Positions 1 to 64,000 of a stretch of 64,000 nucleotides of DNA are shown piece by piece. Every line of letters starts with the position of its first letter. Position 1 is the first letter of the stretch. Below the pieces are notes generated by a model, which had not been told where the DNA came from, searched no databases, and saw nothing but the letters and a program-made list of their open reading frames with translations. Origin of the DNA: Clavaria fumosa (taxonomy: Eukaryota; Basidiomycota; Agaricomycetes; Agaricales; Clavariaceae); the NCBI GenBank assembly GCA_951802425.1, contig OX637804.1, positions 2,356,001 through 2,420,000 of the forward strand, given 5' to 3'. Both the position numbers and the translations under genes were made by a program.

Positions 1-2464
1 TTCAAGCCCCAGGATAATGAAGTCACCAGCCGTCATATCAAATGCCCTGAAATTCGCCTCTCCGTGTACAGCCTTCTTGTGTTCCTCCTCTGCTATTGTC
101 TTTTTGACCAAAGCGAGGGTCACCTCTCCATTAAAGAGTAAGTAGAATGTCAGGTCCAACAAAGCGGACCACTTACTCTCTTCTGGCAGGTCATACGGAC
201 AAGTGACATCACGGCCGGCCTCCCAGTCCTGTACCAGATTTTCCCATTCTTTCAAAACATCACCATGCGCATAACGGATTCCATCTGTAAAGGCGCCAAA
301 TGCGCGGTGATGGATGACGGCCTCTGGGATGGCCAAAGTGAGTCGGCGCAGTAACTGATCCCCTGGTACCCAAATCAATCAAATGACGCAACTATGAGAA
401 GTGCAGAGAACTAACCCAAGGAGATGGTCTTGCGCCAGTTATGGTAATTACAGAAGTCGTCCAAGGTATCTGAACGCCCTCCAGGGCCCATGACAGAGAC
501 ACACCGTGCAACTCCATTCAGCCAGGACCAGTTCCGCTCCACGCCTTCACCCTCAGTTCTTCCAACGCCTTTAGTGAAGTTGAATGAATACGGAGCCCAG
601 CATTTTTGCACATGGGCAGGCAAGTGAAATTTCGGAACACGGAATTGTAGCTGCAGAGCTTCTGGCAGCTGTAGCCATGAGGGCATATTAGCCATCCTTG
701 CACGAAAACCACGCCCCCATTGACAGGCAATGTCATACGAAATGGTTATGAGTTTTAGAGAGGTGCCAACTATGCCAGAGAGGAAAATATAGTCCATGTT
801 TACATAACTGTTAGAATGTCAGCGACTATATGCAATATTTATGGGCAAAGCTGACCGTTCGCCTTTCTGCAAATCTCCTGTGCCATTTGGTAAAAAGTAT
901 TCATGGCGAGCACAGGTTACTGAGCCTATTCCAGTGGCCCTAAGACCCTTAGACTGCTTGCGATTAGCATTCCATATGGCCTCAAACCCAACACAATGAT
1001 TAATCTGTAAGGCGCTATTAAATTTCGCCGCAAGGATCCAAGACATTGGAACATACCTCATCTTGGTCAACACGTTTTGAAAGATAGTCAAAGTATCGTC
1101 GATTGTCAACAAATATCGCCCACCCAGGCCCCAGCACTGGGTCCCTTGCGTCACTTGAGCGCAAACGAGCCTTTTGCTTGAAGTTGGCATCTCCCGCAAC
1201 AATTTGTGAATATATCCACCTTAAGGCATGTCAGATCAACATGATATACGAGACAAATTCAAACATACTGGATGTCAGGAGGAGAAGACTGCCAATCAAG
1301 AGGCATGTTCACCTCAGGGTGCGGGCATGCACGGCAGGGAATACTAAGTTCGCCCTGACGGGTGCCAGCAATACCATCGACGTCATGTCCCCGCCCTGCC
1401 CGTTTTGCCATTTTGATGTGTCTCCATTCTCTGACCATTACCATGAATTGAGCCAGCCGATCCTGACCAACGGTCAACACAGGTCACACAATAGTCAGTT
1501 GTCGCTTACAGGAAGATCCATCAATCCATGTCCGTCTGTCATTCTCTCCAAAGCACGATAAAAATCCGTCGGTGGGACCCGTCCCTCAAGGTTAAGAACA
1601 TGAAATGACCTCAAAACCTCCATGGTTGCGACAGTTTGGGGGGCTACTGAAGTTGACGGCCACCACCGCATCTCTAGTAGTTGAATGTAATGTTCTGGCC
1701 GACCTGGACAACCGCAGAAGTCGACGTTGATGATGTGAATACCATTGCTGGCAATAACGACAAAATCTGTGTGCCCACGCTCTAGCATTGGGCAAGAACA
1801 TCCCCCAACATGGCCAAGTTGAAAACGAAGCCCCAGGTCCTTGAGGCAGACATGGTGAAAACGAGAGTCTCTCCATTCCTGTACTCATATTTCAGTGTGA
1901 GCACGGCGAATGAGGGCAGACTCCTTACCTCCACTAAATGCAATGGATTGAGTCGGTGAGTCTCAACCACACAATCTCGACAGAACGGTTGCAGCCCAGT
2001 GCAATCTCGGCAGCGATACAATGCCGGCTTAATCCCACAGATACCACATGGCCCCCACAAACGTCCACGTCCTTCCAAAGCTAAACTCTGTTCCAAAAAT
2101 GACTCGCGATACTTGTCACGCCAAGTCAGCAATGGGACGTCCTGGTACTGACATCAGTCCCCATACGCAATTGTGTTGGAGAAATACATACTGAATTGAG
2201 GTATCGTTTGGCCTTCTGCTTGATCTTCAGGCCTGCTGGGCAATCCGCCTGCAGGTCTGTAGCACAAGGGTTGGTCTCAGAGGCGCAGGAGTGCTCAGCC
2301 TCTGAAGGTGCGGGTGTTGTCGAAGGTGCAGGTGTCGTCGAGGGTGCGGGGACCTGTGTGTGTCTAATCCGATGTTGATATGCGCTGGTGACCAGGAAAT
2401 GGCGGTGAGGTATGTTATGAGAGCCAATAATCCGGGATTTTTTGGATCGTGAATGGGAGACCAT
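1..2464 (-). CDS. KDZ-family transposase with CxC2 cysteine cluster (partial, runs off left edge)
   Basis: Encodes the DDE-type transposase of a KDZ (Kyakuja-Dileera-Zisupton) DNA transposon, which would cut and paste the element in the nucleus. Start ATG at 2464. Exon 1 (2464-2192) is basic and Pro/Thr-rich; intron 2191-2142; exon 2 (2141-1929) holds paired cysteines (CGIC, CRDC, CRDC) of the CxC2 type found in fungal KDZ proteins; intron 1928-1879; the next exon has a segment around YIQLLEMRWWP, then KMAKRAGRGHD near 1400. The catalytic region shows SYDIACQWG (about 740-713), VPKFHLPAHV (about 637-607) and EGVERNWSWLNG (about 548-515). Further introns lie between 1250 and 800. The C-terminus is beyond base 1. 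The visible exons carry no obvious disabling stop. It is divergent from the gene at 3929, possibly a second gene of the same element. Confidence 0.88.
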
Positions 2465-3928
2465 TTTTTTGTGACAGGTCACATCCAACATGCGCGCTTG
2501 CAACATTTGAGCCACGCTGCACAATGCACAACAAGGCCTTTGTTTTATCTCCGTTCCTTTCAATTCAAGTGTATGCAAGGAGTAAATTATGTGAGTACTA
2601 CAATACTTCACAGAGAAGTGCCTCCAGATCACTAATGGCAGATCGCACATGCTGGATGATCTTCTCCACCCGCTCCAAGTCCGCCCCACACCCAACGTCC
2701 TGCAGCAATTGGTTACTGCAGGTGCGCAGTGAGTCTCTGAACTCACTCATGGTTGATATAGCGTCTTCAATCGGACGGAACATGTTGGAACCTTGCTGTA
2801 ACTGTTTCTTGTAGGCTACATAGATTCTCTGCACATATTCATGTGTCGCTCCATTTGTTATGTTGAGAAAGCGTTTTTCAATTGCTAGGGCCTCTACCAG
2901 AGGTACCTGAGCACTATAGCATGAGGAGGGGCAGGATTATTAGCTTGATATGGTAGAGAACTAGTGCAAGACGCACAGTTTACCATGTCTAGTCATCTCT
3001 ATTTCTGCTGTCAGTGAAGACTGTTTGATCTTTCGAGCCTCGCGCCGTCGGATAGCTATTGCCTCTCTATTTCTAGTTGCCAATGAGTCAGTGAACCCTA
3101 GGGAAAGCAAGGAAATACCTAGAGTATGAGCGCTTGCTCTTAGCCTGGTTAGCATCCCGTTTTTCCTTCTGAGTCTTGTACAGTTTGTGTCGAGGCATGA
3201 GAGAGCCCTTTCATAAATAATAGCAATCAATGACTCAAGCCATTGACAGTTGTCTGACCTTTTCAATCGTAGGATTGGCTGCATAAAACCAAGCCAATCT
3301 TTAAACAGTATGAAGAAGTAACTCATCCAGACCCACTTGGCTATGTTATTTAATCCATAGACACTGATAAGTGTCTGTTTTCACAACAACTTGGACTCCT
3401 GCTATGCGACACCCATTTAGGAATTGCCTTTTTGGGTCATAACATTCCTGATTCTGGACGTCACCTGATGTCAGAGTCATGACAATTTGCGCTCATCATA
3501 ACTGATGATGAGCTCATCCAATAGATATGACTTATCCTGATTACAATCACACTTACAGTATAATATGGTGTATGGTGTATAGCTTGCAAAATGTGACAAT
3601 GCTGACCAACCTCGGAAACCCTGATCACCTGTTACAGTACACGCATCTCTAATATTTGCGCAATATCTTGTGAACTAGCCATCTGTGCTTTTCATGGCCC
3701 TAAGTTCCATCATGAATCATTGGCCCAAGCTCCGCTGCTGATCTGAGACCACAGTCGGGGCATGGGCCAATGTCGCCACCATCATTGCTACTGCCACTGG
3801 TGGCTGCCAATGCCGCTGCTGTCATGCCACCTGTGGGTGTGGACATGGCGTTACCATAGTCCCGGGTATAAGATGGAGCCGGAGCATGGAAACCGGGTGA
3901 TTCCCTCTCACTTCTAGAGTGCGTTACA
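2465..3928. other. intergenic region between divergent genes
   Basis: This is 1.46 kb between the KDZ start and the gene at 3929. Short leftward reading frames at 2834-2598 and 3326-2961 are rich in charged residues but match nothing I recognise. They could be upstream exons of the KDZ gene or chance frames. No terminal inverted repeat was found here, so the ends of the KDZ element are not located. Confidence 0.4.
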
Positions 3929-6055
3929 ATGACTCGAGCACGTACCAAAGGCAAATCAGGGCGCAAGAGCGAGATGACCCCAGCACAGACTGAGTTCCTT
4001 GAGTCCTATGGAGAGCGCTTCCAGTCGGCTTCTGGACACAGTGCCTTCTACTCAGAGGTAGTCAGCAAATGGATAGAAAATTTCGGGTATATGGGATTGA
4101 ATCCCAATGCCAAACCAAGGATCACCATAGAAGAACTCCGATTAGATGTCGAGGTCGAGATGCTAGAACTGGATGAGCGCACGAAGCTGGTTGGACTGCG
4201 AGAATCTGCCAGGCAGGCACTTCGTGTAGTAAGGAATCACTTATGAAAAGACATTGAGACTCACTTACGTTAAAACAGAAATTGGGCAACTGGTTCAGAC
4301 ATCGGTACAATCGCCGCCGGGCAGACCAAGGGGTTGATGATGTGATGATGTCCTTGTTAAACATCTCGGCCATTCGTCCACGCAGGAAATCAGCACTTGC
4401 CCTATATTCTGAGTTGTATTACAACTCAAAGTTAAAGGAGGGTTTCGATGCGATGTGGAGTGAGTGTCGGCTCGCTGGTGTGCCGGTTACCAGCCGCATC
4501 AAGTTCATCAGAAAATACACTATGGAGCATTGGGCGAAGGTGTCGGAGGAGCTGAAACAAGAAATTGAGCAAAAGTGTGAGAGCCAGCATGCAGAGGCGC
4601 TTCAGGCTTGGAAGGGACAAGTGGAATGGACTGCCTCTGCAGAAGCATACCAGTCGTAAGTTCGTGTGCCATCCTCATTTACGCGATCTTACTGGGTGAC
4701 CTGATAGAGCCTTGGCGAACTTGGATGCCGTTCTACCACCTTTCGCAGATGCAATATCAAAATTTACAGGCATGGTGACTATCGTGACCATTGTAGGCCC
4801 TTCTGGTGACGAGGGCGGAGATATGGTAGTCCGAAGGTGAGCTCATGTCAGATATGTGCTTAGCATCACTGACTTTAAGGCAAACCAGCACTCAATCAGT
4901 CACCTCCAAGGACAACAACAGGCAGGCTTGGGCACAGGCAGATCCGGCAGGATATCGAGTATTTCAAGATTCGCTATTGAAGTATGGCAGCAACTACTAT
5001 TGTGAGTTTGTCAGTAACTGGAGAGCAGTGCATGGAATTGACGAACCTGTTCAGCTGAAGCAGAGTGTCTGGCTCGTGTGGTACATGGTGAAGAAGACGC
5101 GATGGCAGAGGTTGATGTGGCTGTGGGGGAAGTCATGCGCAGCGTGCAAGTCGCGTTAGCACCCAGCGCCGCTACAAACCGCCTTTCAACAACACCGTTT
5201 CGCGTCACCACGACTCTGCCCCTTGCCACATCAGAGCCCACTGCTATTATCGAAACCTCAGCGCTCACTGCCAGCATACCCACTCCTGCAGCTTCGATAA
5301 ACCTATCTACTGGCCATGAAGATGCTATTTCCAATATTATACCCCTGGCAACTGACGATCCATTCGTTAGCACCTCAACATCTCTCATTCCCCCTAGATC
5401 ATCGATTATGGACAGCTTGCCCTACAACCAAGTCTTGCCGTTTGCCTCTAGAGTTGGCGACATTGGCTCTAGTGTCAGCACTCCTGCGGCACCTCCAAGC
5501 AGTGCCACAGGTCCTACTGTCACCGCCTCCACGGCCCTTCAGGACCGGTGTACATTGGCCGGTCGTCTAGGGCCGGTCGCCCTTGGTCCCGTCCCGTCCT
5601 CTGCAACCTATGGCCGAACTACGCTGCCTGCACCTAGAGTTAGTGACGGAGGTCTTGCCGTCAACACCTCCACAGCTTCTCCTAACCACAGCACATCAAG
5701 TGGCAATCCGGACCCAATTGCCCTCAATTGCGTCTCTCAAGCTGCAGCCAACCTTGAGGGTGCGTCATTTATCACGTCTGCGACCACATCTGTTCCTTAG
5801 CTGGCTGCAGTCGCATCTGGTAAGGGCAACAAGTCGGGAGATGCTGCCACAAGCCCTGCCTCGGCACCCAATCCTATCCCAGCAGAAATACGTACCGTGG
5901 GCTCAACGACGGTTGGGAGGAAAAGGAAGGGGATGGGTGAGAGCACTGACCCAAAATCTTCCAACCTACCTTCTCGACGTGTTAGGAAACTCCCTCCCCA
6001 TTTGGAGGAGATAGGATATACAGCTCCGAAGAAGGGGAAACGGGCAAAAAGGTAA
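3929..6055 (+). CDS. unknown multi-exon protein, divergent from the KDZ transposase
   Basis: Function not recognised. The start ATG opens a basic N-terminus. Exons read 3929-4225, 4279-4655, 4708-4836 and 4880 onward, with GT-AG introns at 4226-4278, 4656-4707 and 4837-4879 (the last with a CTGAC branch-like motif). The product is helical and Trp/Arg-rich (for example WFRHRYNRRR, HWAKVSEELKQE). A segment near 4930-5040 contains AWAQADPAGYRVFQDSLLKY. The reading frame then changes between about 5040 and 5150 by an unresolved intron or an indel. From 5078 it is a low-complexity Ser/Thr/Pro/Ala stretch to a TAG at 5798-5800. The same frame stays open for 84 more codons, ending in a Lys/Arg-rich nuclear-localisation-like tail at 6055. 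The TAG may therefore be a recent nonsense mutation. The layout suggests an accessory protein of the KDZ element, but that is inference. Confidence 0.5.
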
Positions 6056-6468
6056 TTGCAAGAGATGGTGGCTAGAAGATGGATGACAACCAGGTTATTG
6101 ATGTATGCACGTCTGCGCATGTGATCTAGTATAATGTGTAGTCATTACTGTGTGATGGCTCAATTTAATGTTTTCTCGGTCAATGGCTAGATGAGCAAGC
6201 ATAAGAAAAGGTTAAAGGCTACTTCATCAATGGTGATTGGTAGGTATATTGGGTGGTCTCTGTCTGAATGCATTGTAATGAAGCTAGATATGGCTTGCAG
6301 TGATGTCTCCACCTAGACATGATAAAAACCAGTACATACATAGCCCTGTCCAAATGATTTCACTGATTGAGCCAGGCTGTCAATTATGAGGGCATTGTAA
6401 TGTCATTGCATTATAGGGTGTGCAGATGGTCATCATGGAAATTGAAATATATTGTGTGTGGGTGTATT
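6056..6468. other. non-coding spacer with relic repeats
   Basis: No gene is visible. Bases about 6329-6350 (CCAGTACATACATAGCCCTG) resemble one arm of the hairpin element at 34672-34791, so this is probably a decayed copy. Around 6388 a diverged version of the minisatellite unit appears, before the regular array. Confidence 0.45.
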
Positions 6469-8197
6469 CTCATTATAATAGCCTCAGGGCCTTTAATGAC
6501 AATGGTCTCACAGGCCTTTAATGACATGGGCATTATAATGGTCTCAGGGTCTTTCATGACAAGGGCATTATAATGGCCTCAGGGCCTTCAATGACATGGG
6601 CATTATAATGGCCTCAGGGCATTCAATGACATGGGCATTATAATGGCCTCACAAAGCCTTTAATGACATGGGCATTATAATGGCCTCAGGGTTGTCAATG
6701 ACATGGGCATTATAATGGCCTCAGGGCCTTTAATGACATGGGCATTATAATGGCCTCAGGGCCTTTAATGACATGGGCATTATAATGGCCTCAGGGCCTT
6801 TAATGACATGGGCATTATAATGGCCTCAGGGTCTTCAATGACATGGGCATTATAATGGCCTCAGGGCCTTTAATGACATGGGCATTATAATGGCCTCAGG
6901 GCCTTTAATGACATGGGCATTATAATGGCCTCAGGGTCTTCAATGACATGGGCATTATAATGGTCTCACAAAGCCTTTAATGACATGGGCATTATAATGG
7001 CCTCAGGGTTGTCAATGACATGGGCATTATAATGGCCTCAGGGCCTTCAATGACATGGGCATTATAATGGCCTCAGGGCCTTTAATGACATGGGCATTAT
7101 AATGGCCTCAGGGCCTTTAATGACATGGGCATTATAATGGCCTCAGGGCCTTTAATGACATGGGCATTATAATGGCCTGAGGGTCTTCAATGACATGGGC
7201 ATTATAATGGCCTCAGAGCCTTTAATGTCATGGGCATTATAATGGCCTCAGGGTCTTCAATGACATGGGCATTATAATGGCCTCACAAAGCCTTTAATGA
7301 CATGGGCATTATAATGGCCTCAGGGTCTTCAATGACATGGGCATTATAATGGCCTCACAAAGCCTTTAATGACATGGGCATTATAATGGCCTCAGGGTTG
7401 TCAATGACATGGGCATTATAATGGCCTCAGGGCCTTTAATGACATGGGCATTATAATGGCCTCAGGGCCTTTAATGACATGGGCATTATAATGGCCTCAG
7501 GGTCTTCAATGACATGGGCATTATAATGGCCTCAGGGTCTTCAATGACATGGGCATTATAATGGCCTCAGGGTCTTCAATGACATGGGCATTATAATGGT
7601 CTCACAAAGCCTTTAATGACATGGGCATTATAATGGCCTCAGGGTTGTCAATGACATGGGCATTATAATGGCCTCAGGGCCTTCAATGACATGGGCATTA
7701 TAATGGCCTCAGGGCCTTTAATGACATGGGCATTATAATGGCCTCAGGGCCTTTAATGACATGGGCATTATAATGGCCTCAGGGCCTTTAATGACATGGG
7801 CATTATAATGGCCTGAGGGTCTTCAATGACATGGGCATTATAATGGCCTCAGAGCCTTTAATGTCATGGGCATTATAATGGCCTCAGGGTCTTCAATGAC
7901 ATGGGCATTATAATGGCCTCACAAAGCCTTTAATGACATGGGCATTATAATGGCCTCAGGGTTGTCAATGACATGGGCATTATAATGGCCTCAGGGCCTT
8001 TAATGACATGGGCATTATAATGGCCTCAGGGCCTTTAATGACATGGGCATTATAATGGCCTCAGGGCCTTTAATAACATGGGCATTATAATGGCCTCAGG
8101 GTCTTCAATGACATGGGCATTATAATGGCCTCAGGGTCTTCAATGACATGGGCATTATAATGGCCTCAGGGTCTTCAATGACATGGGCATTATAATG
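6469..8197. repeat. 35-bp tandem minisatellite array, about 49 units
   Basis: Head-to-tail repeats of a 35-bp unit, core CATTATAATGGCCTCAGGG followed by CCTTTAATGACATGGG. Variants replace the middle with GTCTTC, GTTGTC or CACAAAGCC (the last makes 37-bp units). Every unit keeps a TTATAATGG core and an AATGACATGGG core. There are no unique spacers, so it is not a CRISPR. No reading frame runs through it. The variant order shows a longer period, listed separately. Confidence 0.97.
6928..7961. repeat. higher-order duplication inside the minisatellite (636-bp spacing)
   Basis: A run of about 11 variant units at 6928-7325 recurs in the same order at 7564-7961. Three rare markers recur with exactly the same offset of 636 bp: GGTCTCACAAAG at 6962 and 7598, CCTGAGGGTC at 7176 and 7812, and CCTCAGAGCC (followed by AATGTCATG) at 7211 and 7847. 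This indicates segmental duplication of the array by unequal exchange or slippage. Confidence 0.9.
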
Positions 8198-9097
8198 CCA
8201 TCTCAAGCTAGAGGCTAGAGGGCAGTAGCATTACAATGCACTCTCAGTGTGAAAAGTGGGAGGCAACATCGTAACACGTCTGGGTGGAATTTACTGGATA
8301 TATTACAATGGGGCTACATGGATGCCTCAAAGGCTTACTATCCTACCCAACAGCACTATCACTAGTTGCTACTAGGCTCACCATAGTACTGTATCATTTC
8401 GACCACATGTTCATGCCACACTTACATAAGCAGGTGGTCACACATCCACTCAGAGTTCAGAGCTCAACATGATGTGTGACCAGGGTTGAAACAAGTTCAA
8501 GCCAGTCAACGAGCAGATTTTGAGGAGGTGGAGGAGGCTCAGCAGTTGAGTATTGCAACAATTGTTAAACAACTAGAAGAGATACAAGAAGGGGGGAGAG
8601 GGCAAAGGCATAAATTGAAAAGCAGTAGGTACAATAATGACTTCGAGGCTCATTGAAATTAGTCACGCCTCCAAGTTCATCTATGAAAATATTGTGTGAC
8701 AGTCACACAGTTTGTGTTCAGTTCCGAGGTCCGTGTGACATGTGACGAACATGTGGTCGAAATGGTACAGTACATAGGCTCTACTACCATGACTACAATG
8801 CACTCATAATATGCTACTAGGCTCAACATAGTACATAGGCTCTACTACCGTGACTACAATGCACTCATAATATGCTACCCAGTCTATTGCATGCTATATA
8901 GTAATCCATACCTTCTATGTATTACTATTTTTCTCACTACATATGCTACAGTGGTCTATACAGTCTGTGTAGTCTACATAGTCTATGCTGACAGCTACTG
9001 CTGGGGGTTCTTTTTCCTGATGTACACACTCTGCCCAGAAGTATGCATGTTGTTCGTGTACAATATGTGTACACACTCCGCCCAGAAGTACGTGGGC
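8198..9097. other. non-coding region with short direct repeats
   Basis: No gene recognised. There is a 48-bp direct repeat at 8770-8817 and 8831-8878 (differing at one base) and a near-identical 25-bp repeat at about 9021-9045 and 9067-9091. An earlier relic of the same theme is at about 8370-8395. The stretch 8520-8600 reads as a charged peptide but has no start and no recognisable family. The missing 5' part of Gypsy-1 should lie here but is not detectable. Confidence 0.5.
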
Positions 9098-12000
9098 CAG
9101 CCCTCTCTTCTTTAAGAACGAAGGGGACAAGCTCCGGCCTGTGCTTGACTACAAACAGTTAAACAAAGTCACAGTCAAGAACGCCTACCCTCTCCCTCTC
9201 ATCCGGAATATCTACGATCGCCTGCAGAAATTCTGGTACTACTCGAAGATCGACATCCAGATTGGATTCAACAATATCCAGGCATTGAAGGAGAGTGAGA
9301 AGTTGTTGGCTTTCATATGCGAATAGAGACAATTCCTTTGTTGGGTCATGCCTTTTGGAGTCACTAACACCCCCGCGATTTTATGGATGATGTCCTGAAG
9401 GACCTGGTAGCCACCGGTCAATTTTTCGTTTATATCAACGACATTCTTATTTGTTCCAACACTCGCAAAGAACTCTGCGACCTTACCGCACATGTTTTCC
9501 AGGTTCTCCAAGAGAATCACCTGACTGTCAAACCTGTGAAGTGTGAATTCGAGCGGACGGAGGTGACTTTCCTTGGAAACAAGATTCAGCAAGGGACTAT
9601 TGAGAAGAGCAAGAAAAGATGCTCGGCTATTGACAATTGGCCAGTCCCGAAGTCCGCCAGGGATGCGCGCAGGTGCACGGCCCTCAGAAGCTACTATTGA
9701 CAGTACATTCCGAACTATGCCAAGATTGCCACCCCACTTCATGCCTGCACCAGCAAAGGTGAATTTAAATTAATGGACGCCATGCTAAAATCGTTCTACG
9801 ATATCCAGGATGCAATACAGAATTCGGTCCAGGTTGTGATCCCCCAGGACAGAATGCCTTGGAAAATCGAGACAGACGCCAGCAAAGTCATGACCTTGGC
9901 CATCCTATATCAGCAACAGGACAGAGTTTGGAGAATGGTGGACTGCCTATCAACAAAGCTCTGGGATGCCCAGTTAAACTATGATGTCTATGACCTGGAA
10001 CTTCTCACAGTGGTATGAGCGCTTGAGGAATGGCAACACTATCTCCTTGGCCAGGATTTTGAGGTCCATATGGACCACAAAAACCTTTTGTACTTCTGGA
10101 AGCCGAATCTGCTCAATGGATGCCAGAACCACTGGAGACAATTCCTGTCGCTCTTCCGCTTCAAGATCATTCCCCACTCCGGAAAATCAAATGCCGCTGC
10201 CGACGCTTTATCCCGCCACCCCGACTATGATGACCAGCCCCCCCGCCTGCCCAAGTCCTGCTACCAGACCATTTCTTCCAGGTCAATGAGACCCTGTCTC
10301 TACACTATCTCGAAGGTTCTGAAACTCCGGTCGACATTGTTACAGACCATAAGAACCTCAAGTACTTCTCTACAGTCCGCCTGCTCACCCGGCGTCGAGC
10401 CAGGTGGTCGGAGTTCCTCTCCCAGTTCAATTTTGTGATTCGATTCTGCCCTGGTCGCCTCGGAATGAAACCCAATGCATTGACTAGATGTTGGGATGTC
10501 TATCCCAAAGAGGGGGATAGCGACTATGCCCGCATCAATCCACAAAACCTCCAGCCAATGTTCACCAGCGGACAGTTGATCTCATCACTCCGAGCTTCAT
10601 CACTTTACGTACCCACACTCTGCGCATCATTTGTGATTGACGATAATCAACTCTGCAAGGATATCTGGTCTGGACTCTTGCTGGATCCTGTGATTGTCCT
10701 GATCCTAGAAGATCTCCACTTGAACTCTGCAGACCCTAAGTGGTCCATGGACGATGACGGACTTCTCCGCGAGCACAGACAGATTTATGTGCTGGACATC
10801 AATGACCTCTGACTCTGCATTTTACATGCAAGACATGATCACCCACTTGCCAGACATTTTGGTCAGACCAAGACTACAGCCTTGGTCTTCAGGGATTATA
10901 CCTGGCCGAAACTCTGAGGATTTGTGTCAGACTTTTGCAAATCTTGCACAACTTGTGGTAGGGCGAAAGCCCCTCAGCATAAGCTGTATGGAATGCTCAA
11001 GCAGCTGCCCATACCTGAGAAACCGTGGAATTCCATTTCGATGGATTTCATTGAGCAACTCCCTGAGAGCTCTGGTTTTACCACAATTCTAGTGGTTGTT
11101 GATAGGTTTATGAAGCAAGGGGTTTTCATCCTGACAACCAATGAAGTGAACTCCGTGGAGTTGGCTTGTCTGTTCGTACTCCACATCTTTTTGAAACACA
11201 GAGTCCCATCGCACATCACTTCTGACCGTGGCTCCAAGTTTGTCTCTCATTTTTTCTGCTCGTTAGGCAAGGTCCTTGACATGACTTTGCACTTCACCTC
11301 CGGATATCATCTGGAGGGCAATGGACAGATGGAGTGAACAAATCAGATGTTGGAACAGTACCTCTGTTTTTACTGCAATTACCAGCAGGACAACTGGTCC
11401 GAACTACTACCCCTAGCGGAGTTTGCCTACAACAATGCTCCAAGTGCCACTACTGGGATCTCTCCATTCTTTGCAAACAAGAGCTATCACCTGAATATAC
11501 CCAGAATGCGAAGTAACTTTGGTTTGTGCCCGAATACTCGCTGTGGACTTGGATCAGCTGCACCAAGAACTCCATAACCAAATCGCCGAAGTGCAATGTT
11601 GCTCTCAGGGTCCGGCGGACAACTGTCAGACTCCGGCACTGGAGTTTAAAGTCGGAAACCAAGTCTACATCAAGGCAAAGTACTTCTGTATGACCAGACC
11701 CTCCCCAAAACTTGCTGAGAAGTTCCTCAGACCCTTCGAGATCATCAGAGAGGCCAGCTTGCATGCCTTCATACTCCGACTCCCTGAGGCCATGCGAGCG
11801 GTCCACCCCATCTTCCACATTTCCATGCTGGAACCCGTAACTCTGAACATAATTCCGAATTGTATACTCCCTCCGCCACCTCCAGTAGAGATCGATGGAG
11901 ACCTTGAGCACGAAATCTCCGAAGTGCTCAACTCCAAGATCGACAAATGCTGCAACTGCAAACTACTTTATTTGGTGCGGTGGACCGGATACGAAGTAAC

Positions 12001-12112
12001 CGAGGAGGAAACGTCTTGGTTACCAGCTACAGAACTCGTACATGCCTCCGAGGCTGTTTCGGACTTCCATCATGCTTATCCGAACAAGCCCGGACCTCTC
12101 AATTCCCTTTAA
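9098..12112 (+). pseudogene. Gypsy-1 pol (Ty3/Gypsy chromovirus), 5'-truncated and broken
   Basis: Remnant of a retrotransposon polyprotein. Order: reverse transcriptase (9098-9700, from LRPVLDYKQLNKVTV), RNase H (about 9830-10225, with ETDAS and DALSRHP), a second RNase H C-terminal half (10285-10500, see findings), integrase zinc-binding region (His/His then CKSCTTC, to about 10960), integrase core (MDFI, TSDRG, and a Glu just before a stop at 11335-11337) and a C-terminal chromodomain (about 11905-12060, with YLVRWTGYEVTEEETSWLP). The RT catalytic box reads YIND at 9431-9442 instead of YxDD. Stops lie at 9324-9326, 10016-10018 and 11335-11337, with several frameshifts. No gag or 5' LTR is present. 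The chromodomain would bind histone marks and direct integration in an active relative. The element is dead. Confidence 0.93.
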
Positions 12113-12537
12113 ACCTTACTCTGCTTACTCTGATACCCCAAAATTTCTTTTCTTTTCTACTTACATTTCTCTTCTATATAACTCCATCTCCGATAAACAA
12201 TAATAATAATATTAAATATATATATATATATTAAATATATCCATCTCCATCTCCTTTTCCTTGTTCCCTTACTCTGTCTTCTCCGAAACTCTGAAAAAAC
12301 AATCCTCTCTTCTCTCTATTCCTTATTCTGCTTTCTCCGAAACTCCGAAAACAAAACTTCTTCTCTGAAAAAACTCCGAATCTCTTTCTTCATTTTTCTC
12401 TGTCTTGCCTTACTTTACTTTCCTTTCACTCCGCTTACTTTCACTCAAGTTCAAAGATAAAGAAACAAAAAAATTATAAAACAAAAAAAACAAAACAAAA
12501 AACAATAAATAGATAGTGTAGATAAATTTTTTATTTT
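12113..12537. other. AT-rich and pyrimidine-rich spacer between convergent reading frames
   Basis: Separates the end of Gypsy-1 pol from the end of the antisense gene. It contains ATATATAT tracts near 12215-12240 and repeated TCTCCGAAACTCCG-like units at 12280-12380. On the minus strand, AATAAAAAATT just after the antisense stop (about 12520-12537) is a plausible poly(A) signal for that gene. Confidence 0.5.
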
Positions 12538-13493
12538 TTAGGCAGAGGGGGGCAAGCCAGGTGATGCCTGCAAAATTCCTTTGGGCTTGTCTAGCCCAGA
12601 CTCCGCTTCCACCTCTCCATCCTCCGCCTCCACCGCCTTCTCTGATCTCTCCGCCTCCTTCTCTGCCTCTACCTCCTTCACCTTTTCCTTCACCTTCCCT
12701 GTCACCTTCACCACCATGTCCTCCACCTCCGCTTTCTCCGCCTCCGCCCTCAGAGCCTCTGCTTTCCTCTTCCTCTCCATCTTCTCTGCCACCTCCATCC
12801 TCCTCCCCCACTTCTCCAAAATCTTGCGGAGGATCCTCCGATCCTCCGCTGCGGCCTCCTTCCTCCACTCCTCTATTGCAACCACTCCCCTCAGGACCAT
12901 GCTATGCGTGGCCCGCACCAAGTTCAAACCTCCTCCTCCGGCCAGTGACCCTGCAGCACCCACATCTCCAACCTATCCTCCTCCGAGTCTGTGGACCGCT
13001 TGGTCCACATCCCCTTCGCCTTTTTCTGCTCTGGCTGCTCCGCCTCTCCACCTCTGCACTTCTGCTTCGCCCCCACACAGGCGTTGCAGGCTGTCCCCCA
13101 CCCCCCACTTGGCCACACACAGGCCATCCCCAACCTCCGGCATCGCGTGCACTCTGCGCAATCCGCCTCTGTCTCCAGTGTCAGAGACTGTTTCCTCCCT
13201 ACCCCTTGCTCCCACACCACCTCCACCACCTTCCGCTTCGCCTCCACCGCCTTCGCCCTCTCCAGCTCCTCCTGCGCACCTTATCCACTACCTCCTTCGC
13301 TTTCCGCTCCTCCTCCTCCCGCCTCCCTCGCCTTTTTCCCCCTCAACACATTGATCCTTTTTGTGAGGGCTGCGATCTCGGGGTCCTCGTCCTCTGCACA
13401 GGGTTGCATGGGGACAGCAACAAGGGGTCGTGGGGCGAGGGCAGGAGGGGCAGCTGGGCCCGGCTCTGGGCGTCGATTGCGTGTTGGACATGA
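12538..13493 (-). pseudogene. antisense accessory gene of Gypsy-1: Zn2Cys6-like cluster plus charged coiled-coil protein
   Basis: Runs opposite to Gypsy-1 pol, starting at an ATG at 13493, 231 bp inside the 3' LTR, and ending at 12538. Frames: 13493-about 13290 (basic start), an Ala/Lys/Glu-rich helical stretch, then 13247-12924 with cysteines spaced C-x2-C-x6-C-x10-C-x2-C-x6-C (CTRCRRLGMAC, then CNACVGAKQKC). That spacing is diagnostic of fungal Zn(II)2Cys6 binuclear clusters, which bind DNA. Last comes 12963-12538, a strongly charged, coiled-coil-like segment (EKMERKRKAEALRAEAEKAE). The parts lie in different frames, so the gene is either frameshifted or has introns I could not place; I call it a pseudogene on that basis. 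The plus-strand Pro/Ser frames over the same bases are shadows. Function is not established; the DNA-binding role is inferred from spacing alone. Confidence 0.6.
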
Positions 13494-13707
13494 TGAGTTT
13501 TAAAAAAGAAGAATTGCCCGTGTTAGGGGCGAGTGATGATGGTGATGAGTTAAGGAAGAAAAAAGTGGAGTGCACTGCACACAGTTGTTTTAACCCCCAC
13601 AAAAAAAATTTGGACTCTGATTGAAGTGCCACAAAACTCCGGTGCTAACTCCTTTTGGAATGCATGTGTTCACACAGAGTTTAGCCACAGGGTCTCAGGG
13701 GTTCAAC

Positions 13708-13723
13708 CCTAAAAGGGGGATAC
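13708..13723 (+). other. polypurine tract of Gypsy-1
   Basis: The run CTAAAAGGGGGATAC sits directly against the TG start of the 3' LTR. This is where plus-strand DNA synthesis would be primed. It shows that the antisense gene lies inside the element. Confidence 0.8.
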
Positions 13724-14455
13724 TGTTATGACCCCATCTGATCACATAAGCACAATCCCCACTCTGGACTCCAGCCTCCACACCAACTCCGGCCATCTCT
13801 GATCTGCCCCTCCATAACTCCGCATCCTCCACTCCGCGCCTTCTTTGGACTCTGTTCCGCCATACTTCAGACCTTTTGGACTTCATTCTAGAACCTTCTC
13901 CCTCCATCCCCTCATTCTGTTTACCATTGAGAGGATACCCTTGACCCATGGGAGTTATTTTTGTTGTTATTTCTTTGTTCCATGAAAATTGCACAAGCAC
14001 TTGTGGTGAAACTGTCCTAGTAATTTGATATGTACATTGTTTCACATTACTCCTATACTCTGTCCTTGCAGTATAAGTTCCCACCTGTATCTCCCTGCTC
14101 CTCAGTTCGAATATTAATGTCTCTTGATCCTAAATATCTCTGAGCTTTTGTCCTCATCATCCTCAATGTTCTCCATGTCATCCAACCAACTTCAAGCAAC
14201 TCCAATGGACTCCAATCAACTTCGGAGTTTGACTTTCATTCTGATTCTCTCTTGAGTATTGTTTCTGTTTGATAAATAGGGACACGTATATACATGGTGG
14301 CACAACACATACATTGAGGCCACAGTCCCATTAGTCTCCTTCTTCTCTGTTTGCTTCTCCATTTCTCTGATATCAGATGCCAATCGGACTCCAATAAAAC
14401 ATCTCCACCCCATTCCGTTAACCCCTTTTGCTACTAACCTGATAGGACCATGACA
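13724..14455 (+). mobile_element. LTR2, 3' LTR of Gypsy-1 (732 bp)
   Basis: Starts TGTTATGACC and ends CCATGACA. A full reverse-complement copy with target-site duplication lies at 22903-23650 and a partial one at 15375-15725, which fixes both ends. The LTR would supply promoter and polyadenylation signals. The 5' partner is missing, consistent with the truncated element. Confidence 0.9.
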
Positions 14456-14884
14456 AGATTGCACATTGATATGGGTATGGGGGGTTTGAACAGTGAATGC
14501 ATAGTAGGTGGGCTTGCAAGGCGCTGTGTGAGTATGGTGTTGTGGTTGTGAGGAAGCCCAGGAGGACTCCAGATGAAGACGGCAGGTTTCAGAAGTGTGC
14601 AGGGTGGTCTGTGAGGTGGTGAGAGGGTGTCAGGAGGTCCATAGATGATGAAAGAGTTGAATTGGGTAGGGAAAAATGGGTGGATCTTGACAAATTCACA
14701 CTGCAGTAAATTTGGTATTAATGCACACTTTGGCTTAAGCTTGTGACTAAGAATACTCTTGAGCCTTGAACCTATGAGATTCACACATCTGGTCTCATCT
14801 GTTGACTCAAAAATACTCTGCTTTTCATCCAAATTGTCCTCCATGCTTGCATATCATGCAGGCACAGTAATAAGTGCACTACTA
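14456..14884. other. unassigned repeat fragment
   Basis: Bases about 14570-14695 are similar to about 35595-35710: both carry GGCAGGTT..GGAAGTGTG or a close variant, then a GTAGGGAAAAATG-like end. It is a dispersed repeat of unknown class. The leftward frame at 14844-14434 is Pro/His-rich and not a recognised protein. Confidence 0.4.
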
Positions 14885-15167
14885 AGAAATGCTGTAGGAT
14901 TGGGTTATATAAAGGGTAAAACTACATGAACCCCATACAAAAGTTGCTTAAATATTGTTAAAGGTTGTGCATAAATATTTTTGGAATTTTTGGACATTTT
15001 TGAAAATAACCCACCAGTGCGCCATTGGTGGAATATTGTACTATAGGATCACCTGAAAAGGGGGCATTGGTGAAAATTGGGGAATAGGTCATGTGACCTA
15101 GTGGATGGGACCTATGGCTTTACCCGGCAGCTAAGGGTTGAAATTCCCACAATCCTACAGCATTCTT
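14885..15167. mobile_element. short inverted-repeat element (MITE-like)
   Basis: The ends are inverted copies: GCTGTAGGATTG at 14891 and CAATCCTACAGC ending at 15161, with flanking AGAAAT/ATTCTT extending the arms. About 283 bp with no coding capacity. Superfamily not assigned. Its internal block near 15010-15052 is repeated at about 15322-15360. Confidence 0.55.
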
Positions 15168-15374
15168 GTTTTACAGAAATGGTGTAGGATTTACAGTTAA
15201 GAAGAAGCTATGGGCAGGTATTAGAGATCAACAGGTGCGTAAGAATATTCTCTATTAGGTGCACCAAACCCCATGCCAATATCTTAGGTATTAGGCTTGC
15301 TATGAATATTTCTTTCTATTTTCCACCAATGCACTATTGGTGGGATATTGTCCCTATAGGGAAATATGGGTGAG

Positions 15375-15725
15375 ATCTTATACTGCAAGGACAGGAGTAT
15401 AGGAGTACTTTGAAACATAGTATATATCAAATTACTAGGAGAGTTTCACCACACATACCTGGGCAATTTTCATGGAACAAAGAAACAACATAAATGACTC
15501 CTATGGGTCAAGGGCATCCTGGCATTGGTAAATAGAATGAGGGGATGAAGGGAGAATCTAGAATGAAGTCTGAAAGGTCCAAAGGACAGCAGAATGGAGT
15601 CTGAGGAAGGTGTGGAGCAGAGGATGTGGAGTTATGGAGAAGCAGATCAGAGATGACCAGAGTTGGTGCAGAGTCCAGAGTCCAGGGCAGGGATTGTGCT
15701 TATGTGATCAGATGGGGTCATAACA
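15375..15725 (-). mobile_element. partial LTR2 copy, reverse orientation
   Basis: Matches the first half of LTR2 in reverse complement, ending GGGGTCATAACA at 15725. It abuts the truncated start of LTR1, so the junction probably records a recombination or deletion that removed the other half. Confidence 0.8.
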
Positions 15726-15741
15726 TAAATACAATATTTAT

Positions 15742-16549
15742 CTATGCAAAGGAAAGCCAAGACCCCTCTGCATCGAGGGAGGAACCTGAAGTACTGTAAT
15801 TGGACCCCCAAGACCCCTCTTCCCATGACTCCTCAAAAGAGTCGGAGAAGTCTGACTCACCCACAAACCCAAGAGCAGCCCTCAAGGGATGGGAGGCAAA
15901 TTCACCATCCCAGACCCCAGCCTCCAGGGCTGCCTCTCGCAGATCCTGCACAGCACTAAGAGGGCCCTCATCATCCAGAGCAGGAGGTGTGACAGAGAAG
16001 TAGGAGGGGGGGAGATTGACAGGAGGAAGAGTAGGCAACAGCAGAGGTGCCACCAATGAGGCACCCAGAGTTTGGAGATCTGGGCCTGAAGACAGTAAGT
16101 GGGATGTACAGGAAGCAATCCCAGCCTAATCTTGCCCACCTTGGTACCAGGTACCTTGATCACCCAGGGAGTGGTGGCCCAGGCAGTTGGCAAAGGAGGA
16201 CAGGGAGGGGACCAGTCCCAGACTATGAAGAATTAGACTTACTGGAGACAGAGAGAAGCAACTCAGCTAACTCACCATGAGGGTCATTGAGGAGGTTGCA
16301 GATATGTTGGTAGGGACCTTGGGTCAAGGAGCAATCCTTGATGAGGTGGGAAGGATCCCCACAGGCAAAGCAATGGTCGAGGACCCAGTAAAGGTCCATA
16401 TCAGTGGGGACAAGTTGGACCCACCAATGGAAGGTGTCACAGGAAAGCTTGACCCCAGTATGGGGAGCAAAGAGAGAGGAACTGTGGAAGAACTCAATGA
16501 GGTGGTGGCCTTGGAAGCACATAGCAAGCAGACTCTGAAGAGATGGCAA
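15742..16549 (-). pseudogene. LTR1 antisense zinc-knuckle/acidic-tail gene, copy C
   Basis: Third copy of the gene described at 49238 and 62061. The zinc knuckle CFACGDPSHLIKDC lies in the frame 16549-16223 and keeps all four ligands (C-x2-C-x4-H-x4-C). The acidic tail frame 16056-15742 ends GSWLSFA. A middle block at about 16193-15882 has drifted. Conservation of open frames in this oldest copy is notable, but the parts are not in one frame. Confidence 0.6.
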
Positions 16550-16972
16550 GAGGAAGGGAACCCTCCTTTTATCCAGTAGCTATGATGGGCTGATCTCAAC
16601 CTCAATTAAGCAAGACCCCTATCCATCAATCATGATCACCCCTAAGAAGATCTCAGATCAGAGAGCAGTTTCATTTGATCATGACATCATGGTAGTCAAT
16701 CAGGTGATCATGACTCAGAGCAGCTTGATCACAGATCATCAGATCCTCTGGTCTAATCCCCAACAAGATCAGACAAGCTGATCATGATGTAATGCATCAA
16801 AGCAGGGCCTATGCTTGATCACTGATGATATCATCATCATCATAAGATTTCCAACAAGAACCTGCACTGCTCACACTCAGCATTCCAGTGCAAGCACACA
16901 GCTTTTCTGATCATCTATCAGTTCTGATATTTAATCAATAACTCCTCCATCACATACAGCACATAGCTAGAG

Positions 16973-17019
16973 TATATAAGACCTGGAACCAACCCACATG
17001 TGCCCTAGCTTCGATCTTT
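16973..17019 (+). promoter_or_regulatory. LTR1 TATA box and probable transcript start
   Basis: TATATAAG at 16973-16980, followed 35 bp later by AGCTTCGATCTT (17008-17019), the expected position of transcription initiation. This 12-mer is complementary to the first bases after the LTR (17398-17410), which suggests self-priming. Confidence 0.65.
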
Positions 17020-17397
17020 TTATCTATACACTTATTTGAGAGAGCTCAACTAAGTCTGACAGCAAACATTGCTGCCAAGAACTTTGCATTGGAAGGATTT
17101 GTCTTCCCACCTTTAAGGTCACAAGTAATCCCTCCTGAGAGTTTCACCAGTTACCCATTGATCAAGCAGAACCTCCATCGATTTGAGTACTACCAGAGAT
17201 ATACAAGACCCTGGATCAAAGACAGGTTACTCAGAGCCAATCCACAGACTTATTACCAGACACTCCAACTGTTACAAGAGTGTTCCTTGTACATTGAGAG
17301 ACTAGTCAGGTGAGACTACCAACTAGCATTAGAAACTGAACAGACACTTCACTCTACCCTTGCACAACAAAGGGACTTTGCTGTCAAAAGTCTGACA

Positions 17398-17410
17398 CAA
17401 GATCAAAGCT
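17398..17410 (+). other. putative primer-binding site of Gypsy-2 (self-primer type)
   Basis: CAAGATCAAAGCT directly follows the 5' LTR and does not begin with TGG as tRNA-primed sites do. Its complement AGCTTTGATCTTG matches the predicted transcript 5' end AGCTTCGATCTT at 11 of 12 bases. The mismatch is what CpG decay of AAGATCGAAGCT would produce. Confidence 0.5.
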
Positions 17411-18651
17411 CTTCAGTAAGCCAAGAGCAAGAGAGAGAACCAGATTGGGAAACCACAGATACCTCCAAAGAAAGACAAGAGAGACTACCTCAAAGAAGAA
17501 GAAGACACGTTGACCCAGACAACTCAGATATATCTGTTACCAATTTGGAACAGAATGTAGTGGGACAAGTCTTAGATGCTGCAGTATTGTGGACACAACC
17601 TCTAGGAAGAGTGACACCCCCTAGAACCATTCGGAGAAGACCCCAGCATTGAAACCAGCAAGTATTATACACTGCCCAGCAAGGGATAGCAGAACGAGAA
17701 AGGAATCCAGTTATCTCATTTGTACCTGCACTCAAATTCAAACACAGAGACTATGCCAACCTAGGGTACCCAATCACCTGGCTTGATGCACTCAGAGCAG
17801 AGGTACAGATCAAATGCAACCCAGACAGGAGGATCAGAAAGATCATTTTCAGGAACCCACACAAATGAAGCAGTCATACTGATGAGCTCTGCTAAGGAAG
17901 ATATTCCAGGGAGCAAGGGAGGGGCAAAGATTGCCACAGCCCACACAGCAGAAAGACAGGCTTCAGTCATGGCATCAAAATTAGAAGAGGACATAATTAG
18001 AAAAGAAAGAGAGTTCGATGCCAAGCTTGCCTAACAAAGTATAGAATGAGGATGGGATTACTGGAAGTAGAGTCATCCTTGAACACAGAACAAGAATACT
18101 TCATGCCCAAGCAAGAGCCAGTAGCACCAACACCAGCACCTAAAGGCAAAAGGAGAGTTGCTATGCTGGCTGATCCCTTCGAAGGGGTGAAGGAAAGTAC
18201 CACACCAGTAGCAGAGTACAACCCCTTCATGTTGACAGGGGAGACTAGGAAAGGACCAACTGGAGGTGGACCACCAGGTGGAGGCCCACCAAGGGGAGAC
18301 CCTTCAGGGAGCAAACCCTTTGGGAGACAACTGCCAGAAGGTGAACCACCAAGGAGAGGGCCACCAGGAGGAGGACCACCAGGAGGAGGACCACCAGGAG
18401 GAGGACCACCAGGGGGGTACCCGGGATGATCGGAATACCAGGGGAGATAGGAATGCCTAAACCACCTAAACCAACACCCTCCATCCCATTTGATGGAGAT
18501 GGAGAGAATTGGGGACTGTTCATAGTGCAGGCATTCCTATATTTTGCAGGATATCCAGTCCACTTCGGAGCAGGACAAGAGGAAGTGAGGTGTCTGCAAT
18601 TCATGTGATGGTTCAAGGGGCCTGTAGTGAAAACCTGGGCCTATGGATTAT

Positions 18652-20234
18652 TGTTAGGATATTGTATGCTTACCTTCTCATGTCTAGGCTTCCTCCTTGT
18701 CCAGGGCCCTCCAGTTATGCGTCTCATTAGCCTAATATGCCTACTGCCCTATCCACACATGCCTATGTACCAATAGTTATGGAAACCACTTTTGATTTGG
18801 TGTTTAAAGTAAAAGTACTGGGAATCTACACTCAGAGGAAGATGAGGCTCTACAGCAAGAACTAAGAATCGCACAGAGATGCGGTTGATACCGTTCAATT
18901 TCCATTCACTGATAACCCTTATTCCAAGAGTTGCAAAAGGAAACAACAGTTTTTCATTCCTTAAACTAAGAAACATCGCTCTGGGCCTCATCTGAGTAGA
19001 CATCAAAATAACACCAAGGGAGATAGGAGATATGAAATTCTGAACAGACAGAAATGTCGGCAGGGTTCGTAAGGTCATATGCGCGAGTTTACGAGAGGTG
19101 CAAAGCTTTTGTGGCTAGGCTACAAGGTCGCGAACTCACTGGTGCGAGTTTGGCACCATTCTGGTGTTGTGGGGCCAAGTGATTGTGATCGGGGCCTCGA
19201 TCAGGGGATTGGAACCCAGAGAGGTGATGTCATTCCCACGGTGACCAAGTTGAAATATCTCAACAAGGAGATAAGATAAAATTATGATCTTACCTGATAT
19301 GTAAAGCCACTGAATTTACCTTAATTTAGAGTCCTTAAACGGTATGTTAGGATTACTACCTAAGGAGCCATGTTGTATTCTTCTGAATGTAGTAGGTACA
19401 CGAATTTGAGTATAAATAGCCGACGGAACTTCGCATTCCAGGCATCTTTACATACCCACATATCTGTCAAACCATCCTGCAAAAGGACTAAGTGTTAGTC
19501 TAGCCCCCCAGGGAGCTAAGGACTCTTTTAGTTAAACTAAGGACTGAGTCTAGTTTAGCTAGATACGGTAATCGCTGACTAAGGACTTAGTCTGGTCTAG
19601 TGCAGATGGTACCCAAAGGTACCTATGCCTCGGGACTGCCGCCCTGTGCCGGCTCCCCTTGGCGCGGTAAGTATTGAACGAGATATAAATATTTTGGTAT
19701 ATGGTACAAGGTACTCTACTGTACAATGTACCAATGTATTCATCAGAGTAAGTAGTGAATAACTAGCCAAGTATTGAGAATTGAGGGAAGGTTTATAGAG
19801 CTAGAATGGTCTACAAAGCCAGGAGAGTCTCATGAACTCTTTAGCTTAATTCTCCCTTCACTGGTTAGCTAGTTATTCACCATTCGATTTTTGACCTATC
19901 TATGTTGATTTGGCTTAAGTGTACAATACCTATGGAGTGGTCAGTCATTGAGCCATAGTATCAGCCTGTGGAGTGATACCAGGTTGAGGTAGACTATGGG
20001 GGATCAATGGCTAAGCCCATAGAATGTTGTGACTTAGGTTACTAATAATAATAATATCTGCCCAAAGCAATGCCTTGCTAGCAGTGTTGGTTCCAATACT
20101 GTTAGCAGAAAGGTATGGAACTGGAAGATCTACTAGTCCTGTAGACCAACTGCATAAGGAATTGAGGACCTGTCTGAGTCATCCTGACTCTCAGTGACTC
20201 ATTTCTGACTGCACCCAGTACCAGATCCATAACA
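18652..20234 (+). mobile_element. 1583-bp LTR-like insertion (solo LTR4) in Gypsy-2 gag
   Basis: Begins TGTTAGGATATT and ends ATCCATAACA, with an exact 5-bp target duplication ATTAT at 18647-18651 and 20235-20239. Removing it plus one ATTAT rejoins the gag frame. A TATA-like GTATAAATAGCC lies near 19412. No pol sequence is inside, so it is either a solo LTR of an unidentified family or a non-autonomous element. Plus/minus short frames within it are not recognisable proteins. Confidence 0.8.
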
Positions 20235-20780
20235 ATTATTAACAACAATAGGAACCACACAACCACACCCCCTACTAAGTGATTGGAATGCACTCCTCGA
20301 AGAAATGGCTAAACTCTGGGGCCCAATCAACGAAACAGATGGCCAGGGCAAAACTCAGAGAACTCAAGCAAGAGAAGACAGTATCTGAGTATCACGCCAT
20401 GTTCACCAGATGGGCAGTACCAAGTGGATACAATGAGATGGCTCTGGAGGCTGGAGACAGTATCAGGACTCATCCAGTATGGACAAAGTATCTCAACAAG
20501 GCTCAGAGAAAGAGGGCCAGTCTGGAAAGGACCCAGACAACCCTTCAGAGGATAGATGGCAAAGGTAGATATGACAAGGCTAGAAGTCAGAGCCTCAAGA
20601 CTCGCCCCAGTAAAATGAATGAGACGGCTCAAGGAAGCAACCTGTTTTATCTGTGATCAGAAAGGACATCTAGCATGTGAATGTCCTCAGAAACAAAGGA
20701 TGTGGGTCCAGGGAACTGCAAGCGAAGAAATCAAGAAGAAGGTTTTCAGGAAGGCTGAAGAGAGAACCCACAAACTCTTC

Positions 20781-21320
20781 AACCAGTAGTACATCAGAGT
20801 CCGAACCTGTATTTATTCAATCAGTCCCCAATGATGACCATATTTATCTTGACATCATGTTGGAGACTGAGAGAATGAATACCAAGGTAAGGGCACTGGT
20901 GGACAGTGGGGCCTCGAGTCTGTTCATATCCCCGAGGCTAGCCAAGTGATTCAGATGACAGAACCTTAGAAAGGCAATCCCCCTGACCAATATTGATGGG
21001 ACCCCCAACCAGATCAGAAAGATCACCCATCAAGTGAGAGCAACCCTGAAGGCACAGAGACATGAATCGAAAGAGAAGCTATTGATAGCAGACATAGGGG
21101 TTGAAGATGTCATCATAGGGATTGACTGGCTGAAAAGACATAACCCAACAATAGACAGGAGGACAGGAGAATTCACATTCTCCAAGTGCCCATGAACTGC
21201 ACCAGGAGAAAGGGAAGATTGTATGCCCCAACAAGAGTGGGTTTCAGAGGGCTTAGTGCGAAAGATACCTTCCAGAGATTGATGAAGGAATTTAAAGACA
21301 TCACTGAATGTCTAGAAGAG
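20781..21320 (+). pseudogene. Gypsy-2 aspartic protease region
   Basis: The frame around 20860-20945 contains ALVDSGASSLFIS, the DSGA active-site motif of retroviral-type aspartic proteases that cleave the polyprotein. It continues after stops as IGIDWLKRHNPTID (about 21115-21155), typical of the Ty3 protease C-terminal region. A TGA at 20947-20949 and others disable it. Confidence 0.85.
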
Positions 21321-21334
21321 GAGGAAGAAGAACC

Positions 21335-21766
21335 TAGTGAATGGCACGGGTAACCCACAGGTAAATTTGACTGTACCCCTACCCACACCTGACAGTACCC
21401 TTACCCATGGGTATGGGTACGGGTTTGTACTTCTAACTATGCTATGCACAAATACAATGGTGTCCCACCCATCTGCTATCTCCTCCTCATCTCCTTCAAC
21501 TTCAGCCAGTACTGTGACACCCATAACATCATTGTCCTTCACTAGACCTAACTTACTCCACATGCCAATGCAAATCAATGCCCAAGTTGACTGAGCTGAC
21601 AGCCAAATCTGGACATGTGACAATAGGATCCACACTGACTGGCTACCCATGTACCCCTATGAAGGGTACGGGTTTTGGAAGGGTCCAGAATCTGTTACCC
21701 GTACCCGCACCTACCCGTACCCGTGAAGAAAACCCGTGCGGGTACCAATACCCACGCAATTCACTA
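21335..21766. mobile_element. 432-bp hAT-type element in Gypsy-2
   Basis: Terminal inverted repeats TAGTGAATGGCACGGGTA and, inverted at the right end, TAGTGAATTGCGTGGGTA. Perfect 8-bp target duplication GAAGAACC at 21327-21334 and 21767-21774, the hallmark of hAT transposons. Subterminal GGGTACGGG/ACCCGTACCC motifs. A leftward frame (about 21594-21440) reads WSKLGLVKDNDV, similar to a frame in the element at 33997-34465, so both may derive from one transposase. Confidence 0.9.
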
Positions 21767-21774
21767 GAAGAACC

Positions 21775-22902
21775 TGATGAGAATGATCAACCTGAAGATG
21801 GAGACCAAGTGTTCGAGGTAACAGACACAGAGAAGGCGATGCAGATCGCTGCAGGTTTCACTAAGTCACAACAGATGGCAGAATGAATACTTCAGCAGGA
21901 GAAGATACGAACATTTGATGAGATGGTACCAAAAGAGTTCTGAAGGTACAGACAGGTATTTGAGCAAAAGGCATCAGAATGACTCCCAGAAAGAAAACCA
22001 TGGGACCATGCAATAAACTTGGAAGAAGGGGCCCCCTTACCCAACTCCAAGAAGTATGCAATGTCCCCAAAAGAGAGAGAAGCCCTGATAAAATATCTAG
22101 AAGAGAACTTGGCCAAAGGATACATAAAGAAGTCAGAAGGGCCAGGGTCACCAGCAGCCTCACCAGTGTTCTTCATCAAGAAGAAGGATGGGAGTCTGTG
22201 TTTGGTGGTTGACTACAGGAAACTGAATGCAATCACAATCAAGGATCGGTTCCCACTACCTTTAACTCATACTGGATAGATTGGCCCAGGCTTACTATTT
22301 CACCACCTTGGACTTATGGTGGGGATACAACAATGTCCAAGTAAAGGAAGGAGACCAATACAAGGCCACCTTCATGACTGAAGAAGGACTGTATGAACCA
22401 GAGGTTATGGGGTTCGGATTGTGCAATGCCCTGGCAACCTTCCAATGAATGATGCATGACATATTCAAGGATATGATGAATGTGGTGGTATACCTGGATG
22501 ACATTCTGATATTCTCAGAAACAAGGGAAGAGCATATAGTGACAGTCCTGGAGGTGCTCAAATGGCTACAAGAGAATGACCTGTTCTGTAAACCAGAGAA
22601 ATGCAAGTTCTTCTGCAAGGAAGTACCTGGGATTCTTGATCTCCCACAACCAGATCAAGATGGACCCAGTGAAGGTACAAGCGATCATGGACTGGCCAGA
22701 ACTGACAATGGTGAAGGGAGCACAGGAAGTCCTAGGATTCATCAAGGGATACTCTGAGCAAGTCAGACCTTTGACCAGCTTACTAAAGAAAGGGAAGACC
22801 TTTGAGTGGAAGGAGGAGCAGAGAGAGGCATTCAGACAGTACAAGAACAAATTCAAAGATGCCCCTGTCCTGATCATTCCAAATCCAGAGGAGCCTTATG
22901 TG
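21775..22902 (+). pseudogene. Gypsy-2 reverse transcriptase
   Basis: Copies element RNA into DNA in a live relative. Visible motifs: [27 protein letters not shown] (from about 22165), the catalytic YLDDIL box (about 22489-22506), the NDLFCKPEKCKFF segment (about 22573-22612) and the YLGFLIS thumb region in another frame (about 22625). Several frameshifts and stops, for example near 22277. It ends where a solo LTR2 splits the RNase H start. Confidence 0.9.
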
Positions 22903-23650
22903 TGTCACAGTCCTATCAGGTTAGTAGCGAAAGGGGTTAACGGAATGGGGCAGAGATGTTTTATTGGAGTCTGATTGGAGTCCGATATTGGAGAAATGGA
23001 GAGGCAAACAGAGAAGAAGGATACTTATGGGACTGCGGCCTCAACGTATGTGTTGTGCCACCATGTATATACATGTCCCTATTTATCAAACAGAAACAAT
23101 ACCCAAGAGAGAATCAGAATGAAAGTCAAACTCTGAAGTTGATCAGAGTCTGTCGTAGTTGCTCAGAGTTGGTCAGATGACATGGAGAACATTGAGGACG
23201 ATGAGGACAAAAGCTCAGAGATATTGAGGATCAAGAGATGTTAATATTCGAACTGAGGAGCAGGGAGATACAGGTGGGAACTTATACTGCAAGGACAGAG
23301 TATAGGAGTAATGTGAAACAATGTATGTATCAAATTACTAGGAGAGTTTCACCACAAGTGCCTGTGCAATTTTCATGGAACAAAGAAATAACAACAAAAA
23401 TAACTCCCATGGGTCAAGGGTATCCTCTCAATGGTAAACAGAATGAGGGGATGGAGGGAGAAGGTTCTAGAATGAAGTCCGAAAGGTCTGAAGTATGGCG
23501 GAATGGAGTCCGAAGAAGGCATGGAGCGGAGGATGTGGAGTTATGGAGGGGCGGAGCAGAGGATGTGGAGTTATGGAGGGGCGGATTGGAGATGGCCGGA
23601 GTTGGTCTGGAGTGGGGATTGTGCTTATGTGATCAGATGGGGTCATAACA
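22903..23650 (-). mobile_element. solo LTR2 inserted at the RT/RNase H junction of Gypsy-2
   Basis: Reverse-oriented LTR2 of 748 bp with exact target duplication ATGTG at 22898-22902 and 23651-23655. Deleting it plus one ATGTG rejoins the frame across the start of RNase H (EEPYV then VECDASDF). The intact duplication and solo state indicate insertion, then recombination between two LTRs. Confidence 0.93.
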
Positions 23651-23990
23651 ATGTGGTGGAATGTGATGCTTCAGATTTTGTGGTAGGAGCAGTATTGTCA
23701 CAGAAAGGGGAGGATGGAAACATACACCCAATAGCCTTCATGTCAAAGGCGATGAATGCAGCCGAAAGGAACTACCAGATCTATGACAAGGAACTGCTAG
23801 CTATCATTCTCACCCTGAAGCAATGGCAACACTATTTGGAAGGAGCACGGCACTGAGTGACCATCCTAGGAGACAGGCAAGATGGGGCCTATTCCTGACA
23901 TGATTCGACTACGAAATCAGACACAGACCGGGATGATTGGGAGGGAAGCCGGACAAACTATCATGAAGACCTAATCACAAACCTGAGACC
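23651..23990 (+). pseudogene. Gypsy-2 RNase H
   Basis: Degrades RNA in RNA:DNA hybrids in a live element. The frame from 23651 shows CDASDFVVGAVLSQ (catalytic Asp region), AFMSKAMNAAERNY and YDKELLAIILTLKQW (catalytic Glu), then a TGA after HYLEGARH at 23854-23856. The rest is frame-shifted. Confidence 0.88.
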
Positions 23991-24249
23991 CCAGACAATC
24001 AGGAATGACAGGTCCTCCAGCTGAACCCTCCAGAGGCATTACAACCTGAGAAGGTGAGGATTTGTGCTATGAAGAGGGGACACACTTCAAGTCTGCAAGA
24101 CCACCCAATCTGGAAACAAATTAAGAAGGAGGTGGAGTACAACCCTGAAGTGATGGAAGCAATGAAACTCCTGAAGATGGGACCAAGACAGTTATGAAAG
24201 GGACTGGAAGACTGGAACCTAGAGGATGGGTTACTACTCTTCCAAGGGA

Positions 24250-25615
24250 AGGTGTGCGTACCAGACAACCCTGGGATAAGAAGAGATCTGGTTAAATTAC
24301 ACCATTATTCGCTGGAAGTAGGTCATCCAGGAGTCTACAAGACCATGGAACTCATCTCCCGAAATTACTGGTGGCCAGGTATGACCAAGTATATCAAGAA
24401 TTATGTAGAAACTTGCGATACCTGCAACCGAAAAAAGAATTGGATGCAGAAGCCCAGAGGGGAACTTTGACCTATCCCGCCAGCAGAGAGACCTTGGCAG
24501 GTAGCTACCAATGACTTTATTGTGAGACTACCTAAATCAGAAGGATATGATGGGATTTGGGTGGTGGTGGACCACCTAACCAAGGAGGCTCATTTCATTC
24601 CAATCAACTCAGATATTGACATGGAAGAGACCATCGACTTGTACCTACAATATGTCTGGAAACTGCACAGGATCCCAGAGAAGATGATATCAGACTGGGG
24701 AACACAGTTCACATCCAAACTTATGAAGGGAGTATTCAAGAAACTAGGAGTGCAAGGGGCCTACTCCACTGTGTACCACCCACAGACAGATGGACAAACT
24801 GAGAGAATAAATCAAACCCTGAAGCAATACTACAACTCTTCTGTCACTACTGGCAGAATGATTGGGGCCATTATCTACCAATGGCAGAATTTGCCTATAA
24901 CAACAGTATCAGTACCACCACCAAACAATCCCCCTTCTACACTGCAAGAGGATAATATCCAAGGATGACATTTAATACAGGGATGGATACAAACACACAC
25001 ACACCCAAGGTGGAGGAAGTGGTCAGCCATCTCCATCAGATACAGGACGAGCTGAAGGCAGCCATGAAGCTGGCTCAGGAACAGATGGTGCAACATTATG
25101 ACAAGGACCATCAGAAAGAATCACCATTTGAACTAGGCCAGAAGGTATGGCTAGATGCCAGGAACATCACCACCACAGCCCCCAGTAAGACACTGGCAGA
25201 TTGACAGTTAGGACCATTTGAAATTGTGGAAGTCCTTTTGGACATCAACTACTGATTGAAGTTGCCAGATTCAATTCAGATCCATCCAGTTTTCCACATC
25301 TCCTTGCTATACCATTATAAGGAATCAATGATCCCAGGATGAGTAGAACACCCACCACCACCAGTGGAAGTAGAAAGAGAGGAAGAATACAAGATTGGAG
25401 AAATCAAGGATGGGTGACTATGGCGAAACCAGAAACAGTATCTGGTCGGATGGGAGGGATATGGACCAAACAAAGATATGTGGTTACCAGAAAAAGAATT
25501 AGGACATGCAAAGGAGGCAATCAAACACTTTCACAACACCCATCCAGAGTTCATCTGGATGACTGCCAAAAGAAGGAAGGCTCATGGTTCATCCTCAAAA
25601 ATCTTTGGTGAAGCT
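24250..25615 (+). pseudogene. Gypsy-2 integrase with chromodomain
   Basis: Inserts element DNA into the genome. The N-terminal HHCC zinc domain is at 24252-24470 (LHHYSLEVGHPG, then CDTCN). The catalytic core has NDFIV, ISDWG and the QTERINQ Glu (about 24500-24810), so the D, D, E residues are still visible. The C-terminal part is at about 25000-25350. A chromodomain at about 25380-25560 includes QYLVGWEGYGPNKDMWLPEKEL. TGA/TAG stops are scattered. The polypurine stretch AAAAGAGAGGGCCA follows immediately at 25617-25630. Confidence 0.9.
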
Positions 25616-25630
25616 TAAAAGAGAGGGCCA

Positions 25631-26432
25631 TGTCATGAAAGTGTCGACAGTGTTGTCCAACCAACAAATTTCAATCTTTTAACTTAAGGAAAACCATGCA
25701 GATTGGGGAGCAGTTTCATTTGATCATGACATCATGATAGTCAATCAGGTGATCATGACTCAGAGCAGCTTGATCACAGGTCATCAGATCCTCTGGTCTA
25801 ATCCCCAACAAGATCAGACACAGCTGATCATGATGTAATGCATCAAAGCAGGGCCTATGCTTGATCACTGATGATATCATCATCATCATAAGATTTCCAA
25901 CAAGAACCTGCACTGCTCACACTCAGCATTCCAGTGCAAGCACACAGCTTTTCTGATCATCTATCAGTTCTGATATTTAATCAATGACTCCTCCATCACA
26001 TACAGCCCATAGCTAGAGTATATAAGACCTACATGTACCCTAGCTTCGATCTTTTTATCTATACACTTATTTGAGAGAGCTCAACTAAGTCTGACAGCAA
26101 ACATTGCTGCCAAGAACTTTGCATTGGAAGGATTTGTCTTCCCACCTTTAAGGTTGCAAGTAATCCCTCCTGAGAGTTTCACCAGTCACCCATTGATCAA
26201 GCAGAACCTCCATTGATTCAAGTACTACCAGAGATATACAAGAACCTGGATCAAAGACAGGTTACTCAGAGCCAATCCACAGACTTATTACCAGACACTC
26301 TGACTGTTACAAGTGTGTTCCTTGTACATCAAGAGACTAGTCAGGTGAGACTACTGACTAGTGTTAGAAACTGAACAGACACTTCGCTCTACCCTTGCAC
26401 AACAAAGGGACTTTGCTGTCACAAGTCTGACA
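25631..26432 (+). mobile_element. LTR1, 3' LTR of Gypsy-2 with internal deletion
   Basis: Begins TGTCATGAAAGTGTCG after a polypurine tract and ends TCTGACA at 26432. Compared with the 5' LTR it lacks about 0.9 kb (join near 25705), precisely the part holding the antisense zinc-knuckle gene. The TATA box and transcript-start region are retained (TATATAAG near 26020). Confidence 0.85.
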
Positions 26433-26640
26433 CTGTTACAGGAAGTGGTGTCAAGGGCTTGGATGAGCATCCTGGGAGGTTATTTGGTGCAGGGACTATC
26501 TGAGTCCCTAAAGGAGGAATAAGAGGTTCAAAAGTGGTCTGATCTGTATGATCAAACTGAGAGAGGATGTGATCACTCGGTCTCCCAGGTCCTAAGAAGG
26601 CTCAGAGTAGTTCAACTCAAGCTCAGTATCCAGTCTTGTC
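26433..26640 (+). pseudogene. gag fragment of another LTR1-family element
   Basis: The reading frame from the 3' LTR continues here (SLTLLQEVVSRAWMSILGGYLVQ, then a TAA) as if this LTR were the 5' LTR of a second element. This suggests the LTR was shared by, or recombined between, two tandem LTR1 elements. The second one is cut off at about 26640. Confidence 0.5.
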
Positions 26641-27081
26641 AGTCTTGATGACTCGTTGGTGGAGTTTAGAAACTCCGCAGGCAAAGGCATATTTGAGGGC
26701 CATTCGGTTGGGGTGAGCACAGTATCCTGGCTCTCGAAGAAACAAGAACTGGTGACACTTTCGATGGCCAAAGCAGAATACATAGTGGTGATGCATGCAG
26801 CAAAAGAGGCGCTCTGGCTATGACAGTTCATCAGCGAAGTATTCCAACCACTCAACAAGCCGATAACGATCTGGAGCGACTCACTCCCAGCAATTGCACT
26901 TGTGAGCGACACAGACGACTCGTTCCATGCACGAACCAAGCACATCGACCTTCGCTACCAATTCATATGCATTTCATATGCTACACTGTGCAAGAAGGCA
27001 AGATCAAACTAATCTACTGCCCCACAGATGATATGGTAGCCAACACACTGACAAAGACACTACCAAGTTTGAACGTGAAAC
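26640..27081 (+). pseudogene. Copia-2 RNase H fragment
   Basis: C-terminal part of a Ty1/Copia polyprotein. Motifs: TVSWLSKKQELVTLSMAKAEY (about 26720-26790), EALWL followed by a TGA at 26820, IWSDSLPAIAL (the ADNQ position), ARTKHIDLRY and DMVANTLTKTLPS. It is interrupted at 27081 by Copia-1. The frame resumes at 33603 (KHFAHALRLHGP, stop). Only this terminal piece of Copia-2 remains on the left. Confidence 0.85.
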
Positions 27082-28298
27082 TTTCAGCAGCGCAGTTTGG
27101 AGTTCACGCGGGAGAATGCATATATTGTAAGTTCAGTAAGTGGTACAATGTCAAGAGGGAAGATACGAACCTGGAGTTCACACGGGAGAAAACGTGAGCT
27201 CCAGGTATCATGCTACGCAGGTATATGAGTCCAATAGAAGTTGTGAAGCATGAGTCAAAAAGAAAACAAAGTCTAATCTACAAGATAACAAGGTCGTGGG
27301 AGGATAACTGACACAGTGCGAGGTGCTGTAAGGATGACATGCGGTTTAGACAAGGAAACACAACAGATATCGACTATCCGGATATTTCAGGACCTAAGGC
27401 AATTACGTCCGATACAATCTGATAACAATCCAACACCGTCTGATAACATCCGAAAATATCTGATACTTATCCGACATCAGACTCTCCGGTCTCCAATTCC
27501 CCATGATGATCACAGCCCACAGGTCACACACACTGCCTACACCCCTCTATTTCATCACTCCAGCATGGTCAGTGCTCGACATACTCACTATTCCATTCCC
27601 CTTCCTCTATTTCATATACATGCTGTAAATTTCATATTGTGATCCCTTTCAACCATCCGATCATTTAAAACATTTCAAACCCCTTGCAGTACTTTGCCCA
27701 TTGTTCCTAGTACTCCTTTGCTGTACCAGCCTCACTTTCCTTCATTTTACGAGCAGTCCGGACATATGCTAGTTATTGGACATTTCATCCCTCCGAACCA
27801 CATGACTCACTTATGAATTATGGCCCTTATATGACCTTGTACACGATACCGCATTGCCTTCTGTAGCTTCCGGAGATTTCTGTAGGATCGGATTTGCTGT
27901 ACTTAGAAAAATGTACATAAGTATGTACTGGACTCTATGGAAATCCAGCTTTTTGAACGCCCACATTGTGCTGTGACCTTTAACAGGCTCATCCCTCATC
28001 ATACACATTGATCCGCTGGCCTTCATCGTCGCCGGCCCCTCGAACTCTCAATCTGAAAATCGGACTCTATCGGATCCGATACCGGATACTCCGGACAATG
28101 TATATTGTCACTCTCTGGACTTTTTGCACTCAACCTCTACACCCTCCAAGTTTCTGTCTAGTGTCTCCGTCATGTAACAAGACCCCCTGAAGAACCCGGC
28201 CGCGAACATCTATTTGCAGCCAACACCTGTACAGCCTACTACAGCACGGATCCGTCGTGGTAGACGTGGCACTACCCCGCAGGATATGCACATTGTCA
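27082..28298 (-). mobile_element. Copia-1 3' LTR, split by a solo LTR3
   Basis: 296 bp of LTR in two parts (27082-27326 and about 28248-28298) around the LTR3 insertion. It matches 32446-33597 base for base apart from transitions, many at CpG sites. Confidence 0.88.
27327..28243 (-). mobile_element. solo LTR3 inside the Copia-1 3' LTR
   Basis: Reverse copy of the Gypsy-3 LTR (46590-47489, 57796-58701), 917 bp. The flanks are GTGC (27323-27326) and GCAC (28244-28247), while the uninterrupted LTR at 32690 reads GCGC. The duplication is thus GCGC decayed at CpG in different ways on the two sides. More diverged than the two Gypsy-3 LTRs. Confidence 0.82.
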
Positions 28299-28316
28299 CT
28301 CCCACTTGCCAAGTCG

Positions 28317-31300
28317 TCATGACACAGAAACACCAATCGTGCTCCGGAATTTCTCGAAAAAGTCATGGGACAAGGCCTTCGTCAAGATGTCGGCGACCAT
28401 CTGGGTCATCGAGCAGTACCGGAATGATACCTCACCACTAGAAACCCACTTGCAAATGAAATGATGGCGTATGTCAATGTGCTTCGCGCGCGAGTGCGCA
28501 ACAGGGTTTTTCGCGAGTGCGATACATCCTTGGTTGTCGGCATGGACGACGGTAGCAGAGGATGGGGTGGAACCGAGGTCGGCAAGGAGCGTGCACAGCC
28601 AAACGGCCTCCTTGGTGGCGTTCGCTGAAGCCATGTACTCAGCCTCGACTGTGGACAAAGCGACGGTTGGTTGTTTCTTCGACAACCACGAAACCGTACC
28701 ACCAGCGACATCGAAAACGAAGCCGGCGATTGAGTGTCGGTCATCGGGGTCCTGCACCCAGTCCGAGTCGGTCCACCCGACGAGATCGACACCGTCGTTT
28801 TTGCCACCTAACATCAGTCCATAATTTACTGTACCGTTGAGATAACGAAGGATCCTCTTCAAAGCAACAAGATGTGTTTTTCCAGGGTTGGCTCCAAATT
28901 GCGCACAGACATTAGTCGCATACTGAATGTCTGGACAGGTATGAGTCGCATAAAGGACGCCTCCCAGACACTCTAGGTAGCCAAATCCCTGCGAAAAATT
29001 GTCATAGGCAGCGCGGTCTGTGTCGGAGATTGGACTGTCAGTACTAGTTAATCGTTCCTTGACAACCACAGGCGTCGTGACAGGCGTGGAAGCATCCATT
29101 TTGTATCGTGAGAGAAGTGCCTGAATGTACGACGTCTGGTCCAATCGGATCGTGTGTGCCATGCAGTTGCGTCGGATGCAGATCCCCAAGATATGTTTGA
29201 GCTTGCCTAAATCGGTAATCTGAAATGCCTTCCCCAACTCCGTCTTAAACCATTTCACATCACGGACATCCGTCGCTGTGATGGCCATGTCATCAACATA
29301 GACCAAAACCAAAATTTTCACCGTGCCCTTTTCCTTCTTGATATAAAGACAGTCGTCTGCCGTACTGCTGGTGAAACCCGGTCGCTTCATCATCTTGCCC
29401 AGTTTGACTTTCCATTGTCTTCCCGCTTGTTTTAGGCCGTAAAGCAGCCTCAAGAGTCGCCAGACTCGTTTGTCCTTTTCATTTGTGCGTGTGCCGTCCG
29501 GTGGTTCGAGATAAATTTCCTCACTCAGGTCTCCTCGCAGGTATGCTCCGACAACGTCGACCTGGTGCACCTCCCAATCTTCTCGTGCGGCCATGGAGAG
29601 AAGCACTCGGAGCGTCGTAAGACGTGCGACAGATGCGAAGGTTGCGTCGAAGTCCTGACCTGGAACCTGTGAGTACCCCTTTGCTACGATCCTTGCCTTA
29701 TATCTAACAACCTTCCCATTGCCATCCCTCTTCGTTTGAAAGACGAAGCGGCTCCCAATCGTCTTGCGGCCGTTTGGAACGTGCGGGACCCACTCGAAGG
29801 TACCGGAAGAGCGAAGCTGGTCGAGTTCTACCTTAACGGCCTTCTCCCACTCGTTTGCCTGCTCTGTGTGCATCGCCTCGCGGTAAGTACGTGGCTCACC
29901 ATTCGTTGCAACGAAGGCCTGATGTCCACTCCCACTAATAGCCTCTTCAACATCTTCAGGAGTTGCTTCCTCACCGAAGCAGACAGGTGGACGTCGCACT
30001 CGTTTCGTCGACTCGCGCGCCCGTGTGGTAACTTGCCTGGGCTCAACAGGTTCGTCTCCTGCTCCCACTACTTCTGCTATCCCTGATCCCCCACCATCCA
30101 TCGTAGGGATTAATTCGCTCGTGTCGCCCACAACATCGGGTTCGGCCACACCCACGTTATCCCCTGATGGTCGCGGGTCTATGCCATCGATCACGGCCTC
30201 ATCTGTGGGAGAAGTATCTTCAACAAAACGGACATCACGAGAGGTAATCAGCCCCCTCGTCTCGATGTCCTCCAAACGGTAACCTTTCGTCTCATCAGCC
30301 CACCAACCTAGCAATTGACACTTCACTGATGTTGCCTCAAGCTTACCCCCTCGAATTTTCTTTGGAATGTTGGCATAGGCGATAGAACCGAAGATCCGCA
30401 GGTGAGAGACGTTGGGCTTTCGTCCAGTCCAAGCCTCATGTGGAACCATCCCAGGCAAAGCGGACATCAGTGAGAGGTTGCGGATATGCACTGCATACAT
30501 CAAAGCCTCTCCCCAATATTGTAAGTCCATTCCAGATGAATGCAACATACATCTAACCATCTCGAAGTAGGTTGCTATTGTTCACTCGGCAATTCCGTTC
30601 TGTTCCGGTCCATACAGCACTGTCGTTTCGTGTATTATCCCATTCCACTTGCAGAGGTCTTCCACCTTATCATTAACGAGCTTGGTTCCATTGTCGGTGC
30701 GTAACCTCTTCAGTTTCAGCCCGGACTGTCTCTCTAACATTGCTATAATCTCTTTCAGTGCTGTGGGGGCTTCATCTTTGCTTTTCAGAAGGCGGGTGAT
30801 GCCATATTGTGAGTTTGCCTTGACTACAATCAATGCGTACCGCATGCCTGACCAGGTTTCCACAGCCATCGGTCCTGTTAAGTCTGCGACGACGAGGCCC
30901 ATTTGCTTGTACTTGGTCTCGCTTGTCTTCGGTAGTGGTAATCGGTGAGACTTGCCAATCGCGCATCCACCACACACCCGGTCATGATCGCTGGATGATA
31001 TCGTAAGTCCGTTTACCATTCCTTTCCTCGATAGCTCACGAATCCCCTCTAGGTGGAGATGTCCCATTCTTCGGTGCCAAACACGCATGCTCGCGCCCGA
31101 TGTCGCCCCAAAGGCGGCTTGGGTCCTCGCGTGCGTGCACTCGACTCTGTAAAGTCCTTCCCTCAACTTCCCATGCATCAACTCATCGTTGCCAAGCATG
31201 ACCACAAGCCCCTCATCTGTACTCCGGTATCCTGCTCCATTCCGTTGGAGTGCGCCCAAACTAACGAGATTCATAGCCAGCTTCGGTGCATGCATTACCT

Positions 31301-32441
31301 GGTGCAGGGTGACCGTCCGATACCCGTCTGGGAGCTTGACCCTCAGACTAACGCTCCCGTGGCCCTCGACCGGTATGTCCCTTGCGTCTCCAACAGATAT
31401 AGTTTGATTAGAGGATGCAGTGTAGGACATGAAGAACGATCGATCGCAAAACATGTGGGCAGTCGCGCCGCAATCGAGTATCACTCCGGCCTCAGCCTGG
31501 AACCGGGCAGCGAGGTAAACCTTTCCAACCTCGCGCGCGCCGAGCTCTCCATCACCAATGGCCGTATTGGCCGATCCGCTTGGTGCGTCTTTGTTCTTTT
31601 CATCTCTATCGCGACGTGGGCATTCATTGGCCCAATGTCCTTTTCCTTTGCAGTATCGGCACTCGTCGTCCGGCTGGGGGCCTCGCCCAGGTGTCGAGTT
31701 TTGGTTCCAGCCTCGTCCGGATCCGCCGCGACCACCACCGCGACCTCGTCTTCCCCTCGCGGTTGCCTGCAGCGCCGTTTGGCCTCCGCCCTTCTCCTGG
31801 GTACGTCGATTCGCTTCGGCCTGCAATCTGGCACTGACACCGTCTGGCGTAAGTCTATCGCCGTGGATTAACTGTACCGTAATAATCTCCCATGATGGTG
31901 TCTCCGGGAGTGAGAGAATCAACGCCTGCGACATCTGGAGGTCGTCGATGGTTCCTCCAGCCTGGATTATACGCTGCCGGAGGTTCAACATTGCGGCGAT
32001 GTGATCTTCCATAGATGTTCTGTCCACATACTTCTTCGTGAATAGTTCTTTAAGATGGTAGTAGGCATTCGTTGCCTGTCGATTCGTCTGATGGATCTGT
32101 TTCCAGGTGTCCCACATTTCGACTGCGGTCTTACAGTCCGAAACGTGCGGCCACTGGGACTCGTCGGTCGATCCGTACATCAAGCCCTGTGCGGCTTCGT
32201 CCTTGGCCTCCCATTCTTCTATGAGAGTCTGAACTCGTGCGATCTCTTCTGCGCTCGGGGCCGGTCCTCCAGGGGCTGCGACTGGGCTAGCTGGGCGGGT
32301 TTCCTTCCCCTTCACTAGTGCCCACAGGTACTTCGACTGTAGTGCGGAGCGCATGTGTATAGCCCAAGTAGCATAGTTCTGTCCATTCAGTTTCGCGAAC
32401 CGGAGGGAGTCCATATCTGAAAAGCCCTGAGCGGGTCTCAT
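28317..32441 (-). pseudogene. Copia-1 gag-pol polyprotein, one nonsense codon
   Basis: Single frame of 1375 codons with one internal TGA at 30584-30582, otherwise open. Domains in order: gag (from MRPAQGFSD), zinc knuckle CRYCKGKGHWANEC (about 31670-31625), aspartic protease DCGATAHMF (about 31475), GAG-pre-integrase (VWHRRMGHLHLEGI), integrase core (DLTGP, RTDNGT, then EQNGIAE just before the stop), reverse transcriptase (YVDDM near 29300) and RNase H (WTDSDW, STVEAEY, HADNQ, KHIDIRHHF). The frame continues directly after the TGA, which replaces an expected Arg codon (CGA to TGA fits CpG decay). Length and domain order match complete Copia elements, so this copy could have been active recently. 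Confidence 0.95.
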
Positions 32442-32445
32442 AATC
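32433..32445 (-). other. Copia-1 primer-binding site overlapping the start codon
   Basis: Immediately after the 5' LTR the minus strand reads GATTATGAGACCCGC. The ATG inside it opens the polyprotein (M-R-P). The same sequence follows the Copia-3 5' LTR. It is complementary to the anticodon arm of a methionine tRNA (CTCATAA loop), as expected for half-tRNA priming. Confidence 0.6.
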
Positions 32446-33597
32446 TTTCAGCAGCGCAGTCTGGGGTTCATGCGGGAGAATGCATATATTGTAAGTTCAG
32501 TAAGTGGTACAATGTCAAGAGGGAAGATACGAACCTGGAGTTCACATGGGAGAATGCATGAGCTCCAGGTATTGTGCTACGCAGGTATATGAGTCCAATA
32601 GAAGTTGCGAAGCATGAGTCAAAAAGAAAACAAAGTCTAATCTACAAGATAACAAGGTCACGGGAGGATAACCAACACGGTGCGAGGCGCGGATCCATCG
32701 TGGTAGACGCGGCACTACTGTACCATTTAACTCAATTCACCGGTAACACATAACGCAGCTCTCAAAATCAGTGAAGGTTTTGCCTGTCGCTTGAGGGATA
32801 TCAAAAGCCAGGAGATCAGTTATGGGTAGTTTTTGGCTTGGGAGATACTCTTTCAGGATATCTGGAGGTATCTTCATACTATCTTGAGTGCGGACATGGC
32901 TGAGAGGGATTTTTTCAAGGGTGGTGAATGTCAAGACTTTACACTGGTCCACCCATTCCAATGGACTCCACCAGACTCCTCGGACTCCAGTCAGACTCCT
33001 CGGACTCCAGTCGGAGTCCTCAGGACTCCACAGGACTCTGAACCAAGTCCCACTGGACTGTGATTGGACTGGGTCAGGACTATGATTGGACTCCACTGGA
33101 CTGTGTTAGGACTGTGATTGGACTCCACTGGACTGTGTTAGGACTGTGATTGGACTCTACTGGACTGTGTCAGGACTGTGATTGGACTCACTGGACTTGA
33201 TTGGAGTCCACTGGATTCCTCAGGAGTCTGCACAGAGTCCACTGGAGTCCACTGGAGTCTGAGCATAATGGAAGAAAACAAATGTCACCAGCCAGAGTTG
33301 AACCCAAATCCTTGTGTCACTTGGAAATGCAATTACCAGCTATGCCATGCAGCCACAGTTATCTTAGCCAAAATAATCCCTATAGCCCTTGTCCTTAGCT
33401 CTGTTGAGTCCTTAGGAGTCCTGAGGAGTCCAACTGGAGTCCTCAGGAGTCCTTAGGAGTCTGAGTAAATGTTACTCCTTGTCACACATAACACTCATTT
33501 TTGGTGAAACCCCCAATTCACCAGATGCGTAACACATAACACATAGCGGTGAATTGAGTTAAATGGTACAGTACCCCGCAGGATGTGCACGTCGTCA
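32446..33597 (-). mobile_element. Copia-1 5' LTR, split by a TA-flanked element
   Basis: 296 bp of LTR in two parts around the 854-bp insertion at 32718-33571. On the minus strand it starts TGACGACGTGCACATCC (33597) and ends at 32446, next to the primer-binding site. Confidence 0.88.
32718..33571. mobile_element. 854-bp inverted-repeat element with TA duplication (Tc1/mariner-like MITE)
   Basis: Twenty-five-base perfect terminal inverted repeats starting CTGTACCATTTAACTCAATT, flanked by TA at 32716-32717 and 33572-33573. The empty site is preserved in the other Copia-1 LTR (GGCACTACCCCGC at about 28269). The interior is packed with GGACTCC/GGAGTCC motifs (32950-33260 and 33400-33460) and codes for nothing recognisable. 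Confidence 0.9.
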
Positions 33598-33602
33598 GAA
33601 AC

Positions 33603-33645
33603 ACTTTGCTCATGCACTCAGACTTCATGGACCTTGAAGGGGGTG
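33603..33645 (+). pseudogene. Copia-2 polyprotein end and polypurine tract
   Basis: The frame HFAHALRLHGP followed by TGA completes Copia-2 RNase H after removal of Copia-1. The tail GAAGGGGGTG is the polypurine tract directly against the 3' LTR. Confidence 0.8.
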
Positions 33646-33920
33646 TGTTGGAGTATTCAAGGATCATGAAGATCTGTCTATTCTATAACTTGTATCACTA
33701 ATGACTGTAACTAACTTATAGAGTGTTGCGCTCATACAAGATAGTGTAAAGTAAATGATTACATAAGCAATGACTGAAGCATAGGGAATGTATGCATCAC
33801 AGTAGCATGACTACCATCACATCACAGTACTTAATCACATAACTACAGAGGATGTATATAAGGACAGTAGAATACCAACAACAACTCCTGTTGCCTCCCA
33901 GTTGGTTGTGTCTCTCACAT
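33646..33920 (+). mobile_element. Copia-2 3' LTR (end approximate)
   Basis: Begins TGTTGGAGTATTC after the polypurine tract. Contains TATATAAGG near 33856. A plausible end is TCTCTCACA near 33920, giving about 275 bp. No second copy is present to confirm the end. Confidence 0.65.
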
Positions 33921-33996
33921 AGTGCTGCACATGTGTGCTGCAGCACAATGTGACACAGTGCACACATTGTGCAGCAGAAACAAATGATATGGTGTG

Positions 33997-34465
33997 TAGG
34001 CATCTGCATGGATATGGGTAACCTGTGTGGATCATGGATATGGGTACTTGCAGATATGAGTATGGATACCATATTTGGTATCCAGCCACTCATCGGCACA
34101 GCAGAGGCAGGCTCTTGCTGAGCCACACATGTAGTCACCTCTCTGCTCAATCAACTCATGCTCTGTTGTGTCTTTGGTATTGGAGTAAGCTTAACCTTGT
34201 CAGGAATGAAGATCTGAATGCAGCAGCAAAGATGCCTGATGCTGCAGATGGTGAGGATTTCTTAGGGGACAGGTAGAATGCCTTTGTAGCACAATTTGAA
34301 GTAGATCCATGGGTACATCATGAGTAAATCCATATTAAATTCATACTCATGGATTGTGGATCTGTGGGAATGGATCTAGACCCATGGATATATGAGTATG
34401 GATTTTTTTGAGTACAAGTACAGATACACCCAAAAGTATCCATGGATTACCCATGCAGATCCCTA
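33997..34465. mobile_element. 469-bp hAT-type element
   Basis: Ends TAGGCATCTGCATGG and, inverted, TAGGGATCTGCATGG, with a perfect 8-bp target duplication ATGGTGTG (33989-33996 and 34466-34473). A plus frame near 34165-34275 reads YWSKLNLVRNEDLNAAAKMPDAADGEDF, related to the reverse frame in the hAT element at 21335, so this is a decayed relative. Rich in ATGGATATGGGTA-type subterminal motifs. Confidence 0.88.
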
Positions 34466-34473
34466 ATGGTGTG

Positions 34474-34671
34474 CATGTTTATGTGCACAATGCTGATCTG
34501 TGCAGCACAGTGCAAATCAATGCACATCTATGCACATTTGCACACATGCACACATGTGCACATACTGTATATGTGTGTATATGCACACATGTGCACACAA
34601 AATATGGGCATGGTTTAGCAGTTTTGTCCAGTTTGGCCCCTCATAGGGTTCCCCTCCTGAGGCTTACATGA
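34474..34671. repeat. TGCACA-rich low-complexity tract
   Basis: Alternating purine-pyrimidine TGCACA/TGTGCA motifs, densest at 34500-34600, including CACACATGTGCACA palindromes. No coding signal beyond a low-complexity His/Cys frame. Confidence 0.7.
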
Positions 34672-34791
34672 GCAAAACAGATTGGACAGGGGCTAGGTAT
34701 GTACTGGTATATACTTCTCTATACTACCTATAGGTGTTATAAACCACTTAAAACCAGTACATACCTAGCCCCTGTCCAATCTGTTTTGCTG
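34672..34791. repeat. hairpin element with perfect 38-bp arms
   Basis: Arm 1 at 34672-34709 starts AGCAAAACAGATTGGACAGG. Arm 2 at 34754-34791 is its exact reverse complement, with a 44-bp loop. A relic arm lies near 6329. Likely a foldback or MITE-type insertion; no clear target duplication. Confidence 0.85.
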
Positions 34792-36584
34792 ATGTAGTTG
34801 TTTCAGGCTGCATGTTGGGTTGGGCAGCTGGGGCCATGTTGGCTAACAAGGTGTGTAATTTATTTGCTGTTGCTCATGCCCTCTCCAGGTTCTACTCCCT
34901 GTTGGTTGTCTCTTCTCTGCTTGTGCATTCGTGTCCTTCAGCTTTCTTAACATTCATCCTTGCTCCTCACTCTTTCTCTCCATAATGCGAGCACCTGGGT
35001 CTGGCAATCCTTCAGTGGTACCCCCTAATGCAGTGGGACCTCCCAACTTTGGCACAAGTGATCAGGGTGAGACTTCAGGGAACAGGGAAAGCATGGAGGT
35101 GATTCTGATTGATGCGAAGGCAATTACAAACTTCGGTGACTAATGTAGAAATGAGGGAACTAGTTATTGTACACAAATGAGGAATTTTCTGGAATGTTCT
35201 GGATTTGACTCAGCCTCATGGAAGAAAGTATAAAAGGTGGTATTGAATTTAACGGGGCATAGTCTCCGGATCGAATTGTTGGATCCCAAGCTGATGAGGG
35301 TCGAGGACACTTGTCGTAGCGGTATAGTCACAGGGATACTGAGTCAATTCAATGGGGGACTAGCCCATCACTATTGTACTTAATATATATACATGAACAA
35401 GGCAGTGTCCAGCAGTGCTAAGTCATGTGCTATCAAACTTGTGCAATGATGGAATCATTAATGTACGCTGATCAAGATGGTGAGTCTGGGCAAAGTATAT
35501 GCATGGGTGAGGCGGAGAGAGATGTTGCAAGTATGGCATGGTGGTCGTGAGTGTCATGTGAATGCGGGGGAGGTTGGAGAGGCTTCCAGAAGGGGATGGC
35601 AGGTTCCGGAAGTGTGTAGAGGGGCTCACGAGGTTGTAGAGGGCCATTGGGAGGTTCGTAGGTGTTGGTAAAGTTGGCTTGGGTAAGGGAAAAATGAATG
35701 GGTCCTGACAGAGAGGTGAAAGGGAGGTGAGAGGATGAGGGTGAGATGAGAGGGTGAGAGTGAGAGTGAGAGGGAGGGGAAAGAGGGAGGGGGGAGGGTG
35801 AGGGTGCCACCACTGCTGCTGAACAAGAGGGGGAGAGGAGAGAGAGGGAGGAGGGGTGAGGGTGAGGGTGCCACCACCTTTTCCATCTATCATCTGCTGT
35901 TGTCCACTGCCCTGTAAAGAGGGAGAGGGAGAGGGAGAGCCACTGCAGCCCATTGCTAGCTCCCTGAGGGTGGTAGGGTGGAGTGAGGCTGAGAGTGATG
36001 CATCATGTTCAAGTTCAACATGGGGCATGTGACTCATTGTGAGTCATGTGATAACTTTTGTGTCTCTGTAGCATGCTGTAGCACATTGCCATACAACACT
36101 GGCATAGTATCAATTGATCACTGCAAATCTACTAGTGCTACAGTTATTGACTGAATATCTATAAGGCCCTACCATAGAAATCACAAAATGACATTGGTCT
36201 ATGTAGCCTCAGTGTCACAATATCTTTACACTGACAACAACTGTGAATTTCACAGTGAGAAATTATGTTTTTCCTGATGAAGAAAATTTGATGCTTCCTG
36301 ACACTATGATTTGGCCACATGACATTAGAGCTGTATGTTCAGGGCCAGACTATATAGCACTATGTTGCACCTTATAGATAAGGCAGGTGTTATGAAGCTA
36401 TGAGTGTGTATGGAAACACTATGGCTACTTTAGATTTGGCATCTTGCTATGGGCCAAAGATGGTTTTGCTGATGGTGAACAGATTGCCCTTCCCATATGC
36501 TTATGTAACATTGCACTCGACTTACAGATTACGAGGTTTAGACTGCAGAGGCACATCCACCGACGGAGGACATCAGCTATCATC
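34792..36584. other. intergenic region upstream of eL14
   Basis: Contains a short open frame at about 34985-35143 (start MRAPGSGNPS) that I do not recognise, possibly a gag start. A repeat at about 35595-35710 is shared with 14570-14695. A GA-rich tract (GAGAGTGAGAGGGAGG-like) runs 35700-35960 with a direct repeat of GGTGAGGGTGCCACCAC. An inverted pair of TGACTCA motifs (36030-36036, 36040-36046) lies about 550 bp before the eL14 start; whether it is regulatory is unknown. The leftward Pro/Ser frames here are low-complexity shadows. Confidence 0.5.
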
Positions 36585-37307
36585 ATGAAGGTGAGTTTTA
36601 TCCTGTCGTTTGCTTCTCTAGAGACTCCCGACTGCGTCCTGCACACGAGGACGAGAGATTTGGCTGGGCTTTTATTGGATGGATAATGGAAAGCGCGGAT
36701 GACGCTTCATTAAAGCTTCACTGGCTGCCAGCCATTTCCCAGCCTCAGATTCTGTGCACAAGAAGACGGCGGACGCTGATAATTCGATTGCAGGAATCGA
36801 ATTTCACTCGTTTCGTTGAAGTCGGTCGAGGTACTTATTTTGCCTCGTCGCCATCCGCTACTGTGCCACATTGATTGGCCACGTCTGCAGTGGTTCTTCT
36901 TAATTCAGGTCCCCATACTGGTCATATAGCGGTTGTCATCGAGATTGTCGACCACAACAGGGTGTGTGAGCTCTCTGGATCCCGCTTCATCGCCCACACT
37001 TGACAATGTTCACTCACAGGCAATCATTGACGGCCCTGTTTCTGGCGTGCCACGCCAAGCGTTTCGCTATCGTCATATGGCGCTTACTCCCCTCGTCGTC
37101 AAAATTCCGCGTAGTGCGCGATCCGGCGTCGTCGAGAAGCAGATGAAGAAGGAGCAGGTGATGGAGCGGTGGCAGAAGAGCGCTTGGGCGCAGAGGCGTG
37201 CGGCCATACAGAAGCGGTGTGAGCTGAACGATTTTGGGCGGTTCTCGGTCATGCTGGCGAAGAGAGCGAGGAGAGACTTAGTCAGGAAGGCCATAAAATC
37301 AAAATAA
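36585..37307 (+). CDS. RPL14: 60S ribosomal protein eL14
   Basis: Component of the large cytosolic ribosomal subunit. Four exons rebuild an uninterrupted 133-residue protein: 36585-36590 (Met-Lys only), 36794-36830, 36891-36961 and 37020-37307, with GT-AG introns 36591-36793, 36831-36890 and 36962-37019. Diagnostic segments: FTRFVEVGR at the N-terminus, LNSGPHTGHIAVVIEIVDHN (the KOW-like fold), IDGPVSGVPRQAF, WQKSAWAQRRAA, then LNDFGRFSVMLAKRARRDLV and a basic tail. Length matches fungal eL14 (about 130-145 residues). The tiny first exon ending just after the start codon and a long first intron are common in fungal ribosomal protein genes. No damage seen; almost certainly functional host DNA. 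Confidence 0.95.
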
Positions 37308-38156
37308 GCAATGGCAATCCGCTTGGGAGCTTGGTTCTCGTTATGTGGTCCTTTGTCTTCCATATTCCTTTGTGCTCTGATGTCCACCCCTCGGATGAGC
37401 GTATATCACAATGGCTGGTTTGTATGCAACGCTGAATCCCAGCTGCCTTGCTGACAACTGCGACCAAATATTGCTAAGGCAGGAAATGCTAAGGCAGGAC
37501 ACACACAACAAATCGGAAAAGCGCAAGCACGGTATAAATTGTAAAATCTGTGCGCGCGATCTGATGGAATGTAACGTCTAAACGAGCCTTCTACCCCTCA
37601 TTACGCCAGTCAGTTCACCAACCAGCCGTCTTTGGCCAGCTTTTCTGTTGCCACTGCCCAACTCGCTCCCTTTCCATAATCTTTACATCACAAAAAAATC
37701 CAGCCCGTATAGGTACCTCCCACTTGACTGTTTGAGCGTCGTGAAGCTTCCGGTAGTTTCGCGGACTCGTGCAAGTCAAAAAAGTTGCCGAGGACGCCGG
37801 GGAGCGCCCCTGATGACATATGGAAATATGAGCTCTTGTCCAGAACCTCCCTTGGAATGTATAGTGGGTAAAATGAGAATGGGTAAGCTGAAGTGTTTGA
37901 ATAGATCTTGACGTTGGGCGATGGGGAGCTGTCATCTTTGGTTCACGAAGTGATCGCGGGAAACCTTTTTACGCGCGCTTAAACCCGCAACAATCAATGT
38001 GAACCCCTCCTTGACGCATGTGCTCACATACATGTGGTGGTGGTACACGTCCTAGCTAAGTGACAGTCAGAACGGTAATTTATCTGTCATCTTCGTAAGG
38101 AGTCAGGGTATGCAGTCCCTTCCTACACATGCGCTGCGCTGTCTCCGTATCAAGAC
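37308..38156. other. spacer between convergent host genes; possible small minus-strand gene
   Basis: A leftward open frame at 37935-37615 (106 codons) may be part of a small gene. A GTACCT donor-like site near 37710 and an alternative frame starting MSSGALPGVLGNFF (about 37820) hint at splicing. I do not recognise the product. The rest shows nothing. Confidence 0.3.
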
Positions 38157-39446
38157 TCAGAGCAAGGAATCTAGCTTGGAAAGCACCTCTAACACGCCAG
38201 CGACCAACTCGAAACCGACATCATCCTCTGCTTGCATCTCTTTCTTCACTTCGAGTACTAAGCTCGCAGCATTTCCCCTCTCCTGATCACTATTCCTCAA
38301 GGCTGACTCTCTTCGCTTAACAGCCCGCTGCCCAGCATCAGTTTCACTGCCGAACGGCCACGACGAAAATCCAGCTAGGATGTCGTCGCACCGCTGTAGA
38401 GCCGCCTCCCGCTCTTCATACGTCAGTCGTCCAAAAGCATTGTCCAGCACATTGGCCGCGTACGCGGAGCAGGCCAGACATACAGCGCGCAACACTCTGC
38501 ACTGCGTGCCTTCCTTGTCCAAGGCTGAAGCGGGCAAGGCGGACGTCGTAGACGTGAGTAGCGAGACCACCCGGGATATTATCGACTCTTTAGTTCGGAT
38601 GTCTGCGACAGGGTGCGTGGCCATGTCGAAGAGGAGAAAATTGCGTTTTTCCGTACGGAGGACTCCCTTGTCAACCAAGCCTTTAGCAAGTCGTTCTCGG
38701 ACAGCTTTTAGCTGATAGCCTATCTTGAGAACATTCCACGTTTCTCCTGTAAACAGAACAAGTCAACTCCTGTGCCAATAGGAGACTCCTGGTGCGCGCA
38801 CCGCTGAGCAAGTCAACCCAGTCGTTGATGGAAAGCTTCTCCTGTTGAGCTTTCATTATTTTGAGTGTCTCGTCCAATATCGTTTCTCCTGTTTGTCGAT
38901 CGTCGATGACATGTACGAGCCGCTCCGAAGGGCGGCCTCGTCGACGGTGGGGATCTTTGACAACAGCAATTCGCCGACGAATGGCCAATTCGATCAGAAT
39001 GCAACCGCGTAAGGCATAGGAGATGTTTTCATTCCAAAATGATAAATATCCCTGTAGTAGGAAAGACATTGAGCACGACTGACAGAACGCTAGGAAATTC
39101 GATATCCGAAAGAGGGAGCTTCTGAGGCTGGCCATTTATGCACCGTTCGGTCGGGACAGGAGTTGACGTTTTGAAGGAAATTTACCTGTTTATCCTTTAT
39201 ACCAAGCAACAAAACTTCCTCCATAAGCGTCAACTTCGGCGTCTTTCCTCCCGCTGTATCTTCAATGTCAGCCTCCACGTCCCTAGGATCGAATGCAATT
39301 TTGTTTCCGCCTTCAAGGGCCGAGCCAGCATGGGAATGGACAGCCGCCAATGAGCCAGAGCTCTGAGGGGCATTCAAAACGCTTGAGGGGGTATCAGGGT
39401 CTGAAGAGTTATTCACCCTTCGACGTGACAAGCCGGTGGAGGCCAT
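38157..39446 (-). CDS. VPS74: GOLPH3/Vps74 family Golgi phosphoprotein
   Basis: Peripheral Golgi protein that binds phosphatidylinositol-4-phosphate and retains glycosyltransferases in the Golgi. Exons 39446-39186, 39051-38802 and 38746-38157, with GT-AG introns of 134 and 55 bp, give 366 residues in one frame, close to fungal orthologues. Family hallmarks in order: LTLMEEVLLLGIKDKQGYLS, FWNENISYALRGCILIELA, RLVHVIDDRQTGETILDETL, SINDWVDLLSGETWNVLKIG, then VRERLAKGLVDKGVLRTEKR and FLLFDMATHPVAD. The N-terminal 70 residues are Ser/Asp-rich and disordered, with an RRR motif as in other family members. No disabling change seen. Convergent with eL14. Confidence 0.95.
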
Positions 39447-39719
39447 AGGATGAGGGAGTGGACTACAGCAACTGGTTGTAATCGCAGGTGGAGGTCCAAG
39501 TCACATGACATGGTCTTGGCACAAGCACCTGGTAAGGCACCTGGTAAGCAGAAGCAGAACATGTGCCATGGCTCATTACACGAGCTGCCTAGCGAAACTC
39601 AACAAGCACAGTTATACTTCGGTTTTATCCAACATTGTTTGGCACCTCGCTCACACCATTTGAATCATAGGGCAACTAGGAAAGACCTGCTCTATGACAA
39701 GACTGAATGAAAGAATAGA
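39447..39719. other. upstream region of the GOLPH3/Vps74 gene
   Basis: No gene or repeat recognised. It would hold the promoter of the minus-strand gene. No clear TATA box on the minus strand. Confidence 0.4.
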
Positions 39720-39721
39720 TA

Positions 39722-40343
39722 CAGTCATCCACCGGTCCTTGAACCAGCACCGGTCCTTGAAACAAAATTTTTTAAACACTCATACAACAAACCTATGACC
39801 TCAAAAATGGTACTAGCTTGGCCTACATAGTCTTGTACATACAGGTAAAATTGGATTTGCCAGTTGCATGCTTGGATCTCAAATGAGATTGAATTTATTG
39901 CATAATTTCTGTAAATTTGCATTCTCGGCCTCATAATAAGTTTTGAAAAAAATCATACATTGAACTGTGATAGTACTCTACATGGTCTACTGCAATTTGG
40001 ACTAAGGAAACACTTCTACAGAGAGGGAGAGACCATCTCTTGCAAAGTGGCTGTTATCATGTCACGTCACACTGACTCACTGTCACTTGCTGGCGCAGGC
40101 GGCATGATGCGGCATGCGTGACGTGACGTCTGGTTCAAGGACTAATATTACTACTGATAACGAGTTTTTTCAGAGATTGGCCCCAATATTAGCCAATTTC
40201 AATCTGATTTAGACTAAAATGGGCAGTCATGTGGCTTAGAGGGTACTAATTTGATAGGTATTACCCGATTTTATTAAACTATAATACACATTTCGTGACA
40301 CTTGCCTGAAAAATTCACTGGTGCAAGGACCGGTGGATGACTG
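39722..40343. mobile_element. 622-bp inverted-repeat element with TA duplication (pogo/mariner-like MITE)
   Basis: Terminal inverted repeats start CAGTCATCCACCGGTCCTTG on both ends (about 27 bp with one mismatch), flanked by TA at 39720-39721 and 40344-40345. The CAGT start and TA duplication fit the pogo/Tc1-mariner group. AT-rich interior without a transposase. An extra internal copy of ACCGGTCCTTGAA follows the left end. Confidence 0.88.
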
Positions 40344-40513
40344 TAGGCAAAATAGGTGCAAGCAGGAAGATTGAGCATAAGCTAGTGTTGGAAATTCAAG
40401 CGGAGCGCAAACTTAATTTACTTTTTTCACAGCCACGTGCATGGCGCGATACTGCTCAGTACGGAGTACTGACTGAGCATTTAACTGTTGTGTCAGGGCA
40501 TATCAATTCTATA

Positions 40514-40526
40514 GATTATGAGACCT
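40514..40526 (+). other. Copia-3 primer-binding site overlapping the start codon
   Basis: GATTATGAGACCTGC follows the 5' LTR directly, and its ATG (40518) opens the polyprotein (M-R-P-A). The same arrangement as in Copia-1, despite otherwise different LTRs. Confidence 0.6.
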
Positions 40527-43500
40527 GCGTCTCAACATGAAGATTCTGTCACTCCCCAGAGCTCCCCATTCGCGATAATAAAGCTTTGTGATGACAGATC
40601 CAATTGGCCCGATTATGAAATGAGAGCCAAGACCGCTATGGGAGCCAAGGGACTGATCAGACACATTGAAGGGACTGCACGGCGACCCTTATCTTTCGAC
40701 ATTGAAAATGGATGACCGGTCACGGAGCCTGGAAAACCCGCCACGCGACTTGAGATTCAGGAGCTTGAACGTGCAATGGACGAGTATGAGCAAAAGGAAT
40801 ACGTGGCTCGACACATAATGCTTACCTCCGTATCACCGTGCCTCTCTACGATACTCCGGGCAAACTCCTCAGCTGCACAGATGTGGCAGCAAATAGTTGT
40901 GGACACTACGAAGAAAAGTTGCATCCACCAAGTTGACATGTGCTGATGTCTTCACGAACTTCGCTGTCCCGAAGGAGGGGATGTGCGTGCGCACCTTAAC
41001 GCTATGACAGATCTGCATAACAAGCTTGAGGGGATTGGCGCACCAGTCAGTGATGAAGACTTTGTGATGATGATACACATCAGCTTACCGCTAAGCTATC
41101 GGCCGCTACTGCAATCCGTTCTCCACGCCGCTGACATGAACGAAAAAGCTGTGGATCCAACCTACCTGATCAGAATCGTCCTTGAGGAGAATCAGCAATG
41201 GCAGACAACCCACAGATTATCAAAATCCAGCCAGGCAGCTTTCCAGACGAACAAAAATCGTCGCAGGGGCAAAGGGAACAAGTCTTCAGGCGAGGCGAAG
41301 CTGTGCGAGAACTGCAAACACACCAACCATAATATCAAGGACTGCTTTGCCAAGGGAGGACCCAAGGAGGGCCAACGGCCTCCCTGGGCGAAGAATAAAC
41401 AATCAGGAGTGAATGCTGCAGCGACGAAGGGGAAGAAAGAAGAGACGGACGAATGGGTTGCATTTACCTGTTCTTCTACCCATACAGATGTCGCTGCCAA
41501 GGCAACTCACCAGTGCTCCCATGTCACTGCGTTCCTTGATAGTGGTGCAACCGCTCACTTTACCCCTTTGAGAGAAAAATTGGTTAACTTCCAGAATACG
41601 TCGCCCAGGCCAGTTACCGCAGCCAACAGAGGGGAATTCAACGGCGTCGGATGCGGTGACATGCCCTTGAAAGTTATAAACGGCTCAAAAACGACCAAGC
41701 TACTCCTTAAAAATGTTATTTACTCACCCAAACTCGCCTTCACATTGATATCCATCGGACATCTTGACGATTCCGGTTGTACGGCCACGTTTGGACAGGG
41801 TCACTGCATCATCAGACATTCTGATAGAAGAGAGCTAGCCTGAGTAAAGAAAACAAATGGTCTATACCAACTCAACGGCACCATGCACAAACACGGCCCC
41901 TTACACACCAACGTAGCCACACAGCGGCTAAGTATAATGGAAGCTCACTGCACACTAGGTCACATCAATGTCGAGACCATAAAACATGCAATAAAAACGG
42001 GTAAAATTACCGGGATAATGCTCGACGATGACTCTGAACTTGAGTTTTGTGACGCGTGTGTGCAGGCGGAGCCTCACCATCACCCTTTCCCGGACCAAGC
42101 CCAAAATCGTGCGCAAAAGTTCGGCGACCACATTCACAAAGACCTATGGGGACCTGCGAAGGTTGAGTCGGTTTTTAGGAGCCGGTACACAGTCGATTTC
42201 ATCGACTGTGCAACCCGCTGGACTCACATCGCATTCCTTCACTGTAAAAACGAGGCTTTTCAAGCCTATCGTGACTTTGAGAAATGTCTTGAGACTCAAG
42301 ACGGTGTAAGGATAAAAATCCTCCGGTCTGATCATGGCCGTGAGTTTCTCAATGATAAATTCAGTCAGCACTTAGCAGACAAGGGAACTGTTCGTGAACT
42401 CACTGTCCACGACACGCACAAACAAGTTGGTGTCGCCAAACGTTGGAATCGCACAAAAGCCGAACTAGCCCGTGCGATGCTAATAGACTCGAAGCTCCCA
42501 AGATTTCTATGGGCCAAAGCTATGAACCACGCAGCCTGGATAAAGAACCGCTCACCTACACGCACGCTCAACAACGGCACACCGTACGAAGCTCGTTACG
42601 GCAAGAAACCAGACATGTCGTGACTAGTGCCATTCGGCATGCGTGCCTGGGCTAAAATCCCAGATGCTGGTAAGCTAGAACCTCGCGCGATGCTCGGGCA
42701 CTTCGTCGGCTTCGACAGCACAAGTACTGGCTATCGAATTTATTGTCCTGACAAATGACAAGTCAGAATTGAGTGCGAAGTCACATTTGACCGTTCCAGG
42801 CATCCACAAACGGTCGAAATCCCCGAAGAGTCAGAGATTGTGGGGGAGAGGCGAAAAGACATTCTCCAAGACCCTCCGGAGGACCGTCCTTCATTGCCCA
42901 GCACCGACAAAAGCAAAAGCGACCAAGATGACACAAGAAGCAACGATCACCCATCAGACAGTGACGAGAGCGACTCGGACGACACTCACAGTCGTTCCAA
43001 TAGCTGCAGATCCCCGTCAACAATGCCTGATTACCCCCAGCATGCCGAACACGATGAATTCGGTCAACCTCACCACAAACGCCATGAACCTGGTTTTTAC
43101 AGGAAATTAGCCAGCCACCACGCCCACGCTTCAGTGTACGCACCTGAAAACTCTTCAGACGACTCTGACAACTATTTTCCCCTCTTTGCATTGACTGCAG
43201 GCGCTGTAGGATCCGAACCGCGCACCCTCGACGAAGCGCTCTTGAGAGATGATGCCAGTTGATGGAAAGAAGCCTGGGACGTCGAACTGAAGCAACTGCA
43301 GCATCTACGCACCTGGAAGCTCGTCCCGAGGCCAATCAACAAACCAGTCATCCCCTACAGCCACGTTTTCAAAATCAAACTTGGCTCCAACGGCGAGATC
43401 CTAAGATATAAGGTCAGGCTCGTCGCAGGCGGACACAAGCAAGTAAAGGGACTTAACTTCAACGAGACCTTCGCCGCAGCAGCGAAGATCGCCTCGATCC

Positions 43501-44752
43501 GTGCCGTCCTCGCCAATGCGGCCTTGCTAGACTGGGAAATCCATCAGATAGACGTAGTGGGTGTGTACCTAAATGCTGAGATCAACGAGGAAGTCTTCAT
43601 GGAAGCCCCTCCTGGTGTGCTTGGCCTGAATGATAAAGGCAAGGTCTGCAAATTGCTGAAGGGTCTCTATGGACTGAGACAGTCTGGAAGGATGTGGCAT
43701 GAGAAGATGACTGGCACTTTCCTAGACTTGGGTTTCACACTGTCACGCCTCGACCACTCGGTGTTTACAAAAGCTGTGCTGGCCAAACAACTCATGTCAC
43801 GGTTTCGACTGACGACATGGTCATCGCCGCGAGCTCTCGTGCTGCTATAGTTCAATTCAAAAATGCTTTTTCCAAACACTTTGAGATAACCAACCAAGGA
43901 GAAGTGTCCTGGCTCCTAGGTTTTGAAGTCAAACAGGATCGGAAGGCCAGAACTATCGCTATCAACCAAAAGGCATACCTGACAGCCATGGCTGAGAAAT
44001 TCAGAGTTATGAATGCGAAACCAGCATATACTTCCATGGAGCCTGGCGCAGTCTTTTCCAAGGAGCAATGCCCCGCCGAGGCTATCTGGGTGCCTTACCA
44101 AGAGGCTTGCGGCAGCATTCTGTGGCCAGCGGTGATCTCACGTCCCGATGTCCAATTTGCGGTTGGAATTTTGGCGCAGTTCACGCAAAATCCAGCACAT
44201 GTCCATTGGAATGCAATTAAGCGGGTTATAAAATACTTATACACGACTCGCAACCTCTGGCTAACCTTCGGCAGCCGCCCCGACAAACCTGAGGTATACG
44301 CCGACACGGACTGGGCCTCGCAACCTCACCGACACTCAATTTCGGCGTACGCTGTGACGCTAGGTGTGGGCGTCGTCTCCTGGTCCTCAAAGAAGCAATC
44401 CATAGTCGCCCTGTCTAGTGCTGAGGCCGAGTACATCGCAGCGACGCACGCCGCGAAAGAGGTCCTGTGGCTGCGAGCTTTCCTAGACGAACTAGGGAGA
44501 CCGAGTGCTGGCCCGACGAGTCTACGAACCGACAACCAGTCAGCGATCGCCATCGCGAAAGATCCCAAGTTCCATGTGAGAACGAAGCACATAGATGCAC
44601 AATATCACTTCATCAGAGATCTGGTGCGCACAGGCAAGGTTCAAATCATGTACGTATCGACCAATGACAACCTCGCTGACATGCTCACCAAGGCCCTACC
44701 ACGCGCGAAGTTTGAGACTGCGAGGGCGTCGATTGGAGTGCTTCCTGCTTGA
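40518..44752 (+). pseudogene. Copia-3 gag-pol polyprotein, broken
   Basis: Gag from 40518 (stop at 40713-40715, further frames to 41840), zinc knuckle CENCKHTNHNIKDC (about 41310), protease LDSGATAHFTP (about 41540), GAG-pre-integrase (TLGHINVETIK, 41955), integrase core with DLWGP, RSDHGREF and KQVGVAKRWNR (Glu of the usual GVAER replaced by Lys) and a stop at 42621. The reverse transcriptase follows at 43370-43850 (KVRLVAGGHKQV, LYGLRQSGR), with the catalytic region read as VSTDDM after a frameshift near 43790. RNase H is at 44290-44750 (YADTDW, SSAEAEY, RTDNQSAIAIAKD), ending at 44752. Stops also at 41841 and 42756, so it cannot make a full polyprotein. Confidence 0.93.
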
Positions 44753-44998
44753 GGGGGAGTGTTGGAAATTCAAGCGGGCGCAAACTTAATTTACTTTTTT
44801 CACAGCCACGCGCATGGCGCGATACTGCTCAGTATGGACTACCAACTGAGCAGTAAGTCCAAATAATCTTTTACCTCACTATAATTTTGTACTGACACTA
44901 GACACTTGTAGTTTAACTGTTGTGTCAGGTAAATACAATATCAGTACGCCAACTGAGCATTTAACCATCGTGTCAGGGCATATCAATTCTATAGCTAG

Positions 44999-45949
44999 CT
45001 ATAGGCTACAAATGTGTGGGGGGGGGAGAATCCTCATTACAGCTGTTTGCATATGTTTGGGGAATTGCAGATGCTGCACTTTTTTCCCCCTGAGCAACAA
45101 AATGTTTTCTCACCAACCACACAGCTGACTGGTGTGATTTTGTGCTCATTCAACTCACCTCAATGAGATGCAGGGCATGGTATCATCATCATTTGGATTT
45201 CACCACTGGATCTTCCTGACCAAATTTCAGTGATTTCTCACCATCAAACACCCTCCACCAGTCAGCTCTCCCTCCAAGAGGCACAATTTCATGTTTCCCT
45301 AAGTCTGTTCAATCATATGTGGGGCATGGTATGTGATTCCAATTGGTTTCACACTTGGGTTGATATTTAACAGCCCTTGGTTTTTCTATTCAGCACCAAA
45401 TCTTCCAAATGGCTTTTTCTCAGCACCTGCTCTGCTAATTAGTGTGATATGACACTCATTTGATCTGCCTTTATGTGGTGCAGGGCATGGTGCATGTATT
45501 GCCTGGCCTATGCTTCTTGTTCCTTCTGGGCAGCTGACACCATTGGCCTTCTATGCTCAAATCACACAGCTGGACATAACCTCTGCAAATACACAACATT
45601 GTTTGCTCACATTGATTCAGTTGGACCAGAACATTGGAGCAGGCTCATGCTCATCATCAGCCAGCCTCAGAACATTCACTGCATTGCCAGAGGCCTTCTC
45701 ATCCACCTCAGCCATGTTAAAGGTACTGATGTACAGGGCCCAGCTCAAAGCCCTGAAGCCCGGGCTGCCGAGCCCTTGAAGCCCAAGCTGAGCCAGGCCT
45801 TACTGACGGCTTTGTCAGGCTCAAGGCTTGGCTTGTATTATAAAAAGCCTTGAGCCAAGCCCTGAAGCTGCAGCTTTGTCACACGTGATGCATGACATTT
45901 GTGATGCATGCTCAGCACAATAAAAACACCGTACTCAACCTCCTCTCTG
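44999..45949. other. non-coding region with diffuse repeats
   Basis: Three degenerate copies of a block containing GCAGGGCATGGT or GGGGCATGGTATGTG at about 45171, 45325 and 45480. Around 45750-45865 is a GAAGCCC/CAAGGCTTGGC inverted, GC-rich region that looks like a MITE fragment. No gene recognised. Confidence 0.45.
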
Positions 45950-46589
45950 ACGAAATGGCCTGGCGCTTCGAAACCTCCATGCCCTCTCCCCCACCCACCG
46001 CTACAGGCGCCCCCTCTTCCTCCGCCACCATAGCTGGCACCCACACCGGCGTCTCTCGCTCTCACTGCAACCACACTACCTGCAGCAACAGCAGCATTTC
46101 ACCGAAAAACACCATCTCCTGAAGCTCCGCCTCAAACCGCTGCGGCGCATTCGAGCGGTGTCTCGGCGCTGCCGCGAGCAAGATGCACTCCACCTTCACC
46201 GCCGCACCGTTTGACGACACGGACACGAGCCCCGGCGTTCCTAAAACGACATTGAGCGAGCTGCCACACACCACTACGAGCCGACGGACACAGATGTTAT
46301 TCGAGCCTGTCTGTGCACGCTTGGCATGCAGGAGTACAAATTCGCGTTTGACCATGGTGCAGTCCACTCTCTTTATTCCCCCCCCCTCCCTTGAAAGTCT
46401 GACCGCCCTCTGTTGAATCGATACAGGTCGCAGGAGTGGCTCATGTATGATGTGGGTGGGACCCAGTCATCCATGCATACCATTTATACTCAAGGCCGAC
46501 TGACCATGTCTTCACACAGCATGTGGCATGGTACCCCTCTGAATGCAATCATTGTCGCAGTGACATCACATGACCCGCAAAGGTCGCGG
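45950..46589 (+). pseudogene. G-protein alpha-subunit-like remnant
   Basis: Resembles the degenerate G-alpha-like proteins expanded in Agaricomycetes. Visible pieces: LLKLRLKPLRRIRAVSRRC (about 46110-46160), NDIERAATHHYEPTDTDVIR followed by ACLCTLGMQEYKFAFDHG (about 46245-46365), WLMYDVGGTQSS (about 46435-46475, the switch-II DVGG motif) and LNAIIVAV (about 46537-46560). These are in order but separated by stops and frame changes. It ends exactly where the Gypsy-3 LTR begins, and the missing C-terminal half (the NKxD region) is not found beyond the element at 58702. Some stops might be introns, but truncation alone makes it non-functional. Confidence 0.65.
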
Positions 46590-47489
46590 TGTAGTAGGCT
46601 GTACAGGTGTTGGCTGCAAATAGATGTTCGCGGCCGGGTTCTTCAGGGGGTCTTATTACACAATGGGTACACTAGACAGAACCTTGGAGGATGTAGAGGT
46701 TGAGTGCAAAAGGTTCAGAGAGTGAAAATATATGTTGTCCGGAGTATCCGGTATCGGATCCGATAGAGTCCGATGTTTGGATCGAAGGTTTGAGGGGCCG
46801 GCGACGATGAAGGCCAGCGGATCAATAGGTACGACGAAGGGTGAGCTTGCTAAAAATCACAGCACAATGTGGGCATTCAAAAAGCTGGATTACCATAGAA
46901 CCTGGTACATACTTAAGTACATCTTCGTAAGCACAGCAAATCCGGTTCTATGGAAGTTTCCAGAAGCTACAGAAAGTAATGCGGTATTGTGTGGAAGGTC
47001 ATATAGAGGTCATGGATCATAGAGGAGTTATGCGGTTCAGAGGAATGAAGTGTCTGATGATCGGTGTACATCCGGACCGCTCGTAAAATGAAGGAGAGTG
47101 AGACTGGTACAGCAAAGGGGTACTAGGAACAATGGGCAAAGCACTGCAAAGGGTTTGAAACGTTTCAATGATCGGATGGTTGAAAGGTATCACAATATGA
47201 AATTTACAGCATGTATATGAAATAGGGGAATGGAATAGTGAGTATGTCGAGCGCTGACCATGCTGGAGTGATGAAATAGAGGGGTGTAGGCGGTGTGTGT
47301 GACCTGCGGGCTGTGATCGTCATGGGGGATTGGAGACCGGAGAGTCCGATGTCAGATAAGTATCGGTCGTTATCGGACGGTGTCGGATTGTTATTGGATT
47401 GTATCGGACGCAATTGCCTTGGATCCCGAAATATCCGGATGGTCGGTATCTGTCATGTTTCTATGTTTAAACCGCATATTATCCTTACA
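46590..47489 (-). mobile_element. LTR3, 3' LTR of Gypsy-3 (900 bp)
   Basis: On the plus strand begins TGTAGTAGGCTGTAC and ends TTATCCTTACA. Nearly identical to 57796-58701, with scattered transitions and small indels. The adjacent inner sequence, read on the minus strand, is CCTGGGAGAA, a short polypurine tract. Confidence 0.92.
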
Positions 47490-47649
47490 TTCTCCCAGGG
47501 GCTGAAAATGCAACCGCCCTCGGTTGCAACCAAACAAGGCCAAATAATCGTTTGTTGATCATGAAGTACACGTTGTGTGGGTGCACATAGGTCCAAACAC
47601 GCACTTGTGTGTTCTCCAATAACAGCAACACATCAACCATCCAAAAAAA

Positions 47650-50600
47650 ATGGAAAACTTCGACACTCTCGTTTTCCGGAACGCGGCCCAGGCGATGACG
47701 GAGGCACGGGCCATGGCGCCGGGTGAGGAATTGCCGGAGCGGGGGCAGGACAGTGAGTATGCGGAGTGGGTGCAGATGTATGGGGGTGATGCGGTACGTG
47801 ATGTTTCTTTCTTTCTTTTTCACTTTGCACTGACAAGTTTTCAGGATGATTTCCTTGCCGGCTACATTGCCACAATCGACGATGACGTGGAGGTGGACGA
47901 AGGACTCGTCCTCGTCGCGAGAAGGCTCAAAAAGTGGCGAAGGCTCCGTGGGGATGAATGGACTGCCGAGCGGACGAGGAAAGAGGAGGAGGCCGAAGCC
48001 GAACAGGAATGTGCGGATGAGGAGAGGGCGGCCGCCGAGAGGGCCGCAGCGGAGGCGGAGGCGGAGGAGAGGCGACGAGAGCTGCCGAGAAGAGGGCGCG
48101 CCTCATTGTGATCAGTGACAGCGACGACAACGGCGGGGCGGCGGTGGCAGCAACAGCAATGACAGGAGCGGATGAGCCCGCGGCGGAGGCGGCAGCAACA
48201 ACTACGGTATCGCAGGACATTGCGGAGCTGCATGCGGACGAGGTGGCGACTGCGGAGGTGGAGACAGGAGAGGTGCGGGTGGCAACGGTAGAGGATCGGG
48301 ATGGTCATCGGACCGTGTGGGGAACCGACGGGGTGACGCCCGTTGGTGTTATCGAAGCGGCAGCCTGTCGGGCTTGTGACAGCAAAACCCCTTTGGTGTG
48401 CAAGGGTAGAGCGAAGGGTCTGTTCAGTTTCTAATGCTAGTCGATAGTCCTGGCGGACTTGTCTCTCGATATGCAGGGAACACTCCTGCAGTAGTCGAAG
48501 TGTCTGGTAATAAGTCTGGGGATTGGCTCGGAGTAGTCGGTCCTTTATCCAAGTCCTTGTATACCTTTGGTAATACTCGAACCGATAGAGGTTCTGCTCA
48601 ATCGATGGGTGGCTGGTGAAACTCTCAGGAGGGATGACTTGCGACCTTAAAGGTGGGAAGACGAATCCTTCCAGCGCGAAGCTCTCAGCAGCGACGTTTG
48701 CTGTCAGACTTAGTTGAGGTCTCTCAAGTAAGTGTATAGACGAAAAGATCGAAGCTAGGGTACATGTGGGTTGGTCTCAGGTCTTATATACTCTAGCTAT
48801 GGGCTGTACGTGATGTATGAGTCATTGATTAAATATCGGAATCTGATAGATGATCAGGAAAGCTGTGCGCTTGCACTGGAATGATGAGTCCGAGCAGTGT
48901 CGATCTTTGTTGGGATCCTTGTGATGATGATGTCATCTGCGATCAGATAGGGTCCCCGCTTCGATGCATTATATCATGTCGGCTGTATCTGATCCTGTTG
49001 GGGATATGATTGGAGGGTTAGCTGATCTGTGATCGAGCTGTTCTGAGTCATGATCACTTGATCGATCGGTGTGATGCAGTGATCGAGTGAAACTGATCTT
49101 TGATCAGAGATCTTCTTAGGGGTGATCGTGTCTGGTGGATAGGGGTCTGCCTAATCGAGGTCGAGATCAGTCTGTGACGGTTATTGGATAAAAGGACGGT
49201 CTTCCTCCTTTCGCCGTCCCTTCAGAGTCTGCCTGCTATGTGCTTCCAAGGCCACCACCTTGTCGAGTTCTTCCACAGCTCCTCCCTCTTTGCTCCTCGT
49301 ACTGGAATCAAGCTCTCTTGCGATACCTTCCACTGGTGGGTTCAACTCGTCCCTGCCGATGCGGACCTCTACTGGGTCCTCGACCGATGCTTCGCCTGTG
49401 GGGATCCCTCCCACCTTGTCAAGGACTGCTCCTTGACCCAAGGTCCTTACCGACGTATCTGTGACCTTCTCGAGGACCCTCATGGTGAGTTAGCCGAGCT
49501 GCTTCTCTCTGTCTCCAGTAAGTCTGATTCTTTATAGATTGGGACTGGGCTCCTCCCCGCCCTCCCTCGCCAACTGTTTGGGCCACCACCCCTTGGGGTG
49601 ACCAAGGTACTTGGTACCAAGGTGGGCAGGATTGGGCTGAGATTGGTTCTGGTCCTGTACATCCGGCTTACCGTCCCCAGGTCCAGATCCCCAACCTCTG
49701 GATACCCCGTTGGTGGCGCCTCCTCCGTCGCCCTCCCTTCCTACCGTTGACCTCCCCCCCGCCTATTCCCCCCTCCCGTCTCCTACTCTGGACGACGGAG
49801 GTTCTCTCGGCGCTGTGCGAGATCTGCGAGAGGCTGCCCTGGAGGCGGGAATCTGGGATGGTCAGTTTGCCTCCCATCCCTTGAGGGTAGCTCTCGGGTT
49901 CGTGGGTGAGTCTGATTTCTCAGACTCTTCAGATGAGTCGTGGGAAGAGGAGTCTTGGGGGTCTGAGTACGGCACCTCGGGCTCCTCCCTTGATGAAGAG
50001 GGGTCTTGGCTTTCTTTCGTGTAGATAAGTATTGTACTTATCTTGCGATAAAATATATAGTTGGGGTTTAGCCCCTTGTTCACCTGATTTGCATGGTGTT
50101 CCTTAAGTTAAAGGATTGAAATTTGCTGGCCTGGTAGTACGGACGACGCTTTCATGACACAGCCGTGAGTGCGGTGGCCGTGGGGGGGCAGCAGACAGTG
50201 GAGGTGCCCCTCACGTTGGAGCCTCGGGTGGGCGGGCGGATGACGGCGACTCCGGTGTGGGTGGAGATCGCGAGGCGGAAGGCGGCGGAGTGGGGGCGAG
50301 GGAGGAGAAGCAGGGCGGGGGCTGATATAAAATCCCGGGCTGCGCGGCAGCCTGGAGATAAGGTAAGTGGTCGATTAAAATGTGTGAAGGTTTTAGGTGT
50401 CTGATCTAATGAATAGGAACACGATCCGGGATGTGAGGAGTGCGCCTGGAAGCGGCGCGCGTGTTATGGAGTGGAGGGGATAGCGTGCCGGTGGTGCCGG
50501 ACGTACAAGGTGTCATGCAGCTTATCAGCTGTGCGAGGTAAGTAATATTCTTTTTATTTCCGTGCTGAGACAAATGATAAGTATGTTTCAGGAGTGAAAA

Positions 50601-50974
50601 CAGAAAAGGCAGTGGTGTCCGGCACCGGAGGTAAGTCAAGGGGGTATCGGATCCGTGTTGGCTAACAGAGCGGAGCAGGTCCGAAGGCGACGGAGGCGAC
50701 CGGAGGCAAGAGGCCGAGGCAAGGTGCGACATGGGTACCGGTTCGCAAGGAGACGATGACGGAGGAGGAGGAGGAGGAGGATGAAATTGAGGATGACAGC
50801 GTGGAGCTGGTGGAGGAGCCGTCAGTGAAGAGGAGGAAGGCGGAGGCGGGTCCTAGCCGGAAGGGAAAGGAGCGGGAGACGGCGCCAGGGGTGTCCGGAA
50901 AGGAGGCGCTGGAGAGAGCGCTCCAGATGATGGAGAGGGGGGCGGAGCTTCTCCGGATGCTCCTTCTCGGCTAG
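47650..50974 (+). CDS. antisense accessory gene of Gypsy-3: Zn2Cys6-like cluster protein, split by a solo LTR1
   Basis: Lies antisense to Gypsy-3 between integrase and 3' LTR, starting at an ATG at 47650, 160 bp inside the LTR (context CAAAAAAAATGG). Exon 1 47650-47793; intron 47794-47844 (GT-AG, CTGAC branch motif); then a Glu/Ala/Arg-rich coiled coil, a frame change near 48100 before LIVISDSDD, and an Ala/Glu-rich stretch to 48365. LTR1 (48366-50159) interrupts in frame: removing it and one CAGCC rejoins EAAA to VSAVAVGG. Further introns are 50363-50416, 50538-50591 and 50631-50678. The exon 50417-50537 carries CEECAWKRRACYGVEGIACR and on to WCRTYKVSC, spacing C-x2-C-x6-C-x7-C-x2-C-x6-C, identical to Zn(II)2Cys6 clusters. 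An acidic run, a basic KRRK motif and a C-terminal helix follow (stop 50972-50974). Likely nuclear; target unknown. This copy is now broken by the LTR1 insertion and probably by a frameshift. Confidence 0.68.
49187..49196 (+). promoter_or_regulatory. TATA-like box of the LTR1 antisense gene, copy A
   Basis: GGATAAAAGG about 45 bp before the ATG at 49238. The same box is at 62009-62018 in copy B. Confidence 0.45.
49238..50024 (+). CDS. LTR1 antisense zinc-knuckle/acidic-tail gene, copy A
   Basis: Encoded on the strand opposite to LTR1 transcription. The first frame (49238-49537) has HWWVQLVP and the zinc knuckle CFACGDPSHLVKDC with C-x2-C-x4-H-x4-C spacing, a nucleic-acid-binding motif typical of Gag. 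A middle block (about 49550-49730) reads WATTPWGDQGTWYQGGQDWA in another frame. The last frame (to 50024) is Pro-rich then highly acidic, with GESDFSDSSDESWEEESWGS and the end GSWLSFV. The joins between frames are unresolved: a GTAAGT...TATAG stretch after the knuckle is only about 21 bp, too short for a normal intron. A hairpin AGATAAGT/ACTTATCT spans the stop, and GATAAAATA follows. Function unknown; could be a decoy or regulator of Gag or RNA, as inference only. Confidence 0.5.
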
Positions 50975-50983
50975 TCATCCGCT

Positions 50984-51579
50984 TAGTGTTGCCGCAGCTA
51001 GACTAGTCACGAGCCAGCTAGACCAGCTGCGGCTAGTGACTACTCTAGCTGGTCTCAATTTGTCTTAGCTGTAGTCATAGCTGCAGCTAGTGAGTTTAGC
51101 TGACTATAGTCATGGCTTAGCTGCCAACTCTTATATTATAATTATGTGTTCATTCTCACTGCTGTAATGCCCTGGTGGCCATGACACTGCAGTACTGCTA
51201 CTTTGACTAATAGTGCAATGCCACTACTATCATCAGTTACAACCCCTGTCACTGTCAGTTCATAAGCTGGTTCAACAAGTCTAAGAATGATAAAGTCAGC
51301 ACAGCAGGGATAAAAAGGTGAGTTACAGCATGGCTAACAAGATAATAGAGCATTTAATGGTGAAATATTTGAAAGATAAAGTGCTATTCTCAACTTATTT
51401 CACTTGAAACTTTACATCAAACCTAGCCATAGCTTAGCTGCAGCTATCAGCTATGGAAATATCAATAGCCATAGTCATAGCTGCTTTGTAGCCATAGCTG
51501 ATTGCCAGCTAGGCTACAGCTACAATCAGCTATGGCTATGGCTATTAGTCAGCTACTAGTCATAGCTGTGGCAACACTA
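50984..51579. mobile_element. 596-bp hAT-type element in Gypsy-3
   Basis: Terminal inverted repeats TAGTGTTGCCGCAGCTA and TAGTGTTGCCACAGCTA, with a perfect 8-bp duplication CATCCGCT (50976-50983 and 51580-51587). Packed with AGCTA/TAGCT subterminal motifs, as in many hAT MITEs. Sits just past the antisense gene stop, between the two convergent genes. No transposase. Confidence 0.93.
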
Positions 51580-51683
51580 CATCCGCTAAATACTACACCA
51601 AAATTATTTATTTATTTATTTGGTGGGCGGTTGAAATCAATGTAAATTATGGAGGAATGAAGGATTGGATGGAAACAAAATGC

Positions 51684-54600
51684 TTAATGGCGAGGCCGAA
51701 GGTTCCGGGTTGCTCCGAAGCGTTGCGGAGGGGTTTCCGGAGTGTCGTCGTCAGCGGCTTCTTTATTGGATTCATCAGATAGTTCAGCAGCTTGGGTTTT
51801 CCCATCTTCGGTGTCAATAGAGTTATGTGACGTCTCGTGTGTTTGATTGTGAGGGACATCCTCATTTATCTCCGTCATTTGGTCGATGATAGATGTGACC
51901 GGAATAGATGTTTGCGATCGCGGATAGTAGGGAATGATGCGGAAAGCTGCATAGTGGATCTTTGAGATGGCACCGTCGAGTTCCGAAGGAATATATGCAC
52001 CGTATTGAGTTCGGCGGACAACGATCATCGGTCCGAAGAATCGTGGTTTTGTCTTCCGATTTAGTTCCATTTCTACGGCCGAATTACGGATCAATACCAG
52101 CGATCCGGGTTTGAAATCGTAGTCGATGATGGAGTTCTGGTGTGCGTCGATGAACTGCTTGACGGATTGTTTTCGGGCAGCGAGTACTTTATTGGCGATC
52201 GTCGCTAGATCTTCTTCCCGTTTTTGTAGTTGGCGGGCACAGAGGGCTATTAGTTCCGGAGTGGTCATCGGGGCGTCGGCGGTCGGAATTAGATATGTTG
52301 CTTCGGATATGTCGAAAGGGAAAAGCGGTTCAACACCATGTGCGATGTAAAATGGAGAGTGACCAGTGGATCGTTGGATTGTGGTTCGCTCTGCCCAAAT
52401 GACTGAGGGTAAAACGTCCAGCCATTTCGATTCGTCTCCGTCTGCTGCTTTGATTAACGACTCGCAGACCAACCGGTGGGCACGTTCGATGACGCTGTTA
52501 GCGCAGGAATTATATCCGGAGATACGGATGTGACAGATTCCGTACCATTTCTTGAGGAAATCGAGGGCCTTGATAAATGGGGTGCCATTATCCGTAATGA
52601 TCTCTTCTACTGCTCCCCATCGGCACAGTATGTCTTCAAATATGAAGGTTCCGAGAAGTCGGGCGGTCTCGTTTCGTAGCGGTCTTGCTTCCGGATACGC
52701 GGATAATGAACATCGGGCGTGGACAAGAAGTCGGAAACCGCAAGTTCTGGGTAGGAACATGGTGTCAATGTGCGCTCAACGGAAAAGACTGGCCGGGGTG
52801 GCGACCATCGGTGGAATAAAAATCTTCCAGATCTGTCGGGTCTGACATTGGTGACAAGTACAGACAAACCATTTGATGTCTTGATCCAACATCGGCCACC
52901 AGAACCGATCTAAGAGACGTGTCTGGATAACGTAAACGCCTTTGTGGCCAAGTGAATCGTGTGCCTCTATGATAATTGCAAGCCGTTTGTGGTCCGGAGG
53001 CACTACCTGGTGGCATCTGTTAGGTCGGCAATGCCATAGCTTGTCATCAAGGATAAAGAAGTCGGATGCGGAGCGGACTAATTGTCGGAATTGGTTTGCA
53101 TCGATGCCGGGTGGACGGATCGGGTTTCGAAGGAAAGATTCTATTTTGTGGATCTGGTCTTCTCTTTTCTTGGCTGCGTCTGACCGGGGGATAAGAATGG
53201 CAGAGGATTTATTGGGGGCTGGTGGATCATCGGATGGTACCGTCGAGTTGAGTAGCATCGATCCTGTGGGAAGTTGGGAGCCAGTATGAGTGAGACCGGA
53301 GGGGGGTGCATCCGATGGATAGTGAGATTTTGGTGTTCGATTCATGTATTCCATAGCGAACACGTAGCTCCGATCGATCCACTCTTCATGATCTTCGGAC
53401 TCAGTGTCTTCCTCACCATCTCCGGCACATCGGCGTGATAATCCATCGGCTCCAGTATGTTTATCTGCAGGGATGTGAACAAGGTTGAAATCGAAAAGTA
53501 GTATACTGGCAATCCATTGATTCATGGCAGCGTTTGGCTGAATGTCCGGGTTGTTTAGCATTCCCTTAATACATTTGGCGTCCATTTCGACGGTGAATTT
53601 CAGAAGGCCGACAAGGTAAATCCGGTACGATCAAAGGGCGCGAAACAGTCCGTATAACTCAATTTTTGCTTGAGAGTATCGGGCCTCGCGTTCGTTCCAG
53701 GTTATCAATCCGAACCTAGATGGGTACCGGATTCCATCTTCTCCTGTTTGAAATAGCGCAAAGCCGACAGCGATGTTGGACGAGTCAATGGCCATAATGA
53801 TGGGCCATCCAGAGCGGTAATTGATCGGTCAAATGGCGGATGAGTTGACTATTGCATCTTTAAGTCGGTCCATCGAATTTTGCTCTTCTTCTTCGAACCT
53901 GAATGGAACGTCCTTGCGAGTTAGACGGACGAGAGGTTGGGCAAGTACGGCATAGTTTTTAATGAATATCCGGAGCAGTCCGCAAACACCTAAAAATGAT
54001 CGGACATCTGTGAGTGTTTCGCACGGAGGCCAGTCTCGGATGCGTTGGACATTGGAAGCGTCTGGAACTCGCCCTTCATAGGTGCACGTGTGTCCAGTAA
54101 CGATTGTTTCGGGGGTGCAAATTGTCGTTTTCTTGCCATTAAAGGTTCCTCCGACTATCTTGACTTGTTGGAGCACCCGGTTGACGTTATTCAAATGCTC
54201 CCAAACGAACCGCCGCATTAGCGGATTCTCCGGGATCGTCTCGTAAGTGCCATCCGGAAGCTCGTATCGGGTTTCCAGGCCCTTGATCGCTACATCGTCT
54301 ACGAATGGGATGGTTACATGCAGAATTTCGTCTTGTAGTATATGCGTGACGTCTCCATGCATAATCTGTGTTGCGTTGGTGTATCCCATGGGGACGCAAG
54401 TGAGTCGTTTGGCTCCGAGAGGGGTTTGAAAGGTGGTAAGGTCTCGGCTTCGCTCGTCCAGAGACCGCTGATTGAAGGAGACGAAAAGGTCGAGTGATCC
54501 ATAGCATCTGCGTCCGGCGAATGATTCCGCAAAAACCTCCATTATCGGGGGAACCGCGGAGTCGCTGATAGTGACTTTGTTCAACAGCTGGAGGTTATGT

Positions 54601-55717
54601 ACAAGTCGGAGAGACTTTCCATCTTTCTTTAACATGCAAAACCACTGGGACCGATAGGAAGAGTTGGATTCTTCGTAGACTCCCGCAGCTATCTTCTCTC
54701 GGATGACCTTCAGAACCTCATCGTAGATTCCAGGAGGGATTGGTATATTTTTGAAGATCCAGGGAACGTGTTTGACTGTCGGAATGATAATCGGATCGAA
54801 GTATTTTGCATCGAATCGCCCTTTTTCGGTCTCCGTCCAAGCGAAGGCATCCTCCTGGGCTTTAATCAGATAGTGAACGAGTTTTTCTTCGTCCGGCCAT
54901 AAAAATCTGGTGGGGTTTGCGTTATGCGCATCTTTCCGGTCTTGAGTATATCGGAGACCGGGGGTGAAATCGGGTGGGTGTGTTGGAAGTGTCGGTATAT
55001 TGGCTAGGGGGTCTGGATGCCGGCGTCGGACAATCCGGAATTCTTCGGGTACCGTTGCTTTGATCGGATTGACGCGGTTTGCTACCTTCTTATATTTCTT
55101 TCCTAGGTAAACTGGCAAAACGGCGTCCGTAGATGGGAAATTCATTTCGGAGGTATTGTTGTACAGGGGGTATGCGATATTCGGATGTGTCGGTTCACAT
55201 TCGATAGCGACTGGGGAATCAACGGAATCGAGAGAAATGTCCGAGACACTGATACTGGGAATGGGATCGGGAGGTGCTAAATTTACAAGGGAAGACGATG
55301 AGAAATTTTGAACGGAAGTGGAAAAGATGGCTGGAGTCTCGTATTTGGGTATAGGTTCTGTGTCCGCATCGACCGGAGGTGAGTCCGTAGATTTGCGGAT
55401 AATCAAGGCTCCAGCCATAAAAAATCCGGATGCGGTTTCTTGTTATTCGATGTTTTGCGGACCGGGATTTGCTCCTTTGTTGGCACAATGATTCGTTCTC
55501 CTGTGTTCGGATTGTTTAGAATGAGATCCTGGGCTCCGTGGGGATGGTCAATTGTCTGAGAGCCGGTTAGCATAAAAAATGGTCGTCCGACGAGAACCTC
55601 GCAGGGTAGCATGTCTGCCACTTGCATTTGAACATGGAACGTGCACGGACTGATCTGTAAAGGGAAATTTTTGATGAGTCCAAGCGTCGGAGCGATGGTG
55701 CCATGGGATGATTCCAT
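51684..55717 (-). pseudogene. Gypsy-3 pol: RT, RNase H, integrase
   Basis: One polyprotein frame with few lesions. The region after the protease (55717-55403) includes GRPFFMLTG and then shifts frame near 55420. RT runs from about 54700 (SQWFCMLKKDGKSLRLVHNL) with catalytic FVDDVAIKG near 54295. RNase H (AIDSSNIAVGFALFQ, ITWNEREARYSQAKIELYGL) ends in DGLSRR near 53430. The integrase zinc domain has H-x-H and CTCHQCQ (about 52860). The core contains ITDNGT and NSVIERAHR (D and E), and the C-terminus ends RNLRPRH at 51684. In-frame TGA codons at 53831-53829, near 53645 and 52778-52776 fit CGA-to-TGA changes. No chromodomain is visible, unlike Gypsy-1 and Gypsy-2. Confidence 0.93.
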
Positions 55718-55726
55718 ATGGATTAC

Positions 55727-57496
55727 TCATTCGGAGTGCAACGGATTGCCGAGCTTTTCCCAAACATCTCGCCTCATTGCTACAATAGAGCTACCCTGGT
55801 CAAGAAGACACTCCGCTGCGATCCGGCTGTCTAGAATGCCCTCAACGATGCGGAGTGGAGCAGCATCGACTGCGACGACAAGATCGGAGGTATCCGGGGC
55901 CGTAATGTTCATGTAAAGCATGTCCTGTACGATGGAAGCAGTGACCGGGACGCGGCGGGCGGTGACCATATCCTTCATCTTTTTGCGGATGTCTCCGGAA
56001 ATGGCAAGTAATTCACGCGGTGTCACACGGACCAGAATGTCGAGTGCGCGATCGAAAACTTGTTGAACGGTTACCGGATTTTCTATCGGAGCTTGGTAAT
56101 GATACTGGACGTCGGATTGTTCGATTCTTTCCAGCTTCGATGGGCGCGTGACCGGAGGCGAGGTAATGATAACGGTGGGCGGAGGAGGTAACCTAGATGG
56201 CTGTGGATCGTTATTCCTGGGTGTGGGCGCTTTCCTTTTGCCCTTATCTACTTTCTTCGCCACATCATTTGCAAAGGTGCGGACCATGTTTTCCAATGCG
56301 GTCCTCTTGTTATCTTCTTCTTCCGAATCGTCTTCCGTATCCGGGGGATTTACGAATGATCCGGTCAGCTGTGCTTCAAATACCGCGGTAGTCGCCAGTT
56401 GCGTGTTCTGGGATTGGTAAGTAGCATAGTACTTGTCAAAGCGCTCGGATAGGTTGTTTCCTATGATAGTGCCGGGCAAGTATTGTCTGGAGGGAAGGCA
56501 AATCCTGCCTTTGGTGTTCCGTATACATTTACCAGACTTGATGTATTCGAGAGCTTTCGGACAAGTACTAACGAAATGACCTAGTTCCGAACAGAAGTTA
56601 CACATCCTACTTGTAGGGGAATTCGTGGTCCGAGCGGCGGAGCGTTTTGCTGGTTTGAGGGACTGAGCTGATAAAATTGATTCCAGGCGAGCCATTGTAG
56701 AAGCAAATGTCGCCAAGGCCGTGGACATGTCGAGTTCTTCCTTTTTGACCACTGGTTTTTGTTCCCTCCCGGGGGCTGCGGATGCGAAGTGGATGGGTCT
56801 GGAGAATTGATCAGTTGTCATGGAGTGCGGGGACGTTGAGGAAAGTAGAAATTCGGCTGCGGCGTGAACCTCATTCATCAGGTATGGGTCCTCCGGATGG
56901 TGATTAGGTAGTATAATTGCGAGCCGGCTCTGGATCTGGCGCCTAGTATGATCCCCAAATCCGAGGATGTAAAGCCGGTTCCTATCGTTGGTGGACATAC
57001 GTTGTGAACTGATCAGATGCGAGGTGATCCGAAGAAAGTCCCGGTAGTATTCTCCGTGTTCTGCGCGCGTGTAAACCCCTTTTTGGGCCAAGTCTGATAT
57101 GAAACGGTCCAAATCGGCAACAGAAAACAAGCGACCGCCGTCAGAGCCTGGATAAAGGCATCGGACAGCCGCTTTGAAGGTATCCCAAGTCCATACCGGG
57201 TCTGGGTCTGGTGTGAGGGTCTCCCAGAGGAGACATGTGTCTGTGTCAAGGTAATGCTTTGCATACCGAATTAAATCGGCTTTGGGAATGTCTGGATTAA
57301 TGTCGGTGAGTACGATGTCGATGTCCTCGAAGTACCGGTTGAGGTGTGTCGGTACTCCGTCAAAGGCGGGGGCCCCGTGAGCGCCATGGAGCGGATATCT
57401 CGGTTGGTTAGCCATTTGTATTGGTGCGTGGGGTGATAGGTTTATTTCGTCCAGTGAATTCTGAGGTGTTTCTGGTGGGAAGTGAAGGATGCTCAA
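55727..57496 (-). CDS. Gypsy-3 gag and protease region
   Basis: Open frame of 589 codons. Gag core at residues about 40-190 (FDGVPTHLNRYFEDIDIVLT), zinc knuckle CNFCSELGHFVSTC near residue 295, a Pro/Lys-rich linker, then the protease with active site LLDQGSSIVAM (about 55795-55770), where the usual DSG reads DQG. Such variants occur in this Agaricomycete lineage as far as I recall. The frame ends at a TGA (55729-55727) that is followed in the same frame by the next protein segment (VIHMESSHGTIAPTLG). It is therefore probably a Trp or Arg codon mutated to stop rather than the true end. Confidence 0.88.
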   Translation of the reverse strand: MSILHFPPETPQNSLDEINLSPHAPIQMANQPRYPLHGAHGAPAFDGVPTHLNRYFEDIDIVLTDINPDIPKADLIRYAKHYLDTDTCLLWETLTPDPDPVWTWDTFKAAVRCLYPGSDGGRLFSVADLDRFISDLAQKGVYTRAEHGEYYRDFLRITSHLISSQRMSTNDRNRLYILGFGDHTRRQIQSRLAIILPNHHPEDPYLMNEVHAAAEFLLSSTSPHSMTTDQFSRPIHFASAAPGREQKPVVKKEELDMSTALATFASTMARLESILSAQSLKPAKRSAARTTNSPTSRMCNFCSELGHFVSTCPKALEYIKSGKCIRNTKGRICLPSRQYLPGTIIGNNLSERFDKYYATYQSQNTQLATTAVFEAQLTGSFVNPPDTEDDSEEEDNKRTALENMVRTFANDVAKKVDKGKRKAPTPRNNDPQPSRLPPPPTVIITSPPVTRPSKLERIEQSDVQYHYQAPIENPVTVQQVFDRALDILVRVTPRELLAISGDIRKKMKDMVTARRVPVTASIVQDMLYMNITAPDTSDLVVAVDAAPLRIVEGILDSRIAAECLLDQGSSIVAMRRDVWEKLGNPLHSE

Positions 57497-57773
57497 TTCG
57501 AGGGGGAGTGGTGTAAGCGGTTCTTCGAAGATCTGTGGTAATGTGGTAACCGGGGTGGCGAAGCTCGTGTGGGAGTAAACAATGGATGAAATACTGGGAA
57601 TGTCCGATGGAAGAAAGTGGGAAGTTTCAATTACTTCTCCGGCAAGTTCAGTATCCAGTGGTTCCGAAGTCAGATTCGGGTTTCGAGTTTTCAGGCATTC
57701 GGAGCATCGAGGCTGGAAAGCGGAGGAGCCTCTGGGAATCCTCGAGGGCTGTAGTGAAGACGTTGTTACGACC

Positions 57774-57791
57774 CCCTCACAGCGGGCTCCA
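57774..57791 (-). other. Gypsy-3 primer-binding site
   Basis: Four bases after the 5' LTR the minus strand reads TGGAGCCCGCTGTGAGG. A TGG start is expected for a site pairing with a tRNA 3' CCA end. This marks 57796-58701 as the 5' LTR. Confidence 0.65.
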
Positions 57792-57795
57792 AAAT

Positions 57796-58701
57796 TGTAG
57801 TAGGCTGTACGGGTGTTGGCTGCAAATAGATGTTCGCGGCCGGGTTCTTCAGGGGGTCTTATTACACAATGGGTACACTAGACAGAACCTTGGAGGATGT
57901 AGAGGTTGAGTGCAAAAGGTTCAGAGAGTGAAAATATACGTTGTCCGGAGTATCCGGTATTGGATCCGATAGAGTCCGATGTTTGGATCGAAGGTTTGAG
58001 GGGCCGGCGACGATGAAGGCCAGCGGATCAATAGGTACGACGAAGGGTGAGCTTGCTAAAAATCACAGCACAATGTGGGCATTCAAAAAGCTGGATTACC
58101 ATAGAACCTGGTACGTACTTAAGTACATCTTCGTAAGCACAGCAAATCCGGTTCTACGGAAGTTTCCGGAAGCTACAGAAAGTAATGCGGTATCGTGTGG
58201 AAGGTCATATAGAGGTCATGAATCATAGAGGAGTTATGCGGTTCGGAGGAATGAAGTGTCCGATGATCGGTGTACATCCGGACCGCTCATAAAATGAAGG
58301 AGAGTGAGACTGGTACAGCAAAGGGGTACTAGGAACAATGGACAAAGCACTGCAAAGGGTTTGAAACGTTTCAATGATCGGATGGTTGAAAGGTATCACA
58401 ATATGAAATTTACAGCATGTATATGAAATAGAGGAATGGGAATGGAATAGTGAGTATGTCGAGCACTGACCATGCTGGAGTGATGAAATAGAGGGGTGTA
58501 GGCGGTGTGTGTGACCTGCGGGCTGTGATCGTCATGGGGGATTGGAGACCGGAGAGTCCGATGTCGGATAAGTATCGGTCGTTATCGGATGGTGTCGGAT
58601 TGTTATCGGATCGTATCAGACGCGATTGCCTTGGATCCCGAAATATCCGGATGGTCGGTATCTGTCATGTTTCTATGTTTAAACCGCATATTATCCTTAC
58701 A
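57796..58701 (-). mobile_element. LTR3, 5' LTR of Gypsy-3 (906 bp)
   Basis: Plus strand TGTAGTAGGCTGTACGGG to TTATCCTTACA. Differs from the 3' LTR by a few transitions (for example ACGGG versus ACAGG) and a six-base indel near 58440. Confidence 0.92.
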
Positions 58702-59007
58702 CTGCACCCTGCCTTTACTGCTATCCCATCCCCTTGGTATCCTTATCTCTCTCCCACGATGGCTTCCCGTCCCCTTAGCACCCTTGTACCACTGTCCCAT
58801 CCCCTTGCTGACTGACGCTTCTCTTCTCAGCACTATTGCAACCCTGTGACCATTTCCCGGATACTTTCATTCCTTCCCAACTGTCACTCCCATTGAACAT
58901 TGATACATCGACACTTTGTATTTGAATCGTCTCTATGGAATCGGACTTAGTATATATACCAGTAGATACAAGGCCTGTATTCCTTAGACTTTGATATTCT
59001 CTAGAAA
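58702..59007 (+). mobile_element. probable tail of the Gypsy-4 5' LTR
   Basis: Pyrimidine-rich, with a TATA-like GTATATATACC near 58950, followed about 60 bp later by the first gag-like frames. It abuts the Gypsy-3 LTR, so the start is lost. No second copy is available to fix the end. Confidence 0.4.
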
Positions 59008-61188
59008 TTGCCTCTTTCTACTCGTACTTGTGCCAATTCATCCACTAAACATGTGACCCTCGTGACCTCACTGCGACCTTTGGACTCCCGATTTAGGATC
59101 GACCATGACATAATATCAAAGTCTCAACCCCATCTCTCATCCCAACTCGACGTCTGTGATGTCCCAACATTGACGACTGACCCTAACCAACCTTGCCCAG
59201 CCCTCCTAACAAACTTGGAAGCCGTGACCCTTGCTATTCACCAAACTGGATTCTCAGCTCCAGAGAGAAAAGAACTTACCAGTCCCCCGAGGCCTCACAG
59301 ATAGGCAAAAGCAACACTGCTTCTTCGCTCTTTGCTATATTGATCACTGTACACAGGCACCCACCACTCACTACAACTCTCTGGACAGATGACCTCCACA
59401 GAGCACTGTTTATCGTTCAATAGAATGGCAATTCATCAAACCCAGACCTTGGTCCTTGAGAGAGATTCGTGAGCAAAGGCTCTACCCAACTCACTTCCCC
59501 AACAAGTTCCCCACATTACTTACTGCCACCCTTAATGAAGAAATATTCCATCAGGCTACTGAAGGCCTGACAATTGAGGACATCGAAAACGTCGAGTCCC
59601 TGTTGAGAATGCCCTCGCCCACTCCTACCCCACGACCCCTTACCTATGCCACCACTGCGGTTCAGACTGACACCACCAAACCCAAACCCAGAACTGACTG
59701 TTACCTACGAGTATGCACACCCAGCACGTGGCTCATCGTTGACACCCATCGCCACCCAGCCCAACTCGTCACCTGGGTGTCCATCAACCCCCGAGTCTAC
59801 CCTAGTGCCTGGCCTTGGCCTGCTTCGGATATCGGAAGAAGTCTTCAGGACACCCTTGCACAGCCCTGCACCCTCACCTCCTCTCGCAACCCTTGCCCTC
59901 CCCGTTTGGCTCAATTCCCCGTCACCTCGGACTCCCCCTCCCCCTCCTCAGTCTCCTCCATCTCCTTCACCTCCGACTCAACGGAACTCCTGGACATCGA
60001 CAAGGAACTCTGTGGATACGATGTCTAGTGGATTCTCTATCGCCCCCTTCAATGGGAGTAAGATCGCTTACCGGACCTTTGCCTGGCAGCTTAACATTTT
60101 CTTCCTCGCAGAGCCAGAAAGGTTCAACATGGACCTAAAATGAATTCTTTTTACCCTGAACCAGATGCATGGAGGTTACACTGGAGATTGGGCGAATTCA
60201 GTGGTCAAGAAAATAGTCGCGGCTCCCACTTCATGCCCTACATGGACGGTCTTCAAGGGAAGAATGGACGCAGAGTTTTCGGACTTGGTAGAAAAGGAGA
60301 ATGCCTATCTTAAGCTTGGGAAGCTTAGGCAAGGTAAACACCTGGTTAATGAGTTCCTGACAGAGTTTGACCAGCTAGTTGCAAAGGCCGAACTCTGGGA
60401 GGAAACTCACAGAGACCTCCTTGTTACCCTCCTCAAACCCATGCTCAATTTTGCCATCACTGACCAAATATACTCAGCCGCCTCCCTTCCACCCAACTAT
60501 TCCACTTGGAAGAGGAAGGCCCTCGCCATCAACATGATGCTTGAATGTCACGATACATGGACAGTCTTCAAGGGAAGAATGGATGCAGAGTTTTCGGACT
60601 TGGTAGAAAAGGAGAACACCTATCTTAAGCTTGGGAAGCTTAGGCAAGGTAAACGCCTGGTTAATGAGTTCCTGACAGAGTTCGACCAGCTAGTCGCGAA
60701 GGCTGAACTCTCAGAGGAAACTCACAGAGACCTCCTTGTTACCCTCCTCGAACCTGTGCTCAATTTTGCCATCACTGACCAAATATACTCAGCCGCCTCC
60801 CTTCCACCCAACTATTCCACTTGGAAGAGGAACCTCACCATCGACATGATGCTCGAACGTTGCGACGCCATGTGCCCTGCCTGGCAAGTTATATTTGCTA
60901 AACCACCTGACCGACCGGCCCTGCGACCTTCCACCCCCCCACAACACGACCCAAACACCATGCAGGTCGACCGGATCCTGTTGCGAGGCAATTGCTACAA
61001 TTGCCAGCAGCCCGGCCACCTTGCATGCAATTGCCCGCTCCCTCGCAAGCCCCCCCCCCCCCCCCCCCGAGTTCCCCAAATCGATGTCTGCACCAACGAC
61101 ACCTCAACCGCTACAGTCGACGAGCTTGAGGCCCTGGTGGCCCAGCTCCACAACACCATCGAGGTGAAGGACAAGGAGCTTGGGGTGC
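59008..61188 (+). pseudogene. Gypsy-4 gag with an internal tandem duplication
   Basis: N-terminal Pro/Thr-rich frames at 59008-60028, then the gag core from an ATG at 60021 (MSSGFSIAPFNGS), a stop TGA at 60141-60143, and an open frame 60165-61188. Within it a 105-residue block is repeated head to tail (60241-60555 and 60556 to about 60832), each copy with FKGRMDAEFSDLVEKEN and FLTEFDQLVAKAEL. The zinc knuckle CYNCQQPGHLACNC is at about 60991-61032, followed by a poly-Pro run coded by 19 C bases (61050-61068). It is interrupted in frame at 61189 by LTR1; after it the frame resumes (GVLKEVKAN). Confidence 0.88.
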
Positions 61189-62008
61189 TGTCGGGCTTGT
61201 GACAGCAAAACCCCTTTGGTGTGCAAGGGTAGAGCGAAGTGTCTGTTCAGTTTCTAATGCTAGTCGATAGTCCTGTCAGACTTGTCTCTCAATGTACAGG
61301 GAATACTCCTGTAATAGTCTGAGTGTCTGGTAATAGGTCTGTGGATCGGTTCTGAGTAGTCAGTCCTTTATCCAAGTCCTTGTATACCTCTGGTAATACT
61401 CGAACTGATAGAGGTTCTGCTCAATCGATGGGTGGCTGGTGAAACTCTCAGGAGGGATGACTTGCGACCTTAAAGGCAGGAAGACGAATCCTTCCAGTGC
61501 AAAGTTCTCAGCAGTGATGTTTGCTGTCAGACTTAGTTGAGGTCTCTCAAGTAAGTGTATAGATGAAAAGATCGAAGCTAGGGTACACATGGGCTGGTCC
61601 CAGGTCTTATATAGTCTAGCTATGGGCTGTACGTGATGGATGAGTCATTGATTAAATATCAGAATTGATAGATGATCAGGAAAGCTGCATGCTTGCACTG
61701 GAATGTTGAGTATGAGCAGTGTTGATTCCTGTTGGGATCCTTGTGATGATGATGTCATCAGTGATTGAATAGGGTCCCTGCTTCGATGCATTATATCATG
61801 GTTGGCTGCGTCTGATCTTGTTGGGGATTAGATTGGAGGATCAGATGATCTGTGATTGAGCTGCTCTGAGTCATGATCACTTGATTGATCAATGTGATGT
61901 AATGATCGAGTGAAACTGATCTTTGATCAGAGATCTTCTTAGGGGTGATCATGTCTGATGGATAGGGGTTTGCCCAATCGAGGTCGAGATCAACCTGTGG
62001 TGGTTACT

Positions 62009-62018
62009 GGATAAAAGG
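62009..62018 (+). promoter_or_regulatory. TATA-like box of the LTR1 antisense gene, copy B
   Basis: GGATAAAAGG about 45 bp before the ATG at 62061, same spacing as in copy A. Confidence 0.45.
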
Positions 62019-62060
62019 AGGGTTCCCCTCCTCTCGCCATCTCTTCAGAGTCTGCCTGCT

Positions 62061-62847
62061 ATGTGCTTCCAAGGCCACCACCTCGTCGAGTTCTTCCATA
62101 GCTCCTCCCTCTTCGCTCCCCATACTGGGGTTAAACTCTCCTGTGATACCTTTCATTGGTGGGTTCAACTTGTCCCTGCCAATGTGGACCTTAACTGGGT
62201 CCTCGACCGATGCTTCGCTTGTGGGGATCCTTCCCACCTCGTCAAGGATTGCTCCTTGACTCAAGGTCCCTATCGACATATCTGTGACCTTCTCGAGGAC
62301 CCTCATGGTGAGTTAGCCAAGCTGCTTCTCTCTGTCTCTGGTGAGTCTGATTCTTTATAGACTGGGACTGGGCTCCTCCTTGCTCTCCCTTGCCAACTGT
62401 TTGGGCCACCACCCCTTGGGGTGATCAGGGCACTTGGTACCAAGGTGGGCAGGATTGGGCGGAGATCGGTTCTGGTCCTGTACACCCAGCTTACCATCCT
62501 CAGGCCCAGATCTTCAACCTCTGGGTGCCCTGTTGGTGGTGCCTCCTCCGTCACCCTCCCTTCCTACCATTGACCTCCCCCCCACCTATTCCTCCCTCCC
62601 CTCTCCTTCTTTGGATGACAAGGGCCCTCTCAGTGCTGTGCAGGATCTGCAAGAGATATCCCTAGAGACTGGGATCTGGGATGGTCAGTTCGCCTCTCAT
62701 CCCTCGAGGGTTGCCCTTGGGTTTGTGGGTGAGTCTGACTTCTCAGACTCTTCTGATGAATCATGGGATGAAGAGTCTTGGGGGTCTGAGTACAGCACCT
62801 CAGGCACCTCCCTTGATGAAGAGGGGTCTTGGCTTTCCTTTGTGTAG
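62061..62847 (+). CDS. LTR1 antisense zinc-knuckle/acidic-tail gene, copy B
   Basis: Same gene as at 49238. First frame 62061-62360 with CFACGDPSHLVKDC intact, middle block VWATTPWGDQGTWYQGGQDW (62390-62480), and last frame 62434-62847 ending GSWLSFV, preceded by the acidic GESDFSDSSDESWDEESW. The stop overlaps the hairpin AGATAAGT/ACTTATCT, and an AATAAAATA poly(A)-like signal follows at 62870-62878. All blocks kept open in a copy with many transitions suggests past protein-level constraint. Whether it is expressed is unknown. Confidence 0.5.
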
Positions 62848-62987
62848 ATAAGTATGGTACTTATCTTGCAATAAAATATATAGCTGGGGTTTTAGCCCCT
62901 TTTTCGCCTGATTTGCATGGTGTTTCTTAAGTTAAAAGATTGAAATTTGCTGGCTGGATAGCATGGACGACGCTTTCATACAGGTGC

Positions 62988-63640
62988 TGAAAGAGGTGAA
63001 GGCAAATTTTCCCACAGGCAAGGAGTGAAGGAAGCAGCCTCCCCACCTAAGTCCCCCCCCTGTACTAGTATCATGTCAATGCCATCATCTGATTCCTGTC
63101 CCGAACTGCTTCTAAGGACAGTAAAGATAGTGGGCCAGCAAGAAATGGCCCAACTCAAATTCAAAGTTCGAATCTCCCCTCCTGCCTTCCCGAGTAGAGC
63201 TGTGCTCGGAAAAGTGTTGATCAATAGTGGCAGCACTACCTCGGTCATGGACCACAATTTCGCCAAGCAGAACTGGTTCCCTATGGAATGACTCCCATCC
63301 CTGATGATCATGAGAAATGTGGACGGTACACTGAACTCGCGAGGACCCATCACGCACCTCACCAAGGTCATGATTGAGTTTGGTCTCAGTCACTGCAAGG
63401 TTATCGAGTGCTACTTAGGCGATTACCCCGACTTCAACCTTGTGCTAGGCGATGACTGGCTCCAGAAGCACAACCCTGTTATCAACTGGCGAGCCCGCTC
63501 CCTTGAGTTCCAGCACTGCCATGGCCTCCCTTGTAGTGCTGCAGTCCGTGTCATCGCTAATGACTCCCCTGACTGGCCGACCCTCTTCCTGCGAGTTTTT
63601 GGAGAAGAGTTCTTGTCATGGGAAGAATGACGAAGTCGAT
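62988..63640 (+). pseudogene. Gypsy-4 protease region
   Basis: After the LTR1 copy the gag frame continues briefly. Frames 63025-63291 and 63304-63630 then read as a Ty3-type aspartic protease: VLINSGSTTSVMDHNFA, with the catalytic Asp of DSG replaced by Asn (about 63213-63260), and NLVLGDDWLQKHNPVINW (about 63437-63490), typical of this protease family's C-terminal part. A TGA at 63289-63291 separates them. With the Asp-to-Asn change it cannot be active. Confidence 0.85.
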
Positions 63641-64000
63641 TATGTAAAACAAGGCAAACAACGACAAAGGCAATACGATTAGGACAACTGCGATACTAGA
63701 AGCAAGAACACCAGAGTACCAATGGCAATCAAGAGTGAGGAGATGCTCCTTGCTGTTGATGGCCATTGGGGATTGGTTTATGGAATCGAAGCACCTAAGT
63801 AATACAAGAACCAATCTGGAACCAGAAACTATGTATTACGTCAAACGGAATCTTCGACGTTTGGGCCACTAGACCCAGAGTTTATCCTCATCCACTGACC
63901 GAGAAGGAGACTCCCCAACCTGGACATACTCGCCCTTGACGTCTGGCAAAGCCACTGTAGCCATTGCAGGGGCTGACAGAGGAGACAACGGCGGAGGGGT
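63641..64000 (+). other. Gypsy-4 continuation, unassigned
   Basis: The linker between protease and reverse transcriptase would be expected here. Short frames (for example SEEMLLAVDGHWGLVYGIEA near 63735-63795) have no motif I recognise. The element continues past the window. Confidence 0.4.

Follow-up and report, generated by a model that had tools for sequence, protein, structure and literature searches.

Why should Ty3/Gypsy retrotransposons of the fungus Clavaria fumosa carry, between integrase and polypurine tract, an additional gene that runs antisense to pol and tail to tail with it? The window considered here, a stretch of 64,000 nucleotides of contig OX637804.1, contains two elements with this arrangement. 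The portions of the review literature available to us assign no function to the antisense extra genes of LTR retrotransposons. The first element is organized as follows.

9000..12112, + strand: chromovirus-like pol of element 1 (5' limit approximate)
10234-10809, + strand: RNase H piece of element 1
11495-12112, + strand: integrase SH3 and chromodomain-like ORF, the C-terminal end of pol
12538..13491, - strand: A1 antisense gene, broken copy (ATG at 13491, stop at 12538)
~13160-13050, - strand: cysteine cluster of A1
13711..13723, + strand: polypurine tract AAAAGGGGGATAC, alike in the eight copies compared
13724..14455, + strand: 3' LTR of element 1, TGTTATGACCCC...TGACA, directly after AAAAGGGGGATAC

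In Pfam profile searches, SH3_Tf2-1 scored over its cut-off in the pol ORF of element 1, and Chromo just under it (24.3 bits, E 3e-05, cut-off 25.1). The window copy of A1 is broken into three frames with a stop between. The second element lies on the opposite strand and has a nested insertion.

46590..47489, - strand: 3' LTR of element 2 (TGTAAGG...ACTACA on the - strand)
47650..47793, + strand: A2 exon 1 (48 aa, MENFDTL...)
47794..47844, + strand: A2 intron 1 (GTACGT...CTGAC...CAG)
47845..50362, + strand: A2 exon 2, interrupted by the solo LTR at 48366-50154, with a frame change in the window copy
48366..50154, + strand: solo LTR of the ZK lineage (1.79 kb), nested in A2 exon 2, with the 5-bp duplication CAGCC
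49178..49537, + strand: zinc-knuckle ORF CFACGDPSHLVKDC, inside the ZK-lineage LTR
50363..50416, + strand: A2 intron 2 (GTAAGT...TAG)
50417..50537, + strand: A2 exon 3, cysteine cluster CEECAWKRRACYGVEGIACRWCRTYKVSC (from reading and the homologous exon)
50538-50591, 50592-50630 and 50631-50678, + strand: A2 intron 3, exon 4 and intron 4 (by eye)
50679..50974, + strand: A2 exon 5, encoding the acidic and basic C-terminus, which includes a KRPR stretch; stop at its end
51684..57877, - strand: gag, protease, RT, RNase H and integrase ORFs of element 2
57796..58701, - strand: 5' LTR of element 2

The LTRs of element 2 (46590-47489 and 57796-58701) are 97% identical; its flanking pentamers, CGCGG and CTGCA, differ and do not form a target-site duplication. 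The paired LTRs, and RT and RNase H preceding the integrase, place it among the Ty3/Gypsy elements; RVT_1 scored 25.6 bits, under the Pfam cut-off of 29.6, and the integrase was identified by eye, Pfam giving no integrase match. The lineage is a distant one, with 23% identity to element 1 in the RNase H region. The window copy of A2 is broken as well, by the 1.79-kb solo LTR and by a frame change upstream of this insert.

Both genes (12538-13491 on the - strand, 47650-50974 on the + strand) sit where the original prediction had put them, between integrase and polypurine tract. Their start points, predicted at 160-231 bp from the 3' LTR, were measured at 161 bp inward for A2 (ATG 47650) and at 233 bp, instead of 231, inward of the LTR start at 13724 for A1 (ATG 13491). 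The third lineage of that prediction, with an antisense zinc-knuckle gene in its LTR, is represented by the ORF at 49178..49537, and this gene is real (of 19 pieces considered, 16 have the whole stretch and 14 are distinct). Grouping it with the other two did not hold up: it lies inside both LTRs and encodes a different protein, and is therefore not pooled here with A1 and A2.

The two genes recur throughout the genome. At least 150 matches to a piece of A1 were obtained (150 of 193 candidates were scored), and exon 1 of A2 has 144. The A2 gene is found antisense and downstream of RT in 97 of 119 element-2 RT copies; A1 is present at 51 of the 150 best RT matches, all families together. Within 6 kb of RT, A1 occurs antisense and downstream in 55 cases, antisense and upstream in 2, on the same strand downstream in 5 and on the same strand upstream in none. 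A further lineage, A4, carries an antisense cysteine-cluster gene at 21 of the 150 best RT matches, in the antisense-downstream position in all 23 cases within 6 kb of RT. No gene of this kind was found at 67 RT matches. The genes thus share with the class termed aORF-3R the interval between pol and 3' LTR, the antisense orientation and the presence in most copies of a family. The genome-wide matches and the fixed place relative to RT rule out a single capture or a chance ORF; the recurrence claimed in the original prediction is borne out, and the single captures or chance host DNA that it had named as its refutation were not what the genome contains. A4, like the motif signal described below, was absent from that prediction.

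Are these genes translated, or does the antisense transcript itself matter, through double-stranded RNA or interference with sense transcription, the ORF being a by-product? Tail-to-tail genes may yield overlapping transcripts, and Ty1, according to the portion of a review available to us, is restrained by antisense RNAs. However, constraint is found at the level of the protein. Among 24 A1 proteins, five of the six cysteines are invariant and the sixth nearly so. The pN/pS ratio in the A1 gene frame was 0.43, 0.46 and 0.52 (the first test used 22 of 30 loci, the 30 being the best of 150 matches; the second 12 of 20), and that of A2 exon 2 was 0.43-0.44 (nine loci, one with a stop, taken from the strict intron 2 pattern). 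Complementary frame -1 gave nearly the same values, 0.51-0.68 for A1 and 0.46-0.47 for A2, so that pN/pS is not used alone as a test of the coding strand. Intron 1 of A2 was parsed in 21 loci (12 distant ones, 8 of the 30 best and L061) of the 144 matches; for intron 2, a strict pattern recognised 9 of the 21 and a looser one added L061. The antisense introns retain GT, a branch-like CTRAN and AG between phase-0 exons and vary in length (51 or 56 nt; 47, 54 or 55 nt). Constraint on the protein, the retention of the cysteines and antisense GT-AG introns that differ in length together indicate that the family-wide A1 and A2 genes are real and spliced. Against the conserved cysteines and the introns that fit the frame, a role of the transcript alone appears very improbable.

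Zn2Cys6 clusters have the spacing C-x2-C-x6-C-x(5-12)-C-x2-C-x(6-8)-C, and their classic half-site is CGG. The window copies encode charged helical stretches together with a cysteine cluster, spaced C-x2-C-x6-C-x10-C-x2-C-x6-C in A1 and C-x2-C-x6-C-x7-C-x2-C-x6-C in exon 3 of A2; with x10 and x7, both agree with PF00172-type spacing. In A4, one of the six cysteines is missing. The predicted combination of Zn2Cys6 cluster and charged helices therefore stands as to spacing and helices, but not as to the profile, PF00172 reaching at most 16.1 bits in the antisense proteins (Pfam cut-off 21). Profile comparison of the A1 and A2 clusters, made to see whether they are homologous, gave a probability of 5.6 (P 0.0068, 31 columns). 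Relatives of solved structure amount to just six weak matches to the helical stretches (best E 0.6), and database relatives to 12 and 5, one of them titled 'hypothetical protein'.

What is newly seen is that an excess of CGGA/TCCG goes together with the antisense zinc-cluster-like gene. In the pol of all three lineages tested (A1, A2 and A4), CGGA/TCCG is the most over-represented 4-mer, with 87, 109 and 98 occurrences versus 52.6, 66.1 and 58.2 in synonymous shuffles that hold protein and codon usage fixed. When dinucleotides are held as well, the counts exceed all 25 randomisations (74 versus 46.2, 62 versus 41.8 and 98 versus 61.2). These tests used one pol per lineage from one genome, and LTR counts came from A1 and A2. 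CGGAG occurs 13-17 times versus about 2 expected in three A1 LTRs and 5 times versus 0.6 in a decayed fourth; in three A2 LTRs, CGGA was counted 18 versus 6.2, 23 versus 7.5 and 7 versus 1.9. Along the window copy of element 2, the motif is distributed as follows.

46590..58701, no strand assigned: CGGA/TCCG-rich tract, in which LTRs, gag, pol and the antisense gene have 19-28 sites per kb

Lower densities are seen in three places: the nested LTR has 5.0 sites per kb, the spacer 50975-51683 has 2.8, and the flanks have 3.8-4.4. The strongest flavours are CGGAG in A1 and A4 and CCGGA and CGGAT in A2 pol, with some overlap (CGGAG 15 versus 6.5 in element 2 gag, CCGGA 44 versus 23.9 in A4). In A1 pol, spacings of 11 and 21 bp between direct sites occur in 5 and 6 pairs; helical phasing is not used as an argument.

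The pattern could be mutational or imposed by the host, for example if methylated elements lost their CpG except within CGGA; the role of the zinc-cluster-like gene would then be unrelated to it. Old copies do show CpG loss (13.7 CpG per kb in the LTR of element 1), context-dependent decay could spare CGGA, and the excess in A1 pol, which falls largely to a single strand (TCCG 61 versus 33.1, CGGA 26 versus 19.7), is odd for a plain double-stranded site. However, A2 L061 and A4 L112 show a strong excess although their pol frames are open in the DNA read and numerous copies in their lineages score equally or almost so. The excess is also missing from other elements of the same genome: the pol of the ZK lineage has 18 occurrences versus 19.7 expected, the motif ranks 86 of 136 in the Gypsy element L115, for which two queries found no zinc-cluster-like gene, and it is not in excess in copia DNA. 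As L115 and ZK are closer to A1/A4 pol (41-53% identity) than A2 is (23-26%), shared ancestry alone does not suffice to account for the distribution. We thus regard a mutational or host-imposed origin as rather improbable.

It is conceivable that the protein is a regulator of the promoter only, comparable to HBZ of HTLV-1 or to Zn2Cys6 activators, which tunes sense transcription from its binding sites in the LTR; the presence of the motif in gag and pol would then be incidental. The dense LTR sites, among them CGGAG as the top 5-mer of one A1 LTR, would agree with this, as would the start of the antisense gene next to the 3' LTR. However, CGGA is the top 4-mer in three pol regions as well, and this excess, which survives the dinucleotide control, goes beyond what a promoter-only factor would need. 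Such a restricted role is unlikely in our view, if worth bearing in mind.

Sites are nearly strand-symmetric in A2 pol (52/57), A4 pol (53/45) and element 2 gag (19/22), as would fit double-stranded DNA. This DNA need not be chromatin: the protein might act on cDNA or the pre-integration complex, in coating, nuclear import or the choice of integration site, with the dispersed sites providing grip. The spread of sites through LTRs and coding sequence, the basic stretches of the antisense proteins and an import role suggested for plant antisense ORFs in the reviews partly available to us speak for this version. Yet A1 pol is asymmetric (26/61), the chromodomain-like end of element 1 pol could already do the targeting, and a role on chromatin is equally compatible with the present evidence. 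We consider an action on cDNA improbable.

The explanation that we prefer, with a confidence just short of even, is that the antisense gene encodes a zinc-cluster-like factor that binds CGG-core sites on the element's own copies and most likely keeps the element transcribable. From the sequence data, we infer transcription, nuclear location, direct binding and an effect on chromatin in the following way. The antisense gene would be transcribed from a promoter in or adjoining the 3' LTR, and its product, a putative coiled-coil, zinc-cluster-like DNA-binding protein, would enter the nucleus. There it may bind short CGG-core sites (CGGA) across its own LTRs, gag and pol, and binding in trans would mark or open the element's own copies. 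The most likely outcome is that the element stays transcribable by activation, anti-silencing or both, by analogy to VANC, the anti-silencing proteins encoded by VANDAL elements of Arabidopsis (in the accessible parts of PMC5735166 and PMC10398659). A bolder version, for which our confidence is distinctly lower, is that at least two distant branches evolved self-recognition, combining an antisense factor with about two hundred CGG-core sites in LTRs and at synonymous positions, in partly lineage-specific flavours, by which the family would escape silencing.

The pairing of gene and motif hints at an element that recognises its own copies. If the protein does bind CGGA, VANC would have its counterpart among LTR retrotransposons, the retention of the antisense gene would be explained, and synonymous sites of transposon coding sequence would have been shaped by a need for DNA binding. 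The paired signs, an antisense cysteine-cluster gene and a motif excess, could be used to search other genomes for such systems.

Plants and Botrytis already provide examples of antisense ORFs in this position, and as a class the arrangement is therefore not new, whereas the original prediction had called it possibly undescribed. The Botrytis case is brtn, reportedly (Zhao, 2011) the antisense extra gene of Boty in Botrytis cinerea; it is alike in belonging to a fungal Ty3/Gypsy element and is likened here by position, not by domain content. A described Zn2Cys6 antisense retrotransposon gene was not found in searches of the open-licence literature, a body of work outside which most subscription journals lie. 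Gal4-type fungal Zn2Cys6 regulators share with the present proteins the six-cysteine spacing common to A1 and A2, and their classic half-site CGG is contained in CGGA; they differ in that the antisense proteins score below the Pfam cut-off, have five cysteines in A4, contain long charged helices and are carried by a retrotransposon. HBZ is retroviral and belongs to the bZIP factors, whereas the genes described here encode cysteine-cluster proteins. According to the review passages available on HBZ, its gene, too, is antisense and lies towards the 3' LTR, and its protein is nuclear, as proposed here for the fungal ones.

The plant aORF-3R of Ty3/Gypsy elements include gene23 of Grande and those of RIRE2, Retand (TRP28 domain) and PvRetro13 (PMC7264820, PMC11963269, as far as accessible). 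They have in common with the fungal genes the place between pol and 3' LTR, the antisense orientation, the presence in most copies and an ancient origin; TRP28 of Retand is predicted to bind DNA, the PvRetro13 product has an SMC domain and that of Grande is nuclear (same sources). The fungal host, the zinc-cluster-like and coiled-coil protein and the several introns of A2 set the present genes apart, as does the coupled CGGA excess, of which the accessible portions of the plant accounts make no mention.

As for VANC, the accessible parts of PMC5735166 and PMC10398659 describe an element-encoded protein whose short target motif has accumulated across the copies of its own element and varies between related elements, and in these respects the present case is similar. 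However, the VANC motifs are non-coding tandem repeats, whereas the fungal CGGA sites are dispersed in LTR, gag and pol, and here the carrier is an LTR retrotransposon and the gene is antisense. Finally, TET/JBP genes are reported from DNA transposons of fungi (PMC12730594). They would be similar as fungal transposon-borne genes plausibly aimed at DNA methylation; they encode an enzyme and reside in DNA transposons, in contrast to the putative DNA-binding protein encoded by the antisense gene described here.

The genome searched measures 48.76 Mb in 17 contigs, and the window corresponds to C11:2356001-2420000. Two Ty3/Gypsy retrotransposons in the window carry antisense genes for cysteine-cluster proteins (Zn genes), termed A1 in element 1 and A2 in element 2. 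A further lineage elsewhere in the genome carries a third such gene, A4.

Features of the two elements and of the A4 locus
Element 1, + strand: degraded, chromovirus-like copy
Element 1 pol, end at 12112, + strand: ORF with C-terminal integrase SH3 and chromodomain-like parts
A1 gene, 13491 to 12538, - strand: between integrase and purine tract of element 1
Element 1 3' LTR, starts at 13724: directly behind AAAAGGGGGATAC
Element 2, - strand: distant lineage, between LTRs 57796-58701 and 46590-47489, which are mutually 97% alike
A2 gene, 47650 to 50974, + strand: between integrase and purine tract of element 2
A4 gene, locus L112, downstream of the reverse transcriptase (RT) at C4:4465828 and antisense to it: long charged helix and cysteine cluster

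Both window copies of the Zn genes are dead. A1 is spread over three frames with a stop between, and exon 2 of A2 is interrupted by a solo LTR (48366-50154, duplication CAGCC), with a frame change upstream of this LTR. A very CpG-poor array (4.4 per kb) with units of about 35 bp precedes the pol pieces of element 1, at 6409-8900.

The original prediction of a shared place and orientation, antisense between integrase and purine tract, is borne out by the genome. The best 150 RVT_1 hits (150 scored of 1667 candidates) served as the RT set for A1, A4 and the zinc-knuckle lineage, and 51 of them have an A1 match antisense and downstream within 6 kb. With the element 2 RT as the query, 97 of the 119 copies scored (of 1622 candidates) have A2 exon 1 antisense-downstream no further than 9 kb away, in most cases at 4.3-4.5 kb. 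The 118-aa piece of A1 used as the query has at least 150 genome matches (150 of 193 candidates scored). Those within 6 kb of the 150 best RTs are antisense-downstream in 55 cases, antisense-upstream in 2, same-strand downstream in 5 and same-strand upstream in none; within 10 kb, the counts are 58, 5, 6 and 1. For A2 within 15 kb of an element 2 RT, they are 116, 5, 3 and 5 in the same order. Exon 1 of A2 has 144 genome matches, of which 101 are linked to an element 2 RT in the antisense-downstream manner; truncation or divergence may account for the 22 RTs and 43 A2 loci left unpaired. The score of 728.1 bits is shared by 33 of the 119 RT copies, which fits recent spread. One member of this group, L061, has an open pol of 1287 aa and stop-free A2 exons (exons 4 and 5 read by eye). 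In a Gypsy lineage at C5:31733-37700 and its relatives, the antisense strand has two separate A1-like matches with about 2.5 kb between them, which may represent two genes or one split gene.

The A4 cluster has five of the six cysteine positions (x6, x10, x2, x6) and is preceded by a short GT-AG intron (splice by eye). Two pieces of A4 have 43 and 55 genome matches. Within 6 kb of an RT, all 23 matches of the second piece are antisense-downstream, covering 21 of the 150 best RTs; at 6-10 kb there are four same-strand downstream and one same-strand upstream. A distant A4-like family (42-45% identity, open frames of 415-439 aa at C3:530136, C1:5157765, C6:3598695, C7:502878 and C3:582324) is perhaps a further antisense gene lineage.

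The A1 and A2 genes are under protein-level constraint. An A1 frame started by MSN and longer than 900 nt is present in 22 of the 30 best loci fetched; a similar filter retained 12 from a more distant set of 20. For A1, the gene frame gives pN/pS values of 0.43 and 0.46 when members of a group are compared and 0.52 when the groups are compared with each other (median dN/dS between groups 0.40, 264 pairs). Complementary frame -1, in which third positions coincide, follows closely (0.51, 0.59 and 0.68), and the A1 ratios alone therefore leave the coding strand unsettled. A2 exon 2 has a pN/pS of 0.43, and 0.44 between distant groups, with 0.46-0.47 in frame -1. The antisense strand is favoured as the coding strand by the start and stop in place, the A1 cysteines and the A2 introns. 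Cysteines C120, C123, C130, C141 and C144 are invariant, and C151 nearly so, among 24 A1 sequences, which include 12 database proteins from other sources. Outside the zinc cluster, the A1 C-terminus ESGLKEPEGxLQASPGSPPSA is well conserved across groups and database proteins. Intron 1 of A2 could be parsed in all 21 loci supplied (51 nt in 20, 56 nt in L061); it retains GT, a CTRAN branch-like site and AG, and its interior varies. Intron 2 measures 47, 54 or 55 nt (a strict pattern fitted 9 of the 21 loci, another pattern L061). The intron lengths differ by amounts not divisible by three and the flanking exons are in phase 0, which is understandable if splicing acts on the antisense RNA. The introns would survive retrotransposition because the sense RNA does not splice them.

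The third lineage of the original prediction (ZK) does have an antisense zinc-knuckle gene, which is distinct from the A1/A2 type and sits inside the LTR. The ORF within the 1.79-kb LTR has at least 150 genome matches (150 of 188 candidates scored). Among the matches listed, 24 pairs lie on the same strand at a distance of 5-9.5 kb, many spaced by about 7.40 or 6.48 kb, vs 3 opposite pairs; all 10 RT hits enclosed by a pair are antisense. A ZK match within 6 kb is antisense at 12 of the 150 best RTs and on the same strand at 2. Within two groups, ZK exon 1 has pN/pS values of 0.13 and 0.22; across the groups the value is 0.63 (0.15, 0.32 and 0.67, respectively, in frame -1). Of the 150 best RTs, 83 are linked to A1, A4 or ZK, and these queries found none of the three at the other 67. 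A second ZK-lineage solo LTR (61188-62982, GGTGC at both ends) is placed between the gag ORF and the protease-like ORF of another Gypsy element.

The lineages with Zn genes also share a sequence motif. CGG is the classic half-site of Zn2Cys6 proteins, and it is contained in the top LTR 5-mers of A1 and A2, counted unprompted against dinucleotide shuffles. CGGAG leads in a 724-bp A1 LTR (17 vs 1.9) and is second in a decayed one; CGGAT or TCGGA leads in two A2 LTRs (one cut at an assumed edge). In coding DNA (one pol per lineage, one genome), strand-merged 4-mers were compared with shuffles holding protein and codon usage. CGGA/TCCG is the top 4-mer in the pols of A1 (L114; 87 vs 52.6, z 6.8, rank 1/136), A2 (L061; 109 vs 66.1, z 6.8) and A4 (L112; 98 vs 58.2, z 8.4), and in element 2 gag (41 vs 25.7, z 4.2). 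Across the three pols, its counts are above expectation in 17 of the 18 combinations of strand and phase, with z of at least 2 in 15. The strands are nearly symmetric in A2 (52/57) and A4 (53/45); in A1 the excess is mainly TCCG (61 vs 33.1), with a slight one for CGGA (26 vs 19.7). With codon-junction dinucleotides also fixed within one count, and longer pols limited to their first 2,400 nt, CGGA/TCCG stays above all 25 randomisations in the A1, A2 and A4 pols (74 vs 46.2, 62 vs 41.8, 98 vs 61.2). The flavour of the sites differs in part between lineages. CGGAG is in excess in A1 pol (44 vs 19.0), A4 pol (38 vs 17.6) and element 2 gag (15 vs 6.5). A2 L061 pol has no such excess (17 vs 14.3), and its leading words are CCGGA (45 vs 20.4) and CGGAT (38 vs 18.3); CCGGA is also in excess in A4 pol (44 vs 23.9).

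CGGA/TCCG is not in excess in the pols of ZK (L113; 18 vs 19.7, rank 77/136) and L115 (rank 86/136), a Gypsy locus taken to lack a Zn gene on the strength of two queries. Nor is there an excess in the pol or gag-integrase frames of copia, in a second copia (ranks 108 and 135 of 136), in the Gypsy gag at 60144-61187, whose element may or may not have a Zn gene (rank 121/134), or in four ORFs of the window that resemble host genes (ranks 104, 92, 7 and 112; rank 7 reflects 4 vs 2.1). The LTRs of ZK and copia have no motif excess either (9 vs 15.8; 0 vs 0.9). Within element 2 the motif density reaches 19-28 per kb, vs 3.8-4.4 in the window flanks. The ZK LTR nested at 48366-50154 serves as an internal control and has 5.0, and the AT-rich spacer 50975-51683 is motif-poor too (2.8). 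Element 1 has 9.6-16 per kb outside its spacer (4.4), close to the 10.9 of the copia element, because element 1 is CpG-poor; per CpG, the values are 0.33-0.70 vs 0.17 for copia. The A1 and A4 pols are sisters (67% identity), L115 and ZK are 41-53% identical to them, and A2 is 23-26% identical to all. Gene and motif thus coincide in two separate branches, and lineages nearer to one of these are without the motif.

The copia control (Ty1/copia, 27078-32687, 246-bp LTRs) has two abutting frames that meet at a stop codon: the one at 30582-32447 runs from gag to integrase, and the one at 28317-30581 encodes the remainder of pol. A second set of copia-like ORFs lies at 40947-44752 on the + strand. 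CGCGA/TCGCG, perhaps another element-specific word, ranks first among 5-mers, relative to synonymous shuffles, in L115:1-1083 pol (11 vs 2.7) and the copia gag-integrase frame (12 vs 3.9).

Gene, place, constraint, introns and motif excess are observed. Building on them, we propose that an antisense promoter near the 3' LTR drives the Zn gene, that basic stretches would carry the protein into the nucleus, and that it would bind CGG-core sites along the element. The element would benefit, most likely by continued transcription despite silencing. A regulator acting on the promoter only fits less well, since candidate sites extend through coding DNA; their dispersal is better matched by a factor acting on the whole element body or the cDNA.

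The description of these genes as an undescribed system stands in part. Excerpts of the literature report antisense ORFs between pol and 3' LTR in plants and cite one fungal case, brtn of Boty (PMC7264820); a figure legend of a 2010 survey of fungal Gypsy elements names an additional ORF of unknown function, with orientation not stated (PMC2864245). In the open-licence literature searched, neither an antisense Zn2Cys6 gene nor a motif coupling was found for LTR elements. The class of antisense gene is thus already known, and relative to that literature the A1/A2/A4-type variant and the motif coupling are new. As excerpted, a 2025 study of Retand describes antisense TRP28 genes with predicted DNA binding, and calls their function unknown (PMC11963269), and VANC proteins bind short motifs that have built up in the elements encoding them, causing methylation loss (PMC5735166). 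If binding is demonstrated, the motif coupling would be a real step.
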